Source: Deinococcales bacterium (GTDB taxonomy: Bacteria; Deinococcota; Deinococci; Deinococcales; JAAFIG01). Taken from it: DNA of 41,789 nt. The position numbers and the translations under genes are program-made. Numbering within the stretch: the stretch's first letter is position 1; each line of letters starts with the position of its first letter. The notes beneath the pieces are model-generated. The model searched no databases and was not told the DNA's origin. It saw only the letters and a list, made by a program, of their open reading frames with translations. Where the stretch lies: positions 1 through 41,789 of the forward strand of contig JAAFIG010000041.1 of NCBI GenBank assembly GCA_013298595.1, in the 5' to 3' direction. This document shows, in pieces, positions 1 through 41,789 of this stretch.

Positions 1-105
1 TGTATGCGGAAGTTACTTGTGATGTTGAACGCCATGGCTAGAAGTGGTGAGGTGTTTGATGCGAATTGGGTAACGAAACGCAGGGGTGTGGGTGTTGAAA
101 TTTGA
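1..105 (+). pseudogene. C-terminal end of an IS110-family transposase (cut by window edge)
   Basis: Frame 1 is open from the first base to a TGA at 103-105 and encodes 34 residues starting CMRKLLVMLNAMARSGEVF. The Cys-Met-Arg-Lys-Leu-Leu then Leu-Asn-Ala-Met pattern is the usual end of IS110-family DEDD transposases (Transposase_20 domain). Only the tail is in the window, so I cannot tell whether the element is intact. IS110 elements often lack terminal inverted repeats, so the downstream insertion edge is not visible. There is no CTCGAG before about base 264, but gaps of that size occur by chance. Confidence 0.65.
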
Positions 106-140
106 CAAATCATTACAGTTGCTACAAGAACGATGTTTTT

Positions 141-168
141 CGTAGGGGAGGGGCTTATCCCCTCCCCT
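141..168. repeat. Intergenic GC-rich hairpin with CGTAGGGG edge
   Basis: CGTAGGGG at 141-148 begins an inverted repeat: AGGGGAGGGG (144-153), a 5-base loop, then the exact complement (159-168). The same CGTAGGGG edge begins two other intergenic hairpins at 33187 and 34227. No T-run follows, so it is not a clear terminator. The rest of 106-249 shows nothing I can name. Confidence 0.5.
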
Positions 169-249
169 GTAAGATTGAATTTGGGGACTTTTGGATCTCA
201 TCCCAGTGGGCTACGATTTGCTGTGCCTCTCACCTTCATCTTTCAGCTT

Positions 250-1101
250 TTACTTCGGTTGACACTCGAGAATCACCAATTCTGCAGCACAAAAAGCCCG
301 TACCGCTATCGGACCTGTTCCTAAACCCCTCGAGACAAAGCCAAGGGTTTTTTCGGTAATAAAGCCTTGCTGGTAACGTTCGCCAAATTCGGTGACACTG
401 TAAATTGCACCAATACCGGGAATACGAACTTGCCCACCGTGTGTATGCCCCGAAAGCATCAGGGCAACTGATTTTGGCACAATGGGTAGAAAATCTGGGT
501 TGTGTGACATCAGCAGTGTGGTCACATTGCTTGGTACACCATCAAGGGCTAAGGCAATATTTGGTACACCATGCCAAAGGTCATCTATGGCAGCCACAAA
601 AACATCATCGCGGACTCGAGTCGAAGTATTAACCATTAACGGAATGTTGTTTTTCTCCAAAGCTTTTTTTAAATCGTCCATGCTGGCAAAACCACTCCAC
701 CGCAAGGCGTAATCATGATTGCCCAGACAAGCAAAAGCCCCAAGTGGCACTTGGCTTAGTGGAGTAAGGGCTGCTCCAAATTCCTCGAGTAAAGTTTTAC
801 CTTGCTGCCCTAAACGCCTAAACGCCTCACCATGCACTAAATCGCCAGTTAAAAGCACCAGATCGGGATTCTGGGCTAAGGTCGCTTTGACCCACTCTTG
901 TACCTGCTCGAGTTTATGAGCTGCGCCAAAATGCAAATCGGATAAATGCGCGATTCGCAGAGGTTTTTTTAAGTTTGGTAACTGCACAGTGTGTTGTGAA
1001 ATATCAAAGCTCATGGCTTGGGCATATGAACCAAATAAGGCAATTGGTGGCAGTACCAAACCACTAAGCAAAACTTTTTTGAGGAATTCACGGCGGTTCA
1101 C
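250..1101 (-). CDS. Exported metallophosphoesterase (YkuE-like)
   Basis: The 283-residue protein has the calcineurin-like phosphoesterase motifs in order: DLHFG near residue 55, GDLVHGE, GNHDY, SHNPD and SGHTHGGQ, giving the two-metal active site. The N-terminus NRREFLKK followed by a hydrophobic stretch looks like a twin-arginine (Tat) signal, so the enzyme probably acts outside the cytoplasm. It may hydrolyse a phosphate or pyrophosphate ester, possibly of a lipid; the substrate cannot be read from sequence. The start is GTG, six bases after a TAAGCT hexamer. It is transcribed in the same direction as mnmA upstream, with a 34-base gap. Confidence 0.88.
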   Translation of the reverse strand: MNRREFLKKVLLSGLVLPPIALFGSYAQAMSFDISQHTVQLPNLKKPLRIAHLSDLHFGAAHKLEQVQEWVKATLAQNPDLVLLTGDLVHGEAFRRLGQQGKTLLEEFGAALTPLSQVPLGAFACLGNHDYALRWSGFASMDDLKKALEKNNIPLMVNTSTRVRDDVFVAAIDDLWHGVPNIALALDGVPSNVTTLLMSHNPDFLPIVPKSVALMLSGHTHGGQVRIPGIGAIYSVTEFGERYQQGFITEKTLGFVSRGLGTGPIAVRAFCAAELVILECQPK

Positions 1102-1107
1102 AAACCC

Positions 1108-1113
1108 AGCTTA
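1108..1113 (-). promoter_or_regulatory. Possible -10 of the metallophosphoesterase gene
   Basis: TAAGCT on the minus strand lies 6 bases upstream of the GTG start, the spacing of a leaderless promoter. No convincing -35 is visible. Confidence 0.3.
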
Positions 1114-1135
1114 AAGCGGTTTCATGAGTCACCAC

Positions 1136-2194
1136 TCACACAATAAAGCCGCCACCAAGTAACCTCGAGCCATCGTACAAAACCACGCTTTGCCCAGGTG
1201 TAACAGCAAATTGAGGCTCGAGTAAATCTAAAGAAAAACTGGTTGCGGTAACATTGGTTAATTTGGCTGGTACCGACGCAGTGCGGTAACGCACTTGGGC
1301 ATTGATTGTGCTGGGTAATTGCTCGAGATCAACAAGGTAATTGACCCCTCTGGCTTCGAGGGTGGTGCTGGTGCAATCTTCTTTACTACCAACAATCACT
1401 TGGTTTTTATGGGTGTCTATACGCACAATGAACCGCTCGAGATGGCTTTGAAATAATTTCATACCTTTTTTCTGCCCGATGGTGTAAAACTGCGTGCCTT
1501 CGTGCTCACCAACAACATTGCCTTGCAGATCCACGATATCGCCGCTTTTAGCTGGAATACGCTCGGTTAAATACTCTTGAATGGTATTAGGAATAAAACA
1601 AATATCTTGGCTCTCGGCTTTTTCGGCAGTAATTAACCCGTACTGACGTGCTAATTCACGCACAGCAGGTTTCTCGAGATGCCCAACTGGAAATAAGACT
1701 TTCTCGAGTGAAGCCCTTGGCGTTCCCCAGAGGAAATAGGTTTGGTCTTTTTTCGGGTCGTTGCCACGATGAAATTCTGGTTGAAGACCATTATCTACGC
1801 GTTGTACAAAGTGTCCTGTGGCAACAAAATCGCAACCTAGCATTTGGGCTTTTTTGACCAAATGATCAAATTTGACTTTGCTATTGCAGAGCACACATGG
1901 GTTGGGTGTTCTGCCCGCACGGTATTCTTCAACAAATGGCGAGATGATATTTTCCTCGAAGACATCACGGTAATCGAGTAAATAAAAAGGTAAACCCAGA
2001 TGGTCAGCAACCCGCCGAGCTTCGTAAGCAGCATCTGGTGAGCAGCACGAATCAAAAGTCGAAACACGTTTCTGATCGGGCCAGAAACGCATCATTGCCC
2101 CAATGACTTCATAACCAGCATCACGCAATAACGCAGCTGTGACACTGGAATCCACTCCGCCAGACATAGCAGCTAAAACTCGACCTTTACTCAT
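1136..2194 (-). CDS. mnmA: tRNA-specific 2-thiouridylase MnmA
   Basis: This enzyme installs the 2-thio group on wobble U34 of tRNA for Lys, Glu and Gln, using ATP and a persulfide relay. The 352-residue protein has the PP-loop AMSGGVDSSVT at residues 9-19, the catalytic Cys100 in NPCVLCN and the partner Cys199 in QDICFIP, close to the C102/C199 pair of E. coli. It also has ATGHF and KDQTYFLW motifs and a C-terminal beta-barrel. The frame is open 37 codons further upstream, but the ATG at 2194 is preceded by AGGAG (2199-2203) and gives the family N-terminus, so I use it. Confidence 0.95.
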   Translation of the reverse strand: MSKGRVLAAMSGGVDSSVTAALLRDAGYEVIGAMMRFWPDQKRVSTFDSCCSPDAAYEARRVADHLGLPFYLLDYRDVFEENIISPFVEEYRAGRTPNPCVLCNSKVKFDHLVKKAQMLGCDFVATGHFVQRVDNGLQPEFHRGNDPKKDQTYFLWGTPRASLEKVLFPVGHLEKPAVRELARQYGLITAEKAESQDICFIPNTIQEYLTERIPAKSGDIVDLQGNVVGEHEGTQFYTIGQKKGMKLFQSHLERFIVRIDTHKNQVIVGSKEDCTSTTLEARGVNYLVDLEQLPSTINAQVRYRTASVPAKLTNVTATSFSLDLLEPQFAVTPGQSVVLYDGSRLLGGGFIV

Positions 2195-2321
2195 ACAACT
2201 CCTCATGGGTAGACCAGCTACCGACAACCGAGGCATTGTAGCGGTTTTTGCTCGAGTTGTCAGGTAAGCAAAGGTACAAATGATTAAGAAATCCATAAAG
2301 GGCAAATTCCCGAATTTTCGT

Positions 2322-2327
2322 TACAAT
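2322..2327 (+). promoter_or_regulatory. -10 hexamer TACAAT of a probably leaderless gene
   Basis: TACAAT ends 6 bases before the ATG at 2334 and there is no ribosome binding site between them. This fits a leaderless transcript of the CAP-domain gene. Confidence 0.45.
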
Positions 2328-2333
2328 AAAGCC

Positions 2334-3401
2334 ATGAAATATCTTGTCTTACTGCTTTTTGCCCTGATTTCAATGGCATTGGCTTTTGATCCATTACCAC
2401 CAATGCCCAGTACCACAGGAGTTGAAGCTGCCGAAACAGCCATTCTCGAGTCAACCAATCAGCAACGGGCTAAGCTTGGTTTAGTACCCTTAAAACTTGA
2501 TCTTCGCTTACGAGCAGCGGCGCGTTTACATGCGCTTGATATGGCAACCCGAAATTATTTTTCGCACAACAGCAATAAAACTGGTTTTGAAACCCCTAGC
2601 AAACGTGTTAACCAAGCGGGTATTCTCGAGTTAGGGATTGGCGAAAACATTGCTTTTAACGAAGTCCCTAGTGTCGAAAGTGCCAGCAAACTGATGGTGC
2701 AATGGATGAACAGCCCACCGCACCGAGCTGCGATTCTCAATCCTGAATTCACCCATATTGGCGTGGGTGTGTACCGCCGAGCCGATGGACGCACATATGG
2801 CGTACAGGACTTCGCCATTCGTAACCTTGAAGTGATAGCCGATACCACTCGAGCTGTGCTGAACATTCAACAATTTAAACTTGAGGGACGAGTAGACCTT
2901 GGTTTGCAAATTGCATTATTTGCAGATAAACAATACCTTGGGATTATCCCAACCACTATTTCAGGTCGTTTTTTACGGGTGCTGGATTATGAACCTAATA
3001 AATTCTATCAACTTGGTTGGCGTAAAAATGGTTCTAGTGAAGCATTTTTGGTACAAGCCACCACCACTTTACCAAGTACTTTCCAAGCAGGAGCCGCCAA
3101 AATTAATCTGCAACGCGATGCACCTTATACAGTCAGTGGTACACTCGAGGCACGTCAACAAGATAGTTTTACCTTAACGCTGCAATTTCCAAATGCTAGC
3201 AAAAATGTTTTGTTACTCGAGCGAATCGGCAGCACCGAAGAACGGACTATTGCAAAAAACAATAGCATTCAAACCCGTTGTGCTGTTGGAGCGCCTCGTC
3301 GCCCGATGCAAATTGGTTATGGCAACAACTCATTTACGTTTACCCACCGATTTGTTATGGATTGCAAAACAGGAATGCTTGACCCAGGAGCAGAAAAGTA
3401 G
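2334..3401 (+). CDS. Secreted CAP/SCP-domain protein
   Basis: The 355-residue protein starts with a clear signal peptide (Lys then a Leu-rich core, ending near MALAFD). Residues about 37-165 form a bacterial CAP/SCP domain of the YkwD type, with NQQRAKLGL, the His in ARLHALDMA, NYFSHN, GENIAF and HRAAILNPEF motifs. The C-terminal ~190 residues are beta-rich and not recognised. Bacterial CAP proteins are extracellular, and most have no known enzyme activity. I chose the ATG at 2334 over an earlier in-frame start because it begins the signal peptide and follows TACAAT. It converges on the DUF1028 gene with an 11-base gap and no visible terminator. Confidence 0.85.
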   Translation: MKYLVLLLFALISMALAFDPLPPMPSTTGVEAAETAILESTNQQRAKLGLVPLKLDLRLRAAARLHALDMATRNYFSHNSNKTGFETPSKRVNQAGILELGIGENIAFNEVPSVESASKLMVQWMNSPPHRAAILNPEFTHIGVGVYRRADGRTYGVQDFAIRNLEVIADTTRAVLNIQQFKLEGRVDLGLQIALFADKQYLGIIPTTISGRFLRVLDYEPNKFYQLGWRKNGSSEAFLVQATTTLPSTFQAGAAKINLQRDAPYTVSGTLEARQQDSFTLTLQFPNASKNVLLLERIGSTEERTIAKNNSIQTRCAVGAPRRPMQIGYGNNSFTFTHRFVMDCKTGMLDPGAEK

Positions 3402-3412
3402 CACGATCTTGT

Positions 3413-4285
3413 TTACCCCAAGTATTTCTGCTCGAGGAATTCCAAAGCCACAGGGTCAATAAAGCCTTTTTGTGTGAATCGTTCCTCGAGGTTTTCGATA
3501 CCCGCTAAATCTTCAAGTGCATGTTGAGCTGCATGTTGCCATTGGGTGAATTCGTTACCTGCTTTGCGGAGCACCATGAGAACTCGAGTGGCAATATCAT
3601 CTCGGATGGGTAAAAGGGCTTCTGGGTCTGGGCGTTCAAAAAGCAACCGATGAATGCTGAGTAAGCGTTGTAATTCGAGAATAGGGGTGCTGTGATCGTC
3701 TATCCGTAAATCTATGTAACGGTCGTTGAATCCTGCATAACCACCCTTAATCCTTGCCACGTATAAAGCAGCGCTTTGTCTGCCTCGAGCATCACCGCCT
3801 GTGGTATCGGCGGCAAGTAAAGCGGTTAATAAGCGTTCAGGGAAAGCTAAATCGGTTCGGGCTAAGAATGTTTCGACCAGTGCATCAATGACTTCCGCCC
3901 CAGTTAATAAGTTGCCTTGGGCGGCAAAGCCCTGCCCTGAGCGTCCACCTGCCCAAGCATGACAAGCACTACCTGTGAACGAATAACTCGAGCCGTCTGC
4001 ACTGACCAAACCATATTGCCGAGATTGATGTTCGGGGTCGTTCGCTTCAAGCATGATGGCAATATCGCCCAGTTTTTGCCCTGCCCGTAATGCCTCGAGT
4101 GTCCTCAGACCGAAACTGGTATTAGCATAACTTTGGGTTGCTACTGCGCCCACACCACCTTCGAGCCACGGAACAACACTGCCTACAGCGAGAAATTTAC
4201 TGGCAACCACCACGCCTAAATCTTGGCTGTTCGGGTCTTTGGCAACAAGGCTGAAGGTAGCAACAGGCGGTAAATTAAGTAGCAT
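3413..4285 (-). CDS. DUF1028 family protein
   Basis: The 290-residue protein matches the DUF1028 family in its first ~220 residues: TFSLVAKDP, DLGVVVASKF, GGVGAVATQSYAN, GLVSADGSS, FTGSACHAWAG, GFAAQGNLL and a later GGDARGRQSAAL. Family members resemble Ntn-hydrolases in fold, and their substrate is unknown. The C-terminal ~70 residues look like the short helical extension found in many members. It lies back to back with khpB, whose start is 46 bases away. The start is the ATG whose complement is at 4283-4285. Confidence 0.85.
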   Translation of the reverse strand: MLLNLPPVATFSLVAKDPNSQDLGVVVASKFLAVGSVVPWLEGGVGAVATQSYANTSFGLRTLEALRAGQKLGDIAIMLEANDPEHQSRQYGLVSADGSSYSFTGSACHAWAGGRSGQGFAAQGNLLTGAEVIDALVETFLARTDLAFPERLLTALLAADTTGGDARGRQSAALYVARIKGGYAGFNDRYIDLRIDDHSTPILELQRLLSIHRLLFERPDPEALLPIRDDIATRVLMVLRKAGNEFTQWQHAAQHALEDLAGIENLEERFTQKGFIDPVALEFLEQKYLG

Positions 4286-4318
4286 TGCTTACACTCTACT
4301 TTATTGTCAGGAGTTTGA

Positions 4319-4324
4319 TAGACT
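4319..4324 (+). promoter_or_regulatory. -10 hexamer TAGACT before khpB
   Basis: TAGACT ends 7 bases before the khpB ATG at 4332. No Shine-Dalgarno fits between them, so transcription probably starts at or next to the start codon. Confidence 0.4.
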
Positions 4325-4331
4325 CTATAGC

Positions 4332-4913
4332 ATGGACAAAAACTTAGACTCCTACCTCTCCGACCTTGGCATCTCGGATGAGAGCGAAACCAAAACCCCT
4401 GCTGCGCCTCGTAACACTGTGCCAGTCGTCAACGCTGTGACCAGTCAAGTTCCGCGCTTAAATGCTAACAGCGAGGGCATTGTTGAAGATTTCCTCAATG
4501 GGATGCTGGCATATATCGCACCAGGCTATAATGTGGCAGCTCGAGAACGTGGTGATAATATCCTCGCAGAAATCACAGGTGGCGATTCAGGCAGGATTAT
4601 TGGGCGTGAAGGACGTACCCTGAGCGCCATCGAATTCCTAGCCAATACTGTACTGGCAAAAGAGATTGGTGAAAATGCCTTGCGGGTCAATGTGGACGCG
4701 GCTGGCTACAAACGCCGTCACGAAGAACGCTTACTCGAGACAGCTCGCCGAGCTGCGGCTCGGGTGCGTAAAACAGGTGAAGCCTTTGAAATGGATGCTT
4801 TATCGGCAGCGGACCGCCGAATTATTCATATTGCCTTACGAGAAGATGCGTTTGTGACCACCGAAAGTGTTGGCGAAGGTATGGACAGACGAATCATCGT
4901 TAAGCCGCGTTAA
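4332..4913 (+). CDS. khpB: KhpB/Jag RNA-binding protein (KH + R3H)
   Basis: The 193-residue protein has an acidic, probably disordered N-terminus (to ~45), a type-II KH domain with GRIIGREGRTL near residues 92-102, and a C-terminal R3H domain containing RRIIHIAL. This is the core of Jag/SpoIIIJ-associated proteins, cytoplasmic RNA binders linked to cell elongation and division. The usual yidC neighbour is not in the window. The stop codon TAA is followed directly by the prmC ATG, so the two genes are very likely one operon. The start was set at the ATG after TAGACT; the upstream open frame overlaps the divergent DUF1028 gene. Confidence 0.9.
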   Translation: MDKNLDSYLSDLGISDESETKTPAAPRNTVPVVNAVTSQVPRLNANSEGIVEDFLNGMLAYIAPGYNVAARERGDNILAEITGGDSGRIIGREGRTLSAIEFLANTVLAKEIGENALRVNVDAAGYKRRHEERLLETARRAAARVRKTGEAFEMDALSAADRRIIHIALREDAFVTTESVGEGMDRRIIVKPR

Positions 4914-5744
4914 ATGAGTAATCAACAATTAACAATTGCTGAGGTAGTCACCCAAGCCACAGCGCGACTCGAGGTGGCTAAGGTCTCGAGTCCGCGTGTT
5001 GATGCTGAGTGGTTGCTGGTCTTTGCTCTTGGTGCAACTCGGGCTGTGTTACTCGAGTCACACCGATTGTTAAACCAAACGGAACTCGAGCTTTACCAGT
5101 CTTGGGTGCAACGCCGAGTAGCTCGAGAACCGTTGCAATGGATTATTGGTACCACCGAATTTTATGGTCTCGAGTTGTTGGTGCAACCTGGTGTCTTGAT
5201 TCCGCGTCCCGAAACCGAGCGATTGGTGGAACTTGCGCTCGAGCGTCTTGGGGATTCTGGGCGAGTTGTGGATATTGGTTGTGGTAGCGGGGCAATTGCT
5301 GTGGCACTCAAAAAAGAACGACCCCTACTCGAGATGTGGGCAACGGACATTAACCCAGTTGCTATTGCCTTAACAACAAAGAACGCAAAGCGCTTAAATC
5401 TCAAACTGCATACTTTACAAACCTCATTGCTAAATGGCTTACGGGGTAAGTTCACAGTTATTGTGGCTAATTTGCCGTACTTACCCGAAACCGATGAGCT
5501 TGAACCTGAAGTTCAACTCGAGCCTCCAGAAGCATTATTTTCTGGGGTAGATGGTCTGAGTTTAGCTCGAGAATTGGTGGTTACTGCTCCAAATTACTTG
5601 AATAAATCAGGGTTTTTACTACTCGAGTTAGATCCGCGTAATGCACCGATTTTACAAGCTGAAATGCAAATAAGTGGTTGGCGAGCTTTTCTTGAAGCTG
5701 ATTTAATTGGGCGTAAACGTTTTGTTATTGCGTGTTTGTCTTGA
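4914..5744 (+). CDS. prmC: Peptide chain release factor N5-glutamine methyltransferase PrmC
   Basis: PrmC methylates the GGQ glutamine of release factors RF1 and RF2 with S-adenosylmethionine. The 276-residue protein has an N-terminal helical domain, the substrate-binding region LIPRPETE (95-102) and SAM motif I VVDIGCGSGAIAVAL (118-132). The catalytic tetrapeptide, normally NPPY, reads NLPY at residues 186-189 (ANLPYLPE). Asn, the second Pro and Tyr are kept. It starts with no gap after khpB, and its last 20 bases overlap the 3' end of the convergent MocR gene. Many CTCGAG copies lie inside it. Confidence 0.92.
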   Translation: MSNQQLTIAEVVTQATARLEVAKVSSPRVDAEWLLVFALGATRAVLLESHRLLNQTELELYQSWVQRRVAREPLQWIIGTTEFYGLELLVQPGVLIPRPETERLVELALERLGDSGRVVDIGCGSGAIAVALKKERPLLEMWATDINPVAIALTTKNAKRLNLKLHTLQTSLLNGLRGKFTVIVANLPYLPETDELEPEVQLEPPEALFSGVDGLSLARELVVTAPNYLNKSGFLLLELDPRNAPILQAEMQISGWRAFLEADLIGRKRFVIACLS

Positions 5745-7158
5745 TGATTTGAGCAAGGGTTTTAACAGCATCTCGGATTGCATTAGGTGGTACTGCTGCG
5801 TAACCCAGTAAGAATCCACCTCGAGCTAAAGGAGTTTGGCTGTAGGCACTGATTGGCATGACTTCAAGGTGATGTTGAGCTGCAATGCTCGAGGTGTGTG
5901 TGTCGTTGTAGCCTGCTGGTAACCAAGCTGCGAGGTGCATGCCTGCTTCTAAACCTTGGACTTCAAGATTTGGAATGTGTTTTGCTAAGTTTTCGCGTAG
6001 CACGTATTGTCGCTCAAGGTAGTGTTTCTGGGTGCGGCGAATATGGCGTGCAAAGTGGCGTTCTTGAATAAAGGTGGTTAAAGTGGTTTGTTCGAGCAAA
6101 CTTGAACCTCGGTCATGTAAAGCTCGAGCCGCTGCAAAAGCCGCTGCTAGGTTATTGGGCACAATCATGTAACCAAGGCGCAAAGCTGGGAATAGCACTT
6201 TGGAAAGAGTGCCAATGTAAATCACTCTTCCGTTGGTGTCTAAGCTTTGTAAACTCTCGAGTGGACGTTGATCGTAACGGTATTCGCTGTCGTAATCATC
6301 CTCGAGTATCCAAGCATTAGCGGTATTTGCCCAGTGCAATAATTGCAAACGGCGTTCATGGCTCATGGTGACACTGGTTGGGTATTGATGCGATGGTGTG
6401 ACATAGGCTAAACGAGCTGTTGGTGCAAGTTGCTGCCCGATTGCTACAACTAAACCATTGGCATCCACAGGCACAGGTACAATTTGTGCCCCAGCAGTGA
6501 GCAATGCGCCTCTGGCACCAATATACCCAGGGTTTTCATGCCAAACAAGATCGTTTGGCTCGAGTAATAATTGAGCGGCGAGTACAATGGCTTGTTGTGA
6601 ACCACTGGTGATAATGATTTGCTCGGCGTTGCAGTGCACAGCTCGAGTGCTGGCAATATGGGTGGCGATGGCTTGTCGCAAGGCAGGTAAGCCAGCGGGG
6701 TCTGGATAGCCATAATTGCTGGTTTGTTTGACAGCTCGGCTGTAATGGCGTGTCCAAATATCCCAAGGGAATAAGCTCAGATCGCCAATACCATGACGAA
6801 AAGCAGCTAAAATTCGTTCTCGAGGAATGGTCACAGCCGTATTTGCCAGTGCAATACCACGTTGTGAAAGTTGTTGGGCAGTCACTCGAGTTTGCATTGT
6901 TGCTCGGTGAGCTACAAATGTACCTGCTCCAACTTTGGCTTCTAAAAAACCTTCGGCTATCAGGTCATCAAAGGCTGCTAGAACTGTGTTCCTCGAGATG
7001 CCATAGGTGGTGGCGATAGCTCGAGTAGCAGGAAGTTTTGTGCCATGCTGTAATTTCTGGCTAATAATGGCTTGGCGTAAAGTTTTGTAAATCTGACGAT
7101 GTAGGGGCACATCCGAAGTTGTAACTAAATGCAAATGCGGCAGGGGAGACTCGAGCAT
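5725..7158 (-). CDS. MocR-family transcription regulator (GntR HTH + aminotransferase fold)
   Basis: The 477-residue protein joins an N-terminal winged helix of the GntR type (residues ~14-85, with GTKLPATRAIA and ISRNTVLAAF) to a class-I aminotransferase-like domain (~115-470). The PLP lysine is in GTLSKVLFPALRLGY, with an upstream ILEDDYDSEYRY motif. MocR proteins sense PLP or PLP adducts and bind direct repeats. It is divergent from paiB, and two exact AAATGGTACT repeats lie between them, so it probably controls itself and paiB-GNAT. A PdxR role over pdxST is possible but not shown by position. A TACCAT hexamer lies 6 bases before the ATG. Confidence 0.9.
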   Translation of the reverse strand: MLESPLPHLHLVTTSDVPLHRQIYKTLRQAIISQKLQHGTKLPATRAIATTYGISRNTVLAAFDDLIAEGFLEAKVGAGTFVAHRATMQTRVTAQQLSQRGIALANTAVTIPRERILAAFRHGIGDLSLFPWDIWTRHYSRAVKQTSNYGYPDPAGLPALRQAIATHIASTRAVHCNAEQIIITSGSQQAIVLAAQLLLEPNDLVWHENPGYIGARGALLTAGAQIVPVPVDANGLVVAIGQQLAPTARLAYVTPSHQYPTSVTMSHERRLQLLHWANTANAWILEDDYDSEYRYDQRPLESLQSLDTNGRVIYIGTLSKVLFPALRLGYMIVPNNLAAAFAAARALHDRGSSLLEQTTLTTFIQERHFARHIRRTQKHYLERQYVLRENLAKHIPNLEVQGLEAGMHLAAWLPAGYNDTHTSSIAAQHHLEVMPISAYSQTPLARGGFLLGYAAVPPNAIRDAVKTLAQIIKTNTQ

Positions 7159-7162
7159 TTAC

Positions 7163-7196
7163 AAATGGTACTCGAAAATGCTTATAAAATGGTACT
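7163..7196. promoter_or_regulatory. Predicted MocR operator: two direct repeats
   Basis: AAATGGTACT occurs exactly twice, at 7163-7172 and 7187-7196, with starts 24 bp apart. On the regulator's strand this reads AGTACCATTT. The first copy covers the TACCAT -10 of the MocR gene (7165-7170). The second abuts the -35 of paiB. GabR, a MocR protein, binds direct repeats with an ATACCA core, which is similar. Confidence 0.55.
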
Positions 7197-7224
7197 TTGC
7201 ACAGAGCCAATAACTCAGTACAGT
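7197..7224 (+). promoter_or_regulatory. paiB promoter (TTGCAC-16-TACAGT)
   Basis: A -35 TTGCAC (7197-7202) and -10 TACAGT (7219-7224) are 16 bp apart, and the -10 ends 6 bases before ATG 7231. This fits a leaderless start. The -35 touches the second direct repeat of the predicted operator. Confidence 0.5.
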
Positions 7225-7230
7225 ATGGGC

Positions 7231-7824
7231 ATGTATATTCCATCGTTTAATGCAGTTACCGAAGAAGCCCCACTCTGGGATTTAATGCGTGAGTTTAATT
7301 TCGCCATGTTAATAACGGCTCCGAATAGTCTTCCTTTTGCGACCAGTATTCCATTTACACCACTCGAGGAAACAAGGAAATTAACGGCGCATGTTGCTAA
7401 AGCCAATCCACAATGGCAGCATTTGGAATCAGATGCAGAAGTGCTGGTGGTGTTCCAAGCCGAACATGCGCTGGTCTCGAGCCGATGGTATGAAAAAAAT
7501 CCGAATGTACCCACTTGGAATTATGCGACAGTGCATGTGTATGGCAAACCGCGTTTGTTAAATCCAACTGAAACCAGAGCACAACTGATGGCTTTAATGC
7601 AGCAACATGGGCATGGCAAGGAAATGAATGATTTATCCGAAAAGTACTTAGCAGGAATGCAAAAGGAATTGGTTGGCTTTGAAATAAGTATCACGCGGCT
7701 CGAGGGGAAATTTAAGCTTTCACAAAATAAAACTCGTCAAGATCAGCAAAATGTGATTAATCAACTCGAGCAACAAGGCGAACTCGAGCAAGGTGTGGCT
7801 AAGCGTATGAAAGCTTTACAATAA
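7231..7824 (+). CDS. paiB: PaiB-family FMN-binding protein
   Basis: The protein (~197 residues) starts MYIPSFNAV and matches PaiB-type FMN-binding split-barrel proteins: LITA near residue 28, PFTPLE, LTAHVAKANPQW, VLVVFQAEHALVSSRWY, VPTWNYATVHVYGKPR and a C-terminal LEGKFKLSQNK. In Bacillus PaiB is described as a negative regulator of sporulation and protease genes; the biochemical role of most members is open. The frame extends upstream, but MYIP is the family start. The next gene is a GNAT acetyltransferase 8 bases on, matching the paiAB-type pairing. Confidence 0.88.
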   Translation: MYIPSFNAVTEEAPLWDLMREFNFAMLITAPNSLPFATSIPFTPLEETRKLTAHVAKANPQWQHLESDAEVLVVFQAEHALVSSRWYEKNPNVPTWNYATVHVYGKPRLLNPTETRAQLMALMQQHGHGKEMNDLSEKYLAGMQKELVGFEISITRLEGKFKLSQNKTRQDQQNVINQLEQQGELEQGVAKRMKALQ

Positions 7825-7832
7825 AGGTAACC

Positions 7833-8429
7833 ATGACAATTTTAGAAAACCAGTTTGTTCGCCTCGAGCCGCTACAAGAAACCCATATTCCTGCTTTGCT
7901 AGAAATTGCCCAAGCAACACCACCCAGCGAATACGCTCTGACTTATGTGCCACGCACCTTAGAAGCCATGACAGCTTATGTGCAAACAGCTTTACAAGCT
8001 CGAGAAGCAAAACAAGCCATGCCTTTTGCGACCACTAAAAATGGGGTTGTGGTTGGTTGTACCCGTTTTGGTAACCTCGAGTATTGGGCTTGGGAAAAGC
8101 AAAAAGGCAACCCCGATGCAGCCGAAATTGGTTGGACTTGGCTTGCACCAAGTGCCCAACGAACCAGTGTCAACAGTGCAGCTAAATTGTTAATGCTCGA
8201 GTTTGCTTTTGAAACCTGGGGAGTGCAACGCGTCACCATCAAAACCAATGAACGTAACACCCGCTCGAGAAATGCGATTTTGCGTCTCGGAGCCAGTTTT
8301 GAAGGTGTGCTGAGAGCGCATGTACTCGGCAACGATGGTGAAATTCGTAACACTGCGATGTACAGCATTCTCGAGTCTGAATGGGCGGAGGTTAAACAGC
8401 GTTTGCAAGGGTTTTTACTCGAGCACTGA
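7833..8429 (+). CDS. GNAT family N-acetyltransferase (RimJ/RimL type)
   Basis: The 198-residue protein has the RimJ/RimL-like GNAT layout: an N-terminal VRLEPLQETH strand-helix, the acceptor region, EIGWTWLAPSAQRTSVN (motif A, acetyl-CoA binding) and ERNTRSRNAILRLGASFEGVLRAH (motif B region). It probably transfers an acetyl group to an amine or protein N-terminus. It lies 8 bases after paiB with AAAGG as a possible ribosome site, so it is likely co-transcribed and under the same MocR operator. The acceptor is not known; polyamine, as in PaiA, is only one possibility. Confidence 0.88.
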   Translation: MTILENQFVRLEPLQETHIPALLEIAQATPPSEYALTYVPRTLEAMTAYVQTALQAREAKQAMPFATTKNGVVVGCTRFGNLEYWAWEKQKGNPDAAEIGWTWLAPSAQRTSVNSAAKLLMLEFAFETWGVQRVTIKTNERNTRSRNAILRLGASFEGVLRAHVLGNDGEIRNTAMYSILESEWAEVKQRLQGFLLEH

Positions 8430-8439
8430 AACAATCTCG

Positions 8440-8445
8440 TATGAT
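8440..8445 (+). promoter_or_regulatory. -10 hexamer TATGAT before the broken membrane gene
   Basis: TATGAT ends 8 bases before GTG 8454. A CTCGAG copy (8448-8453) fills the gap between the -10 and the start codon. Confidence 0.35.
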
Positions 8446-8453
8446 TGCTCGAG

Positions 8454-8797
8454 GTGAATAGCTTAAAACAATACCAAGTCTTGAGTGGTCGGCAATTTGT
8501 GTCTTATATCGGTATGGCTTTGATTATTTTTGGGCTATTGGTGATTTGTTCCACAGTTTTGCAAATGCTCAATTCAACCCGCGATTTTAGCGTGTCAAAC
8601 CCTGTTATACCACCACTTTTTCTGATGAGGATTTCCGTAAAGTATCCGAATTACTTGGCAGCGTGCCACGTTGTGGTAGTTGGCAACATTGGTTTGTACA
8701 AATGGGTATGAACAAGCCACCCGTTCGAGCTTTTTTGGGAATTATGATGCTTGGTATTGGTAGATTATTGTTGTTTCTAGGGCAAGTTGGATTATAA
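8454..8797 (+). pseudogene. Frameshifted small membrane protein
   Basis: From GTG 8454 the frame encodes a soluble N-terminus and one strong membrane segment (VSYIGMALIIFGLLVI). After the CTTTTTC run near 8618-8624 the original frame gives unlike sequence to a stop at 8711. The -1 frame then reads SDEDFRKVSELLGSVPRCGS and a second membrane segment to a TAA at 8795-8797. Adding one T to the run restores a ~115-residue two-helix membrane protein. This is either a disabling deletion or an assembly error. The two bases of a programmed slip do not match a good slippery heptamer. The family is not recognised. Confidence 0.55.
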
Positions 8798-8813
8798 AGA
8801 AACGGAGTTACAC

Positions 8814-8896
8814 TTGTTCAAATCAAATGTCGGGCTTGTGCTGGTTTAAATGCCCAAAATGCAAAATTTTGTAACCAATGCGGACAAATGCTTTAA
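8814..8896 (+). pseudogene. Zinc-ribbon remnant without a usable start
   Basis: The frame ending at TAA 8894-8896 encodes IKCRACAGLNAQNAKFCNQC then GQML, a textbook double-CxxC zinc ribbon. No ATG, GTG or TTG opens this frame after the TAA at 8795. A TTG at 8814 behind ACGGAG is out of frame by one base. A single missing base after it would give a short zinc-ribbon protein. Together with the upstream frameshift this suggests a decaying locus. Alternatively the ribbon was once the C-terminal domain of the membrane protein. Confidence 0.45.
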
Positions 8897-8915
8897 GAAA
8901 TTTTTGCAAATAGTA

Positions 8916-8921
8916 TAAACT
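8916..8921 (+). promoter_or_regulatory. -10 hexamer TAAACT before the SNF2 gene
   Basis: TAAACT (overlapped by TAGTAT at 8911-8916) ends 8 bases before the GTG at 8930. No ribosome site is present. Confidence 0.35.
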
Positions 8922-8929
8922 GTTTATTT

Positions 8930-11900
8930 GTGAACGAAGTTTTCTTTCGGACGTGTTTTGACTCGGGTACTTGGACTCGAGGGCGTGGTGTGCGTTCTCG
9001 AGTCCAAAAAGTGCAATTGGATGCTGATCATGACTTAACAGGTATGGTGCTTGGTTCTAACGATGAAAAGTACCGTGTACGAGTGGCTTTTATTTATAAC
9101 AATGGTGTTTTGGATGATGTTGATGGTGATTGTACTTGCCCGATCAGTTGGAATTGTAAACATGTTGTGGCTTTGCTACTCGAGGGCTTATCGCGGGGTG
9201 TGCTCAAAGATGATTTTGCTGAAACCCCTGATGTATTGGCAAAATTAAAGGTGTTGAATGCTGCTAAATCTGCGCCAAAAGAGGATGCTCGAGTGACTGA
9301 ATTGCCTAAAGCTTCTTTGAATAAACCTTTGGATTTATGGTTAGCTAACGCTCCAGTAGCAGGTGCGGCAACAACTGCGGCAGTGAATGTGAAACAAACC
9401 TTGTTGTTTTCATTATTTGTAGCCGATGGTAAAACCCAGTGCCAATTGTGGGTGGCAAAAATATCGAGTAAAGGGGCTTTATCCGATATCAAAGCCTATA
9501 AAGTGCCACATAGTCTCGAGCAATTACCACAGTACGCTAAGCGTGATCGGGCATTGATTCAGGCATTACAAGCTGCCCAAGTTCGGTCGTATCAATTGGA
9601 AACGAATTTTGCACTCGAGGATGGCGATTTAGCTGGGTATCTGCTGGAGCGTTTAATTAAAACTGAACGTTGTTATTGGCTTGCGCCTCAAGAACATGTG
9701 CTTTTAGCCCTTAGTGAAGCCCGAGCGGGTTTGCCCACTTGGAAAATGCAAAAAGATGGTTCGCAAATACCAGTTTTTGAGACATTGCCAACCAGTCATG
9801 CGGTTTTGCCATTAACGCCACCGTGGTATGTAGATACTGAACGTGGGCAATTAGGGCGTTTAGAGACCAATTTAGAGGCTAAAGCCGCTAAACATTTTGC
9901 CAGTTGCCCACCAATTAAACCCGAGATGATGTTTGCCTTTCGTGATGCACTACGGGCACGTTTTCCAAGTCTCCCCGAACCAATTGTACCCAATGCTCGA
10001 GAACTTGATGTGTTGTGCCAACCGATTCTGACGTTAAAAACCATGCAGGCAAAACACACTTGGCAAACCGATTTGCATTACGCCACCCTCGAGTATCAGT
10101 ACGGAGAAACCAAAGTTGCCGAAGGCGATAAACGCGAATTGGTTTCTTATCAAGGTGATGTGCTCGAGCGAATTAAACGCGATGCCGATATCGAACGCAA
10201 TGCGATTATGAGTTTACAAGCTCTGAATTTTCGTAAAGCCATGCCAAATGCTGTGCCTCAAGTGCAACACGCTTGGACTTTTGGTTCGGGCAATGGTACC
10301 AGCGAAGCGTGGCTTGATTTCTTGCATCGTTTTGCACCAACGCTACGCGAACTGGGTTGGCAGATTCTCGAGGATACTTCGTGGGCGTTTCAGTTGGCAG
10401 AAATTTCTGATTGGTATGGCAGTGTTGATGATCGCAACGATTGGTTTGGTTTGGATTTAGGGGTGATAGTGGCAGGTGAACGCCTGAGTTTACTGCCGAT
10501 TCTTTCGGATATGATTGCGCGTTTACCCAAGGATTTTACCTTAGAAAAACTTAAAGCCTTACCCGAAAAACACGTTTTTTACACCACCCTAGCTGATAAG
10601 CGTATGTTGGCATTGCCCGCAGCCAGAATTCGAGCTGTGCTGGGTGTTTTACTCGAGTTATACGGCGACCGCCCCAAAGGTGTTTTGCGGCTCTCGATGT
10701 TTGATGCCGCTCGGTTGCTCGAGTTACAAGAAGCTTTGCAGTTACGTTGGCACGGAGCAGACCGATTACTGGATTTAGCCAAACGCTTACAATCCTTTGC
10801 GGGTATAGATTCTTTGCAGCCCCCCAAAACACTCGAGGCAACATTGCGTCCATATCAACTCGAGGGAATGGCTTGGTTGCAGTTTTTACGCGAATTTGAA
10901 TTAGCAGGTGTACTTGCCGACGATATGGGATTGGGTAAAACAGTGCAAGCTTTAGCCCATTTACTGCTCGAGCAAGAAGCTGGGCGTTTAAAGCAGCCTG
11001 CTTTGGTGGTTATGCCAACCAGTTTAATTACCAATTGGCGACTTGAGGCAACTCGTTTTGCACCAAGCTTAAAAATAGCTGTGTTACACGGACAATCTCG
11101 GGATCATAATAATCTCGAAGGAGCAGATTTAATTCTCACAACATATCCGATTTTGCTCAGGGATTTTGATAAACTCAAGAAAAAGCAATTCCACACCATT
11201 ATTCTTGATGAAGCCCAGTACATTAAAAATGCTAAAAGTAGCACCGCCCAAGCTGCCGGTGCCTTAAAAGCCAAGCACCGAATTTGCTTAACAGGCACAC
11301 CACTCGAGAATCATCTTGGTGAACTCTGGAGTATTTATAATTTTTTAATGCCAGGTTTTCTTGGTGAAGACAGCAATTTTAAACAAGTTTACCGCAACCC
11401 CATCGAACGCAGCGGCGACACAGCCCGCCGTGACTTACTTGCCAAACGAGTCAAACCATTTTTGTTACGCCGCACCAAACAAGAAGTGGCTAAAGAACTG
11501 CCCGAAAAAACTGAGATGATTGTGCCACTCGAGTTACAAGCCTCACAACGCGATTTATACGAAACCATTCGCGTAGCAGTTTCCGAACGTATCCGCGAAG
11601 AAGTAGCCAATAAAGGCTTAGCCCGTTCGCAAATTGTGGTACTTGATGCACTGCTGAAACTACGCCAAGCCTGTTGCGACCCACGCCTAGTCAAACTCGA
11701 GCAAGCCAAAACCGTGAAACACAATGCCAAACTTGAATGGCTTGAGGAAAACTTACCACCACTGCTTGACGATGGACGTAAAGTCTTATTGTTTAGTGCT
11801 TTTGCATCGCTTTTGGGGAATCTCGAGCAAACCATGAAGGATTTAAAAATTTCTTATTCCAAACTCACAGGCGAAACCAAAGACCGAGCCAGTCAAATCG

Positions 11901-12238
11901 AGCAATTCCAAAGCGGACAAACCAGTGTTTTTTTAATCAGCTTAAAAGCAGGTGGTGTGGGCTTAAATTTAACCGCTGCCGACACCGTAATTCACTTCGA
12001 CCCGTGGTGGAATCCGGCTGCCGAAAACCAAGCCACCGACCGTGCTCATCGCATTGGACAAACCAAAAAAGTATTTGTCTATAAGCTGATTACCCAAGGT
12101 AGCTTGGAACAAAAAATACTAGAATTACAGCAACGCAAAGCCGAACTTGCCAAAGGTATTCTCGAGGGCGGGCTAAGCAGCGCGGTAGCCCTCACCCAAG
12201 ACGATCTCAATCAATTACTGGCACCACTGGATGCTTGA
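8930..12238 (+). CDS. SNF2-family DNA-dependent ATPase with SWIM zinc finger
   Basis: The 1102-residue protein has a SWIM finger at ~64-76 (DGDCTCPISWNCKHVV, CxC then CxH), a long middle domain, and a C-terminal SNF2 engine. The helicase motifs are DDMGLGKTVQAL (~663), DEAQYIKN, LTGTPLENHLGELWSIYNFL, QAGGVGLNL-like (here KAGGVGLNL) and DRAHRIGQTKKVFVY. Such SWIM-SNF2 proteins are presumed to move along or remodel protein-DNA complexes in repair or transcription. It appears to stand alone, with no nuclease or methylase partner as in DISARM-type systems. It carries ~20 CTCGAG sites, 16 read as Leu-Glu and 4 as x-Arg. The start is GTG. Confidence 0.93.
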   Translation: MNEVFFRTCFDSGTWTRGRGVRSRVQKVQLDADHDLTGMVLGSNDEKYRVRVAFIYNNGVLDDVDGDCTCPISWNCKHVVALLLEGLSRGVLKDDFAETPDVLAKLKVLNAAKSAPKEDARVTELPKASLNKPLDLWLANAPVAGAATTAAVNVKQTLLFSLFVADGKTQCQLWVAKISSKGALSDIKAYKVPHSLEQLPQYAKRDRALIQALQAAQVRSYQLETNFALEDGDLAGYLLERLIKTERCYWLAPQEHVLLALSEARAGLPTWKMQKDGSQIPVFETLPTSHAVLPLTPPWYVDTERGQLGRLETNLEAKAAKHFASCPPIKPEMMFAFRDALRARFPSLPEPIVPNARELDVLCQPILTLKTMQAKHTWQTDLHYATLEYQYGETKVAEGDKRELVSYQGDVLERIKRDADIERNAIMSLQALNFRKAMPNAVPQVQHAWTFGSGNGTSEAWLDFLHRFAPTLRELGWQILEDTSWAFQLAEISDWYGSVDDRNDWFGLDLGVIVAGERLSLLPILSDMIARLPKDFTLEKLKALPEKHVFYTTLADKRMLALPAARIRAVLGVLLELYGDRPKGVLRLSMFDAARLLELQEALQLRWHGADRLLDLAKRLQSFAGIDSLQPPKTLEATLRPYQLEGMAWLQFLREFELAGVLADDMGLGKTVQALAHLLLEQEAGRLKQPALVVMPTSLITNWRLEATRFAPSLKIAVLHGQSRDHNNLEGADLILTTYPILLRDFDKLKKKQFHTIILDEAQYIKNAKSSTAQAAGALKAKHRICLTGTPLENHLGELWSIYNFLMPGFLGEDSNFKQVYRNPIERSGDTARRDLLAKRVKPFLLRRTKQEVAKELPEKTEMIVPLELQASQRDLYETIRVAVSERIREEVANKGLARSQIVVLDALLKLRQACCDPRLVKLEQAKTVKHNAKLEWLEENLPPLLDDGRKVLLFSAFASLLGNLEQTMKDLKISYSKLTGETKDRASQIEQFQSGQTSVFLISLKAGGVGLNLTAADTVIHFDPWWNPAAENQATDRAHRIGQTKKVFVYKLITQGSLEQKILELQQRKAELAKGILEGGLSSAVALTQDDLNQLLAPLDA

Positions 12239-12252
12239 GCCATTTGGCGGAC

Positions 12253-12281
12253 TTGCTAAAAACACTGTCATTGCTTAAACT
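12253..12281 (+). promoter_or_regulatory. tRNA promoter (TTGCTA-17-TAAACT)
   Basis: -35 TTGCTA (12253-12258) and -10 TAAACT (12276-12281) are 17 bp apart and lie 31 bases upstream of the tRNA. Confidence 0.55.
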
Positions 12282-12312
12282 ATCGCGGCTTGGGTTGCTA
12301 CTCGAGTGGCTT

Positions 12313-12389
12313 GGGTCTATAGCTCAATCGGTTAGAGCGGAGGTCTCATAAACCTTAGGTTCGGGGTTCAAGTCCCCGTGGACCCACCA
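12313..12389 (+). tRNA. tRNA with CAU anticodon (Met, or Ile2 if lysidine-modified)
   Basis: The gene folds as a full cloverleaf. The acceptor GGGTCTA pairs with TGGACCC, and the D-stem is GCTC/GAGC. The anticodon stem GAGGT/ACCTT has a G-T first pair and loop CTCATAA, giving anticodon CAT. The T-stem is GGGG/CCCC with loop TTCAAGT. The 3' CCA is encoded (12387-12389). A G1-C72 pair argues against initiator tRNA, which usually has a mismatch there. I cannot decide firmly between elongator Met and Ile2 by eye. Confidence 0.93.
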
Positions 12390-12390
12390 G

Positions 12391-12420
12391 AAAAAACCTC
12401 GCCTAGTGCGGGGTTTTTTT
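12391..12420 (+). terminator. Rho-independent terminator after the tRNA
   Basis: A 12-bp stem with A6 on its 5' side (AAAAAACCTCGC), loop CTAGT and complement GCGGGG followed by a T7 run. It starts 2 bases after the tRNA CCA. Confidence 0.9.
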
Positions 12421-12468
12421 ATGGCGAATAATTCGCACTCAAGACCAAACTCGAGACCCCATGAGTGC

Positions 12469-12499
12469 TTTACACATACCACTCATCTTGGTGTATCAT
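12469..12499 (+). promoter_or_regulatory. Possible glmS promoter
   Basis: TTTACA (12469-12474) and TATCAT (12494-12499) are 19 bp apart, a little long. They lie about 55 bases upstream of the ribozyme core. Confidence 0.3.
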
Positions 12500-12527
12500 T
12501 CTGTGCTGCGTCTGTTCGCAGCACAGA
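12500..12527 (+). other. Perfect 11-bp hairpin just upstream of the ribozyme
   Basis: TCTGTGCTGCG (12500-12510), loop TCTGTT, then the exact complement (12517-12527). No T-run follows. It sits about 25 bases before the predicted cleavage site and could cap the 5' end of the message or be an operator. Confidence 0.5.
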
Positions 12528-12551
12528 AAGGAAAATCGTATAAACCCAGGG

Positions 12552-12717
12552 AAGCGCAAGGTCTCGAGATGACTCGAGAACACGAGGTAGACGTTATCGA
12601 AAATAGGTGAACAAAATCACCAAAATCTGCGGATGCGTCTCGGCTGAAACTCCCAGCCGCCCGAACCAATAAGCACTCGGCAAAACTCGTTGCAAAACGA
12701 ACACAAACCAAAGTGCA
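12552..12717 (+). ncRNA. glmS ribozyme: glmS ribozyme (GlcN6P-responsive self-cleaving riboswitch)
   Basis: The leader of glmS holds the conserved glmS ribozyme core: AAGCGCA with predicted cleavage before G12554, ACGAGG, ACGTTATCGAA, GCGGATGCGTCT and CGGCTGA. Helices seen are P1, built from two CTCGAG copies (12563-12580); AGACG/CGTCT (12589-12593 with 12636-12640); GGTGA/TCACC (12606-12610 with 12617-12621); CGGCT/AGCCG (12641-12645 with 12655-12659); P4-like GCACT/AGTGC (12673-12677 with 12712-12716); and TCGTT/AACGA (12687-12700). In this RNA class glucosamine-6-phosphate is the cofactor for cleavage, and cleavage lowers glmS expression. Exact ends are approximate. Confidence 0.88.
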
Positions 12718-12730
12718 GGAAAAAAACCAG

Positions 12731-12749
12731 ACTCGAGACAAACTCGAGT
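12731..12749 (+). other. Hairpin of two CTCGAG copies before glmS
   Basis: ACTCGAG, a 5-base loop ACAAA, then CTCGAGT form a 7-bp stem between the ribozyme and the glmS start codon. It ends 23 bases before ATG. Confidence 0.5.
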
Positions 12750-12772
12750 GCTTATACGTATGAGGTTTTTTC

Positions 12773-14593
12773 ATGTGTGGAATTGTTGGATATATTGGTC
12801 AACGCAACGCAACAGATGTGCTGATTTCAGGATTATCAAAACTCGAGTACCGTGGCTATGACAGCGCAGGTGTGGCAGTGCATACCGGTGTGCAACTCGA
12901 AGTGCGAAAAAATGCAGGTAAGTTAGCAGTTTTGCAATCTGAGTTAGCCCAACAAAATTTATTTGGCACCCTCGGTATTGGACATACGCGTTGGGCAACA
13001 CATGGTAAACCCAACGATGTTAATGCCCATCCACATGCTTCCGAAGATGGTCGGATTGTGATTATTCATAATGGTATTATCGAGAATTACTTGCCACTCA
13101 AAGAGGCTTTAATCTCGAGGGGGCATATTTTTAAGTCCGAAACCGATTCGGAAGTATTAGCACATTTGATTGAAGAAAAGTACCAAGGCAATCTCGAGGA
13201 AGCTGTAAGAGCAGCGTTGTTAGAAGTTCGTGGTGCTTACGGCATTGTGGTGACACATCAGGATCATCGAGAAATTGTGGCAGCCCGAACGGTTTCGCCT
13301 TTGGTGATGGGTGTTGGTGTTAACGAAATGTTTTTAGCATCTGATGTGCCTGCGTTGCTGGCTTACACTCGAGAAGTGGTGTTTTTGCATGATGGCGATA
13401 TGGTGGTGCTGACCGATAACGCGTATAAAATTATGGATTTAGCGGGCAATGTTTTAACTCGAGATGTTTCGCATATTGATTGGGATGCCGAAGCTGCCGA
13501 AAAAGGTGGTTTTGACACCTATATGCTCAAAGAAATATACGAGCAACCTCAGGCATTGTCTAATACGTTACTTGGGCGTTTACATGACGAAACAGGCGAA
13601 GTGGATTTAGAACTGAATCTCGACCCAGCCAGCTTTAAACGCATCAGTATTATTGCTTGTGGTACAGCCTTTTACGCGGGTTTAGTTGGCGAATACTTAA
13701 TTGAACAACTCGCCCGAATTCCAGTGGACATAGATGTGGCTTCCGAGTACCGTTACCGCCAACCCCTTGTTTCAGAAAATACTTTAGCCATTGTTATCTC
13801 ACAAAGCGGCGAAACCATAGATGCCCTCGAGGCATTACGCGAAGCCAAAAAAGGTGGAGCAAAAACCCTAGGCATTATTAACGCCAAAGGCTCGAGCATG
13901 ACCCGCGAAGTCGACGATACTTTGTACATTCACGCAGGACCAGAAATTGGTGTGGCAAGCACCAAAGCCTATACCAGTATGGTCAGTGCCATGCTCATGC
14001 TGGCACTCTGGCTCGGACGCGCTCGAGGCACCTTAGATGCCAGCACAGGTGCAGAGCTGCTACGCAGTGCCAGAGAACTCCCACGCTTAGTCGAAGAAGC
14101 CTTATCCGAAACTCGAGTTGCTAACATCAAACGCATTGCCGAAAAATACAAAGATGCCCGAGATTACTTATTTCTTGGACGCGGAGTCAACAGCCCAACC
14201 GCTTATGAAGGCGCACTGAAACTCAAAGAAATTAGTTATATTCACGCTGAAGCCTACGCCGCTGGCGAAATGAAACACGGACCAATTGCATTAATAGACG
14301 AAAAACTCCCCGTGGTTGTGATTGCTACAGACAGCGTGTTACTCGAGAAAACCATTTCTAACATCCAAGAAGTCCGCGCTCGAGGTGGCAGAGTGATCGC
14401 AGTTGTATCCGATGGCGACACCGAAGCCAGCCGACATGCCGATGACATTATTATCGTACCAAAAGCCCATGAAATGGTCTCGCCAGTGGTCAATGCTGTG
14501 GCAATGCAACTCCTAGCATACTTTACAGCGACAGCACTGGGTAAAGACGTAGATAAACCACGAAACCTTGCTAAATCTGTGACAGTCGAATAA
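12773..14593 (+). CDS. glmS: Glutamine-fructose-6-phosphate aminotransferase (isomerizing)
   Basis: GlmS makes glucosamine-6-phosphate from fructose-6-phosphate and glutamine, the first step to UDP-GlcNAc and peptidoglycan. The 606-residue protein has the N-terminal glutaminase domain with nucleophile Cys2 (MCGIVGYIG, YRGYDSAG, HTRWATHG). Two SIS domains follow, with ACGTAFYAGL and SQSGETIDAL in the first and LGRGVNSPTAYEGALKLKE in the second, and the protein ends PRNLAKSVTVE, as is standard. A glmS ribozyme precedes it, so its product feeds back on its own mRNA. The start ATG follows TGAGG and a T-run. A strong terminator follows the stop. Confidence 0.97.
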   Translation: MCGIVGYIGQRNATDVLISGLSKLEYRGYDSAGVAVHTGVQLEVRKNAGKLAVLQSELAQQNLFGTLGIGHTRWATHGKPNDVNAHPHASEDGRIVIIHNGIIENYLPLKEALISRGHIFKSETDSEVLAHLIEEKYQGNLEEAVRAALLEVRGAYGIVVTHQDHREIVAARTVSPLVMGVGVNEMFLASDVPALLAYTREVVFLHDGDMVVLTDNAYKIMDLAGNVLTRDVSHIDWDAEAAEKGGFDTYMLKEIYEQPQALSNTLLGRLHDETGEVDLELNLDPASFKRISIIACGTAFYAGLVGEYLIEQLARIPVDIDVASEYRYRQPLVSENTLAIVISQSGETIDALEALREAKKGGAKTLGIINAKGSSMTREVDDTLYIHAGPEIGVASTKAYTSMVSAMLMLALWLGRARGTLDASTGAELLRSARELPRLVEEALSETRVANIKRIAEKYKDARDYLFLGRGVNSPTAYEGALKLKEISYIHAEAYAAGEMKHGPIALIDEKLPVVVIATDSVLLEKTISNIQEVRARGGRVIAVVSDGDTEASRHADDIIIVPKAHEMVSPVVNAVAMQLLAYFTATALGKDVDKPRNLAKSVTVE

Positions 14594-14607
14594 TACTTCT
14601 ATTCTCT

Positions 14608-14642
14608 AACTCGAGCTTAGAAAATTCTAAGCTCGAGTTTTT
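14608..14642 (+). terminator. glmS terminator made of paired CTCGAG motifs
   Basis: A 15-base arm (14608-14622) containing CTCGAGCTTAG is followed, after AA, by its exact complement (14625-14639), and by a T5 run. The base of the stem is one CTCGAG on each side. It would also work in part for the convergent beta-glucosidase gene. Confidence 0.85.
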
Positions 14643-14663
14643 GTAATTCTGGCATATCGTTTT

Positions 14664-16052
14664 TTAGACTCGCCCTTCAATAAAATCTCGGTACCATTCA
14701 CCGCTTTTTTTCAAAGTTCTGGTTTGTGTAGCAAAATCCACGTAGTACAATCCAAAGCGTTTGCTGTACCCTTCTGCCCATTCAAAATTATCCATTAGCG
14801 ACCAGCAAAAATAGCCTTTTAAAGGTATGCCCGCTTCGATTAGTTTGGCGCATTGCTCGAGATGCGTTTCGATGTAATGCTGACGTTCGTTGTCAGTAAT
14901 CACACCGTTGATGATTTCATCTGGGTAGGTTGCACCGTTTTCGGTAATGAAAATTTGTTTTGGTGCGTAATCAGTATGCACTTTCTCGAGTTGTTGATAT
15001 AAACCTTTGGGGTATACTTCCCAACCTAAACCAGTCACTGGGTTGCCTCGAGCGTTATCGGGAATAATTTCTACGGGTAATCCAGCAAATTGCAGGAGTG
15101 CCGCGATGCCTTCGGGTGTTGCTCCTGCTTTTGGTTCTCGAGCTACGTATCGGTTGTAATAATTGATCCCTAAAAAATCGAGTGGTTGGGCGATGGTGCG
15201 TAAATCGTCTTGCCAATTTTCGGGTAAGGCAGCTTGGAAAATCTCGAGTTCAGCTGGGTAGGATTTACCAAAGATGGGATCGGCAAATAATTTGTTGAGT
15301 AACGCATCGAGTGCTCGTGTGGCAATTTCATCGGCACTCGAGTCTGTGGCAGCTTGGCAGTAACTCATGGATAGGGCAATGCCAACGGGTTTTTGGCATA
15401 CTTCGCGGATGGCTTGGCAAGCTAAACCGTGGGCAACAAGGGCATGATGGGCTACTCGGAATGCCACACTAAAATCGGTTTTACCCGGAGCATGGGTGCC
15501 GAGGACGTTGCCTAACATGGTGAACATCAGGGGTTCATTCAGGGTCATGATACCTGCAACACGGTCGCCTAATTGACTTGCCATAATATGGGCAAATTCA
15601 GCAAAACGCAGTGCAGTGTCTCGGTTTGCCCAACCACCGCGCCCAGCGGTGTCTCGAGTATCTTCTAGGGCTTGTGGTAAATCCCAGTGGTACAAGGTCA
15701 TCCAAGGTGCGATGCCTTGCTCGAGTAAGGCATCGGTTAAAGCATCGTAAAAGGCAAGCCCTTTAGCATTGGTTTTGCCTTTGCCTTCGGGCTGCACTCG
15801 AGACCAAGCCACACTGAAACGGTACGCATTGGTACCTAGGGCTTTGATTAAGGCAACATCACTGCGGTAACGATGATAGTGGTCGCAGGCAATATCGCCA
15901 TGATCAGCATTCAGAATTTTACCAGCAGTATGTGAAAACGTATCCCAAATCGAAACACCTTTACCATCTTCGAGGGCTGCGCCTTCGATTTGATACGATG
16001 CTGTTGCTGTACCCCACAAGAAATCGGCTGGAAAACTCGAGCGAAAAGACAT
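14664..16052 (-). CDS. Family GH1 beta-glucosidase
   Basis: The 462-residue protein is a full-length GH1 enzyme that hydrolyses beta-glucosides or beta-galactosides with retention. The acid/base Glu173 is in TLNEPLMF and the nucleophile Glu371 in FITENGA. FLWGTATASYQIEGA at the N-terminus and the tryptophan-rich CWSLMDNFEWAEGY near the end are family signatures. There is no signal peptide, so it acts in the cytoplasm. It is convergent with glmS. Upstream is the sensor kinase, and a TAGAAT hexamer 5 bases before the ATG suggests its own leaderless promoter rather than readthrough. No sugar transporter is adjacent. Confidence 0.95.
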   Translation of the reverse strand: MSFRSSFPADFLWGTATASYQIEGAALEDGKGVSIWDTFSHTAGKILNADHGDIACDHYHRYRSDVALIKALGTNAYRFSVAWSRVQPEGKGKTNAKGLAFYDALTDALLEQGIAPWMTLYHWDLPQALEDTRDTAGRGGWANRDTALRFAEFAHIMASQLGDRVAGIMTLNEPLMFTMLGNVLGTHAPGKTDFSVAFRVAHHALVAHGLACQAIREVCQKPVGIALSMSYCQAATDSSADEIATRALDALLNKLFADPIFGKSYPAELEIFQAALPENWQDDLRTIAQPLDFLGINYYNRYVAREPKAGATPEGIAALLQFAGLPVEIIPDNARGNPVTGLGWEVYPKGLYQQLEKVHTDYAPKQIFITENGATYPDEIINGVITDNERQHYIETHLEQCAKLIEAGIPLKGYFCWSLMDNFEWAEGYSKRFGLYYVDFATQTRTLKKSGEWYRDFIEGRV

Positions 16053-16057
16053 AGGCT

Positions 16058-16063
16058 ATTCTA
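16058..16063 (-). promoter_or_regulatory. -10 hexamer TAGAAT of the beta-glucosidase gene
   Basis: TAGAAT on the minus strand ends 5 bases before the ATG, in the short gap after the histidine kinase stop codon. Confidence 0.4.
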
Positions 16064-16080
16064 AGCCAGTCAAGACCACT

Positions 16081-18099
16081 TTAGGCTACTGGTAACTCGA
16101 GAATAAACGTGCTGCCTCGCCCGATGGTGCTACTGGCACGAACCTGCCCATTCATTCGCTGCATTAATTCCCGAACAATCGCTAAGCCAAGTCCTGCACC
16201 TCCTGTGGCTCGAGCACGGGCAGGGTCGGCGCGGTAAAATGGTTCAAAGATACGGGCTAAATCTTCGGGTTCGATACCCATACCAGTATCTTCGATGGTG
16301 ATTTCAATAAAATCCACTCTGGCTCGAGCAGCGACTCGTACTACGCCGCCTTCAGGTGTGTACCGAATGGCATTCATCACCAAATTTCGCAGCACTTGCT
16401 CGAGTCTTTCACGGTCAGCTCGGAGTGGTAAAATTCGGGCGGGTACATCGTTCAAAAGCACCACACTGCTGTCTTTGGCTAATGGTGTTAAACTTTCCAA
16501 TAATTGCTTGGTAACATCGGGTAAAGAAACCACGGTCATATTCAAAGCCAGTTGCTCAAGGTCGGCTCGAGCTAACGCAAATAAATCTTCGACCAAGTGT
16601 TCTAAGCGCTGTACTTCGTTGAGTAAAACATGTGGTTGTACAGTTTCGCCACGTAAATCAGCGCTTTCTAAACGTGCTCGAAGTATGGCAATTGGTGTGC
16701 GAAGTTCATGCGAGGCATTGGCTGTTAGCCCACGTTTTGCCTCAAGAATACTTTCGACATTTTGTTTCTCGAGCCGTAATGCGCCAACAGTGCCTTCTAA
16801 ACGTGTTGCCATAGCATTAAAGGTTTGTGATAAACGGGCTACTTCATCATCGCCTTCGGACTGCACTCGAGTGCTTAAACGCCCTGCTTCGAGGGCTTGA
16901 ACACCCTGTAATAACGTATCCAGAGGACGTGTTAAACGTAAACTCACAGCGTAACCAAGAAAACCTAAGCCCAGAAAAAACGGTAAAAAAGATTGCGATA
17001 ATGTATCCAAAGCATTACTAAAATCCGAACCAATTTGGGCAGCAATATCTCCTGGAGCACTCGAGTTTTGCACACTCTGAATTACTCCAAGTACCACATT
17101 TGGCACACTAGGATCCTGAGAAATAGCAGGGCAACCCGCAATCACTTCGTTTGCGACAATCACAGCTCGACAACGACCATTAGCAGCGGTGCTAAGAATT
17201 TCTTGCCACGGCTCGAGTTCTGGGGTGTTTAACATATCACCACTCGAGAAACGTTCAAAACGATTGGAATCTAAAACCTTGCCAGTGGCATCTATCAGCA
17301 ATGCAACACGCTGAGCATCACCGATAGGTTCTGTGCCTTCGATTAAGGCTAAACGCCGTGAATCAAAACCACCTTCTAAAAAAGTAAATAAGCGTTTTAA
17401 TTGTTTTTCGTCGTAACCACTGCTTAACGCGCCCTGAAAGGCTTTGGCTAAATCTGTGGCACTGCTGAGTGCCTCGGAGGTTAAACGAGCACTTGGGTCG
17501 CGTAACAAGGTTAAAAACCCAGGCAAAATTGCCACGACAGTAGCTGCAAAGACCCCACCAAACAATGCCAGCGCAGTTAAGCGCCAACGCAGAATGCGCC
17601 GCCCCTCGAGCCAGACTTCACGAATGGCATAAACAAAACTAAAGCGCAGCAGGGTTATCCATAGAATGGTTTCAAACGAAACTCGGGCAGGTTCAGGGGC
17701 AATAATGGCTTGTAAGGCAAAAAAAGTTCTGGTGGGTGGTAAAAACGTGGCAAAAACAACATTGGCAATACCAAAACCTAAACTCAGTAAGACCCCAAAA
17801 CTGAGCACGCGCCAAACCCGCCACCACCATGCCTCATCCAGTTTTGATAAACGCAACACTGCCCAAAACCACAAAGCATGTTCGCTGAGTAATGCCCATA
17901 ATTCAGCCCAAGGGGCAATCACACCCGCTCGAGTTAAAAGTACTGCCACACCACGCAACAACAAAGACAACAACAATGTTTCGGCTAATGCCACCCAAAA
18001 TGATCTTGAGTACGCTGCCCAATACGGAATTCTTGGCTTAGGTCGTTCCGAAGCCAGAAAAACCCGCCAACGTTCACTCGAGGCATCCATAGCAATCAC
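16081..18099 (-). CDS. Membrane sensor histidine kinase
   Basis: The 672-residue kinase has a large N-terminal membrane part with about five hydrophobic helices (residues ~35-200), an extracytoplasmic domain (~200-365), another helix (SFLPFFLGLGFLGYAV), HAMP (~383-435), and HisKA with phospho-His ~463 in NASHELRTP. The HATPase domain follows, with NLVMNAIRYTPEGG, EDTGMGIEPED and GGAGLGLAIVREL. The extra N-terminal helices are unlike the usual two-helix layout. It starts with GTG overlapping the TGA of the response regulator by 4 bases, so the two are translationally coupled. The signal is unknown. Confidence 0.92.
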   Translation of the reverse strand: MIAMDASSERWRVFLASERPKPRIPYWAAYSRSFWVALAETLLLSLLLRGVAVLLTRAGVIAPWAELWALLSEHALWFWAVLRLSKLDEAWWWRVWRVLSFGVLLSLGFGIANVVFATFLPPTRTFFALQAIIAPEPARVSFETILWITLLRFSFVYAIREVWLEGRRILRWRLTALALFGGVFAATVVAILPGFLTLLRDPSARLTSEALSSATDLAKAFQGALSSGYDEKQLKRLFTFLEGGFDSRRLALIEGTEPIGDAQRVALLIDATGKVLDSNRFERFSSGDMLNTPELEPWQEILSTAANGRCRAVIVANEVIAGCPAISQDPSVPNVVLGVIQSVQNSSAPGDIAAQIGSDFSNALDTLSQSFLPFFLGLGFLGYAVSLRLTRPLDTLLQGVQALEAGRLSTRVQSEGDDEVARLSQTFNAMATRLEGTVGALRLEKQNVESILEAKRGLTANASHELRTPIAILRARLESADLRGETVQPHVLLNEVQRLEHLVEDLFALARADLEQLALNMTVVSLPDVTKQLLESLTPLAKDSSVVLLNDVPARILPLRADRERLEQVLRNLVMNAIRYTPEGGVVRVAARARVDFIEITIEDTGMGIEPEDLARIFEPFYRADPARARATGGAGLGLAIVRELMQRMNGQVRASSTIGRGSTFILELPVA

Positions 18100-18791
18100 A
18101 AATCAGCATCGAAGCGATATCCAACGCCCCAAACACTAATCACCCGTTCGCCCTGATCGGCGAGTTTGCGGCGTAAACGCACCACAGTGGTATCTACCAC
18201 GCGGTCAGAACCATCGTACTCTGCGCCCCAAATCCGTTCTAACAAATAATCTCGAGTAAATGTGCGCCCAGGATGACGGGCTAACATCAGTAACAACTCA
18301 TACTCTCGAGGTGTTAAATCCGTGAGTTTTTCACCAATACGTACCGCCCGAGCATTGCTATCGAGTTCAAAACGCCCAAAACGCAAGATTGCCACACGGC
18401 TTTCTTCTTCAATAATTTTTGCACGGCGCAGCATTGCTCGAACTCGAGCCAGAAATTCACGCAAAGAAAATGGTTTAACAATGTAATCGTCTGCGCCAAC
18501 TTCAAAACCAAGCACCCGATCTGTTTCCTCGGCTCGAGCTGTCAGCATTAAAATCGGCACAGTGGCAGTGGTTGCCCCACTTGAACGCCGCAAACGCCGT
18601 GCCACTTCAAGACCATCTAAACCAGGTAACATCAAATCAAGAATCAGCAAATCATAGGCTTCTAAACCAGCTCGTTCCAATGCCCGAGCACCATTGCCCT
18701 CGAGCACCACAGTATGCCCTTCGGAACGCAAATGCTCCGCAATAATATTGCCTAATTCAGCTTCATCTTCAACCACCAAGAGCTTTGCCAC
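18096..18791 (-). CDS. OmpR/PhoB-family response regulator
   Basis: The 231-residue protein has a receiver domain (VVEDE, phospho-acceptor Asp52 in LILDLMLPG, ILMLTA, Lys in DDYIVKPF) and a C-terminal winged helix (LTPREYELLLMLARHPGRTFTRDYLLE, VVDTTVVRLRRKL, VWGVGYRF). It is the partner of the kinase that follows with a 4-base overlap. The start is GTG, six bases after TAAACT, so the operon is probably leaderless. Targets are unknown; the two genes are not next to an obvious regulated operon. Confidence 0.94.
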   Translation of the reverse strand: MAKLLVVEDEAELGNIIAEHLRSEGHTVVLEGNGARALERAGLEAYDLLILDLMLPGLDGLEVARRLRRSSGATTATVPILMLTARAEETDRVLGFEVGADDYIVKPFSLREFLARVRAMLRRAKIIEEESRVAILRFGRFELDSNARAVRIGEKLTDLTPREYELLLMLARHPGRTFTRDYLLERIWGAEYDGSDRVVDTTVVRLRRKLADQGERVISVWGVGYRFDADL

Positions 18792-18797
18792 ACCAGC

Positions 18798-18803
18798 AGT
18801 TTA
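18798..18803 (-). promoter_or_regulatory. -10 hexamer TAAACT of the two-component operon
   Basis: TAAACT on the minus strand ends 6 bases before the GTG start of the response regulator. Confidence 0.45.
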
Positions 18804-18846
18804 GCAGATGGGGCTTCTTTAGCGAGAAATCAAAGGTTTTTTGTGC

Positions 18847-19338
18847 TTACCTCGAGAAATCCCAAGACACCAGTTTGCCATTCTTATACGGCATCACCCC
18901 AGAAAAAACCCTTGGGTCAGCATCAAAAACCAGTGGCAAAAAATGCTTATCGCCCTCCCAAAGCGGATAATCGCCTGCCAGTAACTTGGCAATTTCGACC
19001 CACTCGAGTGTTCCTTCGGCATTTTCAAAAGAAATATTACCCGTAAAACCACGTGCCACAAAAATAAAACCAAACCAATCCTGACCAGCTTTACCAAAAC
19101 CAGACCAATTAATTGTACCGCGCAACGTGACTTGCTCAAGTGTCACCCCTGCTTCCTCGAGAAATTCGCGGCGAAAACCAGCCATAACATCCTCAAACAT
19201 CTCGAGCTTACCGCCTAAGCCGTTGTACTTGCCAAGATGATCGTCGGAATCGCGTTTATGCCGATGCACCAATAAAACTTTTTGATTATCTTCGGAAATG
19301 AGGTAACCAAGCGTTGCGAGAATCGGTGTGTAGGGCAT
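18847..19338 (-). CDS. Nudix hydrolase (MutT-like)
   Basis: The 163-residue protein has an intact Nudix box at residues 43-65 (G then KLEMF, E, seven residues, REFLEEAG). The order of motifs, with VLLVHRHKR before the box and INWSGFGKAGQDWFGFIFVA after it, resembles 8-oxo-dGTP diphosphatases. It would clean damaged nucleotides from the pool, but other nucleoside diphosphate substrates are possible. Its first base overlaps the last base of the PIN toxin stop, so it seems to be the third gene of the antitoxin-toxin operon. Confidence 0.9.
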   Translation of the reverse strand: MPYTPILATLGYLISEDNQKVLLVHRHKRDSDDHLGKYNGLGGKLEMFEDVMAGFRREFLEEAGVTLEQVTLRGTINWSGFGKAGQDWFGFIFVARGFTGNISFENAEGTLEWVEIAKLLAGDYPLWEGDKHFLPLVFDADPRVFSGVMPYKNGKLVSWDFSR

Positions 19339-19760
19339 TATAGTTGCTCTTTCTTAAGTATCTGTAAAAAGGATTCTGGTGTTAGCACTTGAATATTCTG
19401 TAATGGCAACTCAAGAATTCCTTGAATATCACGACTGATTAGATAATCAGCTTCACCATTTTGTGCAATTGCAATTAAAAAATCATCCTTTGGATCAGTT
19501 GAATTCGTAGTATTACGGTTCTCGAAAACTCGAGAACCCTGTAGCCAAATTTGACGAATTAATGCACCAATTTCAGCACGACGTAACCGAGGTTTAAGGC
19601 GAATATATTGCACTACGTCTTTTAGCTCGAGAATTAATTCTGTACTATAAAGGAGAGTGAATTCTTGATTGTGCCAAGCCTGAATAATTAAGCCACAAAT
19701 ACCGTTTCGTTTAAGTAAAGCGCTGATAAAAATATTTGTATCTAATACTACACGTATCAT
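19338..19760 (-). CDS. PIN-domain toxin (putative ribonuclease)
   Basis: The 140-residue protein has the PIN fold acidic residues: Asp7 in VVLDTNIFISAL, Glu in TELILEL, and Asp residues in DPKDDFLIAIA, followed by ADYLISRD. It matches the COG1569 type of putative toxin, thought to be a Mg-dependent RNase. Its start overlaps the antitoxin stop by 4 bases (ATGA), and its stop overlaps the Nudix gene by 1 base. The VapBC-like gene order, antitoxin first, is kept. Activity is not shown. Confidence 0.88.
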   Translation of the reverse strand: MIRVVLDTNIFISALLKRNGICGLIIQAWHNQEFTLLYSTELILELKDVVQYIRLKPRLRRAEIGALIRQIWLQGSRVFENRNTTNSTDPKDDFLIAIAQNGEADYLISRDIQGILELPLQNIQVLTPESFLQILKKEQL

Positions 19761-19990
19761 TTTTTACGGTTTGCTCTTATTGCCTTTTGTGCTTCGAGTG
19801 CTAAAGCATCAGCTTGACTTTCGGTCAAATCATCATTGAGACCATTGTCAGACAGGATTAAATCCCAATCCTTATCTTGTTGACTCAGCAGATCAAGCGC
19901 ACGATCTACAACTTCGGCTCGAGATAATTGATATTTCCGTTCCAAGTATTGAACATTTTGGATACCATGTTCTGTGAGTTCAATGGTCAT
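19757..19990 (-). CDS. Antitoxin partner of the PIN toxin
   Basis: The 77-residue acidic protein has a short strand (TIELTEHG) and two helices (VQYLERKYQLSRAEVVDRALDLL) that fit a ribbon-helix-helix DNA-binding domain, then a polar tail that could wrap the toxin. It overlaps the PIN toxin gene by 4 bases. Its promoter TTGCCT-17-TACACT lies right upstream, with the -10 six bases from the ATG. As in other toxin-antitoxin operons it probably represses its own promoter, though I see no clear inverted repeat there. Confidence 0.72.
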   Translation of the reverse strand: MTIELTEHGIQNVQYLERKYQLSRAEVVDRALDLLSQQDKDWDLILSDNGLNDDLTESQADALALEAQKAIRANRKK

Positions 19991-19996
19991 AACAAA

Positions 19997-20025
19997 AGTG
20001 TAGCACCATCATTAGCGCAAGGCAA
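19997..20025 (-). promoter_or_regulatory. Promoter of the antitoxin-toxin-Nudix operon
   Basis: On the minus strand, -35 TTGCCT (20020-20025) and -10 TACACT (19997-20002) are 17 bp apart. The -10 ends 6 bases before the ATG, so the message is probably leaderless. It sits in the 36-base gap after the small upstream gene. Confidence 0.6.
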
Positions 20026-20026
20026 T

Positions 20027-20242
20027 TCACAAGTAAGGCTTAGAATCCAATTCTTGCCACTCGGAACGGTACTCTCCCCAATCCATAAACACATAAAACG
20101 CTGTCATAGCTGCAAAATAACTCGGAGCTTCAACAGTCCAAATTAACTCGCCATCTGGTTCTACTCTACCTCGAGCTTCTGTGTTCGTCACAGGAAAAAA
20201 GCTGAGTCCGCCATCGGCTGCACGCCATAACTCATGAAGCAT
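20027..20242 (-). CDS. Small hypothetical protein coupled to the AI-2E permease gene
   Basis: The 71-residue protein (MLHELWRAADGGLSFFPVTN at the start) follows the permease stop by one base, so translation is likely coupled. It is rich in aromatic residues and acidic near the C-terminus, with no membrane segment and no Cys. I do not recognise its family. The frame is open further upstream inside the permease gene, but the ATG at 20242 gives a compact start. It carries two CTCGAG copies or fewer and is otherwise like its neighbours in base use. Confidence 0.6.
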   Translation of the reverse strand: MLHELWRAADGGLSFFPVTNTEARGRVEPDGELIWTVEAPSYFAAMTAFYVFMDWGEYRSEWQELDSKPYL

Positions 20243-20243
20243 A

Positions 20244-21371
20244 TTAGCTTTGTTCCTCGAGAACTTCGCCACGCAAAATTTTTGCCACATCCTCATCGGA
20301 AACAGGTTTAGAACCAATAGCTGTTAAGTACAATTCTTCGTAAACGGCTTTGCAAATTATTAAAAAAGGTACCGCTAAAAATGCGCCAATTACCCCAAAT
20401 AATCCAGAGAAAATCAGTACACCCACAAGCAAACTAGCGGGGTGCAAACTCACACCTCGAGACATGACAATGGGCGATAAGACATTAAAAATAATTTGCT
20501 GCATGGCAAAAACCACAATACCAACCCAAAGTGCATTGCTTGGGTTTGGCGATAAACTCGAGAGAATAGGGGGGAGCAAACCAAATAAAGAACCAATTAC
20601 GGGAATGATATTGGTCACGCCTGCAATCACAGCCCAAAGCAGAATATTGCCGCTGTTGATGCCAAATAAGGCAAGGATAGTTAAGCCAATCCCAACTGCT
20701 AAACCCATGGCAAAGGAAAGTAAAAATGTGGCAAGTAGCCATGCCGAAAGTTGCTTACCAATACGGGCGATGGCTTTAGAAACTTCATCGCGGTAATGGT
20801 TGGGAATGGCAGCTAATGCGCCTTTGACCAGTGGTTCTGGCGAGATTAAGACAGTAAAACCTACCAATAACAGTAAAACACCTAGCAATGCACCATTAAG
20901 TAAATTGCTGGTTGCCCCAAAAGCTGAAAGTAATGTACTTGGTACAGCCGATAAAACACCTTGCAATTGCTTGGCAATATCGCCGCTGGCAAGCGAATCC
21001 GAAACGCTCTTGAAAAGTGGGCTACTGGCAGTGGTACTGACCAACCAAGTTTGGACATTCTGGGCAATTCCAGGAATACTCGAGATCAATGTGGTGAGTT
21101 GTGTAATCAAAGCTGGAATTAATGCGCCTACCAAGCCAACTGTGCCACCAAGTAAGACAAATAAAATTAGGGCTGCACCAAGTCCTCGAGGAATTTTATG
21201 ACGACTGAGCCATAACACAGTGGGGTTTAAACCCGCTGCGATAATCAGTGCTAATGTAATTAGTAACAGCACTTGCGAAAGAGTTTGCACTGCATTCCAA
21301 AGCAGTATTGTGCCAAGCACAATCAATGCCGCAGGAACTAAGTTCACCACTCGAGTTGCACGAATTTCCAT
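20244..21371 (-). CDS. AI-2E family transporter (PerM/TqsA-like)
   Basis: The protein (~375 residues) has about eight membrane helices with the AI-2E family layout: two N-terminal helices (LVPAALIVLG, VLLLITLALIIAAGL), the LWLSRHKIPRG loop, a long soluble stretch (~80-190), and a C-terminal bundle with VIAGVTNIIPVIGSLFG and VGVLIFSGLFGVIGAFLAVPF. Members export autoinducer-2 or act as Na+/H+ antiporters; which applies is not visible. Two in-frame ATGs exist (21380, 21371). I use 21371 because TACGAT lies 7 bases before it and overlaps the first one. Confidence 0.9.
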   Translation of the reverse strand: MEIRATRVVNLVPAALIVLGTILLWNAVQTLSQVLLLITLALIIAAGLNPTVLWLSRHKIPRGLGAALILFVLLGGTVGLVGALIPALITQLTTLISSIPGIAQNVQTWLVSTTASSPLFKSVSDSLASGDIAKQLQGVLSAVPSTLLSAFGATSNLLNGALLGVLLLLVGFTVLISPEPLVKGALAAIPNHYRDEVSKAIARIGKQLSAWLLATFLLSFAMGLAVGIGLTILALFGINSGNILLWAVIAGVTNIIPVIGSLFGLLPPILSSLSPNPSNALWVGIVVFAMQQIIFNVLSPIVMSRGVSLHPASLLVGVLIFSGLFGVIGAFLAVPFLIICKAVYEELYLTAIGSKPVSDEDVAKILRGEVLEEQS

Positions 21372-21378
21372 GGAAGAC

Positions 21379-21384
21379 ATCGTA
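21379..21384 (-). promoter_or_regulatory. -10 hexamer TACGAT of the AI-2E gene
   Basis: TACGAT on the minus strand ends 7 bases before the ATG at 21371. Confidence 0.35.
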
Positions 21385-21488
21385 CCAGTTATTTGGAAAA
21401 TGAAGTTTTTTACACTGACCTCATAAACATTACTTTGCTTTCATAGCCTACATGCTGTTTGGGTCTACACTCAGGCTCGAGGTTAAAC

Positions 21489-23012
21489 ATGGCAAATCCA
21501 CCACTTGAAGTGATGGTCTATACTCGCTTGGCGTTCGGCGCTCGCCCAGGCGAACTCGAGGCATTTAGAGCATTGGGTAAATCGCCTAAGGAGCAACTAA
21601 AAGCTTGGTTAGATATGCAACTCGAGCCAAGTAAAATAGATGACTCGGCTTGTGATGCAAGGCTCGAGGGTTTAAAAACTTTGCAAAAATCACACAAGCA
21701 GCTTTGGGCAGAACACCTTCGTGATGTGCCAGAAAAAGACCCAAATCGGTATGAGATTATGGTGCAACCAGCCAACGAAACACGGCTGGCGATGTTAGCC
21801 AGAGGTGTTTGGAGTAAACGTCAGTTACTCGAGGTGCTCACTGATTTTTGGCATAATCATTTTAATATTGCACCATTTCGTGGTGAACACATTGCTGCTT
21901 TATTTGTCAGTTTCGACCGTGATGTCATTCGTAAACACGCATTTGGTAATTTCCGAGCTTTACTTGGTGCAGTGGCAACCCATCCGTGCATGTTGTATTA
22001 CCTTGATAACACCTCAAATCAACGAGCTGGTCCGAATGAAAACTTTGCTCGAGAATTATTTGAACTCCATACACTTGGTGCAGAAAATTACTTTGGTGTC
22101 AAACGCCAACGTGATGTTCCAGGTTTTGCGGCTGGTACACCCACTGGGTATGTAGATGATGATGTTTACGAAGCGACGCGGTGTTTTACAGGCTGGCGAG
22201 TTGCTGACGATAAAGACACACCAAATTTAGGTGATACTGGCGAATTTACTTTTTATCCAGCTTGGCATGACCGTTTCCAAAAAACCGTACTTGGACAATT
22301 CTTACCACCAGACCAAGCCCCAATGAAAGATGGACAAATGGTGCTTGATACACTGGCTTACCACCCAGGCACAGCCCGTTATATCTGCCGTAAACTTTGC
22401 CGTCGTCTGATTGCAGATACACCACCCGAAGGTTTGGTTAACCGCATGGCGAAGATTTTTCTCGAGCAACAAAAAGCGCCAGATCAACTGAAAAAAGTGA
22501 TTCGTGCTATCGCTGAATCGGATGAATTCCAAAAAATCTGGGGCGAAAAAATTAAACGTCCACTCGAGCGTTACATCAGCACCGTCCGAGCATTAGAGAC
22601 CGAATTTAAACTCGAGTCAGAGCGTCAATGGACAGTTGATTGGTTAGGGCAACTCCCATTCAATCATCCAATGCCAGATGGTTACCCCGACACTCGAGAT
22701 CATTGGATGTCGAGTACCAGTTTGTTACGTTATTGGGGCACAGCCAATGGTTTAGCCCATAATTGGGATGAAAGTTATCGTTCGCCAATTCTGAAAACCA
22801 ACGATACGCGGCGTATTCCTAACGAAATTGCAGCTTTTTGGTTTAACCGAATCCTCGGCAGGCAACCCAGTGCTAACCTGAGAAATGCTGTCTTAGATAA
22901 ACTCCGCGATGGACAAGACCCAAGCAAACCAATGCCCGACGATGCGCTCGAATGGCGATTAACCGAAAGTATTGGTTTGATTGTCATGAGTCCAGAATTT
23001 CTCGAGCGGTGA
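21489..23012 (+). CDS. DUF1800 family protein
   Basis: The 507-residue protein matches DUF1800: YTRLAFGARPGELEAF, KRQLLEVLTDFWHNHFNI, FDRDVIRKHAFGNFRALL, HPCMLYYLDN, NENFARELFELHTLG, TRCFTGWRV, and a C-terminal MPDGYPDTRDHWMS. Its function is not established. DUF1800 genes are commonly followed by a DUF1501 gene, as here, and the pair is linked to cell-surface or exported functions. There is no clear signal peptide on this partner. The start ATG at 21489 follows CTCGAGG, which may serve as a weak ribosome site. The gap to the DUF1501 gene is 75 bases. Confidence 0.92.
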   Translation: MANPPLEVMVYTRLAFGARPGELEAFRALGKSPKEQLKAWLDMQLEPSKIDDSACDARLEGLKTLQKSHKQLWAEHLRDVPEKDPNRYEIMVQPANETRLAMLARGVWSKRQLLEVLTDFWHNHFNIAPFRGEHIAALFVSFDRDVIRKHAFGNFRALLGAVATHPCMLYYLDNTSNQRAGPNENFARELFELHTLGAENYFGVKRQRDVPGFAAGTPTGYVDDDVYEATRCFTGWRVADDKDTPNLGDTGEFTFYPAWHDRFQKTVLGQFLPPDQAPMKDGQMVLDTLAYHPGTARYICRKLCRRLIADTPPEGLVNRMAKIFLEQQKAPDQLKKVIRAIAESDEFQKIWGEKIKRPLERYISTVRALETEFKLESERQWTVDWLGQLPFNHPMPDGYPDTRDHWMSSTSLLRYWGTANGLAHNWDESYRSPILKTNDTRRIPNEIAAFWFNRILGRQPSANLRNAVLDKLRDGQDPSKPMPDDALEWRLTESIGLIVMSPEFLER

Positions 23013-23023
23013 AGATAGCAAAG

Positions 23024-23037
23024 CGAGGCACGCCTCG
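23024..23037. repeat. Short palindrome with AGGCACGCCT core
   Basis: CGAGGC-AC-GCCTCG lies between the DUF1800 and DUF1501 genes. The same AGGCACGCCT core is in the hairpin at 33192-33211. No T-run follows closely enough for a strong terminator. Confidence 0.4.
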
Positions 23038-23087
23038 TACCCAATGGCTTTTTCTTTTAACCTTTAGCCTTTTCCAAGGAGTGCTTT

Positions 23088-24311
23088 ATGAATCGTCGAG
23101 ATTTTCTGGTGGGTTGCAGTGCAGCCATTGCTGCGATGGCAGGGAGTCGTTTAACCAATTTGGCATTTGCAGGTGCCAACAATAACGAATGCTTAGTGGT
23201 GGTTTTCTTGCGTGGTGGCTGGGATGCCTTATCGGTCTTATCGCCACTGGATGGTGATGAACGCGGACGCTACTTATTAGCACGTCCTAGCTTGGCTGTA
23301 CCAACCAATATGACCCTTGGTTTAGGCAATGGTTGGGGTTTACATAAAGCCCTCGAGCCACTTTGGGATGTTTACCAAAGCGGAGCATTAGCGATTATGG
23401 CAGGCACTGGTATGCCATTTGATTCGCGTTCGCATTTTGATGCTATGACCAGTATGGAATTAGGTATACCGGGCAAACTGATTGGCAATAGTGGTTGGTT
23501 AGCTCGAGCCATTAACAGTGCACCAAACCCAAGTATCCCAGTCAAACTGGCGGCTAGTATTGCCGCTGGAGATAACATTCCAGGCAGTCTACGAGGAGAT
23601 CTAACGGCTTTGTCAATTCCTAAACTCGAGGAATTTAGGCTTGCAGACGAAGCAGATTACCGTAAAGAATTATCGCGTAACCTCGAGCGTTTATACCAAG
23701 GCGATACTTTCTTACATAAAGCAGGTCGTAATACACTAAATGCTTTACAAATTGTCTCGAGTATCACACCACCAAAAACATCCGAAGGTTACCCAGATTC
23801 TGGTATTGGTGCTAACTTGGCTTCGGTGGCAACGATGCTGCGAGCAGGACTTGGTTTACGCAGTGCCGCTGTGGATTTTGGTGGTTGGGATACCCACGAA
23901 TATCAAGGTGGCGAAGGCAAAGGCTATTTTGCCGATCATCTGACCGAACTTGCCACAGCTTTACGGGCTTTTTATAACGATCTCGAGCGTAGCAACTTAC
24001 ATAAGAATGTGACCACGATTGTCTTATCCGAATTTGGTCGTCGGGTACAAGAGAATGCCAGTTACGGTACAGACCACGGACATGGCAGCACCATGTTGGT
24101 CATGGGTGGCAGTGTGAAAGGCAAAAAAATGTACGGACAAACCCCAAGCCTGCACCCAGATGCACTCTACGACCGAGCCGACCTAGGCGTGAGCACCGAT
24201 TACCGCAGCATTATTGCTGAAATTCTCGAGAGCCGATTCCAACATAGACGTATTGGTGAAGTCTTCCCAGAATTTAAGAACACAGGCAAACTCGGCTTTA
24301 TGCAAGCCTAA
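23088..24311 (+). CDS. DUF1501 family protein with Tat signal
   Basis: The 407-residue protein begins MNRRDFLVGCSAAIAAMAGS, a twin-arginine signal, so it is exported folded. The rest matches DUF1501, an alkaline-phosphatase/sulfatase-like fold: VVVFLRGGWDALS, SRSHFDAMTSME, GGWDTHEYQGG, VLSEFGRRVQENASYGTDHGHG. The His and Asp residues of these motifs suggest a metal site, but activity is unproven. An AAGGAG ribosome site precedes the ATG. It is the second gene after DUF1800, and its stop overlaps the convergent 184-residue gene by 4 bases. Confidence 0.92.
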   Translation: MNRRDFLVGCSAAIAAMAGSRLTNLAFAGANNNECLVVVFLRGGWDALSVLSPLDGDERGRYLLARPSLAVPTNMTLGLGNGWGLHKALEPLWDVYQSGALAIMAGTGMPFDSRSHFDAMTSMELGIPGKLIGNSGWLARAINSAPNPSIPVKLAASIAAGDNIPGSLRGDLTALSIPKLEEFRLADEADYRKELSRNLERLYQGDTFLHKAGRNTLNALQIVSSITPPKTSEGYPDSGIGANLASVATMLRAGLGLRSAAVDFGGWDTHEYQGGEGKGYFADHLTELATALRAFYNDLERSNLHKNVTTIVLSEFGRRVQENASYGTDHGHGSTMLVMGGSVKGKKMYGQTPSLHPDALYDRADLGVSTDYRSIIAEILESRFQHRRIGEVFPEFKNTGKLGFMQA

Positions 24312-24862
24312 TGTGGGCGCAACTTCTCCCATTTTGCTTGTTCTCGAGGTTCTAAAGTAATTCCCAGTAAACGCATAAATGCCTCGAGATCATCATGAAG
24401 TAAACGCGGTAAGGCCAGAACCTCTGCAAGCGAAATAATTGAACTTTGATCCTCGAGATTGGCTTGATCGTCGGTCTCGAGGACAGTAATTTGTACCCCA
24501 GCCTCGAGTTTCTGAATACCAATTGTGCTGTCACGTTCGCCAAGTAACAACACCGCTTCGTGTTGCCCACGCCAACGATGATACAAATGATTACTGCTAC
24601 CCAGTGTACTTGTACCGAGCACCTTAGAAAAAATTCCACTGCGACCAGTACTCACCCAAGTGGCTAATTCGCTCAGTGGCTCGAGACCGAAACGCAATGG
24701 ATTACTACACGATAAATTCAGTGGTTCAGCTAAGCCAATCTCGAGTTCGAGTTGTCCGTGCATTTGCCAAACATCGGCTAAGCGCTGCAAACTGCTATCT
24801 CGAGTGAGGATTCGCAATTTGGATTCACTGATTTCGCTAGGAATAAAACGCACACCGACCAT
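24308..24862 (-). CDS. Hypothetical protein, 184 residues
   Basis: I do not recognise this family. The protein has no signal peptide or membrane helix, is acidic, and has a HRWRGQHEAVLLLGERDST stretch followed by a Leu/Glu-rich C-terminus (SLAEVLALPRLLHDDLEAFM). The frame is open 50 codons further up, but the ATG at 24862 is 7 bases after a perfect TATAAT. The longer version would overlap the ABC ATPase gene. It is divergent from the ABC transporter with a 91-base gap, so it may be regulated with it. Eight CTCGAG copies fall within it. Confidence 0.7.
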   Translation of the reverse strand: MVGVRFIPSEISESKLRILTRDSSLQRLADVWQMHGQLELEIGLAEPLNLSCSNPLRFGLEPLSELATWVSTGRSGIFSKVLGTSTLGSSNHLYHRWRGQHEAVLLLGERDSTIGIQKLEAGVQITVLETDDQANLEDQSSIISLAEVLALPRLLHDDLEAFMRLLGITLEPREQAKWEKLRPH

Positions 24863-24869
24863 GCTTTGT

Positions 24870-24875
24870 ATTATA
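24870..24875 (-). promoter_or_regulatory. -10 hexamer TATAAT of the 184-residue gene
   Basis: A perfect TATAAT on the minus strand, 7 bases before the ATG; TTGTAC lies 15 bp further up. Confidence 0.5.
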
Positions 24876-24942
24876 AGCAAATAGTAACTTGTACAACACG
24901 ACCAAATTCCAAATCGGAACGAATTGCACTCCGACCACGTAA

Positions 24943-24948
24943 TAGAAT
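24943..24948 (+). promoter_or_regulatory. -10 hexamer TAGAAT of the ABC transporter operon
   Basis: TAGAAT ends 5 bases before the ATG at 24954 and no ribosome site is present. Confidence 0.4.
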
Positions 24949-24953
24949 CTACT

Positions 24954-25697
24954 ATGCTTTCCACTACGCCAGCGCTCCGTTTAAGCCACCTCGAGAAACG
25001 CTTTGGTAGCACGTACGCAGTTCGAGGTGTTGATCTCGAGATTCCTCAGGGGCAGTTGTATGCCTTGCTTGGTCCTAACGGTGCAGGCAAAACCACAACA
25101 CTACGAATGATTGCTGGTTTACTTCGCCCAGATGCTGGCAATATCGAAATTCTTGGTAAAAGCGTTGTACAAGACCCAAAAGCTGCCAAGCAAGTGTTGG
25201 CATACTTACCCGACGACCCGATGCTATACGCCAAATTAACTGCTCTCGAGCACTTAGAATTTGTTTCGGGCTTATGGGGAATGCCTGCTGTTAGTGCAGC
25301 TAACGACGCTGAGTTGCTGCTGAAAAAACTGGGTTTATGGGATAACGCTCGCCAAACCTGCGAGAGTTTCTCGAGGGGTATGAAACAAAAATTGGCATTG
25401 GCTGCCGCACTGATTCATCAACCCCGCTTAATGATTCTTGATGAACCCCTAACAGGTTTAGATGCCGCTGCTGCCAGACTGGTCAAAGATATGCTACTCG
25501 AGTTTGTGCAAAACGGTGGCACAGTTATTCTCACCACCCATATCCTCGAGGTTGCTGAACGTCTGGCTGAACAGATTGGCATTATTGCCAAAGGACAACT
25601 GATTGCCGCTGGAACCCTCGAGGAATTACGGGCTTTCAGTGGTGAAACAGGTTCGCTCGAGGATGTCTTCTTAGAATTAACTGCGGTGCCAGCATGA
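24954..25697 (+). CDS. ABC transporter ATP-binding protein
   Basis: The 247-residue ATPase has Walker A GPNGAGKTTT (~44), Q-loop region YLPDDPMLY, the signature SFSRGMKQKLALAAAL, Walker B LMILDEPLTGLD and the H-loop TTHILEVAE. The sequence order and the short C-terminus are typical of ABC-2 exporters (CcmA/DrrA type). Substrate is unknown. Its stop overlaps the start of the permease gene by 4 bases (ATGA), so the two form one unit. The start was placed at ATG 24954, ten codons inside the longer open frame, because it follows TAGAAT and begins the family N-terminus. Confidence 0.93.
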   Translation: MLSTTPALRLSHLEKRFGSTYAVRGVDLEIPQGQLYALLGPNGAGKTTTLRMIAGLLRPDAGNIEILGKSVVQDPKAAKQVLAYLPDDPMLYAKLTALEHLEFVSGLWGMPAVSAANDAELLLKKLGLWDNARQTCESFSRGMKQKLALAAALIHQPRLMILDEPLTGLDAAAARLVKDMLLEFVQNGGTVILTTHILEVAERLAEQIGIIAKGQLIAAGTLEELRAFSGETGSLEDVFLELTAVPA

Positions 25698-27226
25698 TCT
25701 GGTATTTGATTCGTCACGATTTACGCTTGCGAGCCAGAGAACTACCCAAATCCTGGTGGCTAGTACCTGTGTTTGGTGTTGCTATAGCTGTGATTGCTGT
25801 TGTGGTTTTAGGTTTTGGACAAAACCGAGAAAGATTCCCAGTCATTGGTGCAAACACCCCATTATTCTTAGTCATCACTGCTGTTCTGGCTTTTGCTTTT
25901 ACCGTGATGATTTCGACTGCAATAGAAGGTGCGGTACGTGGTTTATTTGAACGTAACGACCTCGACTTACTCTCCTCGAGTCCTGCACCTAGCACTGCTA
26001 TTTTTGCCGCTCGAGCCAGTAGTTTAGCCACAGAATTGTTTTTAGGAGCCACACTTTTTCTGGGGTTATTGCCATTGGTTGCCACATACTTTGGGTACTG
26101 GCAATTTCTTGGCATGTTCCCCGCGTTACTGGCAATGTCTTTAATCGCTACCGCAATCGGTTTACTGTTAACACTGGTGCTGGTGCGTTCCTTTGGTGTG
26201 CGCCGCACCCGAATCATTGCCCAAGTCATCTCGAGCCTTGTTGGAGCAGGTGTATTCCTAGCATTTCAACTACCAAACATCCTCAATGGTGGGAGTAGCC
26301 GTAATACCGCAACCAGTTTTAGCCAAGTGTTTAACCAACTCTCGAGTATCAATGTTAATAATCCTGTGTTTATTCCTGCTCGAGCCACTATTCTCGAGCC
26401 GATTGCGACGTTGGTATTTCTGGTTTTTGCCATTGGCACCCTGACCGTTACAGTCGTCCTCACCCAAGCATGGTTTGTTCGTGGGGCACAAGAAGCTTTG
26501 GTGGTCGCAAACAAACCAATCGCTCGAGGTGTGCAGCGCCCAGTACGTTTCAACAGTGGTTTATGGCGAGTGGCATTACAAAAAGAATGGCGCTTAATTC
26601 TGCGCGACACCACACTGCTCTCGAGGGTGTTACTACAAATTCTGTACATGGTTCCCAGTGTTTTTGTCTTTAGCCGCATTGGTTCTAACCCGACTGGTGC
26701 AATGGGTTTTCAACTCGGTAATCTACTGGCTGCCAGTGCGGTGTTAATGGTGGCAAACCTTGTCATGAGTTTAGTTCGCATTACTTTGTACGCCGAAGAT
26801 GTGCCAGATTTACTCGCTTCTGCACCATTACAACGTGGCATGATGCGACGCGTAAAACTTGCCGCTGCCCTGATTCCCAGTTTTTTATTCACCTCACCAA
26901 TGATTATTGTTTCTGCCATTAACGGCTCGAGTGGCTGGGTATTTGCGACTTTTGCATGGCTTGCCAGTGCTTTTTCGTGTGCCATCACCATGCTCTGGTT
27001 AGCTCGTCCGATTGCTCGAGCCGAACTATTCAAACCCGCTCGAGGCGGCGAACACTGGCTGAGCGGCTTACTACAAGTTCTCTCAATGTTTGCGTGGTTA
27101 GCGGTGGCGCTTGGACTCGAGAGCGGCGCGTGGTGGGCATTGGTGGCATTAGGCGTAGGCATCATTACACCGCTGGGTGTGTACTTAATTGCCAGAACTC
27201 GAGATTCTAATCTGGGTTACGAGTAA
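25694..27226 (+). CDS. ABC transporter permease, large
   Basis: The 510-residue protein has about ten to twelve hydrophobic helices in two halves. One half is ~20-240, with TAIEGAVRGLFERNDLDLLSS; the other is ~320-505, with ALQKEWRLILRDTTLLSRVL and DVPDLLASAPLQ. The DLDLLSSSPAP and DVPDLLASAPL motifs look like two copies of the same coupling region, suggesting an internal duplication of an ABC-2-type membrane domain. A single such chain could serve as both halves of the channel. It is coupled to the ATPase gene by a 4-base overlap. A terminator follows 30 bases after the stop. Confidence 0.88.
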   Translation: MIWYLIRHDLRLRARELPKSWWLVPVFGVAIAVIAVVVLGFGQNRERFPVIGANTPLFLVITAVLAFAFTVMISTAIEGAVRGLFERNDLDLLSSSPAPSTAIFAARASSLATELFLGATLFLGLLPLVATYFGYWQFLGMFPALLAMSLIATAIGLLLTLVLVRSFGVRRTRIIAQVISSLVGAGVFLAFQLPNILNGGSSRNTATSFSQVFNQLSSINVNNPVFIPARATILEPIATLVFLVFAIGTLTVTVVLTQAWFVRGAQEALVVANKPIARGVQRPVRFNSGLWRVALQKEWRLILRDTTLLSRVLLQILYMVPSVFVFSRIGSNPTGAMGFQLGNLLAASAVLMVANLVMSLVRITLYAEDVPDLLASAPLQRGMMRRVKLAAALIPSFLFTSPMIIVSAINGSSGWVFATFAWLASAFSCAITMLWLARPIARAELFKPARGGEHWLSGLLQVLSMFAWLAVALGLESGAWWALVALGVGIITPLGVYLIARTRDSNLGYE

Positions 27227-27255
27227 TTTGCTTGTTCAAATTCTTCTGATCTGTC

Positions 27256-27287
27256 AAACAGGGAAATCCATAGATTTCCCTGTTTTT
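27256..27287. terminator. Bidirectional terminator between the ABC permease and hflX
   Basis: A 12-bp stem AAACAGGGAAAT (27256-27267), loop CCATAG, complement (27274-27285), with T5 on the plus strand side and A-rich sequence on the other. It lies between convergent stops at 27226 and 27292. Confidence 0.85.
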
Positions 27288-27291
27288 AGTT

Positions 27292-29007
27292 TTACGCGTA
27301 TGCCAGTTTAGCTTGTTGCTCCTCGAGAAAAATTGTTTCTAATCTGGCGCGGTGCTCGAGGACTGCGCTGAGTATGGCGTGTTTTAATTCTGGTAATCCC
27401 AGTTTGTTCTGGGCGGATACGCGAATGCCACCTAAGCGTTCCTCGAGTAAATCCATGTCGAAGGGGTCGGCGCTGTCGCTTTTATTTAGTACCAGTAAGC
27501 GTGGAATACCGTCTAACTCGAGTTCCGAAAGAATACTTTCGACGGCGTTGTGGCGCTCCAAGGCATCTTCAGCGCTGGCATCAAGGACGTGCATCAGGAC
27601 ATCTACGTCGTGAAGTTCTTCGAGGGTGCTGCGAAAAGCACGTTTTAAGTCGGTGGGTAATTCGCGGATAAAGCCCACGGTGTCGGTGAAAACAATTTCG
27701 CCATAATCGGGTAAGTAGCCTCGTCTCGAGGTTGGTGCAAGGGTGGCAAATAATTTGTTTTCGGCGAGGACGCTCGAGTGGGTTAAGGCGTTGAGTAGGG
27801 TGCTTTTGCCTGCGTTGGTGTAACCGACGATGGCAACATTAGGGATGCCGCTTTTTAGACGGCTTTTACGGCGTTCTTGTTGGCGGTTGTTGAGGTCGCG
27901 TAGGGTGTGCTCGAGGAAAGTGATGCGGTCGTTGATGCGCCGACGGTCTAACTCGAGTTTGGTTTCACCAGGTCCTCGAGTGCCGATAGCCCCGCCTGAT
28001 CCTGCGGCTCCACCACCGATTTTGCTGAGTTTCGTGCCTTGTCCGAGCAAACGTGGTTTCATGTATTGCAGTTGGGCAAGTTCGACTTGTAGTTTGGATT
28101 CTGGTCCGCTGGCGTGTTGGGCAAAAATATCAAGAATCAGTTGGTTGCGATCAATGATTTTGAGATTTGTCGCACTTTCGATTTCTCGAGCTTGAGCTGG
28201 GTTTAAGCCTTCACCGAAAATCAGCACATCGGCATCTAAATGGTAAGCGCGGCTGGTCAGTTCCTCGAGTTTACCGCGTCCGATTAAGGTATCAGCTTTG
28301 GCAAATTTTCTAAATACCAGTTCTTTGTAAACAATCACAGCCCCCGCTGTTCGAGCCAGTTCGGTTAATTCCTCGAGTGCCGATTCGGCATTGATTCCCG
28401 AGCCTCGATCAAGTTGCACTAAAATAGCGCGTTCTTCGCTGCTGCGCTTGGTTGCTCGCACAGTTTGGGTGCGGGTAAATTCTTCCTCGAGAGCGCGAGT
28501 GTTGGCAGCAATATCCCATAACTCGAGGGCTTGCACAGTTTGTGGTGCGTAAATACGCCAGTCTTCTTCCTCGAGTTTGGCGTTAGGTGGTGTTAAATGG
28601 GCTAAATGTGCATTACCCGGTATACCACCCGCTTTGACTTCGATGGCAACAATCGCATCTAAGCGATTGAGGAACAGCGTGGATAAATCCGATTTTGAAA
28701 GCGGTGCTGGTTTAGGATGAGCATGCACTAACCACAAACCACGCAGACGAGCTTCGGCTTCGCGTCTACGCTCGAGATTAGGGAATTCGGTTTTGCTGGC
28801 ATCGCCAACAGATACCGTGATAACCCTGCCGCGCCGATCAATCAGTACGCAGACCTCGCGGTTAATCTCGAGGGCAAGTTCGGTCAGGCTACGGGCTAAT
28901 TCGGGTGTGACCACCGAGTTCGGTGGCACTTTACGCCGATATAAATTCGATAAGAGTTTGAGAACACTGGGCTTTAAGCCGCTGATATGACCATGAACTT
29001 TTTCCGT
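27292..29007 (-). CDS. hflX: GTPase HflX (possible ACG start)
   Basis: HflX binds the 50S ribosome and splits stalled or stress-damaged 70S ribosomes. The protein has a long N-terminal domain (~1-190), HflX motifs (LIGRGKLEELTSRAYHLDADVLIF, GPGETKLE), and a G domain with VGYTNAGKSTLLNAL, DTVGFIRELP and NKSD. The first usual start is GTG at 28929. However, 26 codons upstream stay open and encode KVHGHISGLKPSVLKLLSNL, which looks like the normal start of Deinococcus-type HflX. They begin at an ACG (29005-29007) five bases after a perfect AGGAGG (29013-29018). I therefore extend to ACG, at moderate confidence; the stop is certain. Confidence 0.85.
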   Translation of the reverse strand, partial: TEKVHGHISGLKPSVLKLLSNLYRRKVPPNSVVTPELARSLTELALEINREVCVLIDRRGRVITVSVGDASKTEFPNLERRREAEARLRGLWLVHAHPKPAPLSKSDLSTLFLNRLDAIVAIEVKAGGIPGNAHLAHLTPPNAKLEEEDWRIYAPQTVQALELWDIAANTRALEEEFTRTQTVRATKRSSEERAILVQLDRGSGINAESALEELTELARTAGAVIVYKELVFRKFAKADTLIGRGKLEELTSRAYHLDADVLIFGEGLNPAQAREIESATNLKIIDRNQLILDIFAQHASGPESKLQVELAQLQYMKPRLLGQGTKLSKIGGGAAGSGGAIGTRGPGETKLELDRRRINDRITFLEHTLRDLNNRQQERRKSRLKSGIPNVAIVGYTNAGKSTLLNALTHSSVLAENKLFATLAPTSRRGYLPDYGEIVFTDTVGFIRELPTDLKRAFRSTLEELHDVDVLMHVLDASAEDALERHNAVESILSELELDGIPRLLVLNKSDSADPFDMDLLEERLGGIRVSAQNKLGLPELKHAILSAVLEHRARLETIFLEEQQAKLAYA

Positions 29008-29012
29008 AATAA

Positions 29013-29018
29013 CCTCCT
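29013..29018 (-). promoter_or_regulatory. Strong ribosome binding site deciding the hflX start
   Basis: AGGAGG on the minus strand, with a five-base spacer (TTATT) to ACG at 29007. There is no ribosome site before the GTG at 28929. This is one of few strong Shine-Dalgarno sequences in the window. Confidence 0.6.
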
Positions 29019-29032
29019 AGTAGATCATTTCA

Positions 29033-29181
29033 GAAGTCTTTATGACTTCCGAGCGAAGCGAGTGGAAATGGATGCAGCGTTGATAAGTCCGTCAAGTCTG
29101 CTTTAGCTGAATGAAAGGACTTATAAAACGCTGCACTAGAAACACAAACCTCGAGAACGCGGATTCGCGTGATCTCGAGGT
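29033..29181 (-). other. Structured leader upstream of hflX (three hairpins)
   Basis: Three inverted repeats lie in a row: GAAGTC/GACTTC (29033-29049, loop 5); GCAGCGTT-ATAAGTCC paired with GGACTTAT-AACGCTGC (29074-29134, 16 bp with a small internal bulge); and ACCTCGAGA-ACGCG paired with CGCGT-TCTCGAGGT (29148-29181, 14 bp with a 2-base bulge). No T-run follows any of them. The segment could be a regulatory leader of hflX or a small RNA. It matches no riboswitch class I know. Confidence 0.5.
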
Positions 29182-29273
29182 CGGGTGTCAGCGTGTTCAA
29201 CTTGGCTAGATTGTACTGCGTTTTTGTGTAAATCATGTGCGCTGTTTGACTTAGTTGTGGCTAAGCCTTTGTA

Positions 29274-31442
29274 TTAGGGTGTAAAGGTGTTGTTGAAGGT
29301 GCTGTACTTATTAAAGAACCATTTAACCACGCGTTCTTCGTAACCACTTGGCACATGTCCGCCGCCATTGACAATGTAAAACGTGACATCAGCAGTGCAC
29401 GGTGCAGTATTGGCTGCGTTGCGCTGACGATAGCCATTGACCACCAAACCATTGATTGAGGCATTGGCAAACACAGGGTTTGCTGAAGGTAACACCTCGA
29501 GACAACTGTTGGAATTGACCGCCCAGGCTTTGGTGGCATTGATTAAATTTCCGTATTGATTATCTAAGGCTGGGGCGGCTGTTTCGGGTAAATCATTTGA
29601 GCCATGAATATCAAAAATGCGTGGTGCGGAAACTCGAGTGAACAAACTTGGTTTGAAGAAGAAATATCCAAAACCACCATTTTGTCCACAAGTAAAATCC
29701 GAATCGGCGGGTGGGTTATATGGGGTTGTGCCATTACCACCATTGCTGGTGGTACAATAAAACGTGCCAGACACAGGAGCAATAGCCGTAATTAAATTCT
29801 TGGTATCTGGGTGGGCATAGAGCACGTATGCCATACCACCACCTCGAGATTCACCAACCACAAAAACCTGAGCAGGATCAATCAGATTACCCGCACCAAA
29901 TAATGGATTCGCTGCGTTTTCGCCTCGAGTAATGATTTCTTTAATAAAGGCTACATCGTCCACAGCTAAGGGTGGTTGCACGCCCGCCACACCATATTCG
30001 CTGCGTCCATCCATGCGGAAATTCCAAGTGGCATTTAAGCCCTGAGGCGCAACAATCACAGCCGCTTGATGGTCAGACCAAGCACTGTACGACGCTGGTA
30101 CTTGAGCATTGGTTGCCCCATCGCCGTGCAAATAAATAATCAGTGGTCTGCCACTCGCAGGGGCGGCTAAACCCGAAACATGGTATCTCGAGGTACGCCC
30201 AACTTGTAAGGCACCATTGCCAGTGACATCAAAAGTCGTTGTGCCATTGGTGCCTGCTGGCAAAGCAAAACTGGCTGTGACCGTACAATTTGCGCTCAGC
30301 GCAGCTGTGGTGTACGTATTACCAACAAGGGTACCGCCACAACCTGTGACTGTTGGAATGTACTGTGGATTTGGCGTGACCGTAAATGTGGTACTCGAGC
30401 CACTATTCACCACTCGAGAACTCGGGCTGATACTGCCATACAAACCATTTGAAGCCGTAGCAGTGAATGTGACTGGAGGAATCGCAACAAACGAAGCACT
30501 CACAGCACAATCAGCCACAATAGCCGCCGTGGTGTACGTATTGCCAACCAGTGCACCACCACAACCAGTCACGCTGGCGATGTTAAAACCCGTATTTGGT
30601 GTAACAGTGATGGTCGCCGTTGAACCACTATTGACTGTTTGTGTGGCAGGTGTAACTCCACCGTTTGCTCCTGCGCTAGCACTGACTGTAAAAGTGACGG
30701 GTGGAATCGCAGAAAACGTCGCACTGACACTACAATTAGCCGTGACAGCCGCAGTGGTGAATGTATTGCCCACCAATGCGCCACCACAACCCGTCACGCT
30801 GGCGATATTAAAACCTGCATTTGGAGTGACAGTGATTGTGGCAGTTGAACCAGCATTGACGTTTTGCGTTGCTGGTGAAACCGAGCCATTGGCTCCAGCC
30901 GAAGCGGTCACAGCAAAGGTGACGGGTGGAATTACCGAGAACGTTGCATTCACACTGCAATTTGTGGTCACAGCCGCAGTGGTGTAAGTATTACCTGCAA
31001 GCACACCACCACAACCCGTCACACTGGCAATGGTAAACCCAGCATTTGGCGTGATTATAACTGTTGTGCTCGAGCCACTGTTCACAGTTTGGGTTGCAGG
31101 CGAAACTGTACCATTCGCGCCTGCTATAGCACTGACAACAAAGGTCACAGGTGGAATGGCGGCAAAAACCGCATTGACGGTGCAATTACCCGTAATTGCA
31201 GTTGTGGTGTACGTATTACCAACCAGCGTACCGCCGCAACCTGTCACGCTCGAGATGGTAAAACCCGTATTGGGTGTGACTGTCAGTGTTGCACTCGAGC
31301 CACTCATCACACTTTGTGAAACAGGAGTAACGGTTCCGTTTGCTCCTGCGACAGCCGATACCGTGTAGCGCTGAGGGCAGCCCAGTAAACTAACACTTAA
31401 AACACCACTGAGCAGCCAATACATGACCCGATGTAATTTCAT
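29274..31442 (-). CDS. Lipoprotein esterase/depolymerase with five 75-residue repeats
   Basis: The 722-residue protein starts with a lipoprotein signal (SVSLLGC, lipid-modified Cys22). Residues ~26-398 are five tandem repeats of about 75 residues, each with AGANG-V-P, NSGS-T-T-TVTPN-GF, VTGCGG-L-GNTYTT and NC-V-A-F, with two Cys per unit. They resemble divergent InlB-type or Ig-like surface repeats. The C-terminal ~320 residues are an alpha/beta-hydrolase of the PHB-depolymerase/feruloyl-esterase type: oxyanion YLHGDG, nucleophile Ser in VVGESRGGGMAY, IFDIHGSND, and the His in GGGHVPSGY. It probably degrades a polymer or ester outside the cell. GGAGG precedes the ATG. Confidence 0.88.
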   Translation of the reverse strand: MKLHRVMYWLLSGVLSVSLLGCPQRYTVSAVAGANGTVTPVSQSVMSGSSATLTVTPNTGFTISSVTGCGGTLVGNTYTTTAITGNCTVNAVFAAIPPVTFVVSAIAGANGTVSPATQTVNSGSSTTVIITPNAGFTIASVTGCGGVLAGNTYTTAAVTTNCSVNATFSVIPPVTFAVTASAGANGSVSPATQNVNAGSTATITVTPNAGFNIASVTGCGGALVGNTFTTAAVTANCSVSATFSAIPPVTFTVSASAGANGGVTPATQTVNSGSTATITVTPNTGFNIASVTGCGGALVGNTYTTAAIVADCAVSASFVAIPPVTFTATASNGLYGSISPSSRVVNSGSSTTFTVTPNPQYIPTVTGCGGTLVGNTYTTAALSANCTVTASFALPAGTNGTTTFDVTGNGALQVGRTSRYHVSGLAAPASGRPLIIYLHGDGATNAQVPASYSAWSDHQAAVIVAPQGLNATWNFRMDGRSEYGVAGVQPPLAVDDVAFIKEIITRGENAANPLFGAGNLIDPAQVFVVGESRGGGMAYVLYAHPDTKNLITAIAPVSGTFYCTTSNGGNGTTPYNPPADSDFTCGQNGGFGYFFFKPSLFTRVSAPRIFDIHGSNDLPETAAPALDNQYGNLINATKAWAVNSNSCLEVLPSANPVFANASINGLVVNGYRQRNAANTAPCTADVTFYIVNGGGHVPSGYEERVVKWFFNKYSTFNNTFTP
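30240..31367 (-). repeat. Five tandem ~225-bp coding repeats
   Basis: Phrases such as the complement of ACCACCACAACC and GTATTACCAAC recur about every 225 bp in five copies, matching the protein repeats. The inner three are the most alike, pointing to expansion by recombination or gene conversion. The outermost unit near the hydrolase is the most diverged. Confidence 0.85.
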
Positions 31443-31514
31443 TTTTGCCTCCGAAGTACATTATGCCTGAACACCCGTTACCTGAGCGTTACCTGTGGAG
31501 GCAATTCTGCCGAT

Positions 31515-31952
31515 TCACGGTTTGGTGGTCACAGAAAACGAACTCGAGATTGCACCAATTCTGACTACGGTAGTTTGTGTTACACCGCGTTGATTGCTGG
31601 CACTGACAGCCACTTTGATTTTATCGCCTGCTTTAACAGTTTTACTGCTTGGTGTGTCTGAGAAATACTCGAGGTATTGATCGTTGACAAAAACTGTTGT
31701 ACCCGAAGTTGCGGTAATCGGTGCTGGTTGGTTAATTCCACGCACAGTGATGGTATTGGAGTACACAGGAATAACAGGGTCGGGTTCGGCATTGACCACA
31801 TCTGAGAAGCAAAACGTATCAGGGTCGGTATCTGGGCTGGTGCTACTCGAGAGAATTGGGGTGTTTGCTTCAGGTGGGCAGACTTTGGGTTCTCGAGTGG
31901 CTGGGGCACAAGCAGCGAGCAATGCAATTCCGATTAACCAAATTCTTTTCAT
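31515..31952 (-). CDS. Small lipoprotein with an Ig-like C-terminal domain
   Basis: The 145-residue protein has a lipoprotein signal (IALLAAC, Cys15), a Pro/Asp/Ser-rich linker with two further Cys, and a beta-rich ~90-residue C-terminal domain (ITVRGINQPAPITATSGTTV...) that may be Ig-like. It lies 72 bases upstream of the repeat-bearing esterase on the same strand, so both may belong to one surface module. TACAAT lies 6 bases before the ATG. The family is not recognised. Confidence 0.75.
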   Translation of the reverse strand: MKRIWLIGIALLAACAPATREPKVCPPEANTPILSSSTSPDTDPDTFCFSDVVNAEPDPVIPVYSNTITVRGINQPAPITATSGTTVFVNDQYLEYFSDTPSSKTVKAGDKIKVAVSASNQRGVTQTTVVRIGAISSSFSVTTKP

Positions 31953-31958
31953 GCAAAC

Positions 31959-31964
31959 ATTGTA
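31959..31964 (-). promoter_or_regulatory. -10 hexamer TACAAT of the small lipoprotein gene
   Basis: TACAAT on the minus strand ends 6 bases before the ATG; a CTCGAG copy overlaps its upstream side. Confidence 0.45.
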
Positions 31965-32147
31965 CTCGAGGTTGCAGAAAAAATTGCGAAATGCTATCTA
32001 GGACTTGTTTATGACAATAAATAATCTCATGATTTTTCTTAAATACTCGGGCTTTCCTATGAAAGTTTTATGCAATGCTTTATCATGCTTAAAGCGAGGT
32101 GCAACCATGACATTGTTTTTGACAACTTCTTTATGTGATTTCGCATC

Positions 32148-33167
32148 ATGAGTCAAGCACTGGTTGCTTTGGGTTGGTCTGATTTTTTTGCCACAGAATT
32201 GCAAAATTACCTCGAGCCACTCAGTCTCGAAGCTCGAGGTAATTTATTGCCTGCTCGAGTGATGGGTGTTGATCGGACAACTTTTAGGATTCAAACCGAA
32301 TTACAAGCCGAAAGTGCGATTCTGCCTGGCTCTTTGTTGCATGGTAGCCATAAAATCATGCCTGTGATTGGTGATTGGGTTGTGGTGCAAAAGCTGAATG
32401 AACCGATGATGCGAATTGTGCAGGTTTTAGCGCGGCGTTCGGTGTTCTCGAGAACAGTCAATGCGGGTACAACCCAACGTCCAAAACCTAGTCAACAAGT
32501 GATTACCGCTAATGTGGATACGGTGCTGATTGTCACGGGCTTAAATGATGATTTTGATCTGCCCAGACTCGGGCGTTATGTGCATGCGGTGCAAAGCAGT
32601 GGTGCTCTAGCTGTGATTGTGTTGAACAAAACTGATTTAGTAGCGGATACCACAGCTTTTCTCGAGGGAGCCAAGGCACTCGCCCCAAACCTAGCGGTGC
32701 ATGCGCTCAGTGCAACCAAAGGGCTTGGTCTCGAGGCATTGCAAACGTATTTTCAGGCTGGTGAAACCGTGGCGTTAATTGGTTCCTCAGGAGTCGGGAA
32801 ATCCACCCTAACCAATCAAATTTTAGGTCGTGAAATTGCGATTACTGGCGATACGCAAATCGCTTCGCATCAGGGTAAGCACACCACGACAGCTCGAACC
32901 ATGTACTTTGTTCCCAGTGGTGGTTTACTGGTGGATAATCCTGGACTGCGCGAAATTGCTGTTTGGCAAGAAGGTAAAGCCGATTTTGCTGATATCGAAC
33001 ATTTAGCTGCCCAATGCAAATTTCGTAAATGCACCCACACCACAGAATTTGGTTGTGAAGTACAAAAAGCCATTCGTAACAAAAAGCTCGAGCCTGCTCG
33101 GTTGCTCGAGTATCAAAAATCTTTGGGGATAAAAATTTTGCCAGCGAAACGCAAATCCTCGAGGTAA
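32148..33167 (+). CDS. rsgA: Ribosome small-subunit GTPase RsgA
   Basis: RsgA checks late 30S ribosome assembly and is a circularly permuted GTPase. The 339-residue protein has an N-terminal OB fold (~40-100, GDWVVVQ), then G4 VLNKTDLV, G1 GSSGVGKSTL and G3 DNPGLRE in permuted order. G2-like HTTTAR follows G1, and a C-terminal zinc motif has CKFRKCTHTTEFGC. The start ATG at 32148 has no good ribosome site. The 195-base upstream gap shared with the small lipoprotein gene holds no other feature I can support. Confidence 0.94.
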   Translation: MSQALVALGWSDFFATELQNYLEPLSLEARGNLLPARVMGVDRTTFRIQTELQAESAILPGSLLHGSHKIMPVIGDWVVVQKLNEPMMRIVQVLARRSVFSRTVNAGTTQRPKPSQQVITANVDTVLIVTGLNDDFDLPRLGRYVHAVQSSGALAVIVLNKTDLVADTTAFLEGAKALAPNLAVHALSATKGLGLEALQTYFQAGETVALIGSSGVGKSTLTNQILGREIAITGDTQIASHQGKHTTTARTMYFVPSGGLLVDNPGLREIAVWQEGKADFADIEHLAAQCKFRKCTHTTEFGCEVQKAIRNKKLEPARLLEYQKSLGIKILPAKRKSSR

Positions 33168-33186
33168 TAGACGAAAGTGATAAAAC

Positions 33187-33211
33187 CGTAGGGGTTAGGC
33201 ACGCCTAACCC
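33187..33211. repeat. Intergenic hairpin with CGTAGGGG edge (copy 2)
   Basis: AAACCGTAGGGG starts an inverted repeat GGGTTAGGC-AC-GCCTAACCC (33192-33211). The first 12 bases are the same as in the element at 34223-34234, and its AGGCACGCCT core matches 23026-23035. Confidence 0.5.
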
Positions 33212-33321
33212 ACTTTGGATAAGACTGCCTCATCCACCTTGGGAAATACGTTGTGGTGTTGTCTACACATCTAGCCCAATTCTCGAGTTGGTACGTGTTT
33301 CTCGAGTATTCTGCTTGCCTT

Positions 33322-34215
33322 ATGACGATGATTGCTGAAACTGGTACGTTACAAATTAAAACTGGCTTTGCCGAGATGTTCAAAGGCGGCGTGATTATGG
33401 ATGTTGTTACGCCTGACCAAGCCCGTATTGCCGAGGATGCTGGTGCGACTGCTGTGATGGCACTCGAGCGTGTCCCTGCGGATATTCGTCGGGATGGTGG
33501 TGTGGCGCGGATGTCTGATCCCGATATGATTGTTGGGATTGTCGAAGCGGTCAGTATTCCTGTGATGGCAAAGTGCCGTATTGGACATTTTGTTGAAGCG
33601 CAAATTTTGCAATCCTTGGGTGTGGATTTTATTGATGAATCCGAGGTTTTGACCCCTGCTGATAATGCGTACCATGTCAATAAACACGATTTCAAAGTGC
33701 CGTTTGTTTGTGGGAGCCGTAACCTTGGCGAGGCGTTGCGTCGCATTGGTGAGGGTGCAGCCATGATTCGTACCAAAGGCGAACCGGGTACTGGTGATGT
33801 GGTCGAAGCTGTCACTCATGCGCGTTTGATTATGGGTGAGATTCGTAAAATCCAAGGAATGCGTGAAGATGAATTAATGGCAGCAGCTCGAGATATGGCA
33901 GCTCCGTTTGAATTGGTGCGTTTTGTGTGGGCAAATGGCAAATTGCCTGTTCCAAACTTTGCTGCGGGTGGTATTGCTACACCTGCTGATGCTGCTTTGA
34001 TGATGCACCTTGGTATGGATGGTGTTTTTGTGGGCAGTGGTATTTTCAAAAGCGGCGACCCTGTGAAACGCGCCCAAGCCATTGTCAAAGCCACCACGCA
34101 TTACAACGACCCTGATGTGCTTGCCCAAGTCAGTCGTAACCTTGGCGAAGCAATGGTTGGGATTCAAGTGGTTGCTTTAACCCCAGAAGAAAAAATGGCT
34201 GTTCGCGGTTGGTAA
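33322..34215 (+). CDS. pdxS: Pyridoxal 5'-phosphate synthase subunit PdxS
   Basis: PdxS makes PLP from ribose 5-phosphate, glyceraldehyde 3-phosphate and ammonia from PdxT. The 297-residue protein matches the family throughout: [34 protein letters not shown], the catalytic-lysine region [54 protein letters not shown] and FVGSGIFKS. The family normally has MAKxRIGH. The frame extends 23 codons upstream, but the ATG at 33322 (or the one at 33328) begins the family start. A TATTCT hexamer ends 9 bases earlier. It is less rich in CTCGAG than its neighbours, with 2 copies. Confidence 0.97.
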
Positions 34216-34222
34216 TCGCAAT

Positions 34223-34291
34223 AAACCGTAGGGGCGACCCATCTTGACCATATACGCGCACCTTCGGGCATGGTCGCTTGTGGTCGCCCCG
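34223..34291. repeat. Intergenic double-stem element with CGTAGGGG edge (copy 3)
   Basis: AAACCGTAGGGG leads into GGGGCGACC (34231-34239), which pairs with GGTCGCCCC (34282-34290). An inner GACCA/TGGTC stem (34246-34250 with 34271-34275) sits in the loop. A T7 run follows at 34292, so it can also act as the pdxS terminator. It looks like a small mobile or REP-like repeat. Confidence 0.55.
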
Positions 34292-34443
34292 TTTTTTTCA
34301 AGATGATCGCCTGTTTTTTCAAGATCGTCACCTTAGGTTTTTCAAGAAGTCAAACCTGCTTTTTCAAAAAAATCCTGCCAATTTTTTCAAATTACTTACC
34401 TTGTTTTTTCTGAGTCTGTTTTAAGATTTCGCCCCAGTTTTTC
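34291..34443 (+). repeat. Degenerate ~22-bp T-tract array between pdxS and pdxT
   Basis: T-runs of 5-7 bases, mostly followed by CAA, end at 34298, 34319, 34342, 34364, 34387 and 34409, spaced 21-23 bp, and a last one ends at 34442, 33 bp further. Between runs the sequence is loosely GAnnTCnnCCTG. The period is close to two DNA turns, so the tract is probably curved. It lies right before the pdxT ribosome site. Confidence 0.7.
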
Positions 34444-34466
34444 AACTCAGTTATTGGAGCTTACAC

Positions 34467-35057
34467 ATGAACATAGGCGTTCTAGCTTTACAAGGCGCAT
34501 TCCGCGAGCACCGCATCATGCTCGAGTCTCTTGGTTGCATTGTGACCGAGGTGCGACTGCCTAAGCATCTCGAGGGTTTAGATGGTGTTATTTTTCCGGG
34601 TGGTGAAAGTACAACCATTGGTAAGTTGATGGTGCATTACGATTTTATTGCAGCACTGCGCGATTATCACGCGAATGGTGGTGCGATTTTTGCGACTTGT
34701 GCTGGTGCGATTTTGTTGGCTACTGATATTGTGGGTTCCGATCAACCTAGACTCGGTTTGCTCGAGATGCGAGTAAAACGCAATGCTTTTGGACGGCAAG
34801 TGGATAGTTTTGAAACGCCGCTTGAGGTGAAGGGTTTAAGTCAAACTTTTCCTGCGTTGTTTATTCGCGCTCCAATTCTCGAGTCTGTAGGCGAAGGCGT
34901 GGAAGTGCTGGCAACCTTTGATTCACAAATTGTTTTGGCACGTAAAGGGCGGTTACTTGCCTCGAGTTTCCATCCTGAATTAACTGCTGATACGCGTTTG
35001 CACAAGTTTTTTCTCGAGCAAGTTGTGCAGCCAAAAGCAGTTTCGGCACTGGCTTAA
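34467..35057 (+). CDS. pdxT: Pyridoxal 5'-phosphate synthase glutaminase subunit PdxT
   Basis: PdxT releases ammonia from glutamine and passes it to PdxS. The 196-residue protein has the class-I glutaminase triad: Cys78 in IFATCAGAILLA, and His169 and Glu171 in SSFHPELT, with GGESTTIGKL forming the oxyanion region. TTGGAGC precedes the ATG as a ribosome site. In most species pdxT follows pdxS closely; here 251 bases with a hairpin element and a T-tract array separate them, so the two may be regulated apart. Confidence 0.97.
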   Translation: MNIGVLALQGAFREHRIMLESLGCIVTEVRLPKHLEGLDGVIFPGGESTTIGKLMVHYDFIAALRDYHANGGAIFATCAGAILLATDIVGSDQPRLGLLEMRVKRNAFGRQVDSFETPLEVKGLSQTFPALFIRAPILESVGEGVEVLATFDSQIVLARKGRLLASSFHPELTADTRLHKFFLEQVVQPKAVSALA

Positions 35058-35186
35058 ATCAGCAAAATCGGATAATTCATTTTCCTATTCTATTTTTCTT
35101 TGTTGTACGAGTTTTATTTCAGGCTCGAGTGGTTTGCCCTATGTAAGATGTAGACTGTGTAAAGTAAATCCAGAAGAGGTGCGAAG

Positions 35187-35543
35187 ATGTTTATTATTGC
35201 CAGTATTGCAATTGGGCTACTTGCTATTTTACATGTGTATATTCTAGTTATCGAAATGTTTTTATGGGATAAACCAATGGGTTTACGGGCTTTTAATTTA
35301 ACCCAAGAATTTGCTACTGCAACTAAAGTTTTAGCGGCTAACCAAGGTCTGTACAATGGTTTTTTAGCAGCAGGTTTATTCTGGGGTTTAAGCCTTGGTG
35401 TGGCTGGCTCGAGTGTTAAAATTTTCTTTTTGCTTTGCATTTTGGTGGCAGGTTTGTATGGTGCAGCGACCGCAAATCGTAAGATTTTATTTATCCAAAC
35501 CATACCTGCCGCTGTTTGTCTGGGTTTGTTGTTTTTATCCTAA
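35187..35543 (+). CDS. DUF1304 family membrane protein
   Basis: The 118-residue protein has four membrane helices (to ~25, ~50-70, ~75-92, ~100-117) and the DUF1304 pattern HVYILVIEMFLWDKP then NQGLYNGFLAAGL. Its function is unknown. GAAGAGGTG serves as the ribosome site before the ATG. It stands alone between pdxT and the PhnA-like gene, all on the same strand with gaps of 129 and 81 bases. Confidence 0.88.
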   Translation: MFIIASIAIGLLAILHVYILVIEMFLWDKPMGLRAFNLTQEFATATKVLAANQGLYNGFLAAGLFWGLSLGVAGSSVKIFFLLCILVAGLYGAATANRKILFIQTIPAAVCLGLLFLS

Positions 35544-35624
35544 AGTTAATTGGTTCTAATCTCGAGTTAAGGCGTTATACTGTTGTGTGAATGATTTTCT
35601 CGAGTTTCTGAAACAACGTGCTGT

Positions 35625-35960
35625 ATGAGCCTTGTTTTGCAATGCCCTGAGTGCAATTCGTTGTATGTCTACGAGGATAGAGCTTTGTTTGTTTGCTCTG
35701 AATGCGCTTATGAGTGGTCTGTTGCTTCGCTCGAGGCGAGTAAGATGCGGGTGGTGCGTGATGCTTATGGCACTGTGTTGTCTGATGGCGATGCAGTTGT
35801 TGTGATTAAGGATATGAAGGTTAAAGGCACTTCGTTGGTCTTAAAAATTGGGATAAAAGCCAAGGCGATTCGTTTGGTGCATGGCGATCATGATATTGAT
35901 TGTAGAATTCATGGTTTTGGGGCGATGCAGTTAAAATCGGAATTCGTCAAAAAAGCGTAA
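35625..35960 (+). CDS. PhnA/YjdM-like zinc-ribbon protein
   Basis: The 111-residue protein has an N-terminal zinc ribbon ([21 protein letters not shown]) and the C-terminal PhnA domain ([25 protein letters not shown]...[30 protein letters not shown]). It matches YjdM/PhnA proteins, once tied to alkylphosphonate use but of uncertain role. No phosphonate genes are nearby. It converges on the M20 gene across a palindromic terminator. Confidence 0.93.
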
Positions 35961-35984
35961 CTACTCGCTTGACTCGAGATGCAC

Positions 35985-36018
35985 AAAAGCTCTGAGCATA
36001 TGCTCAGAGCTTTTAATT
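35985..36018. terminator. Perfect palindromic bidirectional terminator
   Basis: A 30-base perfect palindrome (35985-36014) begins AAAAGCTCTGAGCAT and ends in TTTT followed by AATTTTTTT. It lies between the convergent PhnA-like and M20 genes and has A/T runs on both sides. Confidence 0.9.
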
Positions 36019-36021
36019 TTT

Positions 36022-37179
36022 TTAACCTCGAGCAAATTCAAGGGCTGCACTGGCGAGTAGTTCTGTGGCAAGTGGTAAACAACCTTTGTCGTCAATGTCA
36101 AATTTTGGATGATGATGTGGGTAGCCTTGTCCGCTACCCACAAGGAAGTACACACCTGGTACTCGAGCGAGGAATTCGGCAACATCATCGCCACCCATTG
36201 TTGGATTTGGGGTGTGAACTTCTGGCACTATCTCGAGAGCAGTTTTAATGAATCGTTCAGTGAAATCTGTATCGTTGACCACGGGCGGAACACCTGACAT
36301 CCATTGGACTCGAGCTGAACCACCAAAGGCAATGGCAGTAGATGTGCATAGGGTTTCAATACGGGCTTGTAATTTGCTGCGAAGTTCTGAATCGAAAGTA
36401 CGTAAAGTGCAACGAAGTTCGATGCTGTCTGGGATGATGTTATACGCGCCTTCACCAGCAACAATGGTGCAAACCGAAACCACGCTAGGGAATTGCGGAT
36501 CGGTTTCACGGCTAACAATGGTTTGTAATGCTAGTACCAGTTGTGAACCAATTACAATGGGGTCTACGCATTGGTGAGGTGCGGCAGCATGACCGCCTTT
36601 GCCCTGAATGAAAACACTAAACGCATCTGCTGAAGCAAAACTTGCACCGACTCGAGCACCAACCCAGCCAACAGGGTGGTCATTCCAAAGATGCAAGCCC
36701 ACTACAGCATCTACTCCCTCGAGTAAATCTGGTTTATCTTGGAGCATAGCGCTTGCACCACTGACAATTTCCTCGGCGGGTTGGAAAACAAATCGAAAAT
36801 TGCCCTCGAGTTCGGCTTGGTGCTTAGCAAAAATACTGGCGACGTGCATGGCAATACTGGCATGACCATCATGCCCACAAGCGTGCATTGCTCCTGCTTT
36901 GGTGGAGGCGTATTCTGCACCTGTTTGCTCCGAGAACGGTAATGCGTCTATGTCTGCCCGAATTAAAACGGTTTTGCCTGCTTTACCACCGTATAAATCG
37001 GCAACTAAACCTGTTTTACCGATGTTGCGTTGCACAGTTAAACCCAGATTCTCGAGGTGTGTGGCAATGATGCCACTGGTGCGAACTTCTTCAAAAGCAA
37101 TTTCCGGGTGCATGTGGAAATCGCGGCGCACAGCGACTAAGCTCTCGGTCAGAGCAGTTACTTCTGATTTAATATTCAT
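36022..37179 (-). CDS. M20D-family amidohydrolase
   Basis: The 385-residue protein is a zinc/manganese amidohydrolase of the hippurate-hydrolase/N-acyl-amino-acid type. Motifs are RRDFHMHPEIAFEE near the start, MHACGHDGHASI (metal Cys and His), FVFQPAEE, the dimer domain KGGHAAAPHQCVDPI, PTMGGDDVAEF, and a C-terminal HHHPKFDID. It probably cleaves N-acyl amino acids or related amides in the cytoplasm. The frame extends 43 codons further, but the ATG at 37179 starts the family N-terminus. TATACT lies 8 bases before it. It is divergent from glcF with 78 bases between. Confidence 0.92.
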   Translation of the reverse strand: MNIKSEVTALTESLVAVRRDFHMHPEIAFEEVRTSGIIATHLENLGLTVQRNIGKTGLVADLYGGKAGKTVLIRADIDALPFSEQTGAEYASTKAGAMHACGHDGHASIAMHVASIFAKHQAELEGNFRFVFQPAEEIVSGASAMLQDKPDLLEGVDAVVGLHLWNDHPVGWVGARVGASFASADAFSVFIQGKGGHAAAPHQCVDPIVIGSQLVLALQTIVSRETDPQFPSVVSVCTIVAGEGAYNIIPDSIELRCTLRTFDSELRSKLQARIETLCTSTAIAFGGSARVQWMSGVPPVVNDTDFTERFIKTALEIVPEVHTPNPTMGGDDVAEFLARVPGVYFLVGSGQGYPHHHPKFDIDDKGCLPLATELLASAALEFARG

Positions 37180-37187
37180 GGCTGCGT

Positions 37188-37193
37188 AGTATA
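37188..37193 (-). promoter_or_regulatory. -10 hexamer TATACT of the M20 gene
   Basis: TATACT on the minus strand ends 8 bases before the ATG at 37179. Confidence 0.4.
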
Positions 37194-37245
37194 GCAATTT
37201 TGGCAGGGCTAGACAGAAAACCCTTTTATACTCATCAGAAAAACG

Positions 37246-37251
37246 TACAAT
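37246..37251 (+). promoter_or_regulatory. -10 hexamer TACAAT of glcF
   Basis: TACAAT ends 6 bases before ATG 37258, with no ribosome site between them. Confidence 0.45.
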
Positions 37252-37257
37252 TCTTTT

Positions 37258-38598
37258 ATGACTGCGCCGACTCGAGAACCAGTGACAATAGAGCATTTTG
37301 TACACCAAGCTTTTGATGGTGCGAGTGGTTTAATGGCTGGTTCTGATATTTGTGTGCAGTGTGGTGTGTGCTTATCGGCTTGTCCAACGTACCAATTAAC
37401 GGGCGAAGAAATCCAAAGTCCGCGTGGACGAGTAATGTTGTACCGCGCGGCTGCTGAAGGCTTAACCAAGGATTATGAAGTGGTGCTCGAGGCGGCTTAT
37501 GATTGCTTGGATTGCCGAGCTTGCCAAACTGTTTGCCCGAGTGGTGTGAAACCCGGTGAAATGGCTGTAGAAACTCGAGTGGCTTTGCAGGGTGGTAAAC
37601 CACCATCTTGGCAAATCGCTGCGATTCTCGAGCCTTTTAAGTACCCGTGGGCTTGGGATGTGATGAATTTTGGAGTGCGAACCTATCAGGGGTTGGGGCT
37701 ACAAAAATGGGTGCGGAGCAGCAAAATTCTCGAGAAATTCGGTGGGCTTGGTAAAAAACTCGCCGAACTCGAGAATATTATTCCCAGTAAAGTCGCGCCG
37801 AGTATTCGTACCAAACTTGCGCCTGTCACGCCAGCCATCGGTGAGAAACGCGGTCGGGTAGCGTTTTTCTTGGGCTGCCTAATGAATGCTTTTTTTAGTG
37901 AAGCCTCGAGTGCAACGGTGAAAGTGTTAACCATCAATGGTTTTGAAGTGGTCACACCACGAGAAACCACGTGTTGCGGCGCTCCGCATATCGAAGAAGG
38001 TGACCGCGCAGGCTTTGACCAAGTGGTCAAACGCAACCTCGATATGTACGATTTACTCGAGGTGGACGCGATTATTACAGATTGTGCTGGGTGCGGTGCG
38101 GAACTCAAAAAGTACGCCAAGATGTTCAAAGATTACCCAGAATATGCCGCGAAAGCCGATCGATTCTCGAGTAAAAGTTATGGAATTTCCGAATTTTTGC
38201 GTAAACACGGGTTACGCGAATTACCGCAAGCTGACGCACCAGAAATGACTGTGACCTACCAAGATGCGTGCCATCTTTGCCACGGACAAGGGTGCAGCAC
38301 CCAACCAAGAGATTTGTTAAAGCAAAATCCATTAGTCGAATATAAAGAACTCGAGAATGCCAGTGATTGCTGTGGCAGTGCAGGGATTTACAACATCACA
38401 CATCCAGACACGAGTTACAAAATCCTCGAGGGCAAAATGGAGCGAGTGCGGGAAAGTGGTGCACAAGTTCTTAGCGTCGAAAACCCGGGTTGTTTATTGC
38501 AACTCGAGGCGGGAACTCGCAAATACGATGTGGATGTGCAGGTACTGCACACCAGTCAGATTTTACTGGCTGCATACGAAAAACAAAACTCGAGGTGA
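37258..38598 (+). CDS. glcF: Glycolate oxidase iron-sulfur subunit (GlcF-like)
   Basis: The 446-residue protein has two [4Fe-4S] motifs (CVQCGVCLSACP near residue 35, and CLDCRACQTVCPSG near 88). Two CCG domains follow, with TCCGAPHIEEGDR and DACHLCHGQGCSTQP...DCCGSAGIYN. This is the GlcF layout: it accepts electrons from the GlcD/GlcE flavoproteins, which oxidise glycolate or lactate, and passes them to the quinone pool. glcD and glcE are not in this window, so a different flavoprotein partner is possible. Its stop is 3 bases before the start of the deaminase gene. Confidence 0.9.
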   Translation: MTAPTREPVTIEHFVHQAFDGASGLMAGSDICVQCGVCLSACPTYQLTGEEIQSPRGRVMLYRAAAEGLTKDYEVVLEAAYDCLDCRACQTVCPSGVKPGEMAVETRVALQGGKPPSWQIAAILEPFKYPWAWDVMNFGVRTYQGLGLQKWVRSSKILEKFGGLGKKLAELENIIPSKVAPSIRTKLAPVTPAIGEKRGRVAFFLGCLMNAFFSEASSATVKVLTINGFEVVTPRETTCCGAPHIEEGDRAGFDQVVKRNLDMYDLLEVDAIITDCAGCGAELKKYAKMFKDYPEYAAKADRFSSKSYGISEFLRKHGLRELPQADAPEMTVTYQDACHLCHGQGCSTQPRDLLKQNPLVEYKELENASDCCGSAGIYNITHPDTSYKILEGKMERVRESGAQVLSVENPGCLLQLEAGTRKYDVDVQVLHTSQILLAAYEKQNSR

Positions 38599-38601
38599 GC
38601 C

Positions 38602-38982
38602 ATGTACCAAGACTTGATTACCAAGGCACACGCATTTGCTCGCCCAATTCAACCAAGTGAAAGTTGTTCAGCAGGTGGTGTCGCAGCTTTGATTGTGGCT
38701 GAATCGGGCGATGAATTCACGGGTATCTGTATGGAATTTTCGTGCAGTTTAGGATTTTGTGCTGAACATGCGGCTGTTGCTGAAATGCTCAAGCACCAGC
38801 AAGCAAAAATTAAATTTGTGGTTGCTGTGGACTGGTCAGGTAAGGTTTTACCACCATGTGGACGTTGCCGAGAAATGCTTTGGCAACTCGAGCCAAGTAA
38901 TAAAGATGCTTTAGTGATTTTAAATTCCCAAAAAGCAATTCCATTACATGAATTATTGCCATTTCCTTGGCAAAGTGCTTAA
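38602..38982 (+). CDS. Cytidine-deaminase-like zinc protein
   Basis: The 126-residue protein has the deaminase zinc site CAEHAAV (Cys53, catalytic Glu55) and PCGRCREML (Cys86, Cys89), with Cys rather than His as first ligand as in tetrameric cytidine deaminases. It may deaminate cytidine or a base analogue. It is shorter and less conserved than Cdd at its N-terminus, so blasticidin-S-deaminase-like activity cannot be excluded. It begins 3 bases after glcF and shares 4 bases at its end with the convergent TetR gene. Confidence 0.85.
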   Translation: MYQDLITKAHAFARPIQPSESCSAGGVAALIVAESGDEFTGICMEFSCSLGFCAEHAAVAEMLKHQQAKIKFVVAVDWSGKVLPPCGRCREMLWQLEPSNKDALVILNSQKAIPLHELLPFPWQSA

Positions 38983-39611
38983 ACCTTTTTTCTTGCGGCA
39001 ATTTGCTCGAGCCAGGCTTCGATTCGCTCGAGTTGCTGATCTAAAAAAGTTGGGTTATTCATGGCGTTGGCTAGGGTGTACGCGCCGTATAACTTGGCTA
39101 TAAAATCGGCGGCTAAAGCAGGTGCTTCTGGTTTCTCGAGGATGGTAAATTGCTGCTCGGCAAATTCAATATGTAAACGCAGTAATTCGCCTGCTTGTTC
39201 GGCAAGAATTCCACCTGTGTCACGTAAACCTTGGGCGAGTGAAGCATAGGGGCAACCATGAGCAGTCAGTAATTCGCGGTTGTTCTGCGAATCTTTAACT
39301 AAGGAACGTAAACGCTCGAGTGGATTGGCTTGGCATTTGGCAAGCTCGAGTTCGGCTTGAACTTCTTTGTGTCTGGCAGCAATGACTGCACTCACCAGAG
39401 CATCTTTGGTGCGGTAATGATAATACACATTGCCCAGTGGTACGCCAGCTACTAAGGCAACATCAGCGATTGTGGTGGTGCGTATTCCCTGTTCATGAAA
39501 CAAAGTCATGGCTGCCTCGAGCAAACGTTGTTTTGCAGTGCTTTTGCTGTTGGGGTTTTCGAGGGTAGTGGTCAATGGAATCACCTGATTGCGTAGAAGA
39601 AACTGACTCAT
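38979..39611 (-). CDS. TetR-family repressor
   Basis: The 210-residue protein has the TetR helix-turn-helix at ~27-75 (AKQRLLEAAMTLFHEQGIRTTTIADVALVAGVPLGNVYYHYRTK) and an all-helical ligand-binding domain with a HGCPYASLAQGLRDTG motif, where a Cys occurs in this subgroup. A palindrome TTAGTCA-AC-TGACTAA upstream of the nearby YceI operon (41335-41350) is a likely target. An ATTTGA-TTG-TCAAAT repeat at 39627-39641, just upstream of its own start, may be a second site. The ligand is unknown. Confidence 0.9.
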   Translation of the reverse strand: MSQFLLRNQVIPLTTTLENPNSKSTAKQRLLEAAMTLFHEQGIRTTTIADVALVAGVPLGNVYYHYRTKDALVSAVIAARHKEVQAELELAKCQANPLERLRSLVKDSQNNRELLTAHGCPYASLAQGLRDTGGILAEQAGELLRLHIEFAEQQFTILEKPEAPALAADFIAKLYGAYTLANAMNNPTFLDQQLERIEAWLEQIAARKKV

Positions 39612-39626
39612 TGTGCAGTATGGCGA

Positions 39627-39641
39627 ATTTGATTGTCAAAT
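39627..39641. promoter_or_regulatory. Inverted repeat upstream of the TetR gene
   Basis: ATTTGA-TTG-TCAAAT, 16 bases upstream of the TetR start. On the minus strand it contains a perfect TTGACA -35-like hexamer. It may be an autoregulatory site, though it does not match the YceI operator. Confidence 0.4.
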
Positions 39642-39669
39642 GCAGGGTTTTCTTTGGTTCATAAATTTT

Positions 39670-39701
39670 CTTCCCTCGAGTTCAGATGGACTCGAGGGAA
39701 G
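39670..39701 (-). terminator. Stem of paired CTCGAG motifs after the DM13 operon
   Basis: CTTCCCTCGAGT, an 8-base loop, then ACTCGAGGGAAG form a 12-bp stem, 15 bases past the stop of the last operon gene. On the minus strand it is followed only by a short AT-rich tract, so it is a weak or Rho-assisted terminator. Confidence 0.55.
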
Positions 39702-39716
39702 GTTGTGTTGCTTTTT

Positions 39717-40178
39717 TTAGTTCAGGGTTGCGCCGCCAAAAGTGACACCTGCTAGATCGCACCAGATGATCGCGCTTTTATACGCTGCTAAGTCTGTACC
39801 TGCTGGGATTTTGTATTCGTAAAATCCGCTGAATGGGGCGGGGAGCTTTCCAAGGTCAAGGTATTTGGCGGCTTTAACTTCGGCGGGTTTGCTATCTTTG
39901 CTTGGTAATGCAGCAGCGTATAAGTACACGTGTAAATCTGGTCCGACTTCGGTTTTGAGGTTTTGTAAGCGCAGAACCGTGCTTCCATTGGTTTTTTTGA
40001 CAATGGCAATTGTGCCTGTGGTTGGTGCGGCAATGGTGCTGAGTTTTGCAAAATTCAGCACAGTTTCGACGGTGGTGACAGTTTGAATGGTTTGGGCATG
40101 AGCCACAAAATTGGGAACAAGGGCAGCGCTAAAGCTGGCGGCGGCAATCAAAGCAATAACTGATTTTTTAATATTCAT
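39717..40178 (-). CDS. Exported DM13-domain protein (copy B)
   Basis: The 153-residue protein has a signal peptide (cleaved near AHAQT) and a DM13-like domain: PTTGTIAIVKK, GPDLHVYLYAA, YLDLGKLPAPFSGFYEYKIPAGTDLAAYKSAIIWCDLAGVTFGGATL. DM13 is predicted to bind a redox cofactor through its conserved Cys; its role is unknown. It is a diverged duplicate of the next gene, roughly half identical. ATG 40178 follows AGGAG (40185-40189), better than the TTG at 40184. Last gene of the YceI operon. Confidence 0.85.
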   Translation of the reverse strand: MNIKKSVIALIAAASFSAALVPNFVAHAQTIQTVTTVETVLNFAKLSTIAAPTTGTIAIVKKTNGSTVLRLQNLKTEVGPDLHVYLYAAALPSKDSKPAEVKAAKYLDLGKLPAPFSGFYEYKIPAGTDLAAYKSAIIWCDLAGVTFGGATLN

Positions 40179-40246
40179 GATCAACTCCTAAGGGTCTCTC
40201 GAGTGAGTTCGAGGCGAGAAGTGGTTGAACGAAGGCGGCATGATTT

Positions 40247-40687
40247 TTATTTGAGTTTTGCTCCTGCGAAAGTCACGCTGGCAACATCGCACCAGATGAT
40301 GACGCTTTTGAATTGCTCGAGTTTGGTATTGGCTGGGATTTTGTAGCTGTAATTGCCTTTGAATGGCGCGGCTAATTTGCCAAGATCTACGTACTTGGTG
40401 TTTTTAATGTTCTTGGCTTCTTTGCTGGGGATACTGCCAGCGTAGAGGTAGACGTGAAGGTCAGGTCCTGCTTCGGTTTTGATATTTTTTAGGTTTAAAA
40501 CGCGGTTGCCATCGGAGGTTTTGACAATCTCGAGTGTGCCTGTGGTTGGTGCGCCAACAGCGATGAGTTTGGTGCTTTGTAAAGTGCTGCTCATGGTGTC
40601 TGGTTTCATGGTTTGGGCATTGGCGAAAATGGCGAGGCTAAGGGCGGAAATTCCGAGGATAGTGGTGAGTACTTTGTTGTTTTTCAT
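40247..40687 (-). CDS. Exported DM13-domain protein (copy A)
   Basis: The 146-residue protein has a signal peptide (ISALSLAIFANAQ) and the same DM13-like core as its neighbour: PTTGTLEIVKTSDGNRVL, GPDLHVYLYAGSIPSK, YVDLGKLAAPFKGNYSYKIP, FKSVIIWCDVASVTFAGAKL, with a single conserved Cys. Two such genes in tandem suggest duplication within the operon. AGGAG lies 6 bases before the ATG. It sits 47 bases after the YceI gene and 68 bases before copy B. Confidence 0.86.
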   Translation of the reverse strand: MKNNKVLTTILGISALSLAIFANAQTMKPDTMSSTLQSTKLIAVGAPTTGTLEIVKTSDGNRVLNLKNIKTEAGPDLHVYLYAGSIPSKEAKNIKNTKYVDLGKLAAPFKGNYSYKIPANTKLEQFKSVIIWCDVASVTFAGAKLK

Positions 40688-40734
40688 GATGAACTCCTGT
40701 TTGGGTTTTGCTTGAAAGAGGGCTTTTGAACGAT

Positions 40735-41313
40735 TTACTTCGGCTCGAGGGTGAAGTTGACTTTGACAGCGACGGTTGGGTCTGAACCTGGAATACTGAT
40801 GTTGTGATCGGCTAAGGTGATCTTAAAAGCGGTGCTGACGTTGACTCGAGCGCCATCAAATTTCAGGGTGATCGGGGCGCTGAGTGGTTTGTTAATGCCG
40901 TTGATTTCAAATTTTCCATTGGCGATGGCTTTGGTTTCTTTGTTTTTCTCAAGGGCTTTTATGCCACTGATGTTGTTTACAGTAAAAATTGCATTGGGGT
41001 GTTTTTCTGCGCCTAGAAAGCCGCGTCCGTGTTCGTCGCGCAGTCCAATGCCTGTGTCGAGTTTGGCAAGGGCAACACTGACAGTGCCACTGGTTTTTCC
41101 AAGGTCTTTTGGGTCGAAGTTGAGGTTAGCACTGACAGCATTGATTCGACCAGGAATGGGGATCAGGGTGACGCTGAAGTTGAATTCTGCAGTTGCGGCT
41201 GGTGTGTTAGCTACGCGATAATTGAGGTTTCCAGCAAGCGCAGTAACGGCGAGGGTAGTGCCAAGTAGGGCGAGAAGTGTTGGACGAATTTTGGGTAACT
41301 TGAGCGGTTTCAT
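40735..41313 (-). CDS. YceI-family exported protein
   Basis: The 192-residue protein has a signal peptide (LLALLGTTLAVTALAGN) and a YceI domain: AEFNFSVTLIPIPGRI, ANLNFDPKDLGKTSGTVSVALAKLDTGIGLRDEHGRG, KHPNAIFTV, GKFEINGINKPLSAPITLKFD. YceI proteins are lipid-binding lipocalin-like barrels, some binding isoprenoid quinones, which fits with redox-type DM13 partners. GGAGGC gives the ribosome site before the ATG. It is the first gene of a three-gene operon under a predicted TetR operator. Confidence 0.92.
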   Translation of the reverse strand: MKPLKLPKIRPTLLALLGTTLAVTALAGNLNYRVANTPAATAEFNFSVTLIPIPGRINAVSANLNFDPKDLGKTSGTVSVALAKLDTGIGLRDEHGRGFLGAEKHPNAIFTVNNISGIKALEKNKETKAIANGKFEINGINKPLSAPITLKFDGARVNVSTAFKITLADHNISIPGSDPTVAVKVNFTLEPK

Positions 41314-41334
41314 ATTGCCTCCAGAAAAATTTAG

Positions 41335-41350
41335 TTAGTCAACTGACTAA
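41335..41350. promoter_or_regulatory. Predicted TetR operator of the YceI-DM13 operon
   Basis: TTAGTCA-AC-TGACTAA is a perfect 7-bp inverted repeat with a 2-base spacer, 21 bases upstream of the YceI start. Its size is typical of TetR-family sites, and a TetR gene lies at the other end of the operon. Confidence 0.65.
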
Positions 41351-41440
41351 AGTACGGAGGCTCAAAAGGAAAGGTTCAAAGCAAAACCACTGACTGAACT
41401 CAGGTTCAAAATTTGATTATGTTTCTAACGAAATTTGTAC

Positions 41441-41446
41441 TATGCT
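41441..41446 (+). promoter_or_regulatory. -10 hexamer TATGCT of the BNR-repeat gene
   Basis: TATGCT (overlapped by TACTAT at 41439-41444) ends 8 bases before ATG 41455, with no ribosome site. Confidence 0.3.
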
Positions 41447-41454
41447 GTCACATC

Positions 41455-41789
41455 ATGAATCAGGTTCGATTACTGGTCGGAACGCGTAAAGGCGCGTTTA
41501 TTCTTAGCTCTCAGGATCGGATTCAATGGGATATTAGCGAACCGATATTCGCGGGTCTCGAGGTTTACCACATCAAAGGATCAGTGGTGGATACAAACCG
41601 TATTTACGCAGCACCCGGCACTGCTTGGTTCGGGCAGTTATTGCATCGCTCCGATGATGGTGGTGCCACTTGGTCGGACACCAGCAACGATTTTCAGTAC
41701 TCAGGTGTTGTGCAAACGCATCAGTGGTACGACGGCACACCGCACCCTTGGGAATTCAAACGTGTTTGGCATCTCGAGCCATCTCCAAC
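41455..41789 (+). CDS. BNR/Asp-box repeat protein (sialidase-like fold), N-terminal part
   Basis: From ATG 41455 the frame is open to the window end (111 codons). It reads [31 protein letters not shown] and [12 protein letters not shown], the last an Asp-box as in BNR/sortilin beta-propellers. There is no signal peptide. Such proteins are often labelled glycosyl hydrolase or exo-sialidase, but the short Asp-box alone does not prove enzyme activity. Only the first blades are visible. Confidence 0.8.

Follow-up and report, generated by a model that had tools for sequence, protein, structure and literature searches.

CTCGAG as a highly iterated palindrome of coding and non-coding DNA in a small group of bacterial genomes

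The window (the whole stretch of 41,789 bp that was analysed) corresponds to contig C36 in the 4.58-Mb draft genome (G000) of a Deinococcales bacterium and contains 38 predicted genes. A preliminary description of this DNA had counted 285 copies of the hexamer CTCGAG by hand; an exact search of the 41,789 bp returned 285, or one per 147 bp, the motif being palindromic and hence strandless (Table 1). At least one copy was present in 37 of the 38 predicted genes, in agreement with the earlier statement that the motif occurs in almost every gene. The longest gap, previously given as approximately 706 bp, was confirmed as 706 bp free of CTCGAG, with the bordering copies starting at 40845 and 41557 (712 bp apart). 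Base composition predicted 8.8 copies, so the excess was 32x, close to the roughly 30-fold first proposed; the expectation was 4.5 under a first-order and 21 under a second-order Markov model. The runner-up among over-represented 6-bp palindromes in the window was AAATTT at 2.0x. One predicted gene encodes a putative secreted esterase-like protein, in which five tandem repeats of approximately 70 residues precede the catalytic part.

Table 1. Positions of CTCGAG and of related features in the window.
Feature	Coordinates	Strand	Basis
CTCGAG copies, n=285	265..41778	.	exact search; 265 in predicted genes (38.0 kb), 20 in non-coding DNA (3.8 kb)
First CTCGAG in the window	265..270	.	exact search
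Last CTCGAG in the window	41773..41778	.	exact search
Longest CTCGAG-free stretch, 706 bp	40851..41556	.	exact search
Sole CTCGAG-free gene among the 38 predicted	39720..40184	-	gene-by-gene count
Predicted secreted esterase-like protein	29274..31442	-	

The count was extended to the source genome, where 27,159 copies were found in 4,582,226 bp (one per 169 bp), against 15 copies of the reversed control GAGCTC in the same sequence. A sample of 1.64 Mb gave one CTCGAG per 171 bp, and in a 440-kb sample of G000 the motif exceeded expectation approximately 31x. Relatives were surveyed among 111 genomes of the order. A density of 5.9–7.7 per kb was shared by the four genomes of family f1 (G000 to G003) and by G012 and G016, which belong to genus g11 of family f2. 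In these six genomes, hereafter the rich genomes, CTCGAG occurred about once per 130–170 bases and GAGCTC was nearly absent; sampled density was 6.0–7.6 per kb at a sampled GC of 0.45–0.59. The genomes are drafts with a completeness of 91–94% (58% for G016). Elsewhere, density was 3.6 per kb in G008 (f2), 1.4–3.4 in the apparently Meiothermus-like genera g13, g23 and g24, 0.6–1.1 in the apparently Thermus-like genus g7, and 0.3 in G004 (f2). The best GlmS match for the source genome among the named matches listed was from Meiothermus (69%), and the rich genomes would represent a small bacterial group related to Thermus and Meiothermus.

Because the excess was found in six independent genomes of two families, an artefact, which the preliminary description had kept in view, was ruled out. 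High-GC loci of unrelated origin reach a 4–8x excess of CTCGAG, so codon use may supply part of the 6–8x excess seen in high-GC members of the order; the rich genomes, with an excess of 20–31x, fall outside this caveat. In the literature that was searched, no account of an excess of CTCGAG in a bacterium was found. Viral contigs were scanned for clustered CTCGAG; the matches listed were mostly high-GC contigs, and the five richest among them had no protein match to sampled G000 genes.

Other six-base palindromes were extremely avoided in the same six rich genomes. GAGCTC was seen 0 times against 86 expected in 440 kb of G000, and AGGCCT, CCGCGG, GGGCCC and TTCGAA were near zero. GGCC stood at 0.01 in G000, G001 and G003 and was normal in G012 and G016. 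Such palindrome avoidance accompanied the CTCGAG excess and was absent from G008 and from the Meiothermus-like genomes.

CTCGAG density was 6.16 per kb in coding and 5.6–5.9 per kb in non-coding DNA, and this equality places the signal at the level of DNA, not of codon bias. The profile was nearly flat from −300 bp to +300 bp of gene starts, except for a trough over the initial 25 bp. Outside the motif, CTCGA, TCGAG and TCGA occurred at 0.72–0.76 of expectation, which indicates that the full six bases are read. The earlier observation that no longer flank is shared held in that there was no flanking consensus; it did not hold for the 8-bp extension CCTCGAGG, which fell below the prediction from its parts. 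By rough arithmetic this extension stood at approximately 0.4 of the expectation from flanking frequencies in the 440-kb sample of G000, and the remaining three palindromic 8-bp extensions were mildly rarer than predicted.

Density was nearly equal in the two families whatever their GC content and fell away in AT-rich segments: it was 6–7 per kb at a GC of 0.44–0.50 and below 1 per kb at a GC below 0.35. Gaps of more than 1.2 kb without CTCGAG were mostly AT-rich. One such desert lies at 6249–10528 of locus L295 (contig C34 of G000), and approximately 36 further gaps exceeded 1.2 kb. Judging from their composition, the AT-rich, CTCGAG-poor segments are probably horizontally acquired islands, probably of recent arrival, and CTCGAG density could mark foreign DNA in this family.

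All three reading frames were heavily used. Approximately 57% of coding copies lay in the Leu-Glu frame, and the motif occupied 66% of the opportunities offered by Leu-Glu, 65% of those offered by [STPA]-R-[VADEG] and 39% of those offered by x-S-[SR]. The signal changes amino-acid sequence: in G000, the Leu-Glu dipeptide was at 2.34x, Ser-Ser at 1.56x and Arg-Val at 1.31x, with Glu-Leu at 1.0. A Leu-Glu excess of 2.1–2.55 was also present in G001, G002, G003, G012 and G008, against a median of 1.06 in a comparison set of 80 unrelated loci. Outside CTCGAG, CTC accounted for 8.6% of the codons for Leu and GAG for 19% of those for Glu. The share of copies in the Leu-Glu frame would suit a preference for CTC-GAG as the writing of that dipeptide. 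This reading, like an assembly or linker artefact, is refuted: non-coding density equals coding density, the remaining two frames are heavily used as well, CTC and GAG are minor codons outside the motif, which rules out codon preference, and six independent genomes agree.

Spacing had been described as near random. This was nearly so, with the exceptions that pairs closer than approximately 20 bp were scarce in genes and that gaps of 320–1000 bp were fewer than under a geometric law. The 1-kb variance was 0.54 in the window and 0.985 in the 440-kb sample, and the low value was not upheld. In genes, pairs less than 10 bp apart occurred at 0.14 of expectation and pairs 10–20 bp apart at approximately 0.4, with recovery by approximately 60 bp. 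After correction for amino-acid opportunity, occupancy of Leu-Glu by the motif fell from 0.75 to 0.16 near another copy. Hairpin avoidance as the only cause was rejected, since other inverted repeats of similar GC were far less depleted in genes (no lower than 0.67 and 0.88 of expectation for the nearest pairs). Non-coding DNA had no net depletion of close pairs, terminator hairpins inflating close inverted repeats there. A protein footprint is a possibility, though none is claimed because the exclusion is missing in non-coding DNA; a local diminishing return from neighbouring copies is likely. In non-coding DNA of G000, pairs 10–15 bp apart were enriched 1.9x and density rose to 8.6 per kb at 25–50 bp past stop codons, as if CTCGAG 3' of stop codons were used in terminator hairpins.

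Turnover was followed in 106 ortholog pairs of G000 and G001 (38,000 codons; fourfold-site identity 0.42). The two species carried 657 and 732 sites, of which 56% were common to both, rank 2 of 367 hexamers (median 20%), and the remainder were placed elsewhere. What is maintained is the density of CTCGAG, not its position, as single sites turn over between species. At conserved Leu-Glu pairs, motif retention was 82% and the between-species correlation 0.30 (0.21–0.39). A codon model, which takes no account of amino-acid replacement or of genes evolving at different rates, predicted a correlation of 0.45–0.57 for neutral loss with boosted gain and 0.70–0.79 for selection-slowed loss. The value of 0.30 lies below both, so the data do not show that individual sites are strongly protected over long periods.

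CTCGAG is the target of XhoI and PaeR7I, and restriction targets are as a rule avoided. The solitary XhoI-type methyltransferase that had been proposed was searched for by family, by orthology and among the genes next to XhoI-family nucleases, and none was found in the rich genomes. The families searched in the rich genomes and their relatives were Eco57I, N6_N4_Mtase, DNA_methylase, N6_Mtase and MethyltransfD12; within these five Pfam families, no set of related enzymes extended to more than three of the six rich genomes. Nucleases of the XhoI family (PF04555) were absent from all six and from families f1 and f2, and present in four genomes of the order outside them (L436, L437 and L438 in G018, G042 and G048; L439 in G009, where the reading frame is interrupted by stops). 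Methylases adjoining these nucleases were of two unrelated types. No close relative of either was present in the rich genomes; the second had a distant relative (26%) in G002 only. The first type was found in 22 Thermus-like g7 genomes, in which no XhoI nuclease was found and CTCGAG was infrequent; the second was scattered among Meiothermus-like genomes and had no apparent influence on CTCGAG density. In genus g10, the three genomes with an XhoI nuclease had 0.7–1.0 CTCGAG per kb and those without it 1.7–2.0, so sites appear to be avoided there in the usual way.

A cytosine-5 methylase was common to G000, G001 and G012 and shared 58% identity with a plasmid-borne methylase that is annotated beside an HpaII-family nuclease; this neighbour points to CCGG as its target. 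CCGG was avoided in the same three genomes. Recognition of CTCGAG or CCGG by the methylases described here is assigned from gene neighbourhood. The cytosine-5 methylase was rejected as a driver on account of its relative's HpaII-family neighbour, and because G002 and G003 held no grouping relative.

Sequences one mismatch from CTCGAG were counted. Transition neighbours stood at 0.98–1.52x and transversion neighbours at 0.12–0.68x of expectation; the transition neighbours CTTGAG and CTCGAA were above expectation. Vsr-like repair of C-to-T changes was not supported, as the C-to-T neighbours were enriched and not depleted. Depletion of CTGGAG and TTGGAA as a source of conversion was set aside, since all GGA-containing writings of Leu-Glu were low, possibly through Shine-Dalgarno avoidance.

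We put at about 0.5 the probability that CTCGAG is a highly iterated palindrome acting at the DNA level through a sequence-specific resident protein. Such a protein would read all six bases and would give, or spread, a small advantage wherever the protein sequence permits a CTCGAG, with an extra copy within approximately 20–30 bp of another bringing less gain. It would most likely be a DNA-binding or DNA-processing protein (nucleoid, recombination and repair, or DNA uptake) and not a restriction-modification methylase. More tentatively, the motif may be a methylation-independent six-base tag, read by a protein and near saturation of the permitted places, an architectural or self-recognition code for which the family proteome has been rewritten.

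The alternatives were ranked with a methylase and repair bias ahead of uptake-driven spread, and pure mutation bias last. A solitary CTCGAG methylase, of another family or different in each genome, could act with methyl-directed mismatch repair to ratchet near-matches into CTCGAG, a mechanism reportedly proposed by Elhai for the highly iterated palindromes (HIPs) of cyanobacteria. The excess of CTTGAG and CTCGAA is what flux into or out of CTCGAG could give, and in cyanobacteria a HIP-specific methylase is present where an alternate HIP is abundant (PMC4390886). We nevertheless regard this as rather unlikely: the rich genomes lack an XhoI nuclease, a close neighbour-type methylase and a common member of the five families; where those methylase types do occur, CTCGAG is at ordinary or just moderate levels; and near-matches are not exhausted, the transition neighbours being at or above expectation.

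Spread as a DNA-uptake tag by molecular drive, with competent cells preferring motif-bearing fragments, appears less probable again. Relatives of Thermus are naturally competent, and the density of CTCGAG is kept while its positions shift. Uptake sequences are similarly genic and regularly spaced, and their accumulation has been ascribed to drive, with no further function (PMC1939737). Those known are 9–12 bases long, non-palindromic and several-fold rarer, and one-mismatch forms of CTCGAG appear not to be over-represented as a whole. The fast turnover of sites would also suit a context-dependent mutation bias that makes CTCGAG without any factor or benefit. Such a bias would have to need all six bases, with the five-base parts at 0.75 outside the motif, to override amino-acid selection at Leu-Glu and to hold density nearly constant across a 14-point GC range, and we consider it very improbable. 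The reading in which a resident protein recognises the motif is ranked above these three.

What HIP1 does has been an open question since 1995; in the model now current, its cause is a DNA methylase. CTCGAG is an independent and denser HIP-like case, for which no shared methylase was found in the searched families. As members of the order range from background to extreme density, the cause should be traceable by comparison of gene content. The doubling of Leu-Glu is a clear instance of a DNA-level signal altering protein sequence, which affects phylogenetics and the analysis of codon usage in this bacterial group.

Among known systems, XhoI and PaeR7I share the target sequence with CTCGAG as described here, but their nuclease (PF04555) and both methylase types are missing from the rich genomes, apart from the one distant relative in G002. 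Chi and other motifs of recombination or chromosome maintenance are likewise short over-represented words read by a protein; these are usually orientation-dependent and much rarer, whereas a palindrome is directionless. The uptake sequences of Pasteurellaceae and Neisseriaceae (USS and DUS) resemble CTCGAG as short genome-wide words, also in genes, whose density is kept while positions move; they differ in the length, lack of symmetry and rarity given above. The parallel with HIP1 (GCGATCGC) drawn in the preliminary description, as a similar phenomenon in another lineage, is borne out. Like HIP1 and the alternate HIPs, CTCGAG is a short palindrome in genome-wide excess, in coding and non-coding DNA alike, shared by a clade and low in probably foreign DNA; cyanobacterial HIPs are also scarce in foreign DNA and of unknown function. 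HIP1 proper is another sequence and belongs to cyanobacteria, a different phylum, and CGATCG was depleted to 0.10 in the 440-kb sample. A word- or core-specific methylase, a feature reported for cyanobacterial HIPs, was not found within the five families and the close XhoI/PaeR7 types. CTCGAG is 6 bp long with four of six bases G or C, doubles a dipeptide in the proteome and, at approximately 5,900–7,700 copies per Mb against 1,000–2,000 per Mb given for HIPs, is approximately 3–6 times denser.

Follow-up and report, generated by a model that had tools for sequence, protein, structure and literature searches.

glmS ribozymes are best known from Firmicutes. A leader of this kind in a bacterium of the Deinococcales therefore raises the question of whether it is such a ribozyme, how it came to be there, and what should be made of its P1 stem, which is built from two CTCGAG words. 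The leader lies in a contig of 41,789 nucleotides, analysed over its whole length and hereafter called the window. The reading that we favour, with a probability of about 0.9, is that of a divergent, vertically inherited Deinococcota glmS ribozyme acting in cis on the glmS mRNA, with CTCGAG having drifted into a free P1.

To establish the identity of the leader, the whole window was searched with the Rfam glmS covariance model (RF00234), the check put forward with the original prediction. The model matched in full at positions 12542-12726 of the plus strand, with 42.8 bits against a gathering score of 37 (E = 7.6e-7). This match was the only one in the 4.58 Mb genome. The downstream open reading frame (606 codons) is GlmS according to a profile search (TIGR01135, 846 bits), and the ribozyme lies in cis, the end of its body being 56 nt 5′ of the glmS start. 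All strands of the P2.1/P2/P2.2 double pseudoknot core and of the A↓GCGC cleavage site (arrow, cut) are there and complementary. Fold and strand reading agree that the core helices are all intact, with a GNRA loop L4. The leader fold beats 200 of 200 dinucleotide shuffles (z = -4.07). Overall, the window has in common with the RF00234 family (Bacillus subtilis, B. anthracis, Thermoanaerobacter tengcongensis) the location before glmS, the cleavage site, helices P1, P2, P2.1, P2.2, P3 and P4 with a GNRA loop, and the ACGAGG and GCGGAUG strands. A glmS ribozyme with a conserved core in front of glmS, as originally predicted, is thus borne out. Its P1, TCTCGAG-ATGA-CTCGAGA, is present letter for letter, and the cleavage foreseen before G12554 coincides with our predicted scissile bond, between A12553 and G12554. 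The features of the locus are collected in Table 1.

Table 1. Features of the glmS leader and gene, in window coordinates (MFE, minimum free energy).
Feature	Position	Strand	Basis
Promoter-like site TACACA-17-TATCAT, putatively for the glmS transcript	12471..12499	+	Consensus scan 9/12; G001 near-identical there
Strong hairpin opening the leader, 5′ of the cleavage site	12500..12527	+	11-bp stem, MFE fold
P0 5′ arm GGG, just 5′ of the cut; only 3 bp here	12549..12551	+	Pairs with 12660-12662, MFE fold
glmS ribozyme body (self-cleaving by family; cut predicted at 12553/12554)	12554..12716	+	RF00234
P2.2 5′ strand C2 G3 C4, A5 bulged, A6-U53	12555..12559	+	6-53 paired in 84/87 Deinococcota
P1, 7 bp, loop ATGA; arms TCTCGAG 12562-12568, CTCGAGA 12573-12579	12562..12579	+	Sequence
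Two CTCGAG words in P1	12563-12568, 12573-12578	+	C12563-G12578 is the conserved 10-23 pair
Core strand ACGAGG (positions 27-32)	12582..12587	+	12583-12585 pair with 12597-12599 (P2.1)
P2 5′ strand AGACG	12589..12593	+	Pairs with 12636-12640
Extra core hairpin GGTGA/TCACC, between P2.1 and P2.2	12606..12621	+	Insert relative to the canonical model, cmscan alignment
P2.2 3′ strand U53 G54 C55 G56	12628..12631	+	Strand reading
P2 3′ strand CGTCT	12636..12640	+	Strand reading
P3 hairpin CGGCTG/CAGCCG	12641..12659	+	RF00234 alignment, MFE fold
P0 3′ arm CCC, directly 3′ of P3	12660..12662	+	MFE fold
P4 domain, A-rich internal loop, GCAA (GNRA) tetraloop 12692-12695	12673..12716	+	RF00234 alignment, MFE fold
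Hairpin of two more CTCGAG words, in the gap between ribozyme and start codon	12731..12749	+	Sequence, fold
Shine-Dalgarno-like GAGG, 7 nt 5′ of ATG	12762..12765	+	Sequence
glmS, glutamine--fructose-6-phosphate transaminase (isomerizing)	12773..14593	+	TIGR01135, 846 bits

By analogy with the family, GlcN6P, the product of GlmS, would bind in the P2.1/P2.2 pocket as a cofactor. The RNA would then cleave itself at the predicted bond, and glmS expression would fall. Because a tRNA-Met(CAT) gene and a terminator-like hairpin with a T run (12395-12421, by eye) lie upstream of the leader, and because the leader is preceded by a promoter-like site, glmS probably has its own transcript. The window also encodes a Snf2-family helicase of 1102 aa (8930-12238), whose best match, the SCO1167/SCO6262 family, stays under the curated cut-off.

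The distribution of the ribozyme was studied in 111 Deinococcota genomes, which fall into one order and five families, f1 to f5, this genome being one of the four in f1; Deinococcus itself was not identified in this set. We infer that f4 holds Thermus and Meiothermus, f3 Marinithermaceae and f5 Trueperaceae. RF00234 matched 9 of these genomes at E 0.001, 4 of them over the cut-off. A first conclusion, that the ribozyme is limited to these 9, was dropped once the glmS leaders were read directly. Indeed, 87 of the 96 genomes with usable sequence upstream of glmS have, 5′ of the gene, a full set of core words of a divergent glmS ribozyme. In order, these are A↓GCGCA[AG]G, a stem P1, ACGAGG (or a similar sequence), a stem P2 and finally NGCGG with the P2 partner after it. 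Reading of the leaders thus suggests that nearly all Deinococcota have the ribozyme. When 20 leaders, 19 of them within the 87, were put through a permissive cmscan, none exceeded the gathering score and only three glmS matches fell under E 1. A textbook catalytic riboswitch would therefore be near universal in a phylum where the Rfam model mostly misses it, and surveys relying on that model at its cut-off understate the range of the ribozyme. Two other searches were set aside. A phylum-wide pattern search gave mostly chance matches in these GC-rich genomes, its reversed control being about equal, and gave way to direct inspection of the sequence in front of each glmS. Viral contigs with ACGAGG..GCGGATG (at least 120 stretches, with a loose pattern) were judged to be probable chance matches.

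The script that picked the strands in the 87 leaders used pairing in part. The five P2 pairs were mandatory, so that their formation in 87/87 follows from the selection itself. In P1, pairs 9-24 to 12-21 brought up to four of fifteen score points with a threshold of thirteen, so that P1 could partly fail and the leader still pass; pairs 9-24, 10-23 and 11-22 were nevertheless formed in all 87 leaders, by two to four kinds of base pair, as compared to shuffle means of 41-49. Pairs C2-G56, G3-C55 and C4-G54 were also found in all 87. These data bear on the possibility that the leader is a decayed ribozyme, kept merely as an untranslated region. The window and seven relatives score 29-49 bits with RF00234, against 56-150 bits for Firmicutes and Fusobacteria members, and the score of the window is far under that of Firmicutes members, as decay would predict. 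However, the core helices are all intact, P1 and P2 covary across the 87 leaders and the low score is common to the whole phylum, which makes decay very unlikely. The score probably stems from the model being based mainly on other lineages.

In order to follow the descent of the ribozyme, we examined the proteins of its hosts. The nearest solved structure to ribosomal protein L2 of the genome is that of Deinococcus radiodurans (PDB), in agreement with a position in Deinococcota. L2 of another genome of the phylum set, G009, is close to the L2 sequence most often deposited in PDB, which we take to be that of Thermus thermophilus. In a GlmS tree, the Deinococcota proteins form one clade with 100/100 support, in taxonomic order (main groups f1+f2, f3+f4 and f5) and apart from those of ribozyme-bearing Bacilli. 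By this tree, GlmS is vertically inherited, and the ribozyme appears to be an old resident of the phylum, not a stray transfer. The GlmS clade, together with phylum-specific features common to f1-f5, supports an ancestral ribozyme. The original prediction had considered this locus to be of interest for the spread of such ribozymes. The ribozyme does occur here beyond Firmicutes, but it is no stray, being near universal in Deinococcota with vertical GlmS. A recent acquisition from Firmicutes would fit the lineage from which the class is best known; given the phylum-wide presence with shared phylum-specific features and the vertical descent of GlmS, we consider it extremely improbable. As a separate observation, two records labelled Stenotrophomonas rhizophila (CP031730.1 and CP065518.1) match a ribozyme query of the Firmicutes type as well as the glmS start, with the same spacing as a Lysinibacillus plasmid. 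These records may be mislabelled.

The vertically inherited Deinococcota ribozyme differs from characterised members in helix P2.2. In the latter, C5 pairs with G53 and position 6 is bulged; the pair lies at a variable position (PMC7125110) and so is no membership criterion. Nine glmS leaders of Firmicutes and Fusobacteria, taken from plasmid records, served as outgroup, and 9/9 have C5 and G53. The window lacks this arrangement and has A5 instead, with A6 (or A5) pairing with U53. Across Deinococcota, A5 is invariant (87/87 leaders) and positions 6 and 53 are paired in 84 of 87 leaders, the shuffle maximum being 72. The pair is G-C in 58 (all f3, f4) and A-U in 26 (f1, f2 and most f5), whereas three f5 genomes, G072, G096 and G097 (leaders L335, L289 and L348), have an unpaired A-A. 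The script weighted the letters at positions 5 and 6 (AA, AG, CA, CT, CG) and left position 53 unweighted, so that the selection does not impose the number of 6-53 pairs. With A at position 6, U53 could pair with A5 or with A6; with G there, position 6 is the only possible partner of C53. The simplest reading of the sequences is that the P2.2 bulge has moved by one base, with A5 bulged and 6-53 paired. Because f3+f4 form one clade on the GlmS tree, the 6-53 covariation comes down to about one change within Deinococcota, placed on the f3+f4 branch, and to the difference from the outgroup.

A rearrangement of this kind has been inferred from the rescue of mutant G53C by A6G, position 5 then being bulged (PMC7125110). 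The same study found it puzzling that the 5-53 pair shows little conservation in the McCown 2011 alignment, given that its mutation lowers the rate about a thousand-fold. A phylum with an invariant A5 and a covarying 6-53 offers a testable explanation of this puzzle. The bulge-shifted P2.2 could be the natural form of what was seen there only through mutants.

Additional elements were also found in the core. The window has an additional core stem (Table 1), and G001 and G003 have similar hairpins there. By eye, an insert is seen between P2 and P2.1 in G002 and in the inspected leaders of f3 and f4, usually framed GATAA..GAAA. Also by eye, f5 leaders seem to have inserts both between P2 and P2.1 and between P2.1 and P2.2. 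The leaders of f1 and f2, and those of f3 and f4 that were read, show a P4 with a GNRA loop, G045 at least being doubtful; in f5 leaders P4 was not recognised by eye. Deinococcus-Thermus glmS variants with additional stems in the catalytic core and altered supporting substructures were reportedly described by McCown, Roth and Breaker in 2011 (in RNA). They share with the window the phylum and, reportedly, extra core stems such as that at 12606-12621. Already known are the ribozyme class and the variability of P1, as well as, reportedly, the Deinococcus-Thermus structural variants. The shift of the bulge may be new, as may a further helix, P0.

A helix across the scissile bond is unexpected, since almost no sequence 5′ of the cut is required by characterised glmS ribozymes. 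In most Deinococcota members, the bases just 5′ of the cleavage site are complementary to those just 3′ of P3. P0 reads AGGCGGG/CCCGCCT in most Thermus-like genomes, AGCGGA/TCCGCT in G022, TCGGG/CCCGA in G010 and TTCGGG/CCCGAA in G002. Among f5 members, CTCGAG/CTCGAG, GCGAG/CTCGC, ACGAG/CTCGT, GTCGAG/CTCGAC and TTGGG/CCCAA are found. In the window it is limited to three base pairs, also present in the MFE fold. The contribution of chance was evaluated by permuting the 3′ regions among species in 2000 trials and comparing the mean pairing. The observed pairing was reached in 0/2000 trials for f5 at anchor -4, in 1/2000 for f3+f4 and in 0/2000 for all sequences together, counts that are not probabilities since anchor -4 was picked after inspecting f5 and the permutation keeps composition, not relatedness. 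For f5 at anchors -2 and -3, 67/2000 and 477/2000 trials reached the observed value, which is marginal or a failure. P0 thus covaries across the phylum, but no excess was detected by permutation in the seven f1+f2 sequences, and the nine outgroup ribozymes had a mean of 3.2 bp, as had their permuted sets.

A genuine P0 would keep the 5′ fragment attached to the ribozyme once it has been cut. As compared to RF00234, the Deinococcota form is marked by a P2.2 bulge shifted by one base, by extra core hairpins and, in most members, by a P0 that pairs the bases immediately 5′ of the cut with those following P3; the Rfam model scores it low or misses it. That this form is an undescribed Deinococcota subclass, in which a bulge-shifted P2.2 goes with a covarying P0 tying the 5′ fragment after cutting, is a tentative proposal, somewhat more likely to be wrong than right. 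If it is right, product release, religation and the access of RNase J to the 5′-OH end would all change.

Finally, we considered the CTCGAG words of P1, which had been proposed to be a lineage-specific motif of the ribozyme. CTCGAG occurs 285 times in the window against 4.5 expected, and 27,159 times in the genome (G000, 4.58 Mb), that is once per 169 bp or 5,927 times per Mb. The reversed word GAGCTC has 15 copies in the genome. The same pattern is found in all four f1 genomes and in two f2 genomes (G005 and G006). Over 440 kb of the genome, the density is 5.96/kb in predicted coding DNA versus 5.75/kb in non-coding DNA, and 29 non-coding pairs of words lie at most 20 bases apart as compared to 27.7 expected. 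With the word everywhere at equal density, its copies in P1 say nothing special about the ribozyme. Moreover, among the 87 Deinococcota ribozymes, two words in P1 are found only in this genome (one of the four f1 members) and one word only in G004 (f2). P1 is TCTTGGGTT/AACCCGAGA in the same-genus relative G001, TCTCTG/CAGAGA in G003 and TCCCC/GGGGA in G002, in each case without CTCGAG. The proposed motif is therefore not upheld.

Since CTCGAG is self-complementary, a stem that is maintained and has the word in one arm will have it in the opposite arm too. The P1 words are best read as a genome-wide iterated palindrome entering a stem with a free distal part. P1 is a structural stem, and drift of the word into it is easy because the word pairs with itself. 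Selection of P1 for these words, by a protein or methylation system recognising CTCGAG and acting on the ribozyme or its DNA, would account for a word pair that supplies exactly the conserved 10-23 pair (C12563-G12578), and for the further pair that G000, G001 and G003 have after the ribozyme, ahead of the start codon. It is hard to reconcile with a word equally dense throughout the genome, with the rarity of words in P1 among f1 and f2 members and with non-coding pairs no commoner than chance, and we hold it to be very improbable. With drift as the preferred reading, the two-word P1 by itself means little: the free stem of a known ribozyme picked up the commonest word of the genome.

The word resembles HIP1 of cyanobacteria, also a palindrome present genome-wide in hundreds to thousands of copies per Mb (PMC4390886). 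The sequence repeated here is different, however, and that paper makes no mention of CTCGAG. In a partial literature search, we found no report of CTCGAG as an iterated palindrome in Deinococcota. The 12731-12749 hairpin scores as a terminator on the minus strand. Elsewhere, many intergenic CTCGAG pairs (L102-L121) lie within longer inverted repeats, such as AATCATCCCTCGAGCAATTGCTCGAGGGATGATT. From these pairs, CTCGAG seems to enter hairpin stems often.
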